From contig OZ038468.1 of NCBI GenBank assembly GCA_964036295.1, forward strand, positions 1,425,501-1,489,500: a DNA stretch of 64,000 bases. Reading direction: 5' to 3'. The notes under the pieces are model-generated. The model made no database searches, was not told where the DNA came from, and saw only the letters and a list, made by a program, of their open reading frames with translations. Shown here piece after piece: positions 1 through 64,000 of the stretch (positions are counted from its first letter, which is position 1; every line of letters starts with the position of its first letter). Source of the stretch: Plumapathes pennacea. Lineage: Eukaryota; Cnidaria; Anthozoa; Antipatharia; Myriopathidae. Position numbers and translations under genes: made by a program.

Positions 1-2196
1 GTCTGCCTGTCTACAAATACTGATTCACTAAAGTTTCAAGAAATGTAAAAATGTAAAAATGTAAAATCAACTTAAATGGGTAACATAGAATAAAGGCCTG
101 CTGATCTAACTTCTTCCAGCAGACATTAACCACCAGTAGTTACATACTGTAGGAACTTACTGAGTAAAGTAATAAGTTCTTAAAACATATTTTAAATCAT
201 AAAAAACCTTGTGAATAAACAAATAAAAATATCACATTAAAATTTGTGGTCTGAATTCAGACCAAATAATACAAAATTAAAAAAATATTCAATATTCCTT
301 CAATTCTTGGCAGGCATACAGTGTATTTCTGTACATAACCTGCGAATACTGTCATCTCCCTGATGAGAGATGGCTGTATTCGCAGCTATTCTGTACATGG
401 ATCACAAGATCTGCCATAAAATGATAGTCTGACCTGCTTGCACTGGCTGCCTGACACAAGGTAGCCACATCTGCAGGCAGTATGCTTGATCCCAAGCAAG
501 AGATCAACTGCCATATTCTCCATACTAAACTACATTTAGCTGACTATTGAATGCTGAAAGGAGAAGTTCACCTTGGATTGAATAAACATTAAGATGGCTC
601 ATCTAATAAAATGGAAGTATCGAGTAAAACTTGCACCATTCTAATAATTCACTGGAGAAGTGTTTGACTCAAAGTAAATTCTAAATATTAGTAAAAAGAG
701 TGAGAATACCTTTCTTTCAACATCCACAGCATAATAGTATGGAGAAGTTGGCAGATTATCTGTTTTGAATGTCAAATCATGTTTTTCTGGATTGAAGTAA
801 CAAGGAGATGCAAATGTAAGAGTCATCAAAATACAGCAAGACTACAGCCAAGAGTGCCAACTGGGATTTTACACTCGATTCCTGCAAATCTGTAGAAAAG
901 GGAAGCTAAAAGAATTATAATAATAAGCAAACACACATATAATGTAATATTAAAAGCTGGTAAGTTGAAATCCAAAAATCCAAAAAAGAAAAATATCTTT
1001 TATTACTGTAGTTAGGAATGGGACACTTTACACTCATTTTCTGCAAAACTGTAGAAAAGGGCAGCTAAAAAAATTAATTATAAGCAAACACACAGACACA
1101 AAATTAACAAAAATCTGAAAAGAGATTTTTTTTCCCAGTACAGTTAATAGGAAGCAGGGCACTATACAGGTAAGGGACCTACTTAAAACTCAATGAATAA
1201 TATTGATATTCTTGTATGATTTCTATAAAAATACAACAAAGAAACTCCTACTAATAATAAACTTGACCTGATGAGTGTACAGTATGTAAAATAATGTGCC
1301 CAATGGAAAGCTATGTCTAAGAACTTGCATAGTATTGGACCACAAAATCAGCATTTACAACAAAAAGATATTTATTATGATGAATCGACTGAGGCAGTGT
1401 GCAAGTGCTTGCTCCAGCAAAAACCTAAAGCTTGAAATGTCATCTTAAATTCTTTAACAGCATCCAGCTTTCATACATCAACCTTCAGTCGATTCAACAA
1501 ACACAAATACTGGTGTACTGAACACTTGACTATTCTATTTTATCAAAATGGACATTGAGATAATAACATTGAGTTATTTTCCACTTACTTTTATCTGGTT
1601 TTCTGCATCCCGGTAAAGAGCTTGCTGTGTTTCATTATCTGGTCACAACTGACTCCACTACGGAACACAAAAAATAGATTATCGTAAATTATCAACAAAA
1701 TAATCAAATACCTAACACAAATACCCTATATACCCATTAGTTTTATTTGTATGACAATGTTCTGATCATAAACTCCTAAATTATGCCCATGTCCTGAGAC
1801 TTTTTACACATGTAGACAGAACTTTTTCAATCAGAAACAAAGCAATCTTCTTTTAAGATATAGCAAAGAAAGAAGAATAATCTTCAGGGCCTCAATTATA
1901 ACTTAACACTGACCCACACATATTGACTGGATAATATTTATCTGGATGCTATGATTCAATATATTAAACTTGCAGTGAGATTCAGCATGGCCAGATATAA
2001 TTATGCTTATTTCTTTTACTGTACTATTAAACTTCTATTTACACTGTTTTAAATCATTTCTCGCAAACCAAAGAAGATATTCACTACAGCAGATCTTGCC
2101 ATATAATATATGTATAAACTCTGTGACTTAGCATTTGATATGTAGAAATTATGATAGCACAGATATGTTTTGATATACATGTACAGTACCTGCATC
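1..2196. other. Spacer 3-prime of gene A, partly homologous to the cluster spacer
   Basis: No convincing gene is seen here. Positions 1 to about 300 are a diverged copy of 13036-13330, the spacer 3-prime of the DED-ankyrin gene: both begin gtctgcctgtctacaaatac and stay alignable through a shared AT-rich stretch. The window therefore opens inside another diverged copy of the same segment. The rest is AT-rich with short open frames only. If gene A has 3-prime UTR exons they would lie here. The stop codon at 2197-2199 is followed on the minus strand by CAG-GTACTG, which could be a splice donor, but no matching acceptor is clear. Confidence 0.5.
327..398. mobile_element. Tiny hairpin element with 10-bp target duplication
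   Basis: A core of about 52 bp (337-388) has imperfect inverted repeats: aacctgcgaatactgtcatc on the left, and the reverse complement of the right arm begins tagctgcgaatacagccatc. It is flanked by the direct repeat ttctgtacat at 327-336 and 389-398. Size and duplication length resemble the 59-bp hairpin at 32557. A 9-11 bp duplication is typical of Mutator-like elements, but an element this short cannot be assigned to a superfamily. Confidence 0.5.
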
Positions 2197-5100
2197 TCAA
2201 GTTCCAGTTATAGCAGCTTCAATTTCTTCACGTCCAGACCATCCATGACTTTTCACAGCATTGTACACAACCATTACAAGAGTGGGGAACTCTGAAAGGA
2301 ATACATGATCTGTCAATACACTTTCCCTTAAAGCATTAGTAGGCAGCTCATTTGTAACATGTGCAAGAGTGTTCCTCACAAACCGAAGAAGATCCACAGC
2401 AGAGCTTGTGTCATACTTGCGTGACCTCTTCGACTTGGTCATCTCAGCATAGATTTGGGGAACTTTTCGATTCCAAGGGTTTACGATGAACTGAGGTTTA
2501 AGAGCATGTTCCAGGTCATGTTCCACTGGAGAAAGAGGGAATACCAAAAGACGGGGTCTTTCCACTTCAGGTTGGTTGGCAACTGCACACAGGAAACGAG
2601 TCTTCTTATCATTTGACCAAAACAGTGGATGCTTCAAAGCTTCAGCTGCCAATGGACGATCATCTTTGTTGTGGTTCACCATCAACTTCACCAGATCTGT
2701 GGCTTCAGGAGAGAGGTTTCCATCGATCATCAGCTTGTCGCTGCAAACGTTTGTCACTGTACCACTCTCAACAAGAATTGTGCTCTCTTCAGCCAGATTT
2801 GTGGGACCAAATGGATGCTTCTTATTTGACAGAAGGTAATGCAGCACCAAACCACAAGCAAACACATCAGTAGCTTTAGAGTGCTGCATGGCTCCCTTGA
2901 GAAGTTCAGGTGCCATCCAACATCTTGTGCCAGCTTTGCTGTGCATCACTGTTGTTGACTGTTTGGATCCAGTTGTTAGAGCCTTGCCACTAAGACCAAA
3001 GTCTGCCAGTTTCAGGCACAGCTTTGGGTGACGTCTGTAGAGGATGTTACTTGGTTTGACATCCCGATGAATAATGTTGTTTCCATGTAAGAAGTCTAAC
3101 CCCTTCAGGGCGTCTTGGCAGAGAGAGAGTAATTCTTTCTTCTTGACTTGTGTATTTAGTAGTTCCTCTATGGTTCCCTCCATCAGCTCTAGTATAATAT
3201 GTAAGAAATCCCGATTTCCATAGTAACTCAGGTAGCGTACCACATGCTCACACTCAGCAAGCCAGAGGAGATTATTTATCTCCCTACGGTCTTCAGGTCG
3301 GCACATCTTTTCTTTCTCTACTCGTTTCACTGCAACTTCCCGCCCATCACTTGAATTAATTCCAGCATACACATGACCAAAAGCACCAGACCCAATTGGT
3401 TCAGTATGGTAATGGAATAAGCCTGCTTGTTTTGTATTCTGACTTCGAGCAACTTGAGCCAGCAACTTCTTGTGTCTCTGAGATTTGGACACCCATGGAA
3501 GGTGTGGGTCAATCTCAAAGAGTATGATTTTTTGCAGCAGGAGTTCCAATAGTTTTGGTTTGTCTTGTGTTATATCCAGACAAGTCTTCCCCTCACCATC
3601 TGGAGTGTCCACTTCAGCACCATACGCACAAAGCCTTTGAATGATCTTACAGGTCAGCAGACCAGCATATTCCCTTTGGCACATAATATGCAGGGCAGTC
3701 TGCCCCTGTCTATTTGCACAATTGATCAGGTGTGCACCTGAAGAAACCAAAAAATCAACCACACCTAGCCTCCAAAATGATGTCTTTCCACTCTCTTTAC
3801 AAATCACATGTAAAGGTGTGTCTCCATTGCTGTCCACTGGGTACTTCTGACCATAAGGTGCTCCGGTAGCCTCAAGAAATGCTCTGACAAGATCGTAATT
3901 ATCAATTTGCAACAACAAGCACAAGATGGTGGATCCTTCATCATTCCCTTTCCAGAGATCCATGCCATAGTCGATAACTGTCTCCCACTGCATCTTCAGG
4001 GATTTATCTGCCATGTTTTGATAGACTCCACAGGTCTTGCCAGAACAAAGTTGGCTAGAAGCCAGCTTATGCCTGTAGTTGCTGAGTAATGGTGTATTTC
4101 CACAAAGATCTCTCCCATTGGGAAATGCCCCTTGGTCAAGCAAAAGCTTCGCTGCATTCCATGTCTCTGCCATGTGAAGGGGTGTTTCACCTCTACCATT
4201 TGCAACATTGAGTTGTGCACCTTTGGTGAGCAATTTCATTGCAATCTTATTAAGAGTTGGCTCAAGATCTCCATAGCAAATGGCATCATCATCATCACTG
4301 TTGTCCTCATCTGTGGCACAGCTGAGTACTTCAGGGTAAGTACATGATGCCCAAATATGTAATGGTGTATTCCCATCAATGATATCTCTACCTGCAACTA
4401 CAGTTCTTGCAAATGACGGAGCAGAGATGATGGAAGAAATCAACTCCAGAAAACTATGCGCAACCTCCATTTTGGAAGCATTTTGTGCCTTCTTTCCACT
4501 GGTCATACTTGGTACCAACTCTTGCTTCAGAAATTCCCTGAGCAGTAACAGCAAAAGGTGAATCACTGAGTTGTCTTCATAGGTTCTCACACTGACATCC
4601 ACCTTCATGTCATCAACCAAAAATATGCAGATCCTTTCCAGGGTACACATAGATTCTCTGTCAATCTCCTCCATTCTTGAGTGTGAGAGATAATGCAGTA
4701 ACAGAGTTTCTCCAGCGGCATTTCTAGCATCAACATTTGCTCCAAAGTTTTTTAACAATTTTACAATCTGGATTACAACATCACTAAGAACCCCTTCAGT
4801 GATGAGCAGAGCAGTGTAAAATAATGCTGAACTTCCTGTCTTGGCCTTAACAGTGGGATCAGCTGCAGAATGCTTTAGCAGAATGTCAAGAATGTCCAGG
4901 CGGCTATTCAGTACAGCAGAACATAGAGCAGTTTTTCCAGAACAATCTTCTATATTCACATCAGCACTATGGTCTAAAAGGTAGCAAACAACTTCAACAC
5001 TGCTACTTTCAGTAACAGCAGCAAACAAAGCAGTTTGACCTTGCAAATCAGTTATGTTGACATCAACATTGTCATGAGCCAAAAGCATCTGAATCACATC

Positions 5101-8070
5101 AAGGTTTCCCTTTTCAACAGCATAAAATAAAACTGTTTTTCCCTGATGGTCAGTCCTATTGACATTTGCACCATGAGTCAACAGAGCTTTGACAACAGCA
5201 ACATAGCCCTCATAAGCAGCAGCAAACAAAGCAGTGTGACCTCTTTCATCAGATTTGTCAAAAATGACCCCTGCACAGTTTAACAAAACCTCAACAACTG
5301 TAACATTCCCCTGTCCTGCTGCAGCAAACAAAGCAGTTTGACCATTTGAATTACTCACATTAATGTCTACACCATGGTTCACAAAAGCCTTAACAGCTTC
5401 AACATTGCCCTGCCGAGCCACCAGAAACAATGCAGTCTGACCCCACTGATCTCTTACTTTTGGATTAGCTTCATGATTCAACAGAGCCTTAACAACTTCA
5501 ATGCTGCCACCTTTAGAAGCAGCAAATAAAGCTGTCTGACCTCTTACATCAATGACATCCACATCAACATAATGATTCAATAACATCTCAACAACTTTAA
5601 GATTACAGACCTTACAAGCAGCAAATAAAGCAGTCTGACCTCTTACATCAATGACATCCACATTAACACCACGATTCAATAACATCTCAACAACTTTAAG
5701 ACTACCAACCTTACAAGCAGCAAACAATGCAGTCTGACCTTCACTATCAGTGATACTCACATCAGTGTTACCACAACTTAAGAGAGTCTGAACAACTTCA
5801 AGACTACCAACCTTACAAGCAGCAAACAATGCAGTCTGACCATCACTATCAGTGATATTCACATCAATGTTACCACAACTTAAGAGAGTCTGAACAACTT
5901 CAACACTATCACTCTTACAAGCAGCAAATAAAGCAGTTTGACCCTCCATGTTCATTACATTTACATCAGCACCATGACTCAACAAAACCTGGACAACTTC
6001 AACATTGCCCTTTTCAGCAGCAGCAACCAAAGCTCTCTTGCCAAAGTCATCAGCAGCATTTACATTGGCACCATGATTCAAGAGAACCTGAAGAACTTCA
6101 ATATTGCCCTTTTCAACAACAGCAAACAAAGCAGTGTTATGACAGTTAGCACCATGACTCAAGAGAACCTGGACTGCACCTTCAACATTGCTAATTTTAG
6201 ACTCAGCCAACAAAGCGGTCAATGGAACATAGACAACTTCAGCGTTGTCTGTTACATCTAAAGCAGTTTGGCCATTAGTATCAGTTATACAAACATCAGC
6301 ACCATGACTCAAGAGAACCTGAACGATTTCTGCACTACCGTTCACTGCAGCAGCAAACAAAGCAGTCTTTCCACTTTTGCCAACTGTTTTATTCACATCA
6401 GCACCATGATTCAACAGAAGCTGAACAACTTCAACATTGCCCTTCTCAACAGTAGCAAACAAGGCAGTCTTTTCATTGCAATCAGTTTTATTCACATCAG
6501 CACCATGATTCAACAGAACCTGAACAACTTCAACATTGCCCTTCTCAACACCAGCAAACAAAGCAGTCTTTTCATAGCAATCAGTTTTATTCACATCAGC
6601 ACCATGATTCAACAGAACCTGAACAACTTCAACATTGCCCTTCTCAACAGCAGCAAACAAGGCAGTCTTTTCATCATCATGAACAGTTTTATTCACATCA
6701 GCACCATGATTCAACAGAACCTGAACAACTTCAACATTGCCCTTCTCAACACCAGCAAACAAAGCAGTCTTTTCATAGCAATCAGTTTTATTCACATCAG
6801 CACCATGATTCAACAGAACCTGAACAACTTCAACATTGCCCTTCTCAACAGCAGCAAACAAGGCAGTCTTTTCATCATCATGAACAGTTTTATTCACATC
6901 AGCACCATGATTCAACAGAACCTCAACAACTTCAACATTGCCCTTCGCAGCAGCAGCAAACAAAGCAGTCCTTTCACTGTAGCCAACATCAGCACCATGA
7001 TTCAACAGAAACTGAAGAATTTCAACACTGCCCATTTCAGCAGCACCAAACAAAGTAGTATTTCTAAAGTGATCAGTTTTATTCACATCAGCACCATGAT
7101 TCAACAGAACCTGAACAATTTCAACACTGCCTATCACAGCAGCACCAAACAAAGCAGTACTTCCAAACAGATCAGTTTTATTCACATCAGCACCATGATT
7201 CAACAGAACCTGAACAACTTCAACATTGCCATTCTCAGCAGCAGCAAACAAGGCAGTCTTTTCATCACCACCAACAGTTTTATTCACATCTGCACCATGA
7301 TTCAACAGAACCTGAACAATTTCAACACTGCCTATCACAGCAGCACCAAACAAAGCAGTATTTCCAAACTGATCAGTTTTATTCACATCAGCACCATGAT
7401 TCAACAGAACCTGAACAATTTCAACACTGCCTATCACAGCAGCACCAAACAAAGCAGTATTTCCAAACTGATCAGTTTTATTCACATCAGCACCATGATT
7501 CAACAGAACCTGAACAATTTCAACACTACCTATCACAGCAGCACCAAACAAAGCAGTATTTCCAAACTGATCAGTTTTATTCACATCAGCACCATGATTC
7601 AACAGAACCTGAACAATTTCAACACTACCCTTCTCAACAGCAGCAAACAAGGCAGTCTTTTCACCAAACCTGTAGCCAACGGTTTTATTCACATCAGCAC
7701 CATGATTCAACAGAACCTGAACAACTTCAACATTGCCATTCTCAGCAGCAGCAAACAAGGCAGTCTTTTCATCACCACCAACAGTTTTATTCACATCTGC
7801 ACCATGATTCAACAGAACCTGAACAACTTCAGCATCGCCCTTTGCAGCAGCAGCAAACAAGGCATCGATCAATTTCACGTCCTCTTCGTTACGATTCAAA
7901 ATGGTCCGAACAGCCTCCCTGTTTCCTTGCATAACAGCGTCAAGCAAATTGGCACTCGCATATAAATCCTTTACCCCAATATCTGAACTTGCTCCTGTCC
8001 TGATAACTTTCGACGCCTGTTCTTCTGAACAATCTTGGGGCTCGGCTTCCGAAGGTTTCCTTTTTGCCAT
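2197..8070 (-). CDS. Gene A: ankyrin-kinase-KEN (RNase L-like) protein, 1957 aa
   Basis: Single uninterrupted frame. The start chosen is the ATG at 8070 (MAKRKPSE); the frame runs 7 codons further upstream but has only TTG there, and paralogues C and D also start MAKRKP. Residues about 40-1080 are some 32 ankyrin repeats of the TALFAA...LLNHGADVN type, followed by divergent repeats to about 1500. The kinase (about 1550-1820) shows GSGAFGHVYAG, VAVKRV, IIHRDVKPSNILY (about 1667), LADFGLSG (about 1688) and WMAPELL. The KEN domain (about 1850-1957) has NPW, then VDLLRFVRNTLAH, holding counterparts of the RNase L catalytic W, D, R and H. No signal peptide or membrane segment is seen, so it should be cytosolic or nuclear; the basic KRK start could act as an NLS. 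Predicted role: ligand-sensing, kinase-dimerised endoribonuclease. Human RNase L has nine ankyrin repeats and about 741 aa, so this is far larger. Confidence 0.9.
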   Translation of the reverse strand: MAKRKPSEAEPQDCSEEQASKVIRTGASSDIGVKDLYASANLLDAVMQGNREAVRTILNRNEEDVKLIDALFAAAAKGDAEVVQVLLNHGADVNKTVGGDEKTALFAAAENGNVEVVQVLLNHGADVNKTVGYRFGEKTALFAAVEKGSVEIVQVLLNHGADVNKTDQFGNTALFGAAVIGSVEIVQVLLNHGADVNKTDQFGNTALFGAAVIGSVEIVQVLLNHGADVNKTDQFGNTALFGAAVIGSVEIVQVLLNHGADVNKTVGGDEKTALFAAAENGNVEVVQVLLNHGADVNKTDLFGSTALFGAAVIGSVEIVQVLLNHGADVNKTDHFRNTTLFGAAEMGSVEILQFLLNHGADVGYSERTALFAAAAKGNVEVVEVLLNHGADVNKTVHDDEKTALFAAVEKGNVEVVQVLLNHGADVNKTDCYEKTALFAGVEKGNVEVVQVLLNHGADVNKTVHDDEKTALFAAVEKGNVEVVQVLLNHGADVNKTDCYEKTALFAGVEKGNVEVVQVLLNHGADVNKTDCNEKTALFATVEKGNVEVVQLLLNHGADVNKTVGKSGKTALFAAAVNGSAEIVQVLLSHGADVCITDTNGQTALDVTDNAEVVYVPLTALLAESKISNVEGAVQVLLSHGANCHNTALFAVVEKGNIEVLQVLLNHGANVNAADDFGKRALVAAAEKGNVEVVQVLLSHGADVNVMNMEGQTALFAACKSDSVEVVQTLLSCGNIDVNITDSDGQTALFAACKVGSLEVVQTLLSCGNTDVSITDSEGQTALFAACKVGSLKVVEMLLNRGVNVDVIDVRGQTALFAACKVCNLKVVEMLLNHYVDVDVIDVRGQTALFAASKGGSIEVVKALLNHEANPKVRDQWGQTALFLVARQGNVEAVKAFVNHGVDINVSNSNGQTALFAAAGQGNVTVVEVLLNCAGVIFDKSDERGHTALFAAAYEGYVAVVKALLTHGANVNRTDHQGKTVLFYAVEKGNLDVIQMLLAHDNVDVNITDLQGQTALFAAVTESSSVEVVCYLLDHSADVNIEDCSGKTALCSAVLNSRLDILDILLKHSAADPTVKAKTGSSALFYTALLITEGVLSDVVIQIVKLLKNFGANVDARNAAGETLLLHYLSHSRMEEIDRESMCTLERICIFLVDDMKVDVSVRTYEDNSVIHLLLLLLREFLKQELVPSMTSGKKAQNASKMEVAHSFLELISSIISAPSFARTVVAGRDIIDGNTPLHIWASCTYPEVLSCATDEDNSDDDDAICYGDLEPTLNKIAMKLLTKGAQLNVANGRGETPLHMAETWNAAKLLLDQGAFPNGRDLCGNTPLLSNYRHKLASSQLCSGKTCGVYQNMADKSLKMQWETVIDYGMDLWKGNDEGSTILCLLLQIDNYDLVRAFLEATGAPYGQKYPVDSNGDTPLHVICKESGKTSFWRLGVVDFLVSSGAHLINCANRQGQTALHIMCQREYAGLLTCKIIQRLCAYGAEVDTPDGEGKTCLDITQDKPKLLELLLQKIILFEIDPHLPWVSKSQRHKKLLAQVARSQNTKQAGLFHYHTEPIGSGAFGHVYAGINSSDGREVAVKRVEKEKMCRPEDRREINNLLWLAECEHVVRYLSYYGNRDFLHIILELMEGTIEELLNTQVKKKELLSLCQDALKGLDFLHGNNIIHRDVKPSNILYRRHPKLCLKLADFGLSGKALTTGSKQSTTVMHSKAGTRCWMAPELLKGAMQHSKATDVFACGLVLHYLLSNKKHPFGPTNLAEESTILVESGTVTNVCSDKLMIDGNLSPEATDLVKLMVNHNKDDRPLAAEALKHPLFWSNDKKTRFLCAVANQPEVERPRLLVFPLSPVEHDLEHALKPQFIVNPWNRKVPQIYAEMTKSKRSRKYDTSSAVDLLRFVRNTLAHVTNELPTNALRESVLTDHVFLSEFPTLVMVVYNAVKSHGWSGREEIEAAITGT
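6290..7880 (-). repeat. Near-identical ankyrin-coding units in gene A
   Basis: Tandem units of about 99-105 bp, several almost identical at DNA level. One unit ending in DQFG is present three times in a row (about 7310-7610), and a pair alternating VHDDE and DCYE tips is duplicated (about 6480-6960). Differences cluster in the codons for the loop between repeats. DNA-level identity points to recent unequal exchange rather than selection alone. Confidence 0.85.
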
Positions 8071-8517
8071 AAGCAAAACCCCCGAAAACAAATCATAGAA
8101 CCAGTTTGCACATGATCATGAATTATATAAACTTGTCGCTATCCTAAAATGAACGACACAATTATTTTATGCACTATCTACATGCTTTATACATTTAACA
8201 AGCAAGAAATTTGTTCAGAGGGCAAAAAAGGATACTATGGTAGTTCACAAATGTCACGGTAGAAACCCTGAAGACCGCTCCCGGCAGAGCAACTCGATCA
8301 GTGACTACACTCACGCGAAGCGGGCATTTCGGACATGAATCACTGCTGACACTTCCGAAATTTGGCCGTGTGACTCTGGTAACGAGAGAGTGCGCCTTAC
8401 CAAAGACAAGAGCTGGTCAGCGGTGTAACAACATCGTCCGGATTTGGCCGTGTGGCTCTGGTAACGAGAGAGTGCGCTTCACCTTAGCTGGCCAGCGGTA
8501 AAACAACATCATCCAAG
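8071..8517. promoter_or_regulatory. Head-to-head promoter region between gene A and the YTHDC2-like exon 1
   Basis: About 450 bp separate the ATG of gene A (minus) from the ATG of the YTHDC2-like exon 1 (plus, 8518). The half nearest gene A (8100-8265, including ttgttcagagggcaaaaaag) is almost the same as 41880-42030 upstream of gene E, so it is inherited promoter or 5-prime UTR. The other half holds a duplicated stretch: ctctggtaacgagagagtgc occurs near 8375 and again near 8456, while the gene E promoter has it once. No clear TATA box is seen. Confidence 0.5.
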
Positions 8518-9737
8518 ATGGCGGCGGCCGAGCGCTGTAACAAACATCGCACAATTTGCGTCAGAGAAGAGTTCAAAATCGCTGTCAAACTTGCTCTTGA
8601 CAAATTCAGGTTTGACGATAGTCAGAAAGGTACGCTGAATACGTTTTATTTTGTTTACTAAGTCAACTCTTGTGTTTTTTATTGATTTTCAAGAAATGTT
8701 TTCACAGGTTTTGCCAGGTTCTGGGATTAAAGTTCGAAGAGTCGTGGGTAAGTATAGCTGAAGTAATGATAATCTGTGCCGGTAGAATTATAAATTCAGT
8801 TACAGTATTAAACTCATAACCATTTCTGTGGGGAGGTTTTATGAAATCTTTTTCTGACGTCAAGGATCTATACTTGATACTCAATACTATATTTCAAATT
8901 TCAAGTGGCCAATATCAAAAGCCAATAAATACGCTATAACAAAACAAAGACAAAGTATTCTTCGATACTTTTATATAGCTCTGCCAGATTGAGTGGCCGT
9001 TTAGCGAAGGTTCTTTAATCCACAGGAACATGTTTTTTGAAGCATCCCAAAACGATCCCAATGATCGCAGTTGGAATTGATTCGCACATTACAGCGGCGG
9101 TGAAGTGTTAATTTGTTTTGTACACTATGTACCTTCATCTCTGGTAACTACTGTTTTTCTGGTAATCGAGTCTCACCTTCTCAACACTCACAGCCATTAT
9201 AGGCTTATATTTAAGCACTTTGTTTTGTACACTATGTATTTTCATCTCTGTTAACCATTCTTTTTTGGCAGGCCGGGGTTCAAGAGACAACAAATTCAGT
9301 GCAAAATTGAGTGGCAGCACACCTCAAGTGCCTCCCCCTCTCAGAAATAATGAATTAACCTCATTCTGACAAGAGCTGCCAATATTTGGATTGTGAGAAC
9401 AGTTCTTGAAGATGATTTCTGAATTTCAGGTATTAAGTTAAATTTTACTTTTAATTTCTAAAGAGTATAGAAATATGGTGTAAAAAAATTTTATATTTTC
9501 ATAGTGGGTCAGATATTAGGCAGCCAGTATTATATATATAATAAATTAAGGATCTTTTCAGCATAAAAAAGGGCAAACTATTTACAGCAGTAGCTGCTAA
9601 GTATTTCACTGCTATGAACTGAAACTAGACCTAGATGGAAATCAATTCTAAAATACCTAATAACCAAACTTGAGTTTTAATTATGTTCACAGATTGTTCT
9701 GGTGTCAGGAGAAACTGGTTTTGGGAAAACAACCCAG
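8518..9737 (+). pseudogene. YTHDC2-like R3H/DEAH helicase pseudogene, 5-prime exons (copy 1)
   Basis: Exon 1 (8518-8629) starts ATGGCGGCGGCC and encodes an R3H-domain start containing EEFKIAVKLALDKFRF, closely resembling EEVKIAVNIALERFRY of human YTHDC2 from memory; it ends at a GT donor. A short exon-like piece near 8708-8747 is bounded by AG and GTAAGT. A third exon (9272-9429) reads like the YTHDC2 linker before the helicase core, but carries in-frame TGA codons at 9367 and 9394. A fourth (9693-9737) encodes IVLVSGETGFGKTTQ, a Walker A motif with F where S is usual. Exon phases 3 to 4 join in frame. No later helicase motifs or YTH domain follow, so this is a 5-prime fragment, now broken. 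The parent protein is an m6A-reading RNA helicase. Confidence 0.75.
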
Positions 9738-12700
9738 GTAAAACTACCTGATGGAGTAAAGATCAGTGCATTCATTGACAGACTGATACACTCAGGAGCA
9801 GATTTAGGGGGGGGGGGGGGGAGTTGATCTAGTGGCTAGCCAACCCCCCTCCCCCTTTGAAGTAGCAATTTGTGCAGGTGTCTCAATATAAGGCATTTTG
9901 TTTTCTAGCATTCGATAATATGACATTTTACTGTGTACTAAAGTGGTCTCAAAATGTGGGAAAAAGCATTTCAGAGACACGAGAGAGGAGTGAAATAGTG
10001 TGCATGAAGAAGGACGTAAAGTAATAATGTCCAAGTTACTAAAGCATTATATTTGAAATGTGCATATACCTTTTTATAGGGGGGGGGGGGGGAGGGTCCC
10101 ATCATAAGCTTTATACTGCATGCACCACCTCAAAGTTAGTATCACTTTCAAACATCTATAAGGGGATCAATTTTGTCTTTTTGGTCTGAAATAGGGTAGT
10201 AGATTTTGCATATTGTTGGTATTTGGTCTGCAGAAAATAGGGTGAAATGTTTTAGGATACAGAGTCTGAAATAGGGTTCAAGAATTGCATATAGTTTTTT
10301 TGAAATTAGGGTTGAAAAATCATACAGTTTAATTTGAAGTGGGGGAAGGGTTTTGAAAACACTCCAACTCAATTCACCCCCCACCCCTCCCCCGAGAAGG
10401 TTTTTAGAGCAGAGCCACACCACAGGCGGCTCAAGCTTGGTATCTACAGTTGTTGTGTAACTCAAGATTATAAGGAAATATATGGGGACTTTAACAATCA
10501 TGGAAAATCATAGGATTTGATAATAAAACTCAAAATAAACTTTCACTACCTGGTTGTTGTCTCCTATGTCCCTTGTATCAACTTGAAGCTGCTGTGGCCA
10601 GTATTATTAGTAGAAATTCCTGCTGGTGTTTCCTTCCCCAGTTTCCATTTGAATAAGAGATGTCAGCTTGTATAGATAGAATAATTACATATTTTTTTTT
10701 TTAGATTTCCCATATACACCACTTTTTGCTAAAAACAAGTTACAGTCGGAGAGTCCGTGTTTAGGCAAAAAAAAACAAAAAAACAAACAGACAAACAAAC
10801 AAAACAAAACAAAACAAACAAAAATAAAAAATAGAGAAAGAGAATGAGGTAATTGAACATAATATGTTTACCAAATAAATCATGAGGACAATATCAATAA
10901 TACATCAGTTTATTACACTAAAAGTACTTATTAATATTTTAACATTATTTTAATGCTTGCAGGTCATTATACTACACATTGTACTACAAAATTGAAAACT
11001 AACAAAGTTTTTTTTTGGTGCAGTTGACTATGTTTCTGAATGCCGTCTTATAGACTAATTAGTATATGTATATTTAATAAATTTTAAAAGCCTTTGGCCT
11101 ACAAATTACCTCACCAGCACACACTAGCTTTGCTATTTGCTGTTGCATAGAAATCTCAATATTGCCATGCCATTTTTCTAATATTTTACTTATTTTGTAT
11201 CTAAACTAATACATTTTTCTATTATCACAAAATATCATGAATACATGGTATACTTTTTAGAAAAGAAAACTTTTAAGCAACTAAGTTCATATCCAAGTAT
11301 TGTAATATTACCAGTGACAACTGGCTACATTGATACAACGTCCATATACAAAGGACTGTAGCCAGCTATAAATCAGGCCAGGAATAACAGCTCTATAGTG
11401 CACAAGTCTCTTTACACATGCATATTGGAGACTTGCATTGTTTCAGCCTTGTTCACAGGGCTTCCCCAAAACTTTGAAAAAGCCCTGAGAACTAGCTTTG
11501 CATTATTTGTGTTATAACACCCCAAAAATCCTAGTCTCTAATTTAAGCCCTTAACTTACACCTGGTAAGAACCAGCTACTCTCTTTGGATGTTCTCTGCT
11601 GTACCATAAAACAGTATCAAAAAATCTACTGGGCAATAGTTATTCAATTTTGGAATATTCCTTGCACATAATAAAAGTCATGACCAGCTCTTAACAAAGT
11701 TCATCAGTGTAGCAGCAATATTGAACACACACCACATGCATGTACTGTGTGGCAATCCATTATGTTGGATAGCTGCAGTGTTCCTTGATCTTTGAAGGGA
11801 CAGAGTGCATAGTAGATCATCCTTCTGAATCCAAATGGGATAACTGGGTTAAGCCTTCAGTGCAAAGCCAGGGAATGTTCCAGTACAGTGCTATGTATCA
11901 AATATACAACAACGCAAGTGTGATATTTAGAACAGTCAATTACAGGCACATCCTGTTTCACAGGAGAGAATTGCTCATAGGGTTCCACAGATGACGTACT
12001 GACAGTTTGTATTGATGTTCACATTGTACTCCAAAGCCATAATGATGTCCCAACATGTTTTGGGTGCACATCCAGCTGCTCCCATTCACTCCCACGTGTT
12101 CCACAGAAGACAAAATGCTCAGGGTTCCATAGATGACACACAGACAGTTAGTATTGATTTGCATGTTGTACTCCAAAGCCATAATGGTGTCTCGATATTC
12201 TTTAGATGCAAATGTAACAGCTGCTCTCACTCACTGTTTCTGTCTTTTGTCTGTGAACAGAGATAATCCAGCAGAGCAGGTTTTACTGTTTGATGTTTCA
12301 TTTCACTTAAACTTTATCACAGCAGCTCAAACAACCAAATCAACTCAACTGGAAGAATTATTGAGAGTTATTAAAGCAGGTATTTCCAGTCAGTTCAGTG
12401 TAAGTTTCTTGCAGCTGTGCAACTGGGTGAATATAACAATGTGGTCCTTCTGCAGAGATTCTGTGTTGCAGTAACTGAACCCAACAAAGTCTTGTAAGGA
12501 CATTCTTTTTGTCTGAAGTTGAAATTGTTCTGTTCTTTATAAACAGCTCTTGATGATCAGTTCTTGTGTTGTACTGGACTGGTAAAATCTCTCAGTCAGA
12601 GCAGGAACAGCAAGAAGATTCCACAGAATGTCCTCATATAGACTCACAGTGTTGTATGGTTGACTCTGAGATCCCAACATGTCACACCAACAAGTTCATC

Positions 12701-13777
12701 AACTGATCCAAGCCATGCTCAATATTGTTGAGCTTGCATCGTAGTGTTGGCCATGCACCAGACTGAATGAAACTCAAATTCACTTCGTTGCCATTCACAA
12801 TTCAACATCATCTAGTACACTAAGTAATACACATGGTCCATCCATCAATCATTTCTGACTCAGAATTTGTAGCGATACTCAGCACTGTACACCAAGGAAC
12901 CAAACAGCACCACTTGGCCAGAAGCTCAGCTGATTTCGGGCAGAAGAATGTTTCTTTACATCAACAAATGAACAGTCTGTCCAGGTTGATCAGAGCTGGT
13001 CAATAATACTTGGCAGTATTGGAAAGTTTAGTCCAGTCTGCCTGTCTACAAATACTGATTCACTAATAATTTAAGAAACCAATAATGGTAAAAAGAATCA
13101 AATTAAGTGGGTAACAGAAAACAAAGGCCTGCTGATTGAACGTCTTTCACACATTAACTGCAGGTAGTTATAGTAAGTTGATTAGTAAAGTATCACTTCC
13201 TACAATATATTTTAAAATCAAAGAGAAATAAGATAAAACTGTCACATTAAAATTTGTAGTCTGAATACCAGACCAAATAAAACGAAACAAAAAAAATGTA
13301 TAAATTAATGTGCAAAAATTTTTTAAATTGTGTGTAGATTTGATTGGTTTCAATACATTTATCAAAAAATAATCATATGGTAAAGGGTTGGAGAATGTCA
13401 AAAAATTGTTGCTGATATTTACTGAAAAAGATAAAAAATATTTGACCAATTTACTGGTGTAACATTATTTTGTTTTGTTGCTCAGTATCTTTCATAACTT
13501 GTACATTAAAGTCTTTGGATGACTGTAGAAAAACAAAGCAATCACAGAGCCAGTCAATGAGGAGAGCAAAAGCATTTTCAACCAATAATATTGGTCAAAT
13601 TTGTAATTATTACGAGTATGAGGAAAACCAAGTGATAATTATGATTGGCTCTAACAGTAAATTGGCAGTGGAGGACATGCTATCACCACTTGCTCTCTTG
13701 TGTGAGAATATCACAAACACATTTTGCTTTTGCTTTTACTCTTGATTGGCCAAGGCTGTTGCTAAACTTGTTTGGAC
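9738..13777. other. Unit 1 spacer: G-tracts, simple repeats, no gene
   Basis: Poly-G runs occur at about 9806-9821 and 10080-10092, an A/C-rich simple repeat at about 10770-10815, and T-runs elsewhere. Positions about 11979-12122 and 12123-12260 are a diverged tandem duplication of period 144 (both begin gggttcca, then agatgac, and share tactccaaagccataatg). Only short frames occur. A diverged third copy lies at 49314-53750. Confidence 0.6.
12261..12379 (+). other. Exon-like remnant, unidentified (copy 1)
   Basis: A 119-bp stretch sits between an acceptor-like tctgtgaacag and a donor-like AG-GTATTT and is open on the plus strand, encoding DNPAEQVLLFDVSFH and onward to LEELLRVIKA. The borders and frame are kept in copies at 21641-21759 and 52305-52423. 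The diverged third copy has mostly amino-acid-changing substitutions, so it looks unconstrained. I do not recognise the family. It may be an exon fossil of the same plus-strand gene, or of another. Confidence 0.3.
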
Positions 13778-13925
13778 TACAGTCAACTCGACTCTATAAG
13801 GCAGACACCCTCAGAAGTTATGATTGAGCGTGCCACCTTAGAGAGAGTTCAGTTACACAGAAACAAGTGAAAAGCGTCAAAGGACCAAATCTGTAGAGAG
13901 GTGTGATTAGAGAGAGTTGACTGTA
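13778..13925. mobile_element. TA-flanked MITE (copy 1)
   Basis: Terminal inverted repeats: TACAGTCAACTC at the left and GAGTTGACTGTA at the right, with further inverted similarity inside (tagagagaggtg). A TA flank fits a Tc1/mariner or pogo-type element. No transposase is encoded, so it is non-autonomous. Confidence 0.65.
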
Positions 13926-14039
13926 ATCGGAAGGTGTTGCAAACGCAAAAACCAAACCAATGACTCAATTAGTTTTGAAAGTCATGTGAAAATGGCTCTT
14001 ATTCAACATACAGTACTTTACCAAGACCAACTGCAGTTC

Positions 14040-14180
14040 TCTTGAGATGAAGTGCACTAAATGGCCAGGTTGCACGTTGCCCATCATAACTGCCACACCT
14101 GTCAAAAAGAAAAGAGAAAAAAAAAAAAAAAAGAAAAAGAAAAAAAAAAAAAAGAAAGAAAAAGAAAGAAAACTACTCAC
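14040..14180 (-). promoter_or_regulatory. Conserved polypyrimidine/AG module 3-prime of the ankyrin gene
   Basis: On the minus strand a long T-rich tract is followed by TGACAG and then GTGTGGCAGTTATGATGG. The same tract plus GTGTGGCAGT sequence recurs downstream of gene E (about 34835-34890), in the third segment copy (about 54070-54175) and downstream of gene F (about 63345-63480). It has the form of a splice acceptor for a 3-prime UTR exon. Splicing is inferred, not shown. Confidence 0.35.
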
Positions 14181-14253
14181 AACATGATATTACTGGTGAT
14201 GAATCAATGAAACCTTTGTTCTGGTACATACCATGTTAATTTTGTAATGACTA

Positions 14254-14536
14254 TTATATTTTCATCATTTCTTCAAAAAAAAAATTCAGGGGTCCAGAAG
14301 GAGGGTTCAGGTTTTGTCTACATACACATAGAAGAACCTGAACAACTTCAGAAATGGCCCTCTTGGCAGCATATGCAACCAACAAAGCAGTCCAAGTATG
14401 CTCACAACTTTTGTTTAAATCAGCACCATGATCCAAGAGAAACTGAACAACTTCAACATTGCCCTTCTCAGCAGCTACCTACAAACAAAGCACTCCAATG
14501 AAACTGACTGCTTTTGTTCACATCAGCACCATGACT
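14254..14536 (-). pseudogene. Decayed ankyrin repeats beyond the gene B1 stop
   Basis: After the B1 stop the minus strand still encodes ankyrin pieces, but in shifted frames: HGADVNKS in one frame, then AAEKGNVEVVQFLLDHGADL and SEVVQVLL in another. Gene B therefore once had at least two or three more repeats, cut off by a small deletion and a frameshift. An identical copy follows B2 at 23634-23916. Confidence 0.7.
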
Positions 14537-16765
14537 TCATGACTTCTCAGCAGCAGCCAACAAAGCACCCTGGCCAGACTGAGCACCATGATCCAAGAGA
14601 ACCTGAACAATTTCAGCATTGCCTTTCTTAGCAGCTTTACTCAAAGCAGTCTGACCATACTTATCAAGTGTGTTCACGTCAGCACCATGAGTCAAGAGAA
14701 GCTGAACAACTTCAACAGTAATGAAAAGGGTCTCAGCAGCAGCATGCAAAGCTGTCCTACCATCCTTATCAGTTTGGTTCACATTAGCACCATTACCCAA
14801 AAGAGCCTCAATCACATTTTTACCTTTTTTACCTGCTTTAACAGCAGCAAACAAAGCAGTCTTACCATCCTTGTCAGTTATGTTCACAAAGGCATGATCG
14901 AACAAGAGAGCCATAACAACTTCAACTTTGCCCTCCTCAGCAGCAATAAACAAGGCAGTCTGACCATTGTTGTCAACTTTGTTGACATTAGCACCATGCC
15001 TCAAGAGAAACTCAGCAACTTTTCTGCCACCATAATAAGCCTCAGCAGTACAAAACAAGGCTGTTCTACCATCTTTACGAGTATGGTGCAAATCAGCACC
15101 ATAATCTAAGAGATCTCTAACAAACTCCATTGCACCCCCTTTAGCAGCAGCAAACAAGACTGTCTCACCATTGTTAGCACTTATATTCACATCAACACCT
15201 GAACGCAAGAGAACTGCACCATAGTATACCAGGTTCTTATAAGCAGGAGAAAACAAAACTGTTTCACCCTTCTTATTAGTTTTATTCACATTAGCTTTAT
15301 GATCCAATAGAACCTGAATAAGTTCAAAACTATTCTGACCACCAAAAGCAAAAAACAAAGGAGTTTTACCACTCTCAGGCTCTACTGGGTCCACATGAGC
15401 ACCATGACTCAAGAGAACCTTAGCAACTTTAAGATGGTCACCAGAAACAGCAGCATGTAAAGCAGTCCATCCAACTGCATTAGTTGTATTCACATCAGCA
15501 CCATGTTTTATCAAATCCTCAACAACTTCAGCATTGTCAAACTTCTTTGCAGCAATATACAAAGCAGTCTCTCCACTTCTAGTTCTTATGCTTACATTAG
15601 CAGCATGACTCAATAGAACCCTAACGACTTGCCACCTGGCCCACCTAACAGCCATAAACAAAGCAGTCTCACCTTTCACAACTGTATTAACATCAACTCC
15701 ACATTTCATAACATTCTCAACTTCCGCAACATTACCTTTCTTTACACTTGCAAATAGTGCATCCTGAAGCTCCTGATTGGTTGGACTGCCAAGAGTTTCT
15801 GGCACTTCAGGCAGTCGTTGCCTTTGAGGCAAGGCTTCCAGTGCGAGGCTTTCTTGACACTTTTCTGGAATTTCTTGACGTTCTTCATCATTGCTGACTA
15901 TCTTTTTTCTTACCACACATGCTTTCTCAAAATCTGAAAAACATTTTCTTAGAGTAACCTCAGTTTTCTCACCTAATTCTCTTAGATTTGGCTCTGATGA
16001 ACTTCGAGTAACCTGGCTTTCTCCATTTTCTCTTTTCCTTGTTTTAGTGACTGTGTTTGCCAAAAGGAGGTCAACACATGCATCTATGTACTCTCCTTCA
16101 TCCATTTTCACAGCAGTCTGTGGCTTTTTCCCACCAGTTATCTTCATCACCTCCTCTGTCAGCAGGAACTCGTCCAGGGATTCTTTAAGAGAGCCATCTT
16201 GGTACCACTTCCATAACTCTCTGAGTGCTTGGATACTTTCTGCCCGGACGAAAAGGCGAATGGAGCCTTCTTCAGCACCCTCCGCAGCAATACCTACTGG
16301 CAGCCTCAACAAACGAAGATCTGGAAGCCTTCTAAGGATCAAATCAAACGGACTTAACAAGGCTTCTACAACACGAGTGAATTCATGAATGTTCTCGATC
16401 CACCAATTAATTGTAAGTACTTGACTCCCACTAGCACAATCTCGTACCTGTTTCTTGACCAATGTCATCCTAGATATCTTGCTTCCAAATTCCCTGACCC
16501 TTTTCAATAAGTCATCCCTTTCCAGATACTCGAAAGATGCCTTTAACAAACGAATGTTGTCCCAGCCCAATTTCTTTTCGGTCTCCAACGCAGAAAACAA
16601 CGCTTCGAAAGACCTGGCATTGCTTAAGGCACGCTCTGTTATCCCTCTGAAATGATCTTTCATTTTCCTCAGTAGTGCACGATGATCAGGATCATTATTT
16701 AAACTATCTATAACCTCAGCTCTGAAATTGTTATAGTGAACCTGGGCAGCGTCAAAAGAAGACAT
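14537..16765 (-). CDS. Gene B1: death-effector-like / TRADD-N-like / ankyrin protein, 742 aa
   Basis: Start taken at the ATG at 16765 (MSSFDAAQ); the frame extends upstream to 17233 but without an ATG and through repeat DNA. Residues about 27-95 resemble a death effector domain and end with the RxDL-type signature in ERDDLLKRV (83-86). Residues about 115-205 include IRLFVR and LWKWYQDGSLKESLDEFL, resembling the TRADD N-terminal domain; this is a weaker call. A charged linker follows (about 206-330), then about 13 ankyrin repeats (332-742). It has no kinase or KEN domain. The last repeats are truncated at EKS-stop and fossil repeats continue downstream. Likely a cytosolic adaptor joining a ligand-binding ankyrin surface to death-fold (caspase-8/FADD-like) signalling. 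It could instead be another death-fold subtype. Confidence 0.75.
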   Translation of the reverse strand: MSSFDAAQVHYNNFRAEVIDSLNNDPDHRALLRKMKDHFRGITERALSNARSFEALFSALETEKKLGWDNIRLLKASFEYLERDDLLKRVREFGSKISRMTLVKKQVRDCASGSQVLTINWWIENIHEFTRVVEALLSPFDLILRRLPDLRLLRLPVGIAAEGAEEGSIRLFVRAESIQALRELWKWYQDGSLKESLDEFLLTEEVMKITGGKKPQTAVKMDEGEYIDACVDLLLANTVTKTRKRENGESQVTRSSSEPNLRELGEKTEVTLRKCFSDFEKACVVRKKIVSNDEERQEIPEKCQESLALEALPQRQRLPEVPETLGSPTNQELQDALFASVKKGNVAEVENVMKCGVDVNTVVKGETALFMAVRWARWQVVRVLLSHAANVSIRTRSGETALYIAAKKFDNAEVVEDLIKHGADVNTTNAVGWTALHAAVSGDHLKVAKVLLSHGAHVDPVEPESGKTPLFFAFGGQNSFELIQVLLDHKANVNKTNKKGETVLFSPAYKNLVYYGAVLLRSGVDVNISANNGETVLFAAAKGGAMEFVRDLLDYGADLHHTRKDGRTALFCTAEAYYGGRKVAEFLLRHGANVNKVDNNGQTALFIAAEEGKVEVVMALLFDHAFVNITDKDGKTALFAAVKAGKKGKNVIEALLGNGANVNQTDKDGRTALHAAAETLFITVEVVQLLLTHGADVNTLDKYGQTALSKAAKKGNAEIVQVLLDHGAQSGQGALLAAAEKS

Positions 16766-16887
16766 TGCTTCTACAAGCAGTAGCTCTGCACAGAATTTTG
16801 AATTCCTGTATGAAACAAAATTTACATTATAGCTACTTACTGTGCACCTACCGCCTTCTTGAATCCGGGGACGCCGAAGACGAAGAA

Positions 16888-16955
16888 CATCCTCGTTCCC
16901 AGGCTCTTTCCCTACCGGGGGGCGGGGTAGGAAAAATAGCCTGGGAACGGGGATG
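16888..16955. repeat. Inverted-repeat hairpin (copy 1)
   Basis: The left arm catcctcgttcccaggctc and the right arm agcctgggaacggggatg are near-perfect inverted repeats around a G/C-rich loop. The agcctg end resembles the hairpin elements at 32557 and 60401. It lies about 120 bp upstream of the gene B1 ATG, so it may sit in its 5-prime UTR or promoter. No clear target duplication was found. Confidence 0.5.
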
Positions 16956-18015
16956 GCCGAAAAACACCCCCGACTCGCGACGAACGGAGCTTGTCCCAGG
17001 GGCAGTGTGATTTTATTATGTCGGGTAGCCCCAAAAAGTTGTGGATGCGAAGGACGACTTTTGTCAGAAACGGCTTGACAAAGAGTCAAGCTATAAAACC
17101 ATTCGGCCCTGCACCACCGGAAGTTTGGCAACGCACCATGCGTGAGTTTTTGGACGTTCTGGAAAGCGCGTATAGGTCTAGTGGATGAGTTCTTTATCGC
17201 CGGATTTGGCACCACTGAGGAGGAAGTGATCAACTACAGCTTTAAGCAAATAAGCGTGCCTCCCTCGGAAAATGCCGACAGTGGCATCTCAAACTGAATC
17301 AGAGACACAAAGTGACGACAGAAGAATGTGGAGTTCCAGTGGCTGAGACAAGACAAGACACCACATCAATGAACACCATCAAGGGGTTCCTGGCAGAAGC
17401 ATCAGAGTTATGTTGTTATCATGTGAGCAAACCACTCACCGTCCAGGCGCGACGCGTTCATGTAAGTCGTGCTGATGCAGGAAGGTCAACATGGCTGTTA
17501 CGTTTTACGAGCTCCTTCGCTAACACTGATACACACATAACCTTTATTTTATCTCGACTTTTAGAGTAGATTTTACAAACTAATGTCTCCAAGAAAAAGA
17601 AAATAAACCAGAGAAAAATTTAAGATTTGATACATAAAAAAAAGCAATATTTACATCATATACACTGTATACATTATATGATGAATAAAAAATTGCATAA
17701 ACTTGAAATTCTTCTTTTCAATTTATTCAGTGATCTACAAGTTCCAAAGTCATAGGGCAGTGAGTTTCAGCTTCTTGCATCCAAAGACGATAAAGTAATT
17801 AATGCTTTCACAAGCAACGATGTCAATTTATTGTGACAGTTACAAATTAAAAAGGCAGCATCATACATTTTGGCGCTTGGTAGCTTCTTGTGAGTATCGC
17901 TCACTTGCATTTCTTCTTCAGTGGTTTGGAGTATTTCCAGCATGATTTTATCAGTAAAAGGGTTTAAAATGTCACATCAAGGGCTGGAGGTTTAGCAAAG
18001 AGTCTCCACATAACT
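16956..18015. other. Intergenic region between gene B1 and C-prime
   Basis: This contains the 5-prime side of gene B1 (to about 17560) and the 3-prime flank of the truncated C-type gene (about 17570-18015). Short open frames are present, none recognisable. The part from about 17716 on is alignable with 54730-55003, the 3-prime flank of gene D, so it is the ancestral 3-prime flank of C-type genes. Confidence 0.5.
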
Positions 18016-18411
18016 TTATTGGGTTGCATTTATAGCTGATGCAATATCTTGACGTTGGTCCCACTTGTGTGCCACTACAGTTTTGTAAACAGTCATCAAC
18101 AGGGTCGGGAACTTGACCAGGAATACATAATCCTCCAGGACACTCGTCTTCATATCAGATGTCAAGCTAGACAGATGTGCATAGGTGTTCCTCACAAACC
18201 GAAGGAGATCTACAGCAGAGTTTACTCCATAAGTCCGTGACTTCCGCGATAGCTGGGTCATCTCAACATACAGCTGAGGGAACTCGCCATCCCATGGATT
18301 GACAGCAAACTGAGGACCAGTTGACAAAGACAAAGTATTCTTCGATACTTTTATATAGCTCTGCCAGATTGAGTGGCCGTTTAGCGAAGGTTCTTTAATC
18401 CACAGGAACAT
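18016..18411 (-). CDS. C-prime: chimeric ORF with a stand-alone KEN domain, 131 aa
   Basis: The tandem-duplication junction (18319/18324) joins the last 304 bp of a C-type gene to sequence from the unit's left end. The fusion happens to be in frame. Starting at the ATG at 18411 (MFLWIKEP), about 32 unrelated residues lead into TGPQFAVNPWDGEF and the whole KEN domain (AVDLLRFVRNTYAH) to the normal stop. The ankyrin and kinase parts are missing. KEN domains of the family normally need kinase-driven dimerisation, so activity is doubtful. It is best seen as a truncated gene copy that could still make a small protein. Whether it has a promoter is unknown. Confidence 0.55.
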   Translation of the reverse strand: MFLWIKEPSLNGHSIWQSYIKVSKNTLSLSTGPQFAVNPWDGEFPQLYVEMTQLSRKSRTYGVNSAVDLLRFVRNTYAHLSSLTSDMKTSVLEDYVFLVKFPTLLMTVYKTVVAHKWDQRQDIASAINATQ

Positions 18412-18651
18412 GTTTTTTGAAGCATCCCAAAACGATCCCAATGATCGCAGTTGGAATTGATTCGCACATTACAGCGGCGGTGAAGTGTTAATTTGTTTTG
18501 TACACTATGTACCTTCATCTCTGGTAACTACTGTTTTTCTGGTAATCGAGTCTCACCTTCTCAACACTCACAGCCATTATAGGCTTATATTTAAGCACTT
18601 TGTTTTGTACACTATGTATTTTCATCTCTGTTAACCATTCTTTTTTGGCAG

Positions 18652-19117
18652 GCCGGGGTTCAAGAGACAACAAATTCAGTGCAAAATTGAGTGGCAGCAC
18701 ACCTCAAGTGCCTCCCCCTCTCAGAAATAATGAATTAACCTCATTCTGACAAGAGCTGCCAATATTTGGATTGTGAGAACAGTTCTTGAAGATGATTTCT
18801 GAATTTCAGGTATTAAGTTAAATTTTACTTTTAATTTCTAAAGAGTATAGAAATATGGTGTAAAAAAATTTTATATTTTCATAGTGGGTCAGATATTAGG
18901 CAGCCAGTATTATATATATAATAAATTAAGGATCTTTTCAGCATAAAAAAGGGCAAACTATTTACAGCAGTAGCTGCTAAGTATTTCACTGCTATGAACT
19001 GAAACTAGACCTAGATGGAAATCAATTCTAAAATACCTAATAACCAAACTTGAGTTTTAATTATGTTCACAGATTGTTCTGGTGTCAGGAGAAACTGGTT
19101 TTGGGAAAACAACCCAG
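18652..19117 (+). pseudogene. YTHDC2-like pseudogene exons 3 and 4 (copy 2)
   Basis: Duplicate of 9272-9737: the linker exon (18652-18809) with the same two TGA codons, and the Walker A exon (19073-19117, GETGFGKTTQ). Exon 1 is absent because the duplication starts downstream of it at 8944, so this copy has no start and no promoter of its own. Confidence 0.75.
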
Positions 19118-22100
19118 GTAAAACTACCTGATGGAGTAAAGATCAGTGCATTCATTGACAGACTGATACACTCAGGAGCAGATTTAGGGGGGGGGGGGGG
19201 GAGTTGATCTAGTGGCTAGCCAACCCCCCTCCCCCTTTGAAGTAGCAATTTGTGCAGGTGTCTCAATATAAGGCATTTTGTTTTCTAGCATTCGATAATA
19301 TGACATTTTACTGTGTACTAAAGTGGTCTCAAAATGTGGGAAAAAGCATTTCAGAGACACGAGAGAGGAGTGAAATAGTGTGCATGAAGAAGGACGTAAA
19401 GTAATAATGTCCAAGTTACTAAAGCATTATATTTGAAATGTGCATATACCTTTTTATAGGGGGGGGGGGGGGAGGGTCCCATCATAAGCTTTATACTGCA
19501 TGCACCACCTCAAAGTTAGTATCACTTTCAAACATCTATAAGGGGATCAATTTTGTCTTTTTGGTCTGAAATAGGGTAGTAGATTTTGCATATTGTTGGT
19601 ATTTGGTCTGCAGAAAATAGGGTGAAATGTTTTAGGATACAGAGTCTGAAATAGGGTTCAAGAATTGCATATAGTTTTTTTGAAATTAGGGTTGAAAAAT
19701 CATACAGTTTAATTTGAAGTGGGGGAAGGGTTTTGAAAACACTCCAACTCAATTCACCCCCCACCCCTCCCCCGAGAAGGTTTTTAGAGCAGAGCCACAC
19801 CACAGGCGGCTCAAGCTTGGTATCTACAGTTGTTGTGTAACTCAAGATTATAAGGAAATATATGGGGACTTTAACAATCATGGAAAATCATAGGATTTGA
19901 TAATAAAACTCAAAATAAACTTTCACTACCTGGTTGTTGTCTCCTATGTCCCTTGTATCAACTTGAAGCTGCTGTGGCCAGTATTATTAGTAGAAATTCC
20001 TGCTGGTGTTTCCTTCCCCAGTTTCCATTTGAATAAGAGATGTCAGCTTGTATAGATAGAATAATTACATATTTTTTTTTTTAGATTTCCCATATACACC
20101 ACTTTTTGCTAAAAACAAGTTACAGTCGGAGAGTCCGTGTTTAGGCAAAAAAAAACAAAAAAACAAACAGACAAACAAACAAAACAAAACAAAACAAACA
20201 AAAATAAAAAATAGAGAAAGAGAATGAGGTAATTGAACATAATATGTTTACCAAATAAATCATGAGGACAATATCAATAATACATCAGTTTATTACACTA
20301 AAAGTACTTATTAATATTTTAACATTATTTTAATGCTTGCAGGTCATTATACTACACATTGTACTACAAAATTGAAAACTAACAAAGTTTTTTTTTGGTG
20401 CAGTTGACTATGTTTCTGAATGCCGTCTTATAGACTAATTAGTATATGTATATTTAATAAATTTTAAAAGCCTTTGGCCTACAAATTACCTCACCAGCAC
20501 ACACTAGCTTTGCTATTTGCTGTTGCATAGAAATCTCAATATTGCCATGCCATTTTTCTAATATTTTACTTATTTTGTATCTAAACTAATACATTTTTCT
20601 ATTATCACAAAATATCATGAATACATGGTATACTTTTTAGAAAAGAAAACTTTTAAGCAACTAAGTTCATATCCAAGTATTGTAATATTACCAGTGACAA
20701 CTGGCTACATTGATACAACGTCCATATACAAAGGACTGTAGCCAGCTATAAATCAGGCCAGGAATAACAGCTCTATAGTGCACAAGTCTCTTTACACATG
20801 CATATTGGAGACTTGCATTGTTTCAGCCTTGTTCACAGGGCTTCCCCAAAACTTTGAAAAAGCCCTGAGAACTAGCTTTGCATTATTTGTGTTATAACAC
20901 CCCAAAAATCCTAGTCTCTAATTTAAGCCCTTAACTTACACCTGGTAAGAACCAGCTACTCTCTTTGGATGTTCTCTGCTGTACCATAAAACAGTATCAA
21001 AAAATCTACTGGGCAATAGTTATTCAATTTTGGAATATTCCTTGCACATAATAAAAGTCATGACCAGCTCTTAACAAAGTTCATCAGTGTAGCAGCAATA
21101 TTGAACACACACCACATGCATGTACTGTGTGGCAATCCATTATGTTGGATAGCTGCAGTGTTCCTTGATCTTTGAAGGGACAGAGTGCATAGTAGATCAT
21201 CCTTCTGAATCCAAATGGGATAACTGGGTTAAGCCTTCAGTGCAAAGCCAGGGAATGTTCCAGTACAGTGCTATGTATCAAATATACAACAACGCAAGTG
21301 TGATATTTAGAACAGTCAATTACAGGCACATCCTGTTTCACAGGAGAGAATTGCTCATAGGGTTCCACAGATGACGTACTGACAGTTTGTATTGATGTTC
21401 ACATTGTACTCCAAAGCCATAATGATGTCCCAACATGTTTTGGGTGCACATCCAGCTGCTCCCATTCACTCCCACGTGTTCCACAGAAGACAAAATGCTC
21501 AGGGTTCCATAGATGACACACAGACAGTTAGTATTGATTTGCATGTTGTACTCCAAAGCCATAATGGTGTCTCGATATTCTTTAGATGCAAATGTAACAG
21601 CTGCTCTCACTCACTGTTTCTGTCTTTTGTCTGTGAACAGAGATAATCCAGCAGAGCAGGTTTTACTGTTTGATGTTTCATTTCACTTAAACTTTATCAC
21701 AGCAGCTCAAACAACCAAATCAACTCAACTGGAAGAATTATTGAGAGTTATTAAAGCAGGTATTTCCAGTCAGTTCAGTGTAAGTTTCTTGCAGCTGTGC
21801 AACTGGGTGAATATAACAATGTGGTCCTTCTGCAGAGATTCTGTGTTGCAGTAACTGAACCCAACAAAGTCTTGTAAGGACATTCTTTTTGTCTGAAGTT
21901 GAAATTGTTCTGTTCTTTATAAACAGCTCTTGATGATCAGTTCTTGTGTTGTACTGGACTGGTAAAATCTCTCAGTCAGAGCAGGAACAGCAAGAAGATT
22001 CCACAGAATGTCCTCATATAGACTCACAGTGTTGTATGGTTGACTCTGAGATCCCAACATGTCACACCAACAAGTTCATCAACTGATCCAAGCCATGCTC

Positions 22101-23157
22101 AATATTGTTGAGCTTGCATCGTAGTGTTGGCCATGCACCAGACTGAATGAAACTCAAATTCACTTCGTTGCCATTCACAATTCAACATCATCTAGTACAC
22201 TAAGTAATACACATGGTCCATCCATCAATCATTTCTGACTCAGAATTTGTAGCGATACTCAGCACTGTACACCAAGGAACCAAACAGCACCACTTGGCCA
22301 GAAGCTCAGCTGATTTCGGGCAGAAGAATGTTTCTTTACATCAACAAATGAACAGTCTGTCCAGGTTGATCAGAGCTGGTCAATAATACTTGGCAGTATT
22401 GGAAAGTTTAGTCCAGTCTGCCTGTCTACAAATACTGATTCACTAATAATTTAAGAAACCAATAATGGTAAAAAGAATCAAATTAAGTGGGTAACAGAAA
22501 ACAAAGGCCTGCTGATTGAACGTCTTTCACACATTAACTGCAGGTAGTTATAGTAAGTTGATTAGTAAAGTATCACTTCCTACAATATATTTTAAAATCA
22601 AAGAGAAATAAGATAAAACTGTCACATTAAAATTTGTAGTCTGAATACCAGACCAAATAAAACGAAACAAAAAAAATGTATAAATTAATGTGCAAAAATT
22701 TTTTAAATTGTGTGTAGATTTGATTGGTTTCAATACATTTATCAAAAAATAATCATATGGTAAAGGGTTGGAGAATGTCAAAAAATTGTTGCTGATATTT
22801 ACTGAAAAAGATAAAAAATATTTGACCAATTTACTGGTGTAACATTATTTTGTTTTGTTGCTCAGTATCTTTCATAACTTGTACATTAAAGTCTTTGGAT
22901 GACTGTAGAAAAACAAAGCAATCACAGAGCCAGTCAATGAGGAGAGCAAAAGCATTTTCAACCAATAATATTGGTCAAATTTGTAATTATTACGAGTATG
23001 AGGAAAACCAAGTGATAATTATGATTGGCTCTAACAGTAAATTGGCAGTGGAGGACATGCTATCACCACTTGCTCTCTTGTGTGAGAATATCACAAACAC
23101 ATTTTGCTTTTGCTTTTACTCTTGATTGGCCAAGGCTGTTGCTAAACTTGTTTGGAC
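19118..23157. other. Unit 2 spacer, no gene
   Basis: Duplicate of 9738-13777 with the same poly-G runs, simple repeats, 144-bp tandem pair (about 21359-21640) and exon-like remnant (21641-21759). Nothing new was noticed. Confidence 0.6.
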
Positions 23158-23305
23158 TACAGTCAACTCGACTCTATAAGGCAGACACCCTCAGAAGTTA
23201 TGATTGAGCGTGCCACCTTAGAGAGAGTTCAGTTACACAGAAACAAGTGAAAAGCGTCAAAGGACCAAATCTGTAGAGAGGTGTGATTAGAGAGAGTTGA
23301 CTGTA
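23158..23305. mobile_element. TA-flanked MITE (copy 2)
   Basis: Duplicate of the element at 13778-13925, with the same TACAGTCAACTC termini, carried along by the segmental duplication. Confidence 0.65.
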
Positions 23306-23633
23306 ATCGGAAGGTGTTGCAAACGCAAAAACCAAACCAATGACTCAATTAGTTTTGAAAGTCATGTGAAAATGGCTCTTATTCAACATACAGTACTTTA
23401 CCAAGACCAACTGCAGTTCTCTTGAGATGAAGTGCACTAAATGGCCAGGTTGCACGTTGCCCATCATAACTGCCACACCTGTCAAAAAGAAAAGAGAAAA
23501 AAAAAAAAAAAAGAAAAAGAAAAAAAAAAAAAAGAAAGAAAAAGAAAGAAAACTACTCACAACATGATATTACTGGTGATGAATCAATGAAACCTTTGTT
23601 CTGGTACATACCATGTTAATTTTGTAATGACTA

Positions 23634-23916
23634 TTATATTTTCATCATTTCTTCAAAAAAAAAATTCAGGGGTCCAGAAGGAGGGTTCAGGTTTTGTCTA
23701 CATACACATAGAAGAACCTGAACAACTTCAGAAATGGCCCTCTTGGCAGCATATGCAACCAACAAAGCAGTCCAAGTATGCTCACAACTTTTGTTTAAAT
23801 CAGCACCATGATCCAAGAGAAACTGAACAACTTCAACATTGCCCTTCTCAGCAGCTACCTACAAACAAAGCACTCCAATGAAACTGACTGCTTTTGTTCA
23901 CATCAGCACCATGACT
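23634..23916 (-). pseudogene. Decayed ankyrin repeats beyond the gene B2 stop
   Basis: Same shifted-frame ankyrin fossils as at 14254-14536. The decay therefore preceded the 9.4-kb duplication. Confidence 0.7.
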
Positions 23917-26145
23917 TCATGACTTCTCAGCAGCAGCCAACAAAGCACCCTGGCCAGACTGAGCACCATGATCCAAGAGAACCTGAACAATTTCAGCATT
24001 GCCTTTCTTAGCAGCTTTACTCAAAGCAGTCTGACCATACTTATCAAGTGTGTTCACGTCAGCACCATGAGTCAAGAGAAGCTGAACAACTTCAACAGTA
24101 ATGAAAAGGGTCTCAGCAGCAGCATGCAAAGCTGTCCTACCATCCTTATCAGTTTGGTTCACATTAGCACCATTACCCAAAAGAGCCTCAATCACATTTT
24201 TACCTTTTTTACCTGCTTTAACAGCAGCAAACAAAGCAGTCTTACCATCCTTGTCAGTTATGTTCACAAAGGCATGATCGAACAAGAGAGCCATAACAAC
24301 TTCAACTTTGCCCTCCTCAGCAGCAATAAACAAGGCAGTCTGACCATTGTTGTCAACTTTGTTGACATTAGCACCATGCCTCAAGAGAAACTCAGCAACT
24401 TTTCTGCCACCATAATAAGCCTCAGCAGTACAAAACAAGGCTGTTCTACCATCTTTACGAGTATGGTGCAAATCAGCACCATAATCTAAGAGATCTCTAA
24501 CAAACTCCATTGCACCCCCTTTAGCAGCAGCAAACAAGACTGTCTCACCATTGTTAGCACTTATATTCACATCAACACCTGAACGCAAGAGAACTGCACC
24601 ATAGTATACCAGGTTCTTATAAGCAGGAGAAAACAAAACTGTTTCACCCTTCTTATTAGTTTTATTCACATTAGCTTTATGATCCAATAGAACCTGAATA
24701 AGTTCAAAACTATTCTGACCACCAAAAGCAAAAAACAAAGGAGTTTTACCACTCTCAGGCTCTACTGGGTCCACATGAGCACCATGACTCAAGAGAACCT
24801 TAGCAACTTTAAGATGGTCACCAGAAACAGCAGCATGTAAAGCAGTCCATCCAACTGCATTAGTTGTATTCACATCAGCACCATGTTTTATCAAATCCTC
24901 AACAACTTCAGCATTGTCAAACTTCTTTGCAGCAATATACAAAGCAGTCTCTCCACTTCTAGTTCTTATGCTTACATTAGCAGCATGACTCAATAGAACC
25001 CTAACGACTTGCCACCTGGCCCACCTAACAGCCATAAACAAAGCAGTCTCACCTTTCACAACTGTATTAACATCAACTCCACATTTCATAACATTCTCAA
25101 CTTCCGCAACATTACCTTTCTTTACACTTGCAAATAGTGCATCCTGAAGCTCCTGATTGGTTGGACTGCCAAGAGTTTCTGGCACTTCAGGCAGTCGTTG
25201 CCTTTGAGGCAAGGCTTCCAGTGCGAGGCTTTCTTGACACTTTTCTGGAATTTCTTGACGTTCTTCATCATTGCTGACTATCTTTTTTCTTACCACACAT
25301 GCTTTCTCAAAATCTGAAAAACATTTTCTTAGAGTAACCTCAGTTTTCTCACCTAATTCTCTTAGATTTGGCTCTGATGAACTTCGAGTAACCTGGCTTT
25401 CTCCGTTTTCTCTTTTCCTTGTTTTAGTGACTGTGTTTGCCAAAAGGAGGTCAACACATGCATCTATGTACTCTCCTTCATCCATTTTCACAGCAGTCTG
25501 TGGCTTTTTCCCACCAGTTATCTTCATCACCTCCTCTGTCAGCAGGAACTCGTCCAGGGATTCTTTAAGAGAGCCATCTTGGTACCACTTCCATAACTCT
25601 CTGAGTGCTTGGATACTTTCTGCCCGGACGAAAAGGCGAATGGAGCCTTCTTCAGCACCCTCCGCAGCAATACCTACTGGCAGCCTCAACAAACGAAGAT
25701 CTGGAAGCCTTCTAAGGATCAAATCAAACGGACTTAACAAGGCTTCTACAACACGAGTGAATTCATGAATGTTCTCGATCCACCAATTAATTGTAAGTAC
25801 TTGACTCCCACTAGCACAATCTCGTACCTGTTTCTTGACCAATGTCATCCTAGATATCTTGCTTCCAAATTCCCTGACCCTTTTCAATAAGTCATCCCTT
25901 TCCAGATACTCGAAAGATGCCTTTAACAAACGAATGTTGTCCCAGCCCAATTTCTTTTCGGTCTCCAACGCAGAAAACAACGCTTCGAAAGACCTGGCAT
26001 TGCTTAAGGCACGCTCTGTTATCCCTCTGAAATGATCTTTCATTTTCCTCAGTAGTGCACGATGATCAGGATCATTATTTAAACTATCTATAACCTCAGC
26101 TCTGAAATTGTTATAGTGAACCTGGGCAGCGTCAAAAGAAGACAT
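23917..26145 (-). CDS. Gene B2: death-effector-like / TRADD-N-like / ankyrin protein, 742 aa
   Basis: The encoded protein is identical to B1; the only coding difference noticed is a synonymous Asn codon at 25405. Same start choice (ATG at 26145) and same domains: DED-like about 27-95 with an RxDL signature, TRADD-N-like about 115-205, and ankyrin repeats 332-742. It lies about 1.25 kb downstream on the plus coordinate scale from the stop of... the C gene side: gene C ends at 27396, so B2 follows C in the same direction. Both copies keep an open frame, but they are too recent for that to show selection. Confidence 0.75.
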   Translation of the reverse strand: MSSFDAAQVHYNNFRAEVIDSLNNDPDHRALLRKMKDHFRGITERALSNARSFEALFSALETEKKLGWDNIRLLKASFEYLERDDLLKRVREFGSKISRMTLVKKQVRDCASGSQVLTINWWIENIHEFTRVVEALLSPFDLILRRLPDLRLLRLPVGIAAEGAEEGSIRLFVRAESIQALRELWKWYQDGSLKESLDEFLLTEEVMKITGGKKPQTAVKMDEGEYIDACVDLLLANTVTKTRKRENGESQVTRSSSEPNLRELGEKTEVTLRKCFSDFEKACVVRKKIVSNDEERQEIPEKCQESLALEALPQRQRLPEVPETLGSPTNQELQDALFASVKKGNVAEVENVMKCGVDVNTVVKGETALFMAVRWARWQVVRVLLSHAANVSIRTRSGETALYIAAKKFDNAEVVEDLIKHGADVNTTNAVGWTALHAAVSGDHLKVAKVLLSHGAHVDPVEPESGKTPLFFAFGGQNSFELIQVLLDHKANVNKTNKKGETVLFSPAYKNLVYYGAVLLRSGVDVNISANNGETVLFAAAKGGAMEFVRDLLDYGADLHHTRKDGRTALFCTAEAYYGGRKVAEFLLRHGANVNKVDNNGQTALFIAAEEGKVEVVMALLFDHAFVNITDKDGKTALFAAVKAGKKGKNVIEALLGNGANVNQTDKDGRTALHAAAETLFITVEVVQLLLTHGADVNTLDKYGQTALSKAAKKGNAEIVQVLLDHGAQSGQGALLAAAEKS

Positions 26146-26267
26146 TGCTTCTACAAGCAGTAGCTCTGCACAGAATTTTGAATTCCTGTATGAAACAAAA
26201 TTTACATTATAGCTACTTACTGTGCACCTACCGCCTTCTTGAATCCGGGGACGCCGAAGACGAAGAA

Positions 26268-26335
26268 CATCCTCGTTCCCAGGCTCTTTCCCTACCGGGG
26301 GGCGGGGTAGGAAAAATAGCCTGGGAACGGGGATG
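26268..26335. repeat. Inverted-repeat hairpin (copy 2)
   Basis: Duplicate of the hairpin at 16888-16955, upstream of the gene B2 start. Confidence 0.5.
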
Positions 26336-27395
26336 GCCGAAAAACACCCCCGACTCGCGACGAACGGAGCTTGTCCCAGGGGCAGTGTGATTTTATTATG
26401 TCGGGTAGCCCCAAAAAGTTGTGGATGCGAAGGACGACTTTTGTCAGAAACGGCTTGACAAAGAGTCAAGCTATAAAACCATTCGGCCCTGCACCACCGG
26501 AAGTTTGGCAACGCACCATGCGTGAGTTTTTGGACGTTCTGGAAAGCGCGTATAGGTCTAGTGGATGAGTTCTTTATCGCCGGATTTGGCACCACTGAGG
26601 AGGAAGTGATCAACTACAGCTTTAAGCAAATAAGCGTGCCTCCCTCGGAAAATGCCGACAGTGGCATCTCAAACTGAATCAGAGACACAAAGTGACGACA
26701 GAAGAATGTGGAGTTCCAGTGGCTGAGACAAGACAAGACACCACATCAATGAACACCATCAAGGGGTTCCTGGCAGAAGCATCAGAGTTATGTTGTTATC
26801 ATGTGAGCAAACCACTCACCGTCCAGGCGCGACGCGTTCATGTAAGTCGTGCTGATGCAGGAAGGTCAACATGGCTGTTACGTTTTACGAGCTCCTTCGC
26901 TAACACTGATACACACATAACCTTTATTTTATCTCGACTTTTAGAGTAGATTTTACAAACTAATGTCTCCAAGAAAACGAAAATAAACCAGAGAAAAATT
27001 TAAGATTTGATACATAAAAAAAAGCAATATTTACATCATATACACTGTATACATTATATGATGAATAAAAAATTGCATAAACTTGAAATTCTTCTTTTCA
27101 ATTTATTCAGTGATCTACAAGTTCCAAAGTCATAGGGCAGTGAGTTTCAGCTTCTTGCATCCAAAGACGATAAAGTAATTAATGCTTTCACAAGCAACGA
27201 TGTCAATTTATTGTGACAGTTACAAATTAAAAAGGCAGCATCATACATTTTGGCGCTTGGTAGCTTCTTGTGAGTATCGCTCACTTGCATTTCTTCTTCA
27301 GTGGTTTGGAGTATTTCCAGCATGATTTTATCAGTAAAAGGGTTTAAAATGTCACATCAAGGGCTGGAGGTTTAGCAAAGAGTCTCCACATAACT
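26336..27395. other. Intergenic region between gene B2 and gene C
   Basis: Duplicate of 16956-18015. The side adjoining gene C is its 3-prime flank. On the minus strand the gene C stop codon TAA is itself part of an AATAAA hexamer (27395-27400). No gene is seen in the region. Confidence 0.5.
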
Positions 27396-30300
27396 TTATT
27401 GGGTTGCATTTATAGCTGATGCAATATCTTGACGTTGGTCCCACTTGTGTGCCACTACAGTTTTGTAAACAGTCATCAACAGGGTCGGGAACTTGACCAG
27501 GAATACATAATCCTCCAGGACACTCGTCTTCATATCAGATGTCAAGCTAGACAGATGTGCATAGGTGTTCCTCACAAACCGAAGGAGATCTACAGCAGAG
27601 TTTACTCCATAAGTCCGTGACTTCCGCGATAGCTGGGTCATCTCAACATACAGCTGAGGGAACTCGCCATCCCATGGATTGACAGCAAACTGAGGACCAA
27701 GGGCGTTCTCAATCTCTTGTACCACCGGGGAGACGAATGGATAGTGATGAGAACTTGCAAGTTCTGCTTGGTTTCCAACAACACAGAGGAGATGAGCCTT
27801 CTTATGGTTTGACCAAAAGAATGGGTGCCTTAGAGCAATGGCTGCAGAAGGGCGACGAAACTTGTCCCCGCTCAGCATCAACTTCACAAGGTGTTTCGAT
27901 TCTGCTGAGAGGTATGCATTAACCACAAGCTTATTCTTTAAAATGTTATCTTCTGTCTTATGTTGGACGACAAAGATACTCTCATCAGGTTTACATGCAG
28001 GTTCAAATGGATGCTTCTTCCCTGACAGAAGGTAATGCAACACCAAACCACAGGCGAACACATCGGACTCCTTTGAGTGTTCCATAGTTTTCCCAAGAAG
28101 CTCAGGGGCCATCCAGCACCTTGTTCCAGCTTTGCTGTGCATAACTGTTGTTGTTATTGCACTTTCAAGTTTTTCAGCTTTGCCACTGAGTCCAAAATCT
28201 GCCAGCTTCAGACAAAGCGGCGAGCACTTGTAAAGGATGTTGCCTGGCTTAATATCCCGGTGGATGATGTTGTTTTCATGCAAAAAGCTTAAACCATCAA
28301 GAACATCTCTACAAAGAGACACTTCTTCCTTTATGATGTCTGTATCCAGTAGCTCCTCTAAGGTTCCCTCCATCAATTCTAGTACAATATACAAGAAATC
28401 CTGGTCTCCACTGTAACTAAGATATCGCACCACATGCTTGCAGTCAGCCAATTTGACGAGGTTTTTGATCTCTCTTCGATCCTCGGCTCGATCCATCCTG
28501 ACCCTCTCTACCCGTTTCACTGCAACTTCCCGCCCATCTTTTGAATCAAGACCAGCGTACACATGACCAAAAGCGCCTGATCCAATTGGCTCGGTGTGGT
28601 AATGGAAGGAGTCTATGTGGAGCTTGTTCTGACCTCGAGCGACTTGATCAAGCAACTTCTTGTGCCTCTCCGACTTACGTGACCATGGAAGCCAGGGTTC
28701 AACCTCAGAGGACTTTATTTCCTGTTTCAACAGAGCTACCACCTCAGGCTTGTCTGCAGCTACATCAAAGCAGGTCTTTCCCTCGTCATCTGGAAGGTCC
28801 GTTTTAGCACCATATGCACGGAGCCTTTGAATGATCTCCACTGACAGTGGATCAGCACTTTTCCTCTTGCAAGCAATGTGAACAGCTGTCTCCCTTCTGC
28901 TGTTCAAACGATTGACCATGTGTGGAGTTGATTGAACAAGAAAGTCAATCAGATACAGCTTCCAGAAGTTATCCTCTCCATTGTCCCTGCAAATTACATG
29001 CAGGGGCGTCTCTCCATTGCTGTCCACTGGGTATTTACGACCATAAGGTGCTCCTGTGGCTTCTAAAAAGGCTTTGACCACATCAAAGGAGTCCCCTGTC
29101 AACATCAAGCTCAGGACAGTTTCTCCTTCATCATTCGCTTCCCAAGGATCAAGTTTAGAGCCAAAAACTTCTTTCCATTCCTGGCAAACAGTTTCAGCTT
29201 TTATGTCATCATAAACATGTAAAGAGTGATTTTCTATGTTCTGCTTCACATGTGTCAGCAATGGCGTATTGCCAAAGTTGTCTGTTGCGGTTTGTAGTGC
29301 TGTATGGTCGAGCAGCATTTTAGCTGCACTCCATTTCCGTGCCACGTGGAGGGGTGTTTCCCCATTACTATTTGGAGCATTGACTTGCGCATCTTGAGAG
29401 AGTAACTGTGATCCCACATCACTGACGATGGACTCCAGAGTTGACCCTGGGTCAGCTGTACTGGCTCCTCCGACCATTATGCTGTGCTCTCTTGGGTAAG
29501 CTAGCGATGCCCAGAGATGTAATGGTGTATTTCCATGAACATCATCTCTACTCGAAACCATGGTCTTTGCAAAAGTAGGAGAGGATAAAATTGACTTGAA
29601 CAACTTCGATAAACTCTGAGCAGCGTCAATTATTGACGTGGCTTGTACCTTCGAAGCTTGTGGGCTTTCTTCACCCAGGATGTCTTGCAGGAGCATTAAA
29701 ATTGCATGGAACACTGAATGCCCACTGCGAGATCTGACATTGATGTCGACCTTACTCTCAAGTAGAAAGTGGCATACTGCAACTAAACTGTGCACTGAAT
29801 CTCTCCCCATCTTCATTCTCCTTGCATAAGAAAGGTAGTAAAAGAGAAGAGATTCTCCAGAAGCATTTAGAGCATCGACAGCTGCTTTGTGTTGCACGAG
29901 CAATTTCACAATCTGAATTACAAGATCACTAGAAAATTCATCAGTGAACAGCTGAGCCATTTGAAATAAGACAGAGTTTCCTTTATCGTCCTTCAGATTC
30001 ACATCATCAACCCCATGATGCAAGAGAGCCCGAACAACCTCAACATTTCCTTTCGAGGCAGCAATGAACAAGGCTGTCTGACCCAAGTGGTCAGTTATGT
30101 TTACATTGATACCACAACGAAGGAGGATCTGGACGACTTCAACATTCCCTTTCAAGGAAGCAGAAAACAAAGCAGTCTGACCTGAACAATCAGTTTCATT
30201 TACATCTATACCATCATGACTAGTAAGAGCCTCAACAACTTCGACATTAACCTTTGAAACTGCAACAAATAGAGCCGTCTGACCATCCTCATCAGAGATG

Positions 30301-30782
30301 TTTGGATTAACAGCAGCATGGCTTAGAAGAACCTGGACAACCTTTAGGTGATCTTCTTCAACAGCAGTAAACAGAGCAGTTTGACCCCTCCAATCAGTAA
30401 CATTGACATCAATCTTGTGACTTAACAGAACTTCGACAATCTCAACACTGCCTTGCGAAGCAGCAATAAACAAAGCTGTCAGACCATCTTTGTTAGCTAA
30501 ATTTACATCTGCACCAAAGCTCAAGAGAACCTGAACAACTTCCAGGTTTTCTTTCTCAACAGCAACGAACAATGCAGTCTCGTCGCTCCAGTTCGTCACA
30601 TTTACATCAACAGCTCCATCATTTAACAGCGCCTGAACAACCTCAACTTTGCTCTGCAGAACAGCATCAAAGAATTCTTTCTGTACAGTTTCATCTCTGG
30701 TCGCTAGAGCCGCTTCTCTCCTCGGGACCTTCAAAGCTGAAGAAATACGTTCAACCTCGATTTCCGGTTTCCTTTTCGCCAT
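27396..30782 (-). CDS. Gene C: ankyrin-kinase-KEN (RNase L-like) protein, 1128 aa
   Basis: Intronless frame. The ATG at 30782 is in a good context (A at -3, G at +4) and gives MAKRKPEIEVERISS. About 8 canonical ankyrin repeats (residues about 35-300) are followed by divergent ones to about 690, near the nine of RNase L. The kinase (about 725-990) shows GSGAFGHVYAG, VAVKRVERV, IIHRDIKPGNILY (about 842), LADFGLSG (about 862) and WMAPELL. The KEN domain (about 1025-1128) holds NPWDGEF and AVDLLRFVRNTYAH, with counterparts of RNase L W632, D661, R667 and H672 at matching spacing. No signal peptide or membrane segment is visible, which argues against an IRE1 orthologue. Compared with gene D it lacks exactly one 33-residue ankyrin repeat. 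Its 3-prime end is what was copied into C-prime. Confidence 0.92.
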   Translation of the reverse strand: MAKRKPEIEVERISSALKVPRREAALATRDETVQKEFFDAVLQSKVEVVQALLNDGAVDVNVTNWSDETALFVAVEKENLEVVQVLLSFGADVNLANKDGLTALFIAASQGSVEIVEVLLSHKIDVNVTDWRGQTALFTAVEEDHLKVVQVLLSHAAVNPNISDEDGQTALFVAVSKVNVEVVEALTSHDGIDVNETDCSGQTALFSASLKGNVEVVQILLRCGINVNITDHLGQTALFIAASKGNVEVVRALLHHGVDDVNLKDDKGNSVLFQMAQLFTDEFSSDLVIQIVKLLVQHKAAVDALNASGESLLFYYLSYARRMKMGRDSVHSLVAVCHFLLESKVDINVRSRSGHSVFHAILMLLQDILGEESPQASKVQATSIIDAAQSLSKLFKSILSSPTFAKTMVSSRDDVHGNTPLHLWASLAYPREHSIMVGGASTADPGSTLESIVSDVGSQLLSQDAQVNAPNSNGETPLHVARKWSAAKMLLDHTALQTATDNFGNTPLLTHVKQNIENHSLHVYDDIKAETVCQEWKEVFGSKLDPWEANDEGETVLSLMLTGDSFDVVKAFLEATGAPYGRKYPVDSNGETPLHVICRDNGEDNFWKLYLIDFLVQSTPHMVNRLNSRRETAVHIACKRKSADPLSVEIIQRLRAYGAKTDLPDDEGKTCFDVAADKPEVVALLKQEIKSSEVEPWLPWSRKSERHKKLLDQVARGQNKLHIDSFHYHTEPIGSGAFGHVYAGLDSKDGREVAVKRVERVRMDRAEDRREIKNLVKLADCKHVVRYLSYSGDQDFLYIVLELMEGTLEELLDTDIIKEEVSLCRDVLDGLSFLHENNIIHRDIKPGNILYKCSPLCLKLADFGLSGKAEKLESAITTTVMHSKAGTRCWMAPELLGKTMEHSKESDVFACGLVLHYLLSGKKHPFEPACKPDESIFVVQHKTEDNILKNKLVVNAYLSAESKHLVKLMLSGDKFRRPSAAIALRHPFFWSNHKKAHLLCVVGNQAELASSHHYPFVSPVVQEIENALGPQFAVNPWDGEFPQLYVEMTQLSRKSRTYGVNSAVDLLRFVRNTYAHLSSLTSDMKTSVLEDYVFLVKFPTLLMTVYKTVVAHKWDQRQDIASAINATQ

Positions 30783-31140
30783 GTTTTGACAACTACATAA
30801 GAGGCAAAGTTTCTGTATAAAACAGCAATAAATTATGCTGTTTCTTTAACCCTCCGTGTAGCTATTACCCTTATTATATAGTAAAAGTAATCAGTATTTT
30901 AGACAAAGTTTAAGCAGTAAAAAGCCAGCTAAAGGATACGGAACTTTCCTTCTGCTTCCTGCTTCAAACTTTTCCCTCCTGCACGGCCAAATGAGTCTGG
31001 ATACGAGGAAGTGAGCCCGCGAATTGTAGACAAAGAGTGTATGTGGGGGGAGGGTTGGGGAGGCTGACTTCCCAAACACAAACATTTCTTGTAAAGAAAC
31101 TTTTTCATATCAAACACTGGTCCATATTCGAATACCTAAC
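30783..31140 (-). promoter_or_regulatory. Upstream region of gene C
   Basis: Closely matches 58484-58840 upstream of gene D. It contains ctgcacggccaaat followed shortly by gaggaagtgagcccg (about 30977-31020). The same pair of words, closer together, occurs upstream of gene E at about 42079-42112. A motif shared by C-type and E-type genes is a candidate common promoter element. No TATA box was recognised. Confidence 0.4.
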
Positions 31141-31371
31141 TTAGAAGACCTGGCTTTGCTTTCAGATGGAAGGCACTGCGCAGAATTGGACATGTGTAGC
31201 TGAAGGGAATTTGATGACGAAGCACTTGGCAGCCGCGCGGGACTGAAAACTACAATCCCCGTTCCCTGCCGTGCTGAAATCGTCACGGATGCACAAACTG
31301 CGATTCACAAAGTCTGTGTTTTACACAAAGATGCTGACGGCTGAAGACAAGATGGCTAAAAAAAATCGCCA

Positions 31372-31566
31372 CACAGTGAAACCTCGATATATCACCAAAG
31401 CATAAGGGACTGGGGAAATGTGTTCGTTATAACGGGCTTTCGTTATAGCGAGGTTCCGCTTTTATACATTTTACTGTAACTGGGCTGTAACGGGCTGAAG
31501 ATTATCGTTCCTTGCATATAGAGGTTTTCGTTATACCGAGGTTCGTTATATCGAAGTTTTACGGTA
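31372..31566. mobile_element. MITE with cgatata-type inverted ends (copy 1)
   Basis: Begins CAGTGAAACCTCGATATA and ends with the inverted counterpart TATATCGAAGTTTTACGGTA, with repeated internal gttcgttata words. The ends resemble the widespread pogo/Tigger-like invertebrate MITE type. No coding capacity. The paralogous copy at 59137-59330 shows it inserted before the segments duplicated. Confidence 0.6.
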
Positions 31567-34500
31567 ATTGGAGTTCACAATTTAGGAAGATGGCGTTTTA
31601 GCTAGAGAACACAACAATATGCTTGCTATATCTAATTTTTTCTGGTAGGAATGGCTGAATATCTAATCCAAGGTTTCTGTAAGAAATAACAATACTACTT
31701 AATAAGCAATCTTTTCGGCGTTGTTAAAACTGCAAAGTACTGGATGGATTTCTCTTCAGTGCACACGGCCAACTTTCGTTACATATAATTCTCCCTATTA
31801 ATTAAATGGATCGGAAAATAAATTGAAACACACCAAAAATGACAAGATTCAATACTTTAATGATTATAATGATAAAGAGAATTATACTTCAGAACGAAAC
31901 TACAGTTTATGCAAATATTATGACTCACTACATGACAGCATAAATTTACCCTACTAACATTTTTCTCTTTTTTTTTCCCTCTTTTTTACATGCTATAACC
32001 ATATTTTCTACTAAATGAAATTTTTCTTGACCTGTCTACTAGAATATATTGCATAATTATGCCTAAATATTGACCCAGTCATTTTCTAATAAATCTATAT
32101 ATTTTCTATACTACACTACAGCTTCATGCGCTTGCTAATAATAAAATAAAGGAGCATTCCTATAAAAATAAAATGACTTTTCAGTGTCCACTATGATCCC
32201 AGACTCTGATTTTAACTTTACAAACTGTCACTAAAAAACTTAAGCTAAACATACATGCATGCATATGAATTGACTACATAATTTCTGCAGTCTATGGTCT
32301 GTTAAGAGTAAAACCAACAATATGGTTGGTTGGGTGTACTTATGTGTACAGTATAGTCTATGACAGTTCTATGATTACTTTGGTTTTAACTAATTTTGCA
32401 CAAGCTCACAATACAAAAAGAAAATGAATCACATATCAAGTGAAACTGAAAATGCCACAAGGATGCAGCTGACACTAATAAGGAAATGATGCAGTGTATA
32501 ATGATACCGTAACATCAATGTGTCATCAGCATTCTTGTATCAGTTTCCCTTGGTCCTAGCCTGAAATGTCAGTCGTCTCCTCAGCCCTCAACCAGACGAC
32601 TGACATTTCAGGCTACCCTTGGTCCCTCCCACTCTGTTAATAGTCCTTGCGCTTTACAAAAAAAAAAAAGTCATTTACTATTAATGGGCTGATGACAAAA
32701 GTCAGTAATTTACAGTCAGTTCTCAAAATGAAGCAGCCTACATTTCTTGAGCAATATTGTCCTTCACAGAGTCAGATGTGGCACTGTACGGTCTGCACAA
32801 ATCTCTTCTTGTTCTGATGCAGTCTCTGTTGATGTTGATGTTAATGTTGCTGCATGAGTAGATTGCCGATGTTACAAAGCACTTGTGTAGCACTGCTCAC
32901 AACATCCTGAGTTTTCTATTACTGACCAGGTATGAAATATGTCATCACTGCATCACTCAGTATTAACATTGAAGCCACTGAAATGGGGATGACAGGAGTT
33001 GACAACCAGGAGGAGGTGTGTTTGTCCTTCAGATTACATGAGACCTGTCTGAGGAGCTGCATGTATAAACTGTTCATCACACTTGCAGTTTAAGTCTGAT
33101 CATCCAAGGCATAACAACCAGTAAATCTGTTATTCACTGAGGTGTGTTTGTCCTTCAGATCACATCAGACCTGTTTGAAGAGCTGCATAAACTGTTTATC
33201 ACACTTGCAGTTTAGTCTGATTGTCCATTGTTATTCACCTGTTATTCACTTAGGCAAAACTGGCACACACAATCAAAGCAGCTTGAAGGTTGAATTCTCT
33301 GAAAGTCTGTGCACAGCTTGGCAATTCAGTCCATCCTTTGATTCACTTCAGTTAGTCATATGTTACCACAGTGCTATACAATGACAGCATACTGAAGAAT
33401 CATCTGCAGAGTTGATGGCACTTTCCACAACAGTTGTTTCAGATTTGACTATGCGTAATAGCCCTCTATGATTTCCCTCTCAGGGGCACACAGCAAAACA
33501 CATACATGTATCTGTCATCAGATCCAATGATCCCTTCAGGCAGTCATGAAAGTTTCAAATCTCAGTCCAAAGTCTCCAGATTTAACATGTTATACCAAGT
33601 CATGGCCAATCAGAGTGATGCCATTTTTAGCACTGTGATGTTAACTGCCATTTCCACCAATCTGATTAAGAACAGTTCAGTGCTTTTAACACGATGGTGG
33701 CCTTGATCTGAGCAAATGCTTCTTTCTGAAGTGGATTTATCACTTGCTGGACATTCTCACTTGGACTGCTGATGAATCCATTGATGGCAGCTCTCGGTGT
33801 TGTCTGTCACTACAGGTGTTACTTCCATGGAAGTTAGTCACAAGATAGTTGTGTTGATCAGACAACTGTATGGGTTTCAGGATGCTGTTGTAACTTTTCA
33901 AGTTCTGGACACTGATTGTGCTTCCTGAACAAGTACACTATATTGATGGCAGAACATGTGTCCATACTGGTTGCTGTGGCAGTCTTGCAATTCTCTGCTG
34001 CTGTTCAGTTCCTTGATTCTGATTAAGATCTTGTGCCTTGAACTGACTTTGTTGTGCTTCATGACCATACAGTAAGCAGAATGACAGAACATCCAAGCCA
34101 CTTTAATATTAGTGTTACATGAGTACTGTAAGACATTCACATCAAAATTCTATTTTACTGATCCTTAAATATTTATCTAATGACCACTGTTTCTATATTC
34201 TTTGAATGTCTTTTCACAACTATTCTACAGTATCAGCTGAAGCATGTTTAAAAGTACTAGAACATAAATATTATGCCTAAACTTACTTAATGTATAGTAG
34301 CCTACAAAACAAAGGAGAAGTTTGCTATACTGTAGATCACTCTTAGTTGCTAATAAAGGTGTTCAGAATGGATATAATAATACAAAAGCTATAGTATTAT
34401 ATACACTCTGAACCTCTTCAACAATATCTGCTCCATGTTGGAGCAAATTGAGTGAGAAATTTAACCAACTGAAAACTGTATAATAAATGCTCTTTTTTGA

Positions 34501-34834
34501 GTGTACTTCTTGAATTTTAAAGCTTTCTCTTATACCAGTGTATACAACATTGTATACAACTCTGAAAGTCTGAAAGTTACAAAATGTGAGTGACAAAGAA
34601 AAATCATCAATAAAAGTTGACATAACAATATGTTAGATTGTCCGATTATGTGAGAGAAACCAAACCAAACCAAATCCAAGTCATTTCAAATGGTTTTACT
34701 AACCAGTGCAAGAAAATGCTATCCTCACTTGCTATCTTGTGTGAGAATATGGCATCCAGGTTTGCTTTTGCTCTTGACTGGCCCAGAATGTTGCTAATAA
34801 ACCTTGGACAAGGTTAATTAGCAATTCTCTTGAG
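31567..34834. other. Spacer between gene C and gene E
   Basis: AT-rich and alignable along most of its length with 59331-63340. It holds a 59-bp hairpin element (32557-32615) and a tandem duplication of period about 124 (gtgtgtttgtccttcagat at about 33017 and 33141). The minus-strand stretch about 33697-33900 matches a longer open frame at 61509-61742 but is frameshifted here. No confident gene. Confidence 0.55.
32557..32615. mobile_element. 59-bp hairpin element with 10-bp target duplication (copy 1)
   Basis: Perfect 22-bp inverted repeats (tagcctgaaatgtcagtcgt plus two bases, and its complement) surround a 15-base loop. They are flanked by exact direct repeats cccttggtcc at 32547-32556 and 32616-32625. 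The paralogous copy is at 60401-60459 with small changes in one arm and the loop. Confidence 0.75.
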
Positions 34835-34900
34835 ATGAAGGTCAGGTTGCATAGGTGTTGATTATAACTGCCACACCTGTAAAAAAAAAAAAAACAGACA
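34835..34900 (-). promoter_or_regulatory. Conserved polypyrimidine/AG module 3-prime of gene E
   Basis: On the minus strand, CTGTCTG, a T-run and ACAG lead into GTGTGGCAGTTATAATC, about 180 bases beyond the gene E stop. It matches the modules near 14040, 54070 and 63345. Candidate acceptor of a 3-prime UTR intron. Confidence 0.35.
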
Positions 34901-35066
34901 GAAAGAAAACTACCCACAACATTATTACAACTAATGCTGCTCATAAACAGTACAACAGCACAGTATAAAATAGAAAATTAAAGTAATCCTGACATAAATG
35001 TTCTATACTACCTTGTCAAATATAAAAATCAAGATACTGTGTATATATAGAGTACTATAATGTGTA

Positions 35067-38000
35067 TTAATCCTGATTTTCAGATGTCTTGGGCATGACA
35101 CATGAAATGGCAACACGTTCTTTAACCCACCCAAATCGAGTGACGGCTTTGAACACCTCCATAAACAAAGTTGGAAACTTGTTTAGAAATACATAGTCTC
35201 TTAGAACACTTGTCTTCATGGGATCTGGCAGCTCTGAAACATGTGCTTGTGTGTTTCTCACAAACCGAACCAGATCCACAGCAGAGCTTGTCACATAATT
35301 CCGAGATTTTACAGACAGTGTCATCTCAGCATACAGTTGTGAAATGTATCCATCCCATGGATTTCTGGCAAACTGAGGTCCAAGAGCATTTTCCAGATCT
35401 TGCTCTACTGAAGAGAGAGGATATGCAAAATGCCGAGGACTTTCAAACTCTGGTTGGTTGCCAACAGCAAGGAGAAAATGGACCTTCTTATCGTTTGCCC
35501 AAAACAATGGATGTCGCAAAGCTTTGGCTGCTGAGGGGCGGTTATGATGTTTGTGGCACAATAATCGGACAATGTCTGTGGCTTCTGGTAGGAGACCTGC
35601 TTTCATCATTAGTTTGTTGTTAAGAATGTTCCCTTCTGTCTCATGTTGGATAACATAGGTACTCTTCCCAGTCTCACTCTTAGGCCCAAAAGGATGCTTC
35701 TTCCCAGAAAGAATGTAATGCAACACCAGGCCACAAGCAAACACATCAGAAGCTTTAGAGTGTTGCATGGTTCCTTTGAGAAGTTCAGGTGCCATCCAAC
35801 ATCTTGTGCCAGCCTTGCTGTGCATTACTGTTGTTGTCTGTGCACCCACATTAGCAGCCTTGCCACTGAGTCCAAAGTCTGCTAACTTCAGACATAACTT
35901 TGGATTACACTTGTAAAGGATGTTGCCCGGCTTGATATCCCGATGAATGATGTTCCTTTGGTGAAGGAAGATTAGCCCACTCAGGACATCTGTGCAAAGA
36001 GACATCAGCTCCTTTTGCTGAGGGACTGATCCATCTAGCAGCTCTTCTAAGTTCCCTTCCATCAGTTCAAGTACAATGTACAAGAAAGCATGCTCTTCAT
36101 GGAAACTGAGGTATTGTACAACACACTCACAGTCAGCAAGCTTGACAAGGTTTCTGATCTCTCTCTGATGCTCAGGTCGACACATCCGTTCCTTTTGAAC
36201 CCGTTTCACTGCAACTTCCCGTCCATCTTTAGAATTGATTCCAGCGTACACATGACCAAAAGCACCAGATCCTATTGGCTGAATGTGGTAATGCAGAGAC
36301 CCTGCTCGTCTTGCATTCTGACCTCTAGCTACTTGTTCCAGAAACCCCTTGTGCCTCTGTGATTTAGATGTCCAAGGAACCCAAGGATCAACCTCAAAAG
36401 GTTGGATATCTTGTGTCAGCAGTTCCATCAACTTAGGCTTGTCTTCAGCCAAATCAAGGCAAGTGTTTCCTTCACCATCTGGAAAGTCGACTAGAGCACC
36501 ATATGCTCGAAGCCTTTGGATCATCTCACAGGACAGCTTATCAACTTTCCCTCTTTGACACACAACATGCAAGGCTGTCTCCCCCTTTCTATTCACACTG
36601 CTCACAATTTGACCAGCTGATTTCACAAGAAGGTCGATCAGATTCAGCTTCCAGAAGTTGTTTTCCCCGTTGTCTCTGCAAATCACATGCAAGGGCGTGT
36701 CTCCATTCCTGATCAGTGGGCATCTTCTACCATAAGGTGCTCCAGTGGCTGAAAGAAAAGCTTGACTCAAATCAAAGGCATCTGCCTGTAACAGTGTGCT
36801 CAGCACAGTCGCCCCTTCAGCATTTGCCTTCCATGGATCCATGCCTACATCAAGAACTGCTTTCCATTGTTCACAACTAGTTGCAGTTTCCATGTCATCA
36901 TACAACTTATTCTCCTCCTTCACTCGCCTGAGCAAAGGGGTATTGCCATCAAGGTCTGTTGCATTTTTCAGTGCATCTTTTCCAAGCAGGAGTTTAGCTA
37001 CAGCCCAGGTTTGTGCCATATGGAGGGGCATTTGACCCTTGGTATTAGGGGCATTGACTTGTGCACCTTTAGATATTAACAGAATTCCCATTTCACTCAA
37101 CACTGACTCAAGAGAAGATTCTGTGTCAGAAACTGAGAGGACATCATCATCTTTGCTTACTTTTCTGGGGTAAGTCAGTGATGCCCACAGATGTAATGGT
37201 GTGTTTCCATCCTTAGCACCTTTGCTGGACATCATACTCTCCGAGAATGAGGAACTTGAGAAAATAGAGTGAAGCAAGTTTAAGAAACATTTTACAACAA
37301 CCTCCTTTAAGGTGCATTGTCTTGTCTTAGCTTGTGAAGACATTTCATTCGCAAAAATTGATTTAAGCACTTGTAGCAGAAGATGGATTACTGATTCCCC
37401 ATTGTGATTTCTGACATTGACATCAACCTCGAGAGTTTCCACAAGAAACTGACATAACTTTGTCAGATGATAACCTGATTTTCTTTTTATTGATTTATAC
37501 TTTGAGTGAGACATATAATATAGCAGCAGACTTTCCCCAGCATCATTTCTAGCATCAGGAATAATTGCTCCATCATTTACAAGGCTCTGGACAACCTTTA
37601 TCAAATCATTACTGGATGCTCCTCTATGAACCAGTTCAGCAGAACCAAAAACCAAATTGTGTCCTGTCTTGCCCACTGTACATAACTTAGCTCCACCCTT
37701 TATCAGACTGGTGAAAATCACATTTATCCCAGCTTCAGTGGCATAGGTCAGAGCAGTCTTTCCATCCTGATCAACAACATCAACATCAGCACCATGCTTC
37801 AAAAGCAACTGAACAACTTTAGTCTTTTTTTCAGTGACAGCAGCAATCAAAGCCGTCCTTCCTTTATAATCAAGCAGATTTAAGTGTACAGCTACATTGT
37901 GATTCAACAGGACTTCAACAGCCTCTATGTTGCCTTTCACAGCAGCGAGAAACAAAATAGTCCGACCTAAACCATCAGTCCGATTTACATCAATACCATG

Positions 38001-41000
38001 TTCTAAAAACACTTGAAGAACTTTAACATTGCACTTCTCAGCAGCTACAAACAAAGCAGTCTGACCATTCTCATTAATTTTGTTCACATCAGCACCATGA
38101 CTCAAAAGAACCTGAACAACTTTAACATTGTCCTCCTTAGCAGCTTTAAGCAAATTAATATTCACATCAGCACCATGACTCAACAGAACCTGAACAACTT
38201 CAACACTGCCCTTCTCAGCAGCAGCAAACAAGGCAGTCTTTTCATAGTGATCAGTTTTATTCACATCAGCACCATGATTCAACAGAACCTGAACAACTTC
38301 AACACTGCCCTTCTCAGCAGCAGCAAACAAGGCAGTCTTTTCATAGCGATCAGTTTTATTCACATCAGCACCATGATTCAACAGAACCTGAACAAGTTCA
38401 ACACTGCCCATCTCAGCAGCAGCAGCAGCAGACAAGGCGGACTTTCCAATATTCACATCAGCACCATGATTCAACAGAACCTGAACAAGTTCAACATTGC
38501 CCTTACCAGCAGCAGCAAACAAAGCAGTCTTTTCATAGTGATCAGTTTTATTCACATCAGCACCATGATTCAACAGAACCTGAACAAGTTCAACACTGCC
38601 CATCTCAGCAGCAGCAGCAGCAGACAAGGCGGACCTTCCAATATTCACATCAGCACCATGATTCAACAGAACCTGAACAAGTTCAACATTACCCTTCTCA
38701 GCAGCAGCAAACAAGGCAGTCTTTTCATTATAGCCACCAGTTTTATTCACATCAGCACCATGATTCAACAGAACCTGAACAACTTCAACACTGCCCATCT
38801 CAGCAGCAGCAGCAGCAGACAAGGCGGACCTTCCAATATTCACATCAGCACCATGATTCAACAGAACCTGAACAAGTTCAACATTACCCTTCTCAGCAGC
38901 AGCAAACAAGGCAGTCTTTTCATTATAGCCACCAGTTTTATTCACATCAGCACCATGATTCAACAGAATCTGAACAACTTCAACATTGCCCTTCTCAGCA
39001 GCAGCAAACAAGGCAGTCTTTTTATAGTGACCAGTTTTATTCACATCAGCACCATGATTTAACAAAACCTGAACAACTTCAGCATGGCCATTTTCAGCAG
39101 CAGCAAACAAAGCATTCCCTCCAATATTCACATCAGCACCATGATTCAACAGAATCTGAACAACTTCAACACTGCCCTTCTCAGCAGCAGCAAACAAAGC
39201 AGTATTCCAACCATAGCCACCAGTTCTATTCACATCAGCACCATGATTCAACAGAATCTGAACAACTTCAACATTGCCCTTCTCAGCAGCAGCAAACAAA
39301 GCAGTATTCCCACCATAGCCACCAGTTTTATTCACATCAGCACCACGATTCAACAGAACCTGAACAACTTCAACATTGCCCTTCTCAGCAGCAGCACACA
39401 AAGCATTCCCTCCAATATTCACATCAGCACCATGATTCAACAGAATCTGAACAACTTCAACACTGCCCTTCTCAGCAGCAGCAAACAAAGCAGTATTCCA
39501 ACCATAGCCACCAGTTCTATTCACATCAGCACCATGATTCAACAGAATCTGAACAACTTCAACATTGCCCTTCTCAGCAGCAGCAAACAAAGCAGTATTC
39601 CAACCATAGCCACCAGTTCTATTCACATCAGCACCATGATTCAACAGAATCTGAACAACTTCAACATTGCCCTTCTCAGCAGCAGCACACAAAGCATTCC
39701 CTCCAATATTCACATCAGCACCATGATTCAACAGAATCTGAACAACTTCAACATTGCCCTTCTCAGCAGCAGCAAACAAAGCAGTATTCCCACCATAGAC
39801 ACCGGTTCTATTCACATCAGCACCATGATTCAACAGAATCTGAACAACTTCAACATTGCCCTTCTCAGCAGCAGCAAACAAAGCAGTATTCCCACCATAG
39901 CCACCAGTTTTATTCACATCAACACCACGATTCAACAGAACCTGAACAACTTCAACATTGCCCTTCTCAGCAGCAGCACACAAAGCATTCCCTCCAATAT
40001 TCACATCAGCACCATGATTCAACAGAATCTGAACAACTTCAACATTGCCCTTCTCAGCAGCAGCACACAAAGCATTCCCTCCAATATTCACATCAGCACC
40101 ATGATTCAATAGAATCTGAACAACTTCAACATTGCCCTTCTCAGCAGCAGCAAACAAAGCAGTATTCCCACCATAGACACCGGTTCTATTCACATCAGCA
40201 CCATGATTCAACAGAATCTGAACAACTTCAACATTGCCCTTCTCAGCAGCAGCACACAAAGCAGTATTCCCACCATAGCCACCAGTTTTATTCACATCAG
40301 CACCACGATTCAACAGAACCTGAACAACTTCAACATTGCCCTTCTCAGCAGCAGCACACAAAGCATTCCCTCCAATATTCACATCAGCACCATGATTCAA
40401 CAGAATCTGAACAACTTCAACATTGCCCTTCTCAGCAGCAGCACACAAAGCATTCCCTCCAATATTCACATCAGCACCATGATTCAATAGAATCTGAACA
40501 ACTTCAACATTGCCCTTCTCAGCAGCAGCAAACAAAGCAGTATTCCCACCATAGACACCGGTTCTATTCACATCAGCACCATGATTCAACAGAATCTGAA
40601 CAACTTCAACATTGCCCTTCTCAGCAGCAGCACACAAAGCAGTATTCCCACCATAGCCACCAGTTTTATTCACATCAGCACCACGATTCAACAGAACCTG
40701 AACAACTTCAACATTGCCCTTCTCAGCAGCAGCACACAAAGCATTCCCTCCAATATTCACATCAGCACCATGATTCAACAGAATCTGAACAACTTCAACA
40801 TTGCCCTTCTCAGCAGCAGCAAACAAAGCAGTATTCCCACCATAGACACCAGTTCTATTCACATCAGCACCATGATTCAACAGAATCTGAACAACTTCAA
40901 CATTGCCCTTCTCAGCAGCAGCAAACAAAGCAGTATTCTCACCATAGCCACCAGTTTTATTCACATCAGCACCACGATTCAACAGAACCTGAACAACTTC

Positions 41001-41846
41001 AACATTGCCCTTCTCAGCAGCAGCACACAAAGCATTCCCTCCAATATTCACATCAGCACCATGATTCAACAGAATCTGAACAACTTCAACATTGCCCTTC
41101 TCAGCAGCAGCAAACAAAGCAGTATTCCCACCATAGACACCAGTTCTATTCACATCAGCACCATGATTCAACAGAATCTGAACAACTTCAACATTGCCCT
41201 TCTCAGCAGCAGCAAACAAAGCAGTATTCCCACCATAGCCACCAGTTTTATTCACATCAGCACCACGATTCAACAGAACCTGAACAACTTCAACATTGCC
41301 CTTCTCAGCAGCAGCAAACAAGGCAGTCTTTCCATAGAGATCAGTTTTATTCACATCTGCACCATGAATCAACAGAACTTGAACAACTTCAACACTGCCC
41401 TTCTCAGCAGCAGCAATCAAGGCAGTCTTTTCATGGATATCAGTTTTATTCACATCAGCACCTTGATTCAACAGAACCTGAACAACTTCAACACTGCCCT
41501 TCTCAGCAGCAGCAAACAATGCAGTCTTTTCACCATAGCAATCAGTTTTATTCACATCAGCACCATGATTCAACAGAATCTGAACAACTTCAACATTGCC
41601 CTTCTCAGCAGCAGCAAACAAAGCAGTATTCCCACCATAGCCACCAGTTTTATTCACATCAGCACCACGATTCAACAGAACCCTAACAACTTCCTGATTT
41701 CCTTGCACAATAGCATCAAACAAATTATCACTCGCATTCAAATCCTTTACCCTAAAATCGAAACTCCCTCCTGCCCTGATAACTTTAGACGCCGGCTGTT
41801 CTAAACAATCTGAGAGCTCGGTTTCCGAAAGTTTCCTTTTTTCCAT
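35067..41846 (-). CDS. Gene E: giant ankyrin-kinase-KEN (RNase L-like) protein, 2259 aa
   Basis: Intronless frame. The start is taken at the ATG at 41846 (MEKRKLSE); the 7 in-frame codons upstream begin with TTG, not ATG. Residues about 35-1440 contain about 42 ankyrin repeats, many identical apart from the tip loop (KTGGYGG, RTGVYGG, IGG, KTDHYE), then divergent repeats to about 1800. Kinase about 1850-2115: GSGAFGHVYAG, VAVKRVQKERM, IIHRDIKPGNILY (about 1966), LADFGLSG (about 1990), WMAPELL. KEN about 2150-2259: ARNPWDG and AVDLVRFVRNTQAH, with catalytic counterparts of RNase L kept. Several repeats are only 29-30 residues, four short of the canonical 33. Predicted cytosolic or nuclear ligand-controlled endoribonuclease; the ligand is unknown. 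Closest paralogue is F, then A. Confidence 0.9.
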   Translation of the reverse strand: MEKRKLSETELSDCLEQPASKVIRAGGSFDFRVKDLNASDNLFDAIVQGNQEVVRVLLNRGADVNKTGGYGGNTALFAAAEKGNVEVVQILLNHGADVNKTDCYGEKTALFAAAEKGSVEVVQVLLNQGADVNKTDIHEKTALIAAAEKGSVEVVQVLLIHGADVNKTDLYGKTALFAAAEKGNVEVVQVLLNRGADVNKTGGYGGNTALFAAAEKGNVEVVQILLNHGADVNRTGVYGGNTALFAAAEKGNVEVVQILLNHGADVNIGGNALCAAAEKGNVEVVQVLLNRGADVNKTGGYGENTALFAAAEKGNVEVVQILLNHGADVNRTGVYGGNTALFAAAEKGNVEVVQILLNHGADVNIGGNALCAAAEKGNVEVVQVLLNRGADVNKTGGYGGNTALCAAAEKGNVEVVQILLNHGADVNRTGVYGGNTALFAAAEKGNVEVVQILLNHGADVNIGGNALCAAAEKGNVEVVQILLNHGADVNIGGNALCAAAEKGNVEVVQVLLNRGADVNKTGGYGGNTALCAAAEKGNVEVVQILLNHGADVNRTGVYGGNTALFAAAEKGNVEVVQILLNHGADVNIGGNALCAAAEKGNVEVVQILLNHGADVNIGGNALCAAAEKGNVEVVQVLLNRGVDVNKTGGYGGNTALFAAAEKGNVEVVQILLNHGADVNRTGVYGGNTALFAAAEKGNVEVVQILLNHGADVNIGGNALCAAAEKGNVEVVQILLNHGADVNRTGGYGWNTALFAAAEKGNVEVVQILLNHGADVNRTGGYGWNTALFAAAEKGSVEVVQILLNHGADVNIGGNALCAAAEKGNVEVVQVLLNRGADVNKTGGYGGNTALFAAAEKGNVEVVQILLNHGADVNRTGGYGWNTALFAAAEKGSVEVVQILLNHGADVNIGGNALFAAAENGHAEVVQVLLNHGADVNKTGHYKKTALFAAAEKGNVEVVQILLNHGADVNKTGGYNEKTALFAAAEKGNVELVQVLLNHGADVNIGRSALSAAAAAEMGSVEVVQVLLNHGADVNKTGGYNEKTALFAAAEKGNVELVQVLLNHGADVNIGRSALSAAAAAEMGSVELVQVLLNHGADVNKTDHYEKTALFAAAGKGNVELVQVLLNHGADVNIGKSALSAAAAAEMGSVELVQVLLNHGADVNKTDRYEKTALFAAAEKGSVEVVQVLLNHGADVNKTDHYEKTALFAAAEKGSVEVVQVLLSHGADVNINLLKAAKEDNVKVVQVLLSHGADVNKINENGQTALFVAAEKCNVKVLQVFLEHGIDVNRTDGLGRTILFLAAVKGNIEAVEVLLNHNVAVHLNLLDYKGRTALIAAVTEKKTKVVQLLLKHGADVDVVDQDGKTALTYATEAGINVIFTSLIKGGAKLCTVGKTGHNLVFGSAELVHRGASSNDLIKVVQSLVNDGAIIPDARNDAGESLLLYYMSHSKYKSIKRKSGYHLTKLCQFLVETLEVDVNVRNHNGESVIHLLLQVLKSIFANEMSSQAKTRQCTLKEVVVKCFLNLLHSIFSSSSFSESMMSSKGAKDGNTPLHLWASLTYPRKVSKDDDVLSVSDTESSLESVLSEMGILLISKGAQVNAPNTKGQMPLHMAQTWAVAKLLLGKDALKNATDLDGNTPLLRRVKEENKLYDDMETATSCEQWKAVLDVGMDPWKANAEGATVLSTLLQADAFDLSQAFLSATGAPYGRRCPLIRNGDTPLHVICRDNGENNFWKLNLIDLLVKSAGQIVSSVNRKGETALHVVCQRGKVDKLSCEMIQRLRAYGALVDFPDGEGNTCLDLAEDKPKLMELLTQDIQPFEVDPWVPWTSKSQRHKGFLEQVARGQNARRAGSLHYHIQPIGSGAFGHVYAGINSKDGREVAVKRVQKERMCRPEHQREIRNLVKLADCECVVQYLSFHEEHAFLYIVLELMEGNLEELLDGSVPQQKELMSLCTDVLSGLIFLHQRNIIHRDIKPGNILYKCNPKLCLKLADFGLSGKAANVGAQTTTVMHSKAGTRCWMAPELLKGTMQHSKASDVFACGLVLHYILSGKKHPFGPKSETGKSTYVIQHETEGNILNNKLMMKAGLLPEATDIVRLLCHKHHNRPSAAKALRHPLFWANDKKVHFLLAVGNQPEFESPRHFAYPLSSVEQDLENALGPQFARNPWDGYISQLYAEMTLSVKSRNYVTSSAVDLVRFVRNTQAHVSELPDPMKTSVLRDYVFLNKFPTLFMEVFKAVTRFGWVKERVAISCVMPKTSENQD
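40203..40958 (-). repeat. 378-bp higher-order repeat in the gene E ankyrin array
   Basis: Four consecutive ankyrin units of 34, 30, 29 and 33 codons (tips RTGVYGG, IGG, IGG, KTGGYGG) form a 126-codon block. It is repeated at 40203-40580 and 40581-40958 essentially base for base, with partial and three-unit versions on both sides. This is the pattern of unequal crossing-over in blocks. Short-read assembly could mis-count these copies. Confidence 0.85.
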
Positions 41847-42359
41847 AAGAAAAACTCCTGAAAACAAATCAAGAAAACAGTTTGTACATGGTCATGAATA
41901 AAACTTGTCGCTAACCTAAAAAGAACGACACAATTATATGCACTATCTACATGCTTTATACATTTAACAAGCAAGAAATTTGTTCAGAGGGCAAAAAAGG
42001 ATACTACGGTAGACCACAAACGTCACGGTAGAAACTTTGCAAAACGCTCACGGCAGACAGAGGAACTCGATCGCCAACTCCCTGCACGGCCAAATATGAG
42101 GAAGTGAGCCCGTAATAAGACGCTGTGACCTCACGGCGAAGCAGGCATTTCGCCTAGAAAGTTCTTTCCTTAAATGGAGAAACACGCCTTTGCTTTTACA
42201 GTAGATCGAGAGGGCGCATTATTTTGTGGCATGAAACGTGCCTACCGCACTTCCGGATTTGGCCGTGTGGCTCTGGTAACGAGAGAGTGCGCCTTACCAA
42301 AGACAAGAGCTGGTCAGCGGTGTAACAACACCGTCCAAGATGGCGGCGGCCGAGCGTTA
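41847..42359 (-). promoter_or_regulatory. Upstream region of gene E
   Basis: 41880-42030 is nearly the same as 8100-8265 upstream of gene A. It also carries ctgcacggccaaat and gaggaagtgagcccg shared with genes C and D (42079-42112), and one copy of ctctggtaacgagagagtgc (about 42269). It ends with ATGGCGGCGGCCGAGCG (about 42343-42359), the first bases of the YTHDC2-like exon 1, cut off there by the following insertion. Confidence 0.5.
42343..42359 (+). pseudogene. First bases of YTHDC2-like exon 1 (copy 3), severed
   Basis: ATGGCGGCGGCCGAGCG is identical to 8518-8534 but is followed by TAA in frame. The rest of exon 1 resumes at 46220. The exon has therefore been split by about 3.86 kb. Confidence 0.7.
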
Positions 42360-42695
42360 ACTTGCGACTAAATACAGGAATTGCACCGGATCACGATTGG
42401 ACGATATAAATAGCATAATGGTTGCGCAAGTCAGATTATACGTAATTCACGAATGTGATGTGAATATTTGATTCGGCTTGTGAAATATCGAACACACATA
42501 TACTCTGGTATATTTTTGAAAGTAATGTTTTACGGTTTGGGTGACGACGGCCTGTTCTTTTCCGAACCGGATCCTTGTAGCACCGTGAAAACTCATTTCA
42601 CTCGATTAATTTGTGTTTGACTGCACCGTGACAACTCATTTCGCTCGATCAATTTATGTGTTTGACTGCTCAAACAGTTTGCTGTGGGTGTCTCG

Positions 42696-42845
42696 AAAAC
42701 AAAGACCTAAGACCTAAGACCTCGAAAACGAAGACCTCGAAAACAAAGACCTCGAAAACGAAGACCTCGAAAACGAAGACCTCGAAAACGAAGACCTCGA
42801 AAACAAAGACCTCGAAAACGAAGACCTCGAAAACGAAGACCCCCA
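42696..42845. repeat. 15-bp tandem array, direct orientation
   Basis: Unit cctcgaaaacgaaga with a cctcgaaaacaaaga variant, repeated about nine times inside the left arm of the foldback element. All apparent reading frames here are low-complexity products of the repeat. Confidence 0.9.
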
Positions 42846-43417
42846 AAAATATGCTCAGCGAAACGCTCGATTCGCCTCGGAATTGTTTTCACTGGAAGCT
42901 GGTTGTGTGACACTTCAAACAATGCGGTATTTTTACGGTGTGACACTTCAAACAATGCGGTATTTTTAGACGTTTGGCAATGATTCCAAAGGGTCTTAGT
43001 TTTCGAGATCTCGAAAATATGCTCAGCGATTACGGATAATTACGGAGCTCTATTTGTTCTTAAAAATGTACAAATCTTCAAATGTCCATTAATGTAACGC
43101 AGACAACACACTGCGTCTTGCTTATGTCGTGTTGTACATCGGGGATTGGTGTAAACCTAATTAAAGGCTCTATTCAAGTCTGGAAAATCCCATGACGTTA
43201 TGGCTAGACACTTGGCTAGACAAGATTTACAGATGACCAAGTTTTCAAACAGTTCTGTCTAGAATTTAGTCCTCACTGCTTAATACGAGAAAAAAAGTAA
43301 TTCCTTTCTTCCTCTTCCTTCCTCCCCCTCCCCCTCCCTCCTTTGTTGTCACACAACCAGCTTCCGATAAAAGCAATTCCGAGGCGAATCAAGCGTTTCG
43401 CTGAGCATATTTTCGGG

Positions 43418-43815
43418 GGTCTTCGTTTTCGAGGTCTTCGTTTTCGAGGTCTTTGTTTTCGAGGTCTTCGTTTTCGAGGTCTTCGTTTTCGAGGTCTTCG
43501 TTTTCGAGGTCTTTGTTTTCGAGGTCTTCGTTTTCGAGGTCTTTGTTTTCGAGGTCTTCGTTTTCGAGGTCTTCGTTTTCGAGATCTCGAAAACTAAGAC
43601 CCTTTGGAATCATTGCCAAACGTCTAAAAATACCGCATTGTTTGAAGTGTCACACAACCAGCTTCCGGTAAAAACAATTCCGAGGCGAATCGAGCGTTTC
43701 GCTGAGCATATTTTTGGGGGTCTTCGTTTTCGAGGTCTTCGTTTTCGAGGTCTTTGTTTTCGAGGTCTTCGTTTTCGAGGTCTTAGGTCTTAGGTCTTAG
43801 GTCTTTGTTTTCGAG
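43418..43815. repeat. 15-bp tandem arrays, inverted orientation
   Basis: The complementary unit (gtcttcgttttcgag) forms one array at about 43418-43595 and a shorter one at about 43721-43815, separated by an inverted copy of the subterminal block. They mirror the array at 42696-42845 and could fold back on it. Confidence 0.9.
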
Positions 43816-44002
43816 ACACCCAGTTTGCTGTAGCTTTGTGAAGTTGCGAAGGTGGTTTATAGTAAGACTGTTGGCGAGACTGTAGAAATTTTAGCATCGT
43901 TGAAGTCGGTGCGATTCCTGTATTTATCTGTTGACACTCTAAATACAGTAGGTTGGTTGTGATCGTCCGGGTTAGAGTAGTCTCCAGAAAGACTGTTGTT
44001 GG

Positions 44003-44049
44003 TGACTGACGTTTCGACTACCTGAGCGGAAGTCATCTTCAGAGTCAAG
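44003..44049 (-). ncRNA. Hammerhead-ribozyme-like motif of the Penelope-like element
   Basis: Minus-strand reading gives CTGAAGATGA, a stem-like block, CGAAAC and then GTC, in the order CTGATGA, stem II, GAAA and GTC known for hammerhead ribozymes found in Penelope-like elements. The first core block is not an exact match, so catalytic activity is doubtful. Confidence 0.4.
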
Positions 44050-44118
44050 TGAAAAGTATTCGTCAGATGGCGGTATATATGTCTCTGGTTGTAGAAGTGA
44101 TTGGTCCGTTATGTCGGT

Positions 44119-44643
44119 CTATGGTTGGTCGAGTCGGCTTGGTTGTGTTTCGTTATTGGTCAGTTGATGTTCTTTTGTCCTGTTGATTAGTCTATTGTTC
44201 GTTCGGTTGCGTTTGATGTCATCTATCAGTCGTTTGTAAGGTGCCGGTAGTTGTTGGCATCTGTTGAGTGGTTTCCTTTCTAAGTTTGTGTACCAGCTTT
44301 CCAGTGTAAGTCGTTGGTAGTAGTTGGTACTGTGGCTGATGCATTCAGCAGAGTCCCAGTTGATGTCGTGTTTAGTCTGTCGGTGGTGTTCAGAAAGGTG
44401 ATTTCTGATGTCGCCGTTTCTGGTAGCTCGTTTGTGTTCAGTAAGTCTCGTGTTCAGGTTTCTGCCAGTTTCACCGATGTAGGTGGCTTTGCAGTCAGTA
44501 CAAGATATTCTGTATACTGTTCCCTGTCTGTTGATGGGTTCGTCTTTGTCCTTTACGTTGGTCAGTAAGTCGCGTAGAGTCGTGATGGGTTTGTGGGCTA
44601 CCCGGATGTTGTAGGGTCGTAGAATACGTGCTATCGTCTCAGG
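44119..44643 (-). pseudogene. GIY-YIG endonuclease fragment of the Penelope-like element
   Basis: The frame is open from the insertion boundary to the stop at 44119, 174 codons. It contains LRPYNIRVAHKP, then VYRISCTDCKATYIGETG (the GIY-YIG segment), RLTEHKRA, and a downstream histidine-rich stretch with LESWY. The open frame continues upstream to 44805 through unrelated target DNA, so the apparent ATG there is not native. Non-autonomous without the reverse transcriptase. Confidence 0.75.
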
Positions 44644-46364
44644 AAATACAGGAATGCACCGGCGAGCGCAGAGGCCGTGAACTCGGCAACGAAACGAGAA
44701 GACGATGAGATAGCATTGAGTAACCAAGTTCAGTGGTTTAGAATTGCTTGATTCGGCTTGTGAAATATCAAACACATGTATACTCTGGTTTAGAAATTTT
44801 AGCATCGTTGAAGTCGGTGCGATTTCTGTATTTATCTGTTGACACTCTAAATACAGGAATGCACCGGCGAGCGCAGAGGCCGTGAACTCGGCAATGAAAC
44901 GAGAAGACGATGAGATAGCATTGACTAACCAAGTTCAGTGGTTTAGAATTGTTGCAATCGAGGTCGGTTCCGTGACGTCTCTGTGATGCCTTATATCAGT
45001 TTCAGCACGGCGGTGCAATTCCTGTTTGTCTAATTAACACTGAAAATATGCAGGAATCGCACCGGGCGCAATCAAGCGGAGCGCTGAAACTTTCCAGACG
45101 ATGAAAGGTATTGCCTTGCATGGGGTTTAGAACAGAGCGTGCAGGGCTCAACAGAGCGAAAACAATTCTTCGTTGTACAGACACCAACAGGAAAGCGGAA
45201 ACAGATATCACAACGGAAGTCCGAAGGAGGGATTTAAAAACAACATCGACCAAAGGCGGTAAAACAGCGCGACGTCGCACCTTTTCCCGCCAAAAGGCCA
45301 TGGAAGGCCCGAACAAAAACAAGCGATCAACAACATAAAAACTAATACTTTCGAAACCGATTTTAATCCTCTATACCACACAAGAGGTAGCATACTTGAA
45401 CAAAACTGTAAATTTTCACTGAATCAAAAATGTTTGCACAGAATCTGAATTTCTGAAAAGAAAAATGGTTTTGAATCGACCAACAAACACAGCTCCTGAG
45501 CCGTTTAAAGAGTTCTGTCCATTGTAAGGTCCAAATAAGCTTGCTACCTACGTACAAAATGAGCAACAAGCGAAAGCAGCACTCCATGGTCATTCCTCGG
45601 TAAAATCCAGCAATCACGTCCGTTTAAAAACCGACAACAAAGACGACCAAACTGAAGTACGTTCCATCGCTCGGAAATACTACGCCGCGGACAGCACTGC
45701 AGCATGGGATGGAACCAACCTCGTTCCCGGTTTTCTCCTCAATGCGCGCTAAGAACTCTGGTCAGCATTGCGACAAAAATCGATGGAGGGATGTTACACT
45801 GATCAACTCGCTCCAAATTCACGCAACGCTGTTGCAAGTTTTTGAATCGCTTTCGGCTTTCAGCACTGTCGGAAATATAGCTCGTTCCAACACACAGTTC
45901 ACAATCAAAACATATTTAATCAAAACTCACTTCTTCTTTTCACACGAGGTACGCAATTCTTGCTCGAACGAGATCAAAAAACAAGACATAAACCATGCTA
46001 TGTTGCAACAGTAATGACAGGCTCTAATCTGATTGGCTTACACTACGCTGAACCAGACAACAATGAATGAATCAGAACTATGGATAATTTGGCTTCATGT
46101 TACTACCGCTAACATTTCTCACACACTGTAAACATCGCTAAAAATCGTTTGCAATGGGGTGTTGAACGATTTTTAGCGCAACATCACATCGTTGCAAATC
46201 GACCCCCTTTAAGTCGCTCTAACAAACATCGCACAATTTGCGTCAGAGAAGAGTTCAAAATCGCTGTCAAACTTGCTCTTGACAAATTCAGGTTTGACGA
46301 TAATCAGAAAGGTACACTGAATACGTTTTCTTTGTTTACTAAGTCAACTCTTGTGTTTTTCAAG

Positions 46365-47775
46365 AAAATCAATTTTTTCGTTTTTTTTTTGAAGCTATTT
46401 GCAATATGCAAATAGCTTCTATGTCGGCGTTTGGGCGATAGTTGAATCGCTGTTCGGCCCATCTCATTAGGTCATTAAAATGCTCCCCCTCTAGGGGGCA
46501 AAAACTACTGAGTGGGGAGGAGCATGAAGTGTTATCCATATAAAAGCCGCCGTGGTACAGGTCCTGTGAGAAAGTTTGTCTTTTATTATCTACTTAACAC
46601 AAAGAATGCACAGAGAGATTTCCAGTAAAGGGTTTCCGTGCTAATGTTATAACTTTGCGACAGAATGTCAGAAGCTAAATTACCTCTCCGGGGAGGGGTT
46701 TTCTAAATATAATTGGCTCTCTCGCACGTGGAAGTCATTATTTAATGGCGGCTGTGAGCCGATTCTTGGGTTGCATGTGGAAATCTGCTCCCCCTTCAGG
46801 CCCCGGCTGACATATCCGTAGTATCTGGCAAACAGGCGACACAGATTCACATTTAGAGCGACATTTCTGGACACATTTGCGAATATACGCTCCGCTCACA
46901 AAAGAAGGAACACAGCTGTATGGTGTGACCATTACATATGTTTTGGCAAAGGTAAAAGCTTATTCCGAGTTTTTTTGCGTTCGCTGATATGTTTGTTGAC
47001 ACATGATTTCATGCCATAATTGCAAATGCAGATCGACTGTGGTATGTCTGAGTTGTTTGTTTATAAAATTGTCTCGAGCGGATTCTGTCACTAATGAAAA
47101 ATCGACAGGAAATTTTACTGTGAATCCTTTTCACCACCGTTCGAATAGCACGAGAAACAGGTTTGTTCGGCTGGAGTGAGTCAAAATCTGGTTTACCTCG
47201 CATGATATGTTTGTTGACACATGATTTCATGACCAGATCGACTGTGGTTTGTCTGAGTTGTTTGTTTACAAAAATTGTCTCTAGCGGGTTTTGTCGCTAA
47301 TGAAAAATCGACTGAAAAGTCGACAGGAAATTTTACTGTGAATCTATTTCACCACCGTTCGAAGAGCACGAGAAACAGGTTTGTTTGGCTGGAGTGTGTT
47401 ACGTTAATACGAAACTACTAGAACGAGTCAAAGTCTGGCTTACCTCGCAGAAATTTACAGAACGACTTGAAATATTTTGGCAAGCTATACTTTCCTTCTT
47501 TTATGTCGATCAGCTCAAAATAATCATATAATAAACTGTCTGTTTGTGCATTTGTGTTTGGTCATGCATAGTACGTAGCTGGCATAGTAGAACATAGTGT
47601 AAAACCCCGATCAAACGGTGATAATATTCGATGATAGTTCGTGCCCCGTTGTAACACGAACTACCTATCATAGACTATCATCAACTAGCAAATAGCTTCA
47701 CGTACGCTTTGCGGACCTATGTTTTAGTATTGGAGTTACCTTCGTCGTTTACTGCCTTGGAGGGAGCGTATGTTC
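46365..47775. other. Extra DNA inside the YTHDC2-like intron of copy 3
   Basis: Copy 1 has only about 80 bp between exon 1 and the second exon-like piece; here there are about 1.45 kb. It includes a palindrome gaagctatttgc-atat-type (about 46393-46421), a tataaaag word at 46542, and two tandem blocks of about 220-250 bp, about 46985-47205 and 47206-47457 (both start tgatatgtttgttgacacat and contain caccaccgttcgaa). Inserted element of unknown class. Confidence 0.5.
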
Positions 47776-48064
47776 ACAGGTTTTGCCAAGGTCTGGGATT
47801 AAATTCGAAGAGTCGTGGGTAAGTATAGCTGAAATTTAACAATAAGCTGTGACGGTGGAATCATATTTAAAAATCATAACCATTTCTATTACTATCAAAA
47901 GCCATATTCTTCTTGCTGTATGACATGCTTCTGGTAAGATACTGAAAGAGAAAAGTGAAGTTGACGGAACTCTTGACTCTGACACAGCAAAACACCCATT
48001 ATGCATTATTTATACATGGAAGGGATTGTTCAAGCTAAACCCCAATAATAGAAATATTTCACTC

Positions 48065-48415
48065 GGGAGGCAGGGTGACTGAGTGGTTAGGGTGCCAGAC
48101 TTGGAATCCAGAGGTCCCAGGTTCAAGTTGCATTTTGTCCACAAACTGAATTTGCAACACAGTAGTAGCCATGATTTCAAGTCCTCGGACACATTACATA
48201 AATAGCCAACTAGTTGGATTCTAGTTTATGTTGAGTTTAAAACACAGTTCAACCAGCTCTGCTGAATTACTTACCATGTATAAATATAGATATTTTACTT
48301 TACTTTTAGTACTTTGACCAGTTGGGATTCTTAACAAGTTTATGTTGAGTTTAAAACATGGCCCCACCAGCTCTGCTGAATTGCTTACCATGTATAAATA
48401 AAGATACTTTACTTA
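48065..48415 (+). mobile_element. tRNA-derived SINE with duplicated tail
   Basis: A Pol III A-box-like tgactgagtgg (48076-48086) and a B-box-like ggttcaagttg (48120-48130) are spaced as in a tRNA; the cttggaatc loop suggests a serine-type tRNA ancestor. A SINE body follows. The tail (tttatgttgagtttaaaaca ... accatgtataaata) is present twice, at about 48225-48290 and 48340-48405. The stems do not close well enough for a functional tRNA. Confidence 0.65.
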
Positions 48416-48760
48416 ATTACTGTTTACTTTTACTCTTGATTTTTTAAGTGAGGCAATAAGGACATCAGTAGCAGTGCGTACAGCAGCGCGTTGAAGTTGA
48501 CAAGTAACACATGTCAGCTGACAGATTCGCTGTTCAAACAATTCCCCCTCAACAGCAAGGAGTGACAAGAACTTCAACCCAAAACTGAATGTTCCACTTC
48601 TGCTTTTGATATTGGTTAGTGACTCTGTGTAGGGTGGTCGCTACAAGGATTTTTTGAAAATAATACCCCCTCTCCTTCCCCCATTTTCATCCTGTCAACT
48701 TTGAGCATCAAAATCAGTTGATAAACAAGGCAAATGGAGGGCATTATTCAACTACTATAT

Positions 48761-48998
48761 ACATTTCCCACAATCTATAATGTCACATAGTATTTTGTTG
48801 TCCAAGAAAACATTGCCTCTTGTTGTCATCTCATAATTTTTAGTAAGCCCTTCCCCTTTGCCCCCTCTCTCTCCCTCTACAAGGTTAAATTTAAATACTA
48901 TATACATTTCCCATGATCTAACTTCACATTATTTTGTTGACCAAGGATACAGTACCTCTTGTTGTCATCTTATATTTTTTTAATAAGCCCTTTCCCCC
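48761..48998. repeat. Tandem pair of about 120 bp
   Basis: Two diverged blocks both run from actatatacatttccca through attttgttg and cctcttgttgtcatct to aagccct. Not present at the corresponding place in copies 1 and 2. Confidence 0.6.
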
Positions 48999-49313
48999 AC
49001 TCTATAGTACTCTCTTTAGTCTTCTCTTTACATATTTTTAATTATTAGAGCATTTACAGTATCTACTTTGTGAGTATTTTAGGTGGAAAAGTAGCAGATA
49101 ACATGCATATTTGATTTGTACGAGTATGAACGTACAGTATGTAGGCTCTTCTTTCCCTCAGCTCCTTAGTGATTCCTTATAACACCAAGCTGCCTTCTCT
49201 TTTGGCAGGTCGGGGTTCAAGAGACAACAAATTCAGTGCAAAATTGAGTGGCAGCACACCTCAAGTGCCTCCCCCTCAGAAATAATGAACTGGTTCTGGG
49301 AAAACAACTCAGG

Positions 49314-52300
49314 TAAAACTACCTGACAGAGTAAAGTTCAGTGGATTGATTGACAGACTGATACACTTGGGCAGATTTAGGGGGGGGGGGGGAGTTGATC
49401 TAGTGGCTAGCCAAACCCCCCCCCCCCCTTTGAAGTAGCAAAATAAAAAATGGCAATCAATTTGTGCAGATGTCTCAATATAAGAATTTTTTTTAGCATT
49501 TGATAATAGGACTTTTTACTGTGTACTAAAGTTGTCTCAAAATGTGGGAAATGCCATCTCACAGACATTGCAAAACTTGGGCCAACCATACTCAATCTCA
49601 GCCACCCCCCTTACAAAAATCCTGGATTCCCTCCTGTACAGCTAAATTGTCTGTCTGTCTGGCTCTTTAACTGTCTGATTTACTGCGACAGTGTTGCTGT
49701 CAACATGGCATTAATCTATTATCTCATAAGTGTAGAGAGAGTTGTTACCTTAGCTGCCCGCAATTGTGCAACGGGTAGATTCTCCTTGCTTCGTGATATG
49801 AAAGTCATTCTAAAGAACTGTCCACCATTTTGAAAAAGATGGGAAGCAAATTCCCACATAAGGATGGTGACCCCCTCTCGTAGTCTGATTTTATTATATC
49901 AGCGGTCGCCCCTCAACAGTAATAACTGACAGACTTACAGAAGTGCAGTGGTAAATAAATGTCACATTGGAGTGAAATAGCGTGTACAAAGAAGGACGTA
50001 AAGTAAAGTTCCTAAAGCATTTGGAATGTGCATATAATACCTTTTTATAGGAGGAGAGGGGGAGTGTCGTAAGCTTTTTTACTGCATGCACCACCTCAAA
50101 GTTAGTATCACTTTCAAACATGTATAAGGGAATTGATTTTGTCTTTTTGGTCTGAAATAGGGTAGTAGATTTTGGTATTTTGGTCTGCAGAAAATAGGGT
50201 GAAATTTTTTAGAATACAGAATCTGAAGTAGGTTCAAAGATTCGCATAATTATAATTTTTTGAAAATAGGGTCGAAAATTTGAAGTAGGGCAACGGTTTT
50301 GAGAACACTCTGACTCAATTCACCCCCTCCCCCCAAGAAGAGGTTTTTAAGGGCAGAGCCTTTAACAGCTAGGAACACCACAGGCAGGTCAAGTTTGGTA
50401 TCTAGTTGTTGCATAATTCGAGATTATAAGGAAATATATGGGGATTTTAATGAACATGGAAAATCATAGAATTTTGATAAAAATTCAAAATAAACTTTCT
50501 CTACCTGTTAGTTGTTGTTTCCTTTGTCCCTTGTATCAATTTGAAGCCGCTGCGGCCATTATTAGCAGTAGAAATTCCCACCAGTGTTTCCTCCCCCATT
50601 TTCCATGTGAATATGCTCAAATGCTCTCTACATTATTAGTGTTGATGAGATGAGATGAGATGTCAGCTTGTATAGAAAAAATAATTACATCATTTCTTTA
50701 CATTTTCCATACACACCGCTTGTTGTGAAAAACAAGTTACAGTTGGAGAGACTGAGTTTGGACAAAAGAAAGAAACCAAAAAAACAAACCAAAAAAAGAG
50801 AGAGAATGAGGTAATTAAACATAATATATTTACCTAATACATCACAAGACAAACGCTATTACAAAAGTACTTAATAATTAAGATTTAGCATTTGATGCTT
50901 GTAGGTCATTATACCATACATTGTACTACAAAATATTGAAACCTAACAAAGTTTTTTTTGGTGCAGTTGACTATGTTTCTGAATGCCATCTTATAGACTA
51001 ATTAGTATAATTATGTATATTTTAATAAAATAATTTTAAATGCCCTTGGCCTACAAATTACCTCACCAGCACACACAAGCTTTGCTATTTGCTGTTGCAT
51101 GGAAATCTCAATATTACCATGCCATTTTTCTAATATTTTACTTATTTTATAAGCTAATGTTTAAGTTCTTGTCAACTTCCATAATATAGGCTATCACATT
51201 TCATTTTCTTGCTACTGAACAAAAATAATTATATTTGTTATCTAAACTATAAATTTTTCTATTATCACAAAATACTATATCATGAATTCATGGTATACTT
51301 TTTAGAAAAGAAAACTTAAAGCAACTAAGTTCATATCTAAGTATTGTAATATTACCAGTGACAACTGGCTACATTGATACATTGTCCATATACAACGGAC
51401 TGTAGCCAGCAATAAATCAGGCCAGGAATAACAGCTCTATAGTGTACAAGTCTCTTTATACATGCATACTGGAGACTTGCATTGTTTCAGCCTTCTTTAC
51501 AGGGCTTTCCCAAAAGGGAAAAGCCCTGAGAACTAGGTTTGCATTATTTGTGTTACACTGTCTCCTAAAATCCTAGTCTCTAATTTAAGCCCCTAACTTA
51601 AACCTGGTAAAAACTAGCTACTCCCTAGGGATGTTCTCTATTGTACCGTAAAACAGTATCAAAAATCTATTGGGTAATAGTTATTCAATTCTGGAATATT
51701 CCTTGCACATAATAAGTCATGACCAGCTCTTAACAAAGTCCATCAGTGTAGCAGCAATATTGAACACACCACATGCATGTACTATGGGGCAATCTGTTAT
51801 GTTGGATAGCTGTAGTGTTCTTTGATCTTTGAAGGGACAGAGTGCATAGTAGATCATCCTTCTGAATCCAAACAGGATAACGGTTAAACCTTCAGTGCAA
51901 AGCCAGGGAATATTCCAGTACAGTGCTTTGTATCAAATCCACAACAACACACAAGTGTGATATTCAGAACAGTCATACAGTCAGGCACATCCTGTTTCAT
52001 GGGCAACAAAATAATGCTCATAGGGTTCCACAGATGATGTATTGACAGTTTGTATTGATGTGCATGTTGTACTCCAAAGCCACAATGATGTCCCAATATT
52101 TTTTGGGTGCACATCCAGCTGCTCCGATTCACTCACATGTATTCCACAGAAGACAAATGCTCGCGGTTCCACAGATGACATATTGACAGTTTGTAATAAT
52201 TTGCATGCATGTTGTATTCCAAAGCCATAATGGTGTCTCATATGTTCTTTGGGTGCACATCTGCTCCCACTCACTCAATGTTTCTGTCTTTTGTCTGTGG

Positions 52301-53754
52301 ACAGAGATAATCCAGTAGAGCAGGCTATACTGTTTGATGTTTCATTTCACTCAAAGTTTATCACAGCAGCCCAAACAATCAAATCAGCTCAACTGGAAGA
52401 ATTATTGAGAGTTATTAAAGCAGGTATTTCCAGTCAGTTCAGTGTAAGTTTCTTGCAGCTGTGCAACTGGGTGAATATAACAATGAGGTCCTTCTGCAGA
52501 GATTCTGTGTTGCAGTAACTGAACCCAACAAAGTCTTGTAAGGACATTCTTTTTGTCTCCAGTTGAAATTTTTCTGTTCTTTATAAACAGCTCTTGATGA
52601 TCAGTTCTTGTGTTGTACTGGACTGGTAAGATCTCTCAGTCAAAGCAGGAACAGCAAGAAGATTACACAGAATGTCCTCATAGACTCAGTGTTGTATGGT
52701 TGACTCTCAGATCCCAACATGTCACACCAACAAGTTCATCAACTGATCCAAGCCATGCTCAATATTGTTGAGCTTGCATCGTAGTGTTGGCCATGCACCA
52801 GACTGAATGAAACTAAAATTCACTTCATTGCCATTCACAATTCAACATCATCCAGTACGCTAAGTAATACACATGGTCCATCCATCAATCATTTCTGACT
52901 CAGAATTTGTAGCGATACTCAGCACTGTACACCAAGGAACCAAACAGCATCACTTGGCCAGAAGCTCAGCTGATTTCGGGCAGAAGAATGTTTCTTTACA
53001 TCAACAAATGAACAGTCTATCCAGGTTGATCAGAGCTGGTCATGAATACTTGGCAGTATTGGAAAGTTTAGTCCAGTCTGCCTGCCTACAAATACTGATT
53101 CACTAATAATTTAAGAAACCAATAATGGTAAAAAGAATCAAATTAAGTGGGTAACAGAAAACAAAGGCCTGCTGATCGAACGTCTTTCACACATTAACTA
53201 CAGGTAGTTATAGTAAGTTGATTAGTAAAGTATCACTTCCTACAATATATTTTAAAATCAAAGAGAAATAAGATAAAACTGTCACATTAAAATTTGTAGT
53301 CTGAATACCAGACAAAATAAAAAGAAACAAAAAAAATGTATAAATTAATGTGCCAAGACAATATTGGAGAATGTCAAAAAATTGTTGCTGATATTTACTG
53401 AAAAAGATAAAAAATATTTGACCAATTTACTGGAGGTGTAACATTATTTTGTTTTGTTGCTCAGTATCTTTCATAACTTGTACATTAAAGTTTTTGGATG
53501 ACTGTAGAAAAACAAAGCAATACACAGAGCCAGTCAATGAGGACAGCAAAAGCATTTTCAACCAATAATATTGGTCAAACTTGTAATTATTACGAGTATG
53601 AGGAAAACCAAGTGATTATGATTGGTTCTAACAGCAAATTGGCAGTGGAGGACATGCTATCACCACTTGCTCTCTTGTGTGAGAATATCACAAACACATT
53701 TTGCTTTTGCTTTTACTCTTGATTGGCCAAGACTGTTGCTAAACTTGTTTGGAC
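49314..53754. other. Spacer of the third segment copy, no gene
   Basis: Diverged counterpart of 9738-13777; no open frame of note apart from the 119-bp exon-like remnant at 52305-52423 (DNPVEQAILFDVSFH). About 75 bp present at 13305-13380 are missing near 53355. Confidence 0.55.
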
Positions 53755-53959
53755 TACAGTCAACTCGACTCTATAAGGCGGACTAGATTGAGTGTCCACC
53801 TTAGAGAGAGTTCAGTTACACAGAAACAAGTAAAAATCGGCAAGGATTAAATCTGTAGAGAGGTGTCTGCTTAGAGAGAGTTCAGTTACAAAGAAACTAG
53901 TGAAAATTGGCAAGGATTAAATCTGTAGAGAGGTGTCTGCTTAGAGAGAGTTGACTGTA
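53755..53959. mobile_element. TA-flanked MITE (copy 3), internally duplicated
   Basis: Same TACAGTCAACTC ends as the copies at 13778 and 23158, but longer. An internal piece (ttagagagagttcagttaca ... gagaggtgtctgc) is present twice in tandem. Confidence 0.65.
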
Positions 53960-54299
53960 ATCGGAAAGTGTTGCAAACGCAAAAACCAAACCAATGACTC
54001 AATTAGTTTTGAAAGTCATGTGAAAATGGCTCTATTCAACATACAGTACTTTACCAAGACCAACTGCAGTTCTCTTGAGATGAACTGCACTAAATGGCCA
54101 GGTTGCATGTTGTCCATCATAACTGCCACACCTGTCAAAAAGAAAAGAGAAAAAAAAAAAAAAAAAAAAAAGAAGGAAAAAGAAAGAAAACTACCCACAA
54201 CATGATATTACTGGTGATGAATCAATGAAACCTTTGTTCTGGTACATACCATGTTAATTTTGTAATGACTATTATATTTTCATCATTTCTTCAAAAAAA

Positions 54300-54725
54300 A
54301 ATTCAGGGGTCCAGAAGGAGGGTTCAGGTTTTGTCTACATACACATAGAAGAACGGCTGAACAACTTCAGAAATGGCCCTCTTGGCAGCATATGCAACCA
54401 ACAAAGCAGTCCAAGTATGCTCACAACTTTTGTTTAAATCAGCACCATGATCCAAGAGAAACTGAACAACTTCAACATTGCCCTTCTCAGCAGCTACCTA
54501 CAAACAAAGCACTCCAATGAAACTGACTGCTTTTGTTCACATCAGCACCATGACTTCATGACTTCTCAGCAGCAGCCAACAAAGCACCCTGGCCAGACTA
54601 AGCACCATGATATTGCCGTTCTTAGCAGCTTTACTCAAAGCAGTCTGACCATACTTATCAAGTGTGTTCACGTCAGCACCATGAGTCAAGAGAAGCTGAA
54701 CAACTTCAACAGTAATGAAACTCAC
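54300..54725 (-). pseudogene. Remnant of a third DED-ankyrin gene
   Basis: Only the last ankyrin repeats survive (VEVVQLLLTHGADVNTLDKY, GQTALSKAAK), plus the shifted-frame fossils. The death-effector-like and TRADD-N-like parts and most repeats are lost with the deletion at 54720, and a further small deletion removes the last repeat. Non-functional. Confidence 0.8.
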
Positions 54726-55003
54726 TTAAATTCATTCAGTGTTCTACAAGTTCTAAAGTCATAGGGCAGTGAGTTTCAAAGACGATAAAGTAATTAATGC
54801 TTTCACAAGCAACGATGCCAACCAATCGTGACAGTTACAAATTAAAAAGACAGCATCATACATTTTGGCGCTTTTGGTAGCTTCTTGTGAGCATCACTCA
54901 CTTGCATTTCTTCTTCAGTGGTTTGGAGTATTTCCAGCATGATTTCAGAGTTAAAAATGTTACATTAAGGGCTGGAGGTTTAGAAAGGAGTCTCCACATA
55001 ACT
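54726..55003. other. 3-prime flank of gene D
   Basis: Matches 17720-18015 and 27100-27395. As in gene C, the stop codon TAA of gene D (55004-55006) lies within an AATAAA hexamer on the minus strand. No gene. Confidence 0.6.
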
Positions 55004-58000
55004 TTATTGGGCCGCATTTATAGCTGATGCAATATCTTGACGTTGGTCCCACTTGTGTGCCACTACAGCTTTGTAAACAGTCATCAACAGGGTCGGAAAC
55101 TTGACTAGGAACACAAAACCCTCGAGGACACTCGTCTTCATATCAGATGTCAAGCTAGACAGATGTGCATAAGTGTTCCTCACAAACCGAAGGAGATCCA
55201 CAGCAGAGTTTACTCCATATGTTCGTGACTTCTTCGATAGCTGCATCTCAACATACAGTTGAGGGAACTCGCTATCCCATGGATTGGCAGCAAACTGGGG
55301 ACCAAGGGCATTCTCAATCTCTTGTACCACCGGGGAGAATGAATAGTGATGAGAACTTGCAAGTTCTTCTTGGTTTCCAACCACACGAAGGAGATCAGCC
55401 TTCTTATGGTTTGACCAAAAGAACGGGTGCTTTAAAGCAGCAGCTGCAGAGGGGCGACGAGCTTTGTCCCAGCTCAGCATCAACTTCACAAGTTCTTTAG
55501 ATTCTGCTGAGAGGTATGCATTAACCACAAGCTTATTCTTTAAAATGTTATCTTCTGTCTTATGTTGGATGACAAAGATACTCTCATCAGATTTGCATGC
55601 AGGTTCAAATGGGTGCTTCTTCCCTGACAGAAGGTAATGCAACACCAAACCACAGGCGAACACATCGGACTCCTTTGAGTGTTCCATAGTCTTCCCAAGA
55701 AGCTCAGGGGCCATCCAGCACCTTGTTCCAGCTTTGCTGTGCATAACTGTTGTTGTTATTGCACTTTCAAGTTTTTCAGCTTTGCCACTGAGTCCAAAAT
55801 CTGCCAGCTTCAGACAAAGCGGTGAGCACTTGTAAAGGATGTTGCCTGGTTTAATATCTCGGTGAATGGTGTTGTTTCCATGCAAAAAGCTTAAACCAGC
55901 AAGGACATCTCTACAAAGAGACACTTCTTCCTTTATGATGTCTGTATCCAGTAGCTCCTCTAAGGTTCCCTCCATCAATTCTAGTACAATGTACAAGAAA
56001 TCCTGGTCTCCACTGTAACTAAGATATCGCACCACATGCTTGCAGTCAGCCAATTGGACAAGGTTTTTGATCTCTCTTTGATCCTCGACTCGATCCATCC
56101 TGACCCTCTCTATCCGTTTCACTGCAACTTCCCGTCCATCTTTTGAATCAAGACCAGCGTACACATGACCAAAAGCGCCTGATCCTATTGGCTCGGTGTG
56201 GTAATGGAAGGAGTCTATGTGGAGCTTGTTCTGACCTCGAGCGACTTGATCAAGCAACTTCTTGTGCCTCTCCGACTTACGTGACCATGGAAGCCAGGGT
56301 TCAACCTCAGAGGACTTTATTTCCTGTTTCAGCAGAGCTACCACCTCAGGCTTGTCTGCAGCTACATCAAAGCAGGTCTTTCCCTCGTCATCTGGAAGGT
56401 CAGTTTTAGCACCATATTCACGGAGCCTTTGAATGATCTCCACTGACAGTGGATCAGCACTTTTCCTCTTGCAAGCAATGTGAACAGCTGTCTCCCTTCT
56501 GCTGTTCAAACGATTGACCATGTGTGGAGTTGATCGAACAAGAAGATCAATCAGATACAGCTTCCAGAAGTTATCCTCTCCATTGTCCCTGCAAATTACA
56601 TGCAGGGGCGTCTCTCCATTGCTGTCCACTGGGTATTTACGACCATAAGGTGCTCCTGTGGCTTCTAAAAATGCTTTGACCACATCAAAGGAGTCTCCTG
56701 TCAACATCAAGCTCAGGACAGTTTCTCCTTCATCATTGGCTTCCCAAGGATCAAGTTTACAGCCAAAAACTTCTTTCCATTCCTGGCAAACAGTTTCAGC
56801 TTTCATGTCATCATAAACATGTAAAGAGTGATTTTCTATGTTCTGCTTCACATGTGTCAGCAATGGCGTATTGCCTAAGTTGTCTGTTGCGGTTTGTAGT
56901 GCTGTATGGTCCAGCAGGATTTTAGCTGCACTCCATTTCCGTGCCACGTGGAGGGGTGTTTCCCCATTACTATTTGGAGCATTGACTTGCGCATCTTGAG
57001 AGAGTAACTGTGATCCCACATCATTGACGATGGACTCCAGAGTTGGCCCTGGGTCAGCTGTACTGGCTCCTCCGACCATTATGCTGTGTTCTCTTGGGTA
57101 AGTTAGCGATGCCCAGAGATGTAATGGTGTATTTCCATGAACATCATCTCTACTCGAAACCATGGTCTTTGCAAAAGTAGGAGAGGATAAAATTGACTTG
57201 AACAACTTCGATAAACTCTGAGCAGCGTCAATTATTGACGTGGCTTGTACCTTCCAAGTTTGTGGGCTTTCTTCACCCAGGATGTCTTGCAGGAGCATTA
57301 AAATTGCATGGATCACTGAATGCCCACTGCGAGATCTGACATTGATGTCGACCTTACTCTCAAGTAGGAAGTGGCATACTGCAACTAAATTATGCACTGA
57401 ATCTCTCCCCATCTTCATTTTCCTTGCATAAGAAAGGTAGTAAAAGAGAAGAGATTCTCCAGAAGCATTTAGAGCATCGACAGCTGCTTTGTGTTGCACG
57501 AGCAATTTCACAATCTGAATTACGAGATCACTAGAAAATCCATCAGTGAACAGTTGAGCCATTTGAAATAAGACAGAGTTTCCTTCCTGATCCAGAATGT
57601 TTGGATTTGCTCCCTCTGTAAGTAGAATATCAATTACTGCCATACTCCCACCATTTATCGTGCAAAGCAATACAGTCTGACCTTCCCCGTCCTTCAGATT
57701 CACATCATCAACACCATGTTGCAAGAGAGCCTGAACAACTTCAACATTTCCTTTCGAGGCAGCAATGAACAAAGCTGTCTGACCCAAGTGGTCAGTTATG
57801 TTTACATTGATACCACAACGAAGGAGGATCTGAACGACTTCAACATTCCCTTTCAAGGAAGCAGAAAACAAAGCAGTCTGACCTGAACAATCAGTTTCAT
57901 TTATATCTATACCATCATGACTAGTAAGAGCCTCAACAACTTCGACATTAACCTTTGAAACTGCAACAAATAGAGCCGTCTGACCATCCTCATCAGCGAT

Positions 58001-58483
58001 GTTTGGATTAACAGCAGCATGGCTTAGAAGAACCTGGACAACATTTAAGTGATCTTCTTCAACAGCAGTAAACAGAGCAGTTTGACCCCTCCAATCAGTA
58101 ACATTGACATCAATCTTGTGACTTAACAGAACTTTGACAATCTCAACACTGCCTTGCAAAGCAGCAACAAAGAGAGCTGTCTGACCATCTTTGTTAGTTA
58201 AATTTACATCTGCACGAAAGCTCAAGAGAACCTGAACAACTTCCAGGTTTTCCTTCTCAACAGCAACGAACAATGCAGTCTCGTCGCTCCAGTTCGTCAC
58301 ATTTACATCAACAGCTCTATCATTTAACAGCGCCCGAACAGCTTCAACTTTGCTCTGCCGAACAGCATCAAAGAATTCTTTCTGGGCAGTTTCATCTCTG
58401 GTCGCTAGAGCCGCTTCTCTCCTCGGGACCTTCAAAGCTGAAGAAATATGTTCAAACTCGATTTCCGGTTTCCTTTTCGCCAT
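55004..58483 (-). CDS. Gene D: ankyrin-kinase-KEN (RNase L-like) protein, 1159 aa
   Basis: Close paralogue of gene C along its whole length; ATG at 58483 gives MAKRKPEIEFEHISS. About 9 canonical ankyrin repeats, one more than C: the extra unit (about 57590-57690) contains LLCTINGGSMAVIDILLTEG. Kinase about 760-1020: GSGAFGHVYAG, VAVKRIERV, TIHRDIKPGNILY (about 874), LADFGLSG (about 894), WMAPELL. KEN about 1055-1159: NPWDSEF and AVDLLRFVRNTYAH with the catalytic counterparts kept. No frame damage is seen despite many substitutions against C, which suggests both are maintained. Predicted cytosolic or nuclear endoribonuclease. It lies downstream of no DED-ankyrin gene now, because that neighbour has been deleted. 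Confidence 0.92.
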   Translation of the reverse strand: MAKRKPEIEFEHISSALKVPRREAALATRDETAQKEFFDAVRQSKVEAVRALLNDRAVDVNVTNWSDETALFVAVEKENLEVVQVLLSFRADVNLTNKDGQTALFVAALQGSVEIVKVLLSHKIDVNVTDWRGQTALFTAVEEDHLNVVQVLLSHAAVNPNIADEDGQTALFVAVSKVNVEVVEALTSHDGIDINETDCSGQTALFSASLKGNVEVVQILLRCGINVNITDHLGQTALFIAASKGNVEVVQALLQHGVDDVNLKDGEGQTVLLCTINGGSMAVIDILLTEGANPNILDQEGNSVLFQMAQLFTDGFSSDLVIQIVKLLVQHKAAVDALNASGESLLFYYLSYARKMKMGRDSVHNLVAVCHFLLESKVDINVRSRSGHSVIHAILMLLQDILGEESPQTWKVQATSIIDAAQSLSKLFKSILSSPTFAKTMVSSRDDVHGNTPLHLWASLTYPREHSIMVGGASTADPGPTLESIVNDVGSQLLSQDAQVNAPNSNGETPLHVARKWSAAKILLDHTALQTATDNLGNTPLLTHVKQNIENHSLHVYDDMKAETVCQEWKEVFGCKLDPWEANDEGETVLSLMLTGDSFDVVKAFLEATGAPYGRKYPVDSNGETPLHVICRDNGEDNFWKLYLIDLLVRSTPHMVNRLNSRRETAVHIACKRKSADPLSVEIIQRLREYGAKTDLPDDEGKTCFDVAADKPEVVALLKQEIKSSEVEPWLPWSRKSERHKKLLDQVARGQNKLHIDSFHYHTEPIGSGAFGHVYAGLDSKDGREVAVKRIERVRMDRVEDQREIKNLVQLADCKHVVRYLSYSGDQDFLYIVLELMEGTLEELLDTDIIKEEVSLCRDVLAGLSFLHGNNTIHRDIKPGNILYKCSPLCLKLADFGLSGKAEKLESAITTTVMHSKAGTRCWMAPELLGKTMEHSKESDVFACGLVLHYLLSGKKHPFEPACKSDESIFVIQHKTEDNILKNKLVVNAYLSAESKELVKLMLSWDKARRPSAAAALKHPFFWSNHKKADLLRVVGNQEELASSHHYSFSPVVQEIENALGPQFAANPWDSEFPQLYVEMQLSKKSRTYGVNSAVDLLRFVRNTYAHLSSLTSDMKTSVLEGFVFLVKFPTLLMTVYKAVVAHKWDQRQDIASAINAAQ

Positions 58484-58840
58484 GTTTTGACAACTACATA
58501 AGAGGCAAAGTTCCTATAAAACAGCAATAAATTATGCTGTTTCTTTAACCCTCCGTGTAGCTACTACCCATATGATATAGTAATAGTAATCAGTATGTCA
58601 GGCAAAATTAAAGCAGTAAAAAGCCAGCTAAAGGATACGGAACTTTCCTCCTGCTTCCCGCTTCGAACTTTTCACTCCTGCACGGCCAAATGAGTCTGGA
58701 TACGAGGAAGTGAGCCCGCGAATTGTAGACAAAGAGTGCATGTGGGGGGAGGCTGACTTCCCAAACACAAACATTTCTTGTCAAGAAACTTTTTCATATC
58801 AAACACTGGTCCATATTCGAATACTTAACTGAGAAGACCT
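58484..58840 (-). promoter_or_regulatory. Upstream region of gene D
   Basis: Counterpart of 30783-31140, with the ctgcacggccaaat and gaggaagtgagcccg words at about 58678-58717. A short stretch (gggttggg region) is deleted relative to gene C. Confidence 0.4.
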
Positions 58841-59136
58841 GGCTTTGCTGTCAGATGGAAGGCACTGAGCAGAATGGGAGCTGGGCAGCTGAAGGGAAAA
58901 CGTAAACACCATTTGACGACGCAGCACTCCGCAAATAATACGAATTGGCAGCCTCGCGGGACTGAAAACTACAACTATGAATGGGGATTCCCCGTTCCTT
59001 GCCGTGCTGAACTCGTCACGGACAAAATTGGGAGCACAATTACGTTCACAGTGTGCACAAACTGCGATTCATATAGTCTGTGTTTTACACAAACATGCTG
59101 ACGGCTGAAGACAAGATGGCTGAAAAAATCGCCATT

Positions 59137-59330
59137 CAGTGAAACCTCGATATATTACCAAAGCACAAGGGACTGGGAAAATGTGTTCGTTATAACGGGG
59201 TTTCGTTATAGCAAGGTTCCGCTTCCATACATTTTACTGTAACTGGGCTGTAACGGGCTGAAGATTATCGTTCCTTGCATATAGAGGTTTTCGTTATACC
59301 GAGGTTCGTTATGTCGAAGTTTTATGGTAA
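59137..59330. mobile_element. MITE with cgatata-type inverted ends (copy 2)
   Basis: Counterpart of 31372-31566, starting CAGTGAAACCTCGATATA and ending TTTTATGGTA; a few substitutions. Confidence 0.6.
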
Positions 59331-60400
59331 TTGGAGTTCACAATTTAGGAAGATGGCGTTTTAGCTAGAGAACACAACAATATGCTTGCTATATCTAATT
59401 TTTTCTGGTAGAAATGGCTGAATATCTAATCCAAGGTTTCTGTAAGAAATAACAATTACTTAATAAGTAATCTTTTCAGCGTTGTTAAAACTGCAAAGTA
59501 CTGGATGGATTTCTCTTCAGTGCACACGGCCAACTTTCGTTACATATAATTCTCCCTATTAATGAAATGGATCGGAAAAATAAATTGAAACACACCAAAA
59601 ATGACAAGATTCAATACTTTAATGACTATAATGATAATGAGAATTACACTTCACAACGAAACTACAGTTTATGCAAATTATGAGTCACTACATGACAGCA
59701 AAAATTTACCCTACTAACATTTTTCTCTTTTTTTTTTCTCTTTTTTACATGCTATAACCATATTTTCTACTAAATGAAATTTTTCTTGACCTGTCTACTA
59801 GAGTATATTGCATAATTATGCCTAAATATTGACCCAGTCATTTTCTAATAAATCTATATATTTTCTATACTACACTACAGCTTCATGCGCTTGCTAATAA
59901 TAAAATAAAGGAGCATTCATATAAAAATAAAATGACTTTTCAGTGTCCACTACAATCCCAAACTCTGATGTTAACCTTACAAACTGTCACTAAAAAACTC
60001 TAGCTAAACATACATGCATGCATATGAATTCACTAAACAATTTCTGCAGTCTATACAGTGTACACTGGTCTCAACCAATCAAAGGCAAAACTGTCATTTG
60101 ACAAAGATTCAGCTTTAGTTGTGCAAACAAACAGCCAAGTGATTGCTTTTGCCAGTGCTGCTCTGATTGGTTGGGTGTACTTCTTATGTGTACAGTATAG
60201 TTTATGACAGTTTTATGATTACTTTGGTTTTAACTAATTTTGCACAAGCTCACAATACAAAAAGAAAATGAATCACATATCAAGTGAAAATCAAAATGCC
60301 ACAAGGATGCAGCTGACACTAATAAGGAAATGATGCAGTATATAATGATACCGTAACATCAATGTGTCATCAGCATTCTTGTATCAGTTTCCCTTGGTCC

Positions 60401-60459
60401 TAGCCTGAAATGTCAGTCATCTCCTCGGTCCTCAACCAGACGACTGACATTTCAGGCTA
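60401..60459. mobile_element. 59-bp hairpin element with 10-bp target duplication (copy 2)
   Basis: Counterpart of 32557-32615, flanked by cccttggtcc on both sides. One arm has a mismatch (cagtcatct for cagtcgtct) that weakens the stem by one pair. Confidence 0.7.
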
Positions 60460-61508
60460 CCCTTGGTCCCTCCCAGTCTGCTAATAGTCCTTACACTTTA
60501 CAAAAAAAAAGTAATTTACTATTAATGGGCTGATGACAAAAGCCAATAATTTACAGTCCTCAAAATGAAGCAGCCTACATTTCTTGAGTAATATTGTCCT
60601 TCACAGAGTCAGATGTGGCACTGTACGGTCTGCACAAATCTCTTCTTGTTCTGATGCAGTCTCTGTTGATGTTGATGTTGCTGAGTAAATTGCTGATGTT
60701 ACAAAGAACTTGTGTAGCACTGCTCACAACATCCTGAGTTTTCTATTACTGACCAGGTATGAAATATGTCCTCACTGCATCACTCAGTATTAACATTGAA
60801 GCCACTGAAATGGGGATGGCAGGAGTTGACAACCAGGAGGAGGTGTGTTTGTCCTTCAGATCACATGAGACCTGTCTGAGGAGCTGCATGTATAAATGGT
60901 TCACCACACTTGCAGTTTAAGTCTGATCATCCAAGGCATAACAACCAGTAAATCTGTTATTCACTGAGGTGTGTTTGTCCTTCAGATCACATCAGACCTG
61001 TCTGAGGAGCTGCATAAACTGTTATCACACTTGCAGTTTAGTCTGATTGTCCACAGCATAACAGCATCATAGCCAGTAAGCCTGTTATTCACTTAGGCAA
61101 AACTGGCACACACAATCAAAGCAGCTTGAAGGTTGAATTCTCTAAAAGTCTGTGCACAGCTTGGCAATTCAGTTATGTCCATTCTTTGATTCACTTCAGT
61201 TAGTCATATGTTACCACAGTGCTATACAATGACAGCATACTGAAGATTCATCTGCAGAGTCGATGGCACTTTCCACAGTTGTTTCAGATTTGACTATGTA
61301 ATAGCCCTCTATGATTTCTCTCTCAGGGACACACAGCAAAACACATACATGTTTCTGTCATCAAATCCAATGATCCCTTTGGGCAGTCATGACTGTTTCA
61401 AATCTCAGTCCAAAGTCTCCAGATTTAACATGTTATACCAAGTCATGGCCAATCAGAGTGATGCCCTTTTTAGCACTGTGATGTTAACTGCCATTTCCAC
61501 CAATCTGA

Positions 61509-61742
61509 TTAAGAACAGTTCAGTGCTTTTAACACGATGGTGACCTTGATCTGAGCAAAAGCTTTTTTCTGAAGTAGATTTATCACTTGCTGGACATTCT
61601 CATTTGGACTGCTGATGAATCCATTGATGGCAGCTCTCTGTGTTGTCTGACTACAGCTGTTACTTCCATGGAAGTTAGTCACAAGATAGTCGTGTTGATC
61701 AGACAACTGTATGAGTTTCAGGATGCTGTTGTAACTTTTCAA
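61509..61742 (-). CDS. Unrecognised short open frame, possibly an exon remnant
   Basis: 77 codons containing LIQLSDQHDYLVTNFHGSN and VQQVINLLQKKAFAQIK. The amino-acid composition looks more protein-like than the surrounding AT-rich frames. However, the paralogous stretch at about 33697-33900 is frameshifted and stopped, which argues that it is not a working gene. No family recognised. Confidence 0.2.
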   Translation of the reverse strand: MKSYNSILKLIQLSDQHDYLVTNFHGSNSCSQTTQRAAINGFISSPNENVQQVINLLQKKAFAQIKVTIVLKALNCS

Positions 61743-62355
61743 GTTCTAGACACTGATTGTGTTTCATGAACATGTACACTATATTGATGGCAGAACATGT
61801 ATCCATACTGGTTGCTGTGGCAGTCTTGCAATTCTCTGCTGCTGTTCAGTTCCTTGTTTCTGATTAAGATGTTGTGCCTTGAACTGACTTTGTTGTGCTT
61901 CATGACCATACAGTACGCAGATTGACAGAACATCCAAGCTGCTTTAATATTAGAGTGTGACTTGAGTACTGTAAGACATTTACATCCAAAATCTATTTTA
62001 CTGATCCTTAAATATTATCTAATGACCACAATTTCTGTACTCTTTGAATGTCTTTTCACAACTACCCGTACAGTATCGGCTGGAGCGTGTTTAAAAGTAC
62101 TAGAACATAAATTATGCCTAAGCTTACTTAATGTATTAGTGTCCTAGAAAACAAAGGAGAAGTTTTCTATATTGTAGATTGCTCTTAGTGCTAAAAAAAG
62201 ATTTTCAGAATGGATATAATAATACAAAAACTATAATATTATATACACTCTGAACCTCTTAAACCATCTGCTCCATGTTGGAACAAATTGAGTGAGAACT
62301 TTAACCAACTGAAAACTGTATATGCTCTTTTTTGAGTGTACTCCTTCAATTTTAA

Positions 62356-62876
62356 AGTGCCTATAAGCCTTCAGACGTTACGTTTTTATATGAAAGTAGG
62401 AAGTGATCTAAGCAACTTATATTCAAAGAAACTCCGTTCCGAAGTGTTCTTATACTTTTTTCACGCGGTTGAACTCAGAATTCCGAAATCTTGACCGAGC
62501 GACATGGGAGACTGGGTCTGTGACGTCAGAGAAGGCACTGGCATCACTTTGGCATCTCTTTACCTTAGTTGTTTTTTTCCCTTCGTTACGTTTTTCTCTA
62601 CAACACATCTATGAGCATAATTCTCACCTCGCCAACTGCAAAATCTGTGTGAAAGTTTTGTTTGACAAGAAACGAATCCCTCCTCTGACGTCATAACCCA
62701 GGCTCTCGATCGAAAAACTTTGCGCGGTCAGATTCAAAATGGCGGTCAAAATCACATGTTTGCTGGGCGGAAAAATATATAAAAACGCTTCGGAGCGGAG
62801 TTTCTTTGGCCATAAGTTGTTTAGATTACTTCCTACTTTCATATAAAAACGTAACGTCTGAAGGCTTATAGGCACT
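62356..62876. mobile_element. 521-bp MITE at a TTAA site
   Basis: Long inverted ends (agtgcctataagccttcaga at the left, its complement at the right, extending over about 60 bp) flanked by TTAA at 62352-62355 and 62877-62880. The paralogous spacer at about 34513-34521 has the empty site, attttaaagctttc. TTAA duplication fits piggyBac- or Kolobok-type elements; no transposase is encoded. Confidence 0.85.
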
Positions 62877-62980
62877 TTAAAGCTTTCTCTTATACCAGTG
62901 TATACAACATTGTATACAACTCTGAAAGTCTGAAAGGGGCAAGTTACAAAATGTTAGTAACAGAGAAAAATCATCAATAA

Positions 62981-63056
62981 AAGTTGGCATAAACAATATG
63001 TTAGATTATCCGATTAATAATTAATTGAACAATCTAACATATTGTTATGCCAACTT
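62981..63056. repeat. Palindromic inverted duplication
   Basis: aagttggcat-aaacaatatgttagatt at 62981-63007 is followed, after 23 bases, by its near-perfect complement at 63031-63056. The paralogous site at about 34614-34640 has only the left arm, so the right arm is a new inverted copy. Confidence 0.75.
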
Positions 63057-63340
63057 CTCTTATTAGAAGTGTGAGAGAAACCAAACCAAACCCAAGTCAT
63101 TGCAATTGGTTTTACTAACCAGTGTGAGAAAATACCATCCCCACTTGCTATCTTGTGTGAGAATATCGTATCTTGGTTTGTTTTTGCTCTTGACTAGCCC
63201 AGAGTGTTGCTAATAAACCTTGTTTAGACCAATCAGAAAGTGTAGCAAACACAAAACCAAACCAATCACACAATATTAGTTTTGAAAGTGATGTGAAAAT
63301 GGTTCTTATTGAACATACTTTACCAAGACCATCTGCAGTT

Positions 63341-63490
63341 CTCTTGAGATGAAGTGCACTAACTGGCCAGGTTGCATAGGTGTCCATTATACATGTACTG
63401 CCACACCTGCCAAAAACAAAAAAACAAAAAAACAAAAAAAAAAAAACAACAAAAAAAAACAACAAAAAAAAACAACAAAAAAACACTACC
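63341..63490 (-). promoter_or_regulatory. Conserved polypyrimidine/AG module 3-prime of gene F
   Basis: On the minus strand a T-rich tract leads to GGCAG and GTGTGGCAGTACATG, as downstream of gene E and gene B. Candidate 3-prime UTR splice acceptor. Confidence 0.35.
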
Positions 63491-63690
63491 CACAAGTTTA
63501 GACTTGACCATATAACTACTGCACCTTCTAATGCTGCTCATAACTTCAAACACAATATATCATAAAGACAGTACAACAGCACAGTATAAAATAAAAAAAG
63601 TAATCCTGATAGAAAATTTAAAAATGTCCTATACTACCTTGTCAAATATCAAAACCAAGATACTGTATATATAGAGTATTGTAGTGTGTA

Positions 63691-64000
63691 TTAATCCTGA
63701 TTTTCAGATGTCTTGGGCATGACACATGAAATAGCAACTCGTTCTTCATCCCACCCAAATCGAGTGACAGCTTTGAACACCTTAATCAACAGAGTTGGAA
63801 ACTTGTTTAGGAATACATAGTTTTTTACAACACTTGTCTGCATTGGAGCTGTCAGCTGTGGAACATGTGCTTGTGTGTTTCTCACAAACCGAACAAGATC
63901 CACAGCAGAGCTTGTCACATAATTCCGAGATTTCACTGACCGTGTCATCTCAGCATACAGTTGTGGAATGTATCCATCCCATGGATTTCTGGTAAACTGA
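63691..64000 (-). CDS. Gene F: 3-prime end of another ankyrin-kinase-KEN gene (partial)
   Basis: Open from the window edge to the stop at 63691, 102 codons of coding sequence. It encodes RNPWDGYIPQLYAEM and AVDLVRFVRNTQAH, then a C-terminus ending MPKTSENQD identical to that of gene E. It is thus the KEN domain of an E-type gene whose kinase and ankyrin parts lie beyond the window. The catalytic counterparts are present. Confidence 0.9.
   Translation of the reverse strand, partial: QFTRNPWDGYIPQLYAEMTRSVKSRNYVTSSAVDLVRFVRNTQAHVPQLTAPMQTSVVKNYVFLNKFPTLLIKVFKAVTRFGWDEERVAISCVMPKTSENQD

Follow-up and report, generated by a model that had tools for sequence, protein, structure and literature searches.

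The window analysed here, a continuous stretch of 64,000 nucleotides, contains a cluster of genes that join ankyrin repeats, a protein kinase domain and a KEN domain in one polypeptide, the layout of RNase L, a vertebrate enzyme degrading RNA in viral infection. We read their products, with moderate confidence, as an expanded set of cytosolic sensor-nucleases that share ancestry with RNase L and that are probably not triggered by 2-5A in the vertebrate way.

Results

A cluster of ankyrin-kinase-KEN genes

A preliminary description of the window had listed four complete genes and one partial gene with the RNase L layout, and this was borne out by Pfam searches, in which the proteins of genes A, C, D and E each matched Ank, Pkinase and Ribonuc_2-5A, gene B being a KEN fragment. 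The Pkinase matches had E values of 5e-51 to 3e-53, and the KEN assignment, for which a Pfam check had been proposed, held with Ribonuc_2-5A E values of 4e-12 to 1.5e-13 (46.8-51.4 bits, above the cut-off of 23.3). The complete genes are uninterrupted ORFs on the minus strand that encode 1128-2259 aa from the first Met, found soon after the opening of the ORF; proteins A, C and E start with MAKRKP and protein D with MEKRKL. Gene A (2197..8070; stop-to-stop 2197-8115) encodes 1957 aa, with an array of 29 window-type ankyrin units, a kinase at about 3402-2620 and a KEN domain at about 2601-2242. Gene C (27396..30782; stop-to-stop 27396-30845; 1128 aa) has seven window-type units plus diverged ankyrins, with the kinase at about 28592-27816 and KEN at about 27794-27438, and gene D (35067..41846; stop-to-stop 35067-41891; 2259 aa) has 42 window-type units, with the kinase at about 36281-35502 and KEN at about 35483-35133. 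Gene E (55004..58483; stop-to-stop 55004-58513; 1159 aa; kinase at about 56194-55418, KEN at about 55393-55046) is a paralog of gene C (93% in kinase-KEN) whose first Met, at 58483, marks the right end of the cluster as first described, and the partial gene B (18016..18468, minus strand, 150 aa) comprises the KEN end only.

The 3' end of a sixth gene, absent from the preliminary description, leaves the window at its right edge (63691..64000, minus strand, KEN at 63718-63999). In the assembly it corresponds to an ORF of 1405 aa (L018), 90% identical to gene D in kinase-KEN but with 15 window-type ankyrin units vs. 42.

The proteins had also been described as lacking a signal peptide or membrane span. 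In agreement with this, Kyte-Doolittle hydropathy, which is not a dedicated signal-peptide or transmembrane predictor, revealed no IRE1-like transmembrane stretch in A, C, D or E; their maximal 19-residue means were 1.52-1.90, within ankyrin or KEN sequence, compared to 2.41 for human IRE1. By this measure the four proteins are predicted to be cytosolic, as in RNase L.

An expanded family in the source assembly and in other Anthozoa

The expanded family suggested earlier was confirmed in the 290-Mb source assembly, in which at least 19 kinase-KEN ORFs were found (503-2274 aa, spread over six contigs), 18 of them with ankyrins in the same ORF. Together with fragment B, one LRR type and two IRE1 exons, these 19 ORFs make up the 23 KEN matches detected. 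Of the 15 ORFs beyond A, C, D and E, all but one gave matches to Ank, Pkinase and Ribonuc_2-5A, the exception, L021, showing only the kinase and KEN domains. The protein of L013, also one of the 15, opens at its first Met with a hydrophobic stretch (2.08). The genome also encodes a separate multi-exon IRE1 (L011), and the LRR type is a single LRR-membrane-kinase-KEN ORF. The family is expanded in this genome, and its ankyrin arrays differ greatly in length.

A search for relatives, in which 7992 candidates were scored and 2414 matches obtained, supported the invertebrate origin proposed for the DNA, as all 11 species-named relatives among the best 120 of the 2414 matches were from Anthozoa (lineages checked for two species). 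Among the matches listed, proteins with the same domains include LOC114530986 of Dendronephthya gigantea and LOC116300910 of Actinia tenebrosa, as well as others from Acropora muricata, Porites lutea, Desmophyllum pertusum and Actinostola. These anthozoan proteins, 42-48% identical to the window genes over kinase-KEN, are mostly deposited as uncharacterized or hypothetical, and one is named after a phosphatase ankyrin subunit; the window ORFs themselves sit in sub-lineages with unnamed relatives of up to 69% identity among the matches listed. Similarity, shared domains and a single tree group all place the window genes in this anthozoan family.

Regarding the source of the DNA, more than 20 Wnt C-terminal matches were found in the assembly, compared to the about three Wnt genes of demosponges, and a sponge was thought an unlikely source; the DNA probably comes from a marine cnidarian related to corals or anemones. 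A search of the same genome for the GFP family, run with no positive control and thus not a claim of absence, gave no match.

Catalytic residues and predicted structure

In the alignment, the VAIK Lys, the HRD Arg and Asp and the DFG Asp of the kinase were kept in all 19 ORFs of the genome, as were the equivalents of W632, R667, N668 and H672, which we take to be the KEN catalytic positions of RNase L. The same residues were present in 28 other rows of the family, save for one DFG Asp. As whole motifs, HRD was found in 19/19 and DFG in 18/19 of the genome's own ORFs, whereas the RNase L rows of the same alignment had HQD (7/7) and DFD (6/7). Thus, the kinase of the family looks active, to judge from its motifs, unlike that of mammalian RNase L, which is a pseudokinase. 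The structure model of the gene C protein (mean pLDDT 87.5) had human RNase L (4oau) as its top Foldseek match, with an E value of 4.3e-23 over 1122 columns.

Duplicated and truncated copies

A 9376-bp stretch is present twice, head to tail, at 8944..18319 and 18324..27699 (99.98% identical), representing either a recent duplication or an assembly artefact. As a consequence, the last 100 residues of gene B are identical to the KEN end of gene C. An ORF on the minus strand at 14537..17233, repeated with the same 898-aa translation at 23917..26613 (minus strand), has a death-effector-like N-terminus followed by 11 window-type ankyrin units and terminates at an in-frame stop within the array; no kinase-KEN match was found between it and gene A. 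Its DED match (Pfam E value 1e-6) was under the family cut-off, and the structure model of this region was poor (pLDDT 51) and was left out of interpretation.

The KEN fragment and the two identical ORFs stopping mid-array that this duplicate yields could be taken to mean that the cluster consists of non-functional remnants or artefacts, that is, of decaying copies spread by repeats, and three of the 19 ORFs are indeed short (L017, 758 aa; L021, 503 aa; L023, 637 aa) and may have been severed from their own ankyrin arrays. Nevertheless, the 19 ORFs on six contigs retain every catalytic residue checked, the kinase-KEN Ka/Ks of the window genes is 0.21-0.25 (six paralog pairs) and related proteins exist in other Anthozoa. 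Decay or artefact is thus highly improbable, and for genes A, C, D and E is largely refuted.

Ancestry of the kinase-KEN cassette

The preliminary description had offered a deeper origin and an independent fusion of ankyrins to an IRE1-like kinase-nuclease as alternatives. A first tree of the kinase-KEN cassette combined 38 of the 120 listed relatives and the four window proteins with seven rows each of RNase L and IRE1; in a second tree 12 of these rows were taken out and 17 from the own genome brought in, and in a third, five long or unstable rows were removed (L009, L025, P0166, P0111 and P0055). The ankyrin-bearing (ANK) family grouped with RNase L, against the IRE1 of yeast, vertebrates and the own genome, with support 99/97, as its sister group and not within it. 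Vertebrate contamination, for which a kinase-KEN tree had been the check proposed, was ruled out, as no window protein fell inside the vertebrate RNase L clade and the species-named relatives listed were all anthozoan.

Nine derived sites were shared by the ANK family and RNase L, against one and none for the alternative groupings. This number was reached in 58/500 simulations under a common-origin tree and in none of 500 and none of 500 under two independent-origin trees. In addition, F[IV]RN and VGN[QE] are common in the family and in RNase L, whereas IRE1 has A[ML]RN and VSDR. Outside the kinase, the ankyrin-kinase linker of gene C (28635..28685, minus strand) bears a W...S..H...L..V.R motif that can be aligned with WKPxSxxWxxxLxxLxR of RNase L. 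When 13 RNase L rows (human, pig and 11 of 48 matches) were scanned with the linker profile of the family, the best window was RNase L's own linker in 9/13, although these rows are related and amount to far fewer than nine independent tests; as a sign of common origin, the alignable linker is suggestive only.

The competing explanation, that the fusion of ankyrins to an IRE1 kinase-KEN cassette took place twice, once in the cnidarian and once in the vertebrate lineage, and that the family resembles RNase L by convergence, finds support in the IRE1-like, apparently active kinase of the family, and in the raw matches, where human IRE1 (30% identity, 139 bits) outscores a rodent RNase L (24% identity, 67 bits). 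The LRR-membrane-kinase-KEN ORF of the own genome shows that KEN has been re-fused elsewhere, and in the cnidarian lineage the fusion could perhaps have occurred by retrocopy, because the window genes are uninterrupted ORFs. In AU tests, both alternatives survived at first, with fewer IRE1 rows (p = 0.195 and 0.274); in the third data set the grouping of RNase L with animal IRE1 was rejected (p = 0.03), but that of the ANK family with animal IRE1 was not (p = 0.196). Set against the nine shared sites and the linker, we consider separate fusions rather unlikely. The evidence leans, with moderate support, to a deeper common origin, through the 99/97 bipartition, the shared sites and the linker.

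2-5A sensing and OAS

According to the available text of PMC5927464, 2-5A binding is linked to two aromatic residues of the RNase L ankyrins, W60 in repeat 2 and F126 in repeat 4. By sequence pattern only, the matched repeats of A, C, D and E all lack an aromatic at these positions, and across the family such aromatics occurred in 109/2137 matched repeats, in 50/124 proteins. In gene D, three repeats place a tryptophan (GWNTAL) one position before the site, where the pattern does not count it. Searches of the own genome with the OAS1_C profile or human OAS1 gave no match, although they lacked a positive control and cannot show absence. The deeper origin of the 2-5A pathway as such, also raised in the preliminary description, is thus not supported by the window repeats, and these proteins are unlikely to be triggered by 2-5A in precisely the binding mode of vertebrate RNase L.

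For a true 2-5A-dependent RNase L, with the whole pathway present and 2-5A supplied by a cnidarian OAS, would speak the layout of the proteins and RNase L as top structural match. OAS is present in Acropora, Nematostella and Orbicella in the part of PMC6307210 available, and OAS1 and an 'RNase L' homolog appear among the poly(I:C)-responsive genes of Nematostella in that of PMC8476169. The missing aromatics and the empty, uncontrolled OAS searches make this explanation improbable.

These sources differ on RNase L in cnidarians: one lists the Nematostella homolog, while the accessible portion of the 2018 survey gives RNaseL as absent from three cnidarians, and with it the OAS/RNaseL pathway from the corals, anemone and sponges examined there (PMC6307210). 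A 2026 review, in the passages available, states that RNase L is thought to have become coupled with OAS in jawed vertebrates (PMC12922763).

Discussion

If the window proteins are sensor-nucleases of common ancestry with RNase L, as we favour, their N-terminal ankyrin array would detect a ligand, and its binding would make the protein dimerise, by analogy with RNase L and IRE1. The kinase domain would bind ATP and, to judge from its motifs, probably autophosphorylate, unlike in mammalian RNase L, and the paired KEN domains, which keep the catalytic residues, would cleave RNA. The cassette would share an ancestor with vertebrate RNase L, having parted from IRE1 before the cnidarian-vertebrate split, for which there is moderate support, and the ankyrin fusion via a common linker was perhaps also inherited from that ancestor. 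The very unequal lengths of the arrays suggest varied or fast-changing ligands.

A bolder proposal, possible but tentative, is that RNase L is the lone vertebrate survivor of an ancient ankyrin-kinase-KEN family, which in cnidarian-type genomes would have expanded into an NLR-like repertoire. Its genes, arranged in tandem, would keep the RNA-cutting output constant and vary at an ankyrin recognition end of fast turnover, with DED-like fusions in some cases. The ligands would not be 2-5A, and the coupling to OAS and 2-5A would have come later, with the loss of kinase activity.

Such proteins are not quite new, as anthozoan relatives are deposited as uncharacterized and the Nematostella homolog is in print, in the part of PMC8476169 available. 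Nevertheless, with 19 intact kinase-KEN ORFs in a genome of cnidarian type, and a nuclease cassette that leans towards RNase L rather than IRE1, the question of where this antiviral enzyme came from can be put to a direct test. The results suggest that the coupling of a sensor to an RNA cutter long predates the vertebrates, with a trigger that does not look vertebrate-like here. Should the ancestral protein have combined a working kinase with a different ligand, 2-5A sensing would be a late addition.

Compared to vertebrate RNase L, the window proteins have the same order of ankyrins, linker, kinase and KEN in a single soluble chain, the RNxxxH catalytic motif, the W632 equivalent and an alignable linker, and most family members share F[IV]RN and VGN[QE]. 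They differ from it in the HRD and DFG of the kinase, instead of HQD and DFD, in single-type ankyrin arrays of up to 42 units, compared to nine ankyrin repeats in RNase L, in repeats without the W60/F126 aromatics, in the many paralogs per genome and in their uninterrupted ORFs. With IRE1/ERN1 they have in common a kinase-KEN cassette 30% identical to that of human IRE1, with intact kinase motifs and the R, N and H of KEN, but they have neither its luminal domain nor its membrane span, and carry ankyrins in their place.

Ankyrin-kinase-KEN genes in the window

The window (C7:1425501-1489500 in the 290-Mb, 24-contig source assembly) contains four long uninterrupted ORFs on the reverse strand, genes A (2197-8115), C (27396-30845), D (35067-41891) and E (55004-58513). 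Each encodes ankyrin repeats followed by Pkinase and Ribonuc_2-5A (KEN) domains, with scores above the curated cut-offs, and fragment B (18016-18468) is the KEN end of a gene resembling C, in agreement with the preliminary description, which had proposed complete genes of this layout and a partial one. A sixth KEN, at the right edge of the window, is part of a 1405-aa ORF with ankyrins, Pkinase and KEN. The coding sequence of A, C, D and E appears to be a single exon in each case, as the ORFs are uninterrupted, have a Met near their start and share similar N-termini (MAKRKP/MEKRKL). Their most hydrophobic windows were lower than those of IRE1 and were located in ankyrin or KEN sequence. Another reverse-strand ORF, at 44119-44934, resembles a Penelope-like retroelement, presumably in its GIY-YIG endonuclease part.

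The segments holding genes C and E are ~92-95% identical. Fragment B exists because 8944-18319 and 18324-27699 are head-to-tail repeats (9376 bp, 99.98% identity), the product of either a very recent duplication or a false duplication of the assembly. Both copies carry an ORF with identical translation (14537-17233 and 23917-26613), in which a death-effector-like region (E 1e-6, below the cut-off) is followed by ankyrins, with a stop inside the array. Two relatives found by similarity search (P0004 and P0008) have the same N-terminal region (~34% identical), ankyrins, kinase and KEN on one protein, and a conserved region (RAESIQALRELWKWYQDGSLK...) accompanies the death-effector-like domain ahead of the ankyrins in both ORFs and both relatives. 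This hints that some family members may be coupled to cell death, the KEN genes of the window not being among those indicated. Part of the conserved region was also found at six further places in the genome.

The family in the source genome and in other organisms

The KEN profile gave 23 matches in the source genome, which is a lower bound. Nineteen kinase-KEN ORFs belong to the ankyrin-kinase-KEN (ANK-KEN) family, 4 in the window and 15 outside (counting the edge ORF among the latter), spread over contigs C6, C7, C8, C9, C10 and C12, so the expanded family that had been suspected is indeed present. The remaining matches are fragment B, an LRR-membrane-kinase-KEN ORF (L009) and two exons of a multi-exon IRE1 (L011). 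Pfam ankyrins lie within the same ORF in 18 of the 19, the exception being L021 (503 aa); this and two other short ORFs (L017 and L023) may be separated from some of the repeats in their ankyrin arrays.

In the alignment, the kinase Lys, HRD and DFG Asp are kept in 19/19 ORFs, as are the equivalents of RNase L W632, R667, N668 and H672; DFN replaces DFG in one, and the D661 equivalent is D in 14. Ka/Ks of the kinase-KEN part among window paralogs was 0.21-0.25, and between C and E it fell from 0.69 in the ankyrin part (few substitutions) to 0.38 in the middle and 0.24 in kinase-KEN. Gene D has 42 ankyrin units of the window type, whereas the neighbour of D, 90% identical to it, has 15; the counts for A, E and C are 29, 8 and 7. 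The profile used undercounts diverged repeats and recovers 6 in human RNase L. Array length therefore changes quickly. Taken together, the window genes are members of a real, expanded and apparently active RNase L-like family.

A divergent member (L025, C8 around 10197000) has DFN for DFG, few recognisable ankyrins and a long branch. L009:1944-4319 (+), on C3 around 24270510, is a single 792-aa ORF with LRRs, a membrane-span-like stretch, a kinase (ADFD) and KEN, which we read as a putative LRR receptor with an intracellular IRE1-type kinase-nuclease; in the tree it sits on a long branch and groups with IRE1 (99/90). At ~7.00-7.10 Mb of C10, about twelve Wnt-like copies lie close together, several with stops inside the match, which reads as a probable local expansion of Wnt genes in which some members are decaying.

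Among the best 120 of 2414 protein matches, 119 carry a precomputed KEN domain (P0116 does not), and the 11 with a species name (two of them checked for lineage) are all Anthozoa: Dendronephthya (2), Actinia tenebrosa (5), Desmophyllum, Porites, Acropora and Actinostola. Paralogs from the source genome form tree lineages outside the named clades. The number of Wnt genes in the source genome, set against those of other phyla, agrees with a cnidarian, and the source is probably of that phylum. Vertebrate contamination was excluded.

Relationship to RNase L and IRE1

By raw sequence the kinase-KEN cassette looks nearer to IRE1 (human, 30% identity, 139 bits) than to RNase L (rodent, 24%, 67 bits), partly because the kinase of RNase L has decayed. 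In a first tree, ANK-KEN and amniote RNase L each formed a group separate from IRE1 with yeast, and with these data neither of the two alternatives, RNase L or ANK-KEN joined to animal IRE1, was rejected (p 0.274 and 0.195). When the IRE1 of the source genome was added and unstable rows dropped, ANK-KEN and RNase L grouped together against all IRE1s (support 99/97); joining RNase L to animal IRE1 was rejected (p 0.03), and joining ANK-KEN to animal IRE1 was not (p 0.196).

To allow for long branches, group-consensus sites were counted: nine had ANK = RNase L against IRE1 = yeast, one was of the second kind and none of the third. Simulations under two independent-origin trees (500 each) produced a mean of 1.9 and a maximum of at most 7 such sites, and under the common-origin tree a mean of 5.9, with 9 reached in 58/500, the model (LG+F+G4) being blind to functional convergence. 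An earlier count (7, 1 and 0; 200 simulations each) agreed. The shared derived sites include VGN[QE] in place of VSDR and F[IV]RN in place of A[ML]RN, with exceptions within the family. A common origin with RNase L is thus moderately favoured, an independent fusion of ankyrins to kinase-KEN, apart from RNase L, being about half as probable.

In the linker that joins the last ankyrin to the kinase, W...S was found in 113 of 124 family proteins (the four window genes plus the 120 relatives listed), and in 6 of the other 11 the W and the S are one residue further apart. The linker of RNase L carries WKPxSxxWxxxLxxLxR in the corresponding position. The best window of the family linker profile was RNase L's own linker in 9 of 13 RNase L rows, and the reverse profile ranked the family linker first in 30/113, with scores that in absolute terms are within reach of shuffled sequence. 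An alignment of the two linkers is suggestive only.

Trigger and comparison with known systems

W60 and F126 of human RNase L, whose positions were confirmed in its sequence, belong to the 2-5A site and have a mutational role according to PMC5927464. None of the repeats matched in A, C, D and E (by a pattern that misses some repeats) has an aromatic residue at the equivalent position; across the family, 109/2137 matched repeats have one, and in three repeats of D a tryptophan stands one position earlier. OAS searches of the source genome, run without a positive control, gave no match. As the matched window repeats have no such aromatics and the OAS searches were empty, 2-5A is unlikely to be the trigger in the vertebrate manner; its binding in some other mode is possible.

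In the published record, RNaseL is reported absent and OAS present in four sponges and a further eight animals, Acropora, Nematostella and Orbicella among them (PMC6307210); poly(I:C)-responsive Nematostella genes include RNase L and OAS1 homologs (PMC8476169); KEN fused to kinase is mentioned together with ankyrin repeats, as are expansions in Oikopleura and monocots (PMC3710099); and the RNase L-OAS coupling is placed in jawed vertebrates, citing Chu et al. 2023 (PMC12922763). A cnidarian ANK-kinase-KEN family as such was not found described in the parts of the open literature covered.

In contrast to RNase L, the family does not have a degenerate kinase, and the matched window repeats do not have the aromatics of the 2-5A pocket. 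As both features were tested with this outcome, the family is not classed as RNase L itself, but it likely works as RNase L does, with an ankyrin sensor, a dimerising kinase and a KEN nuclease.
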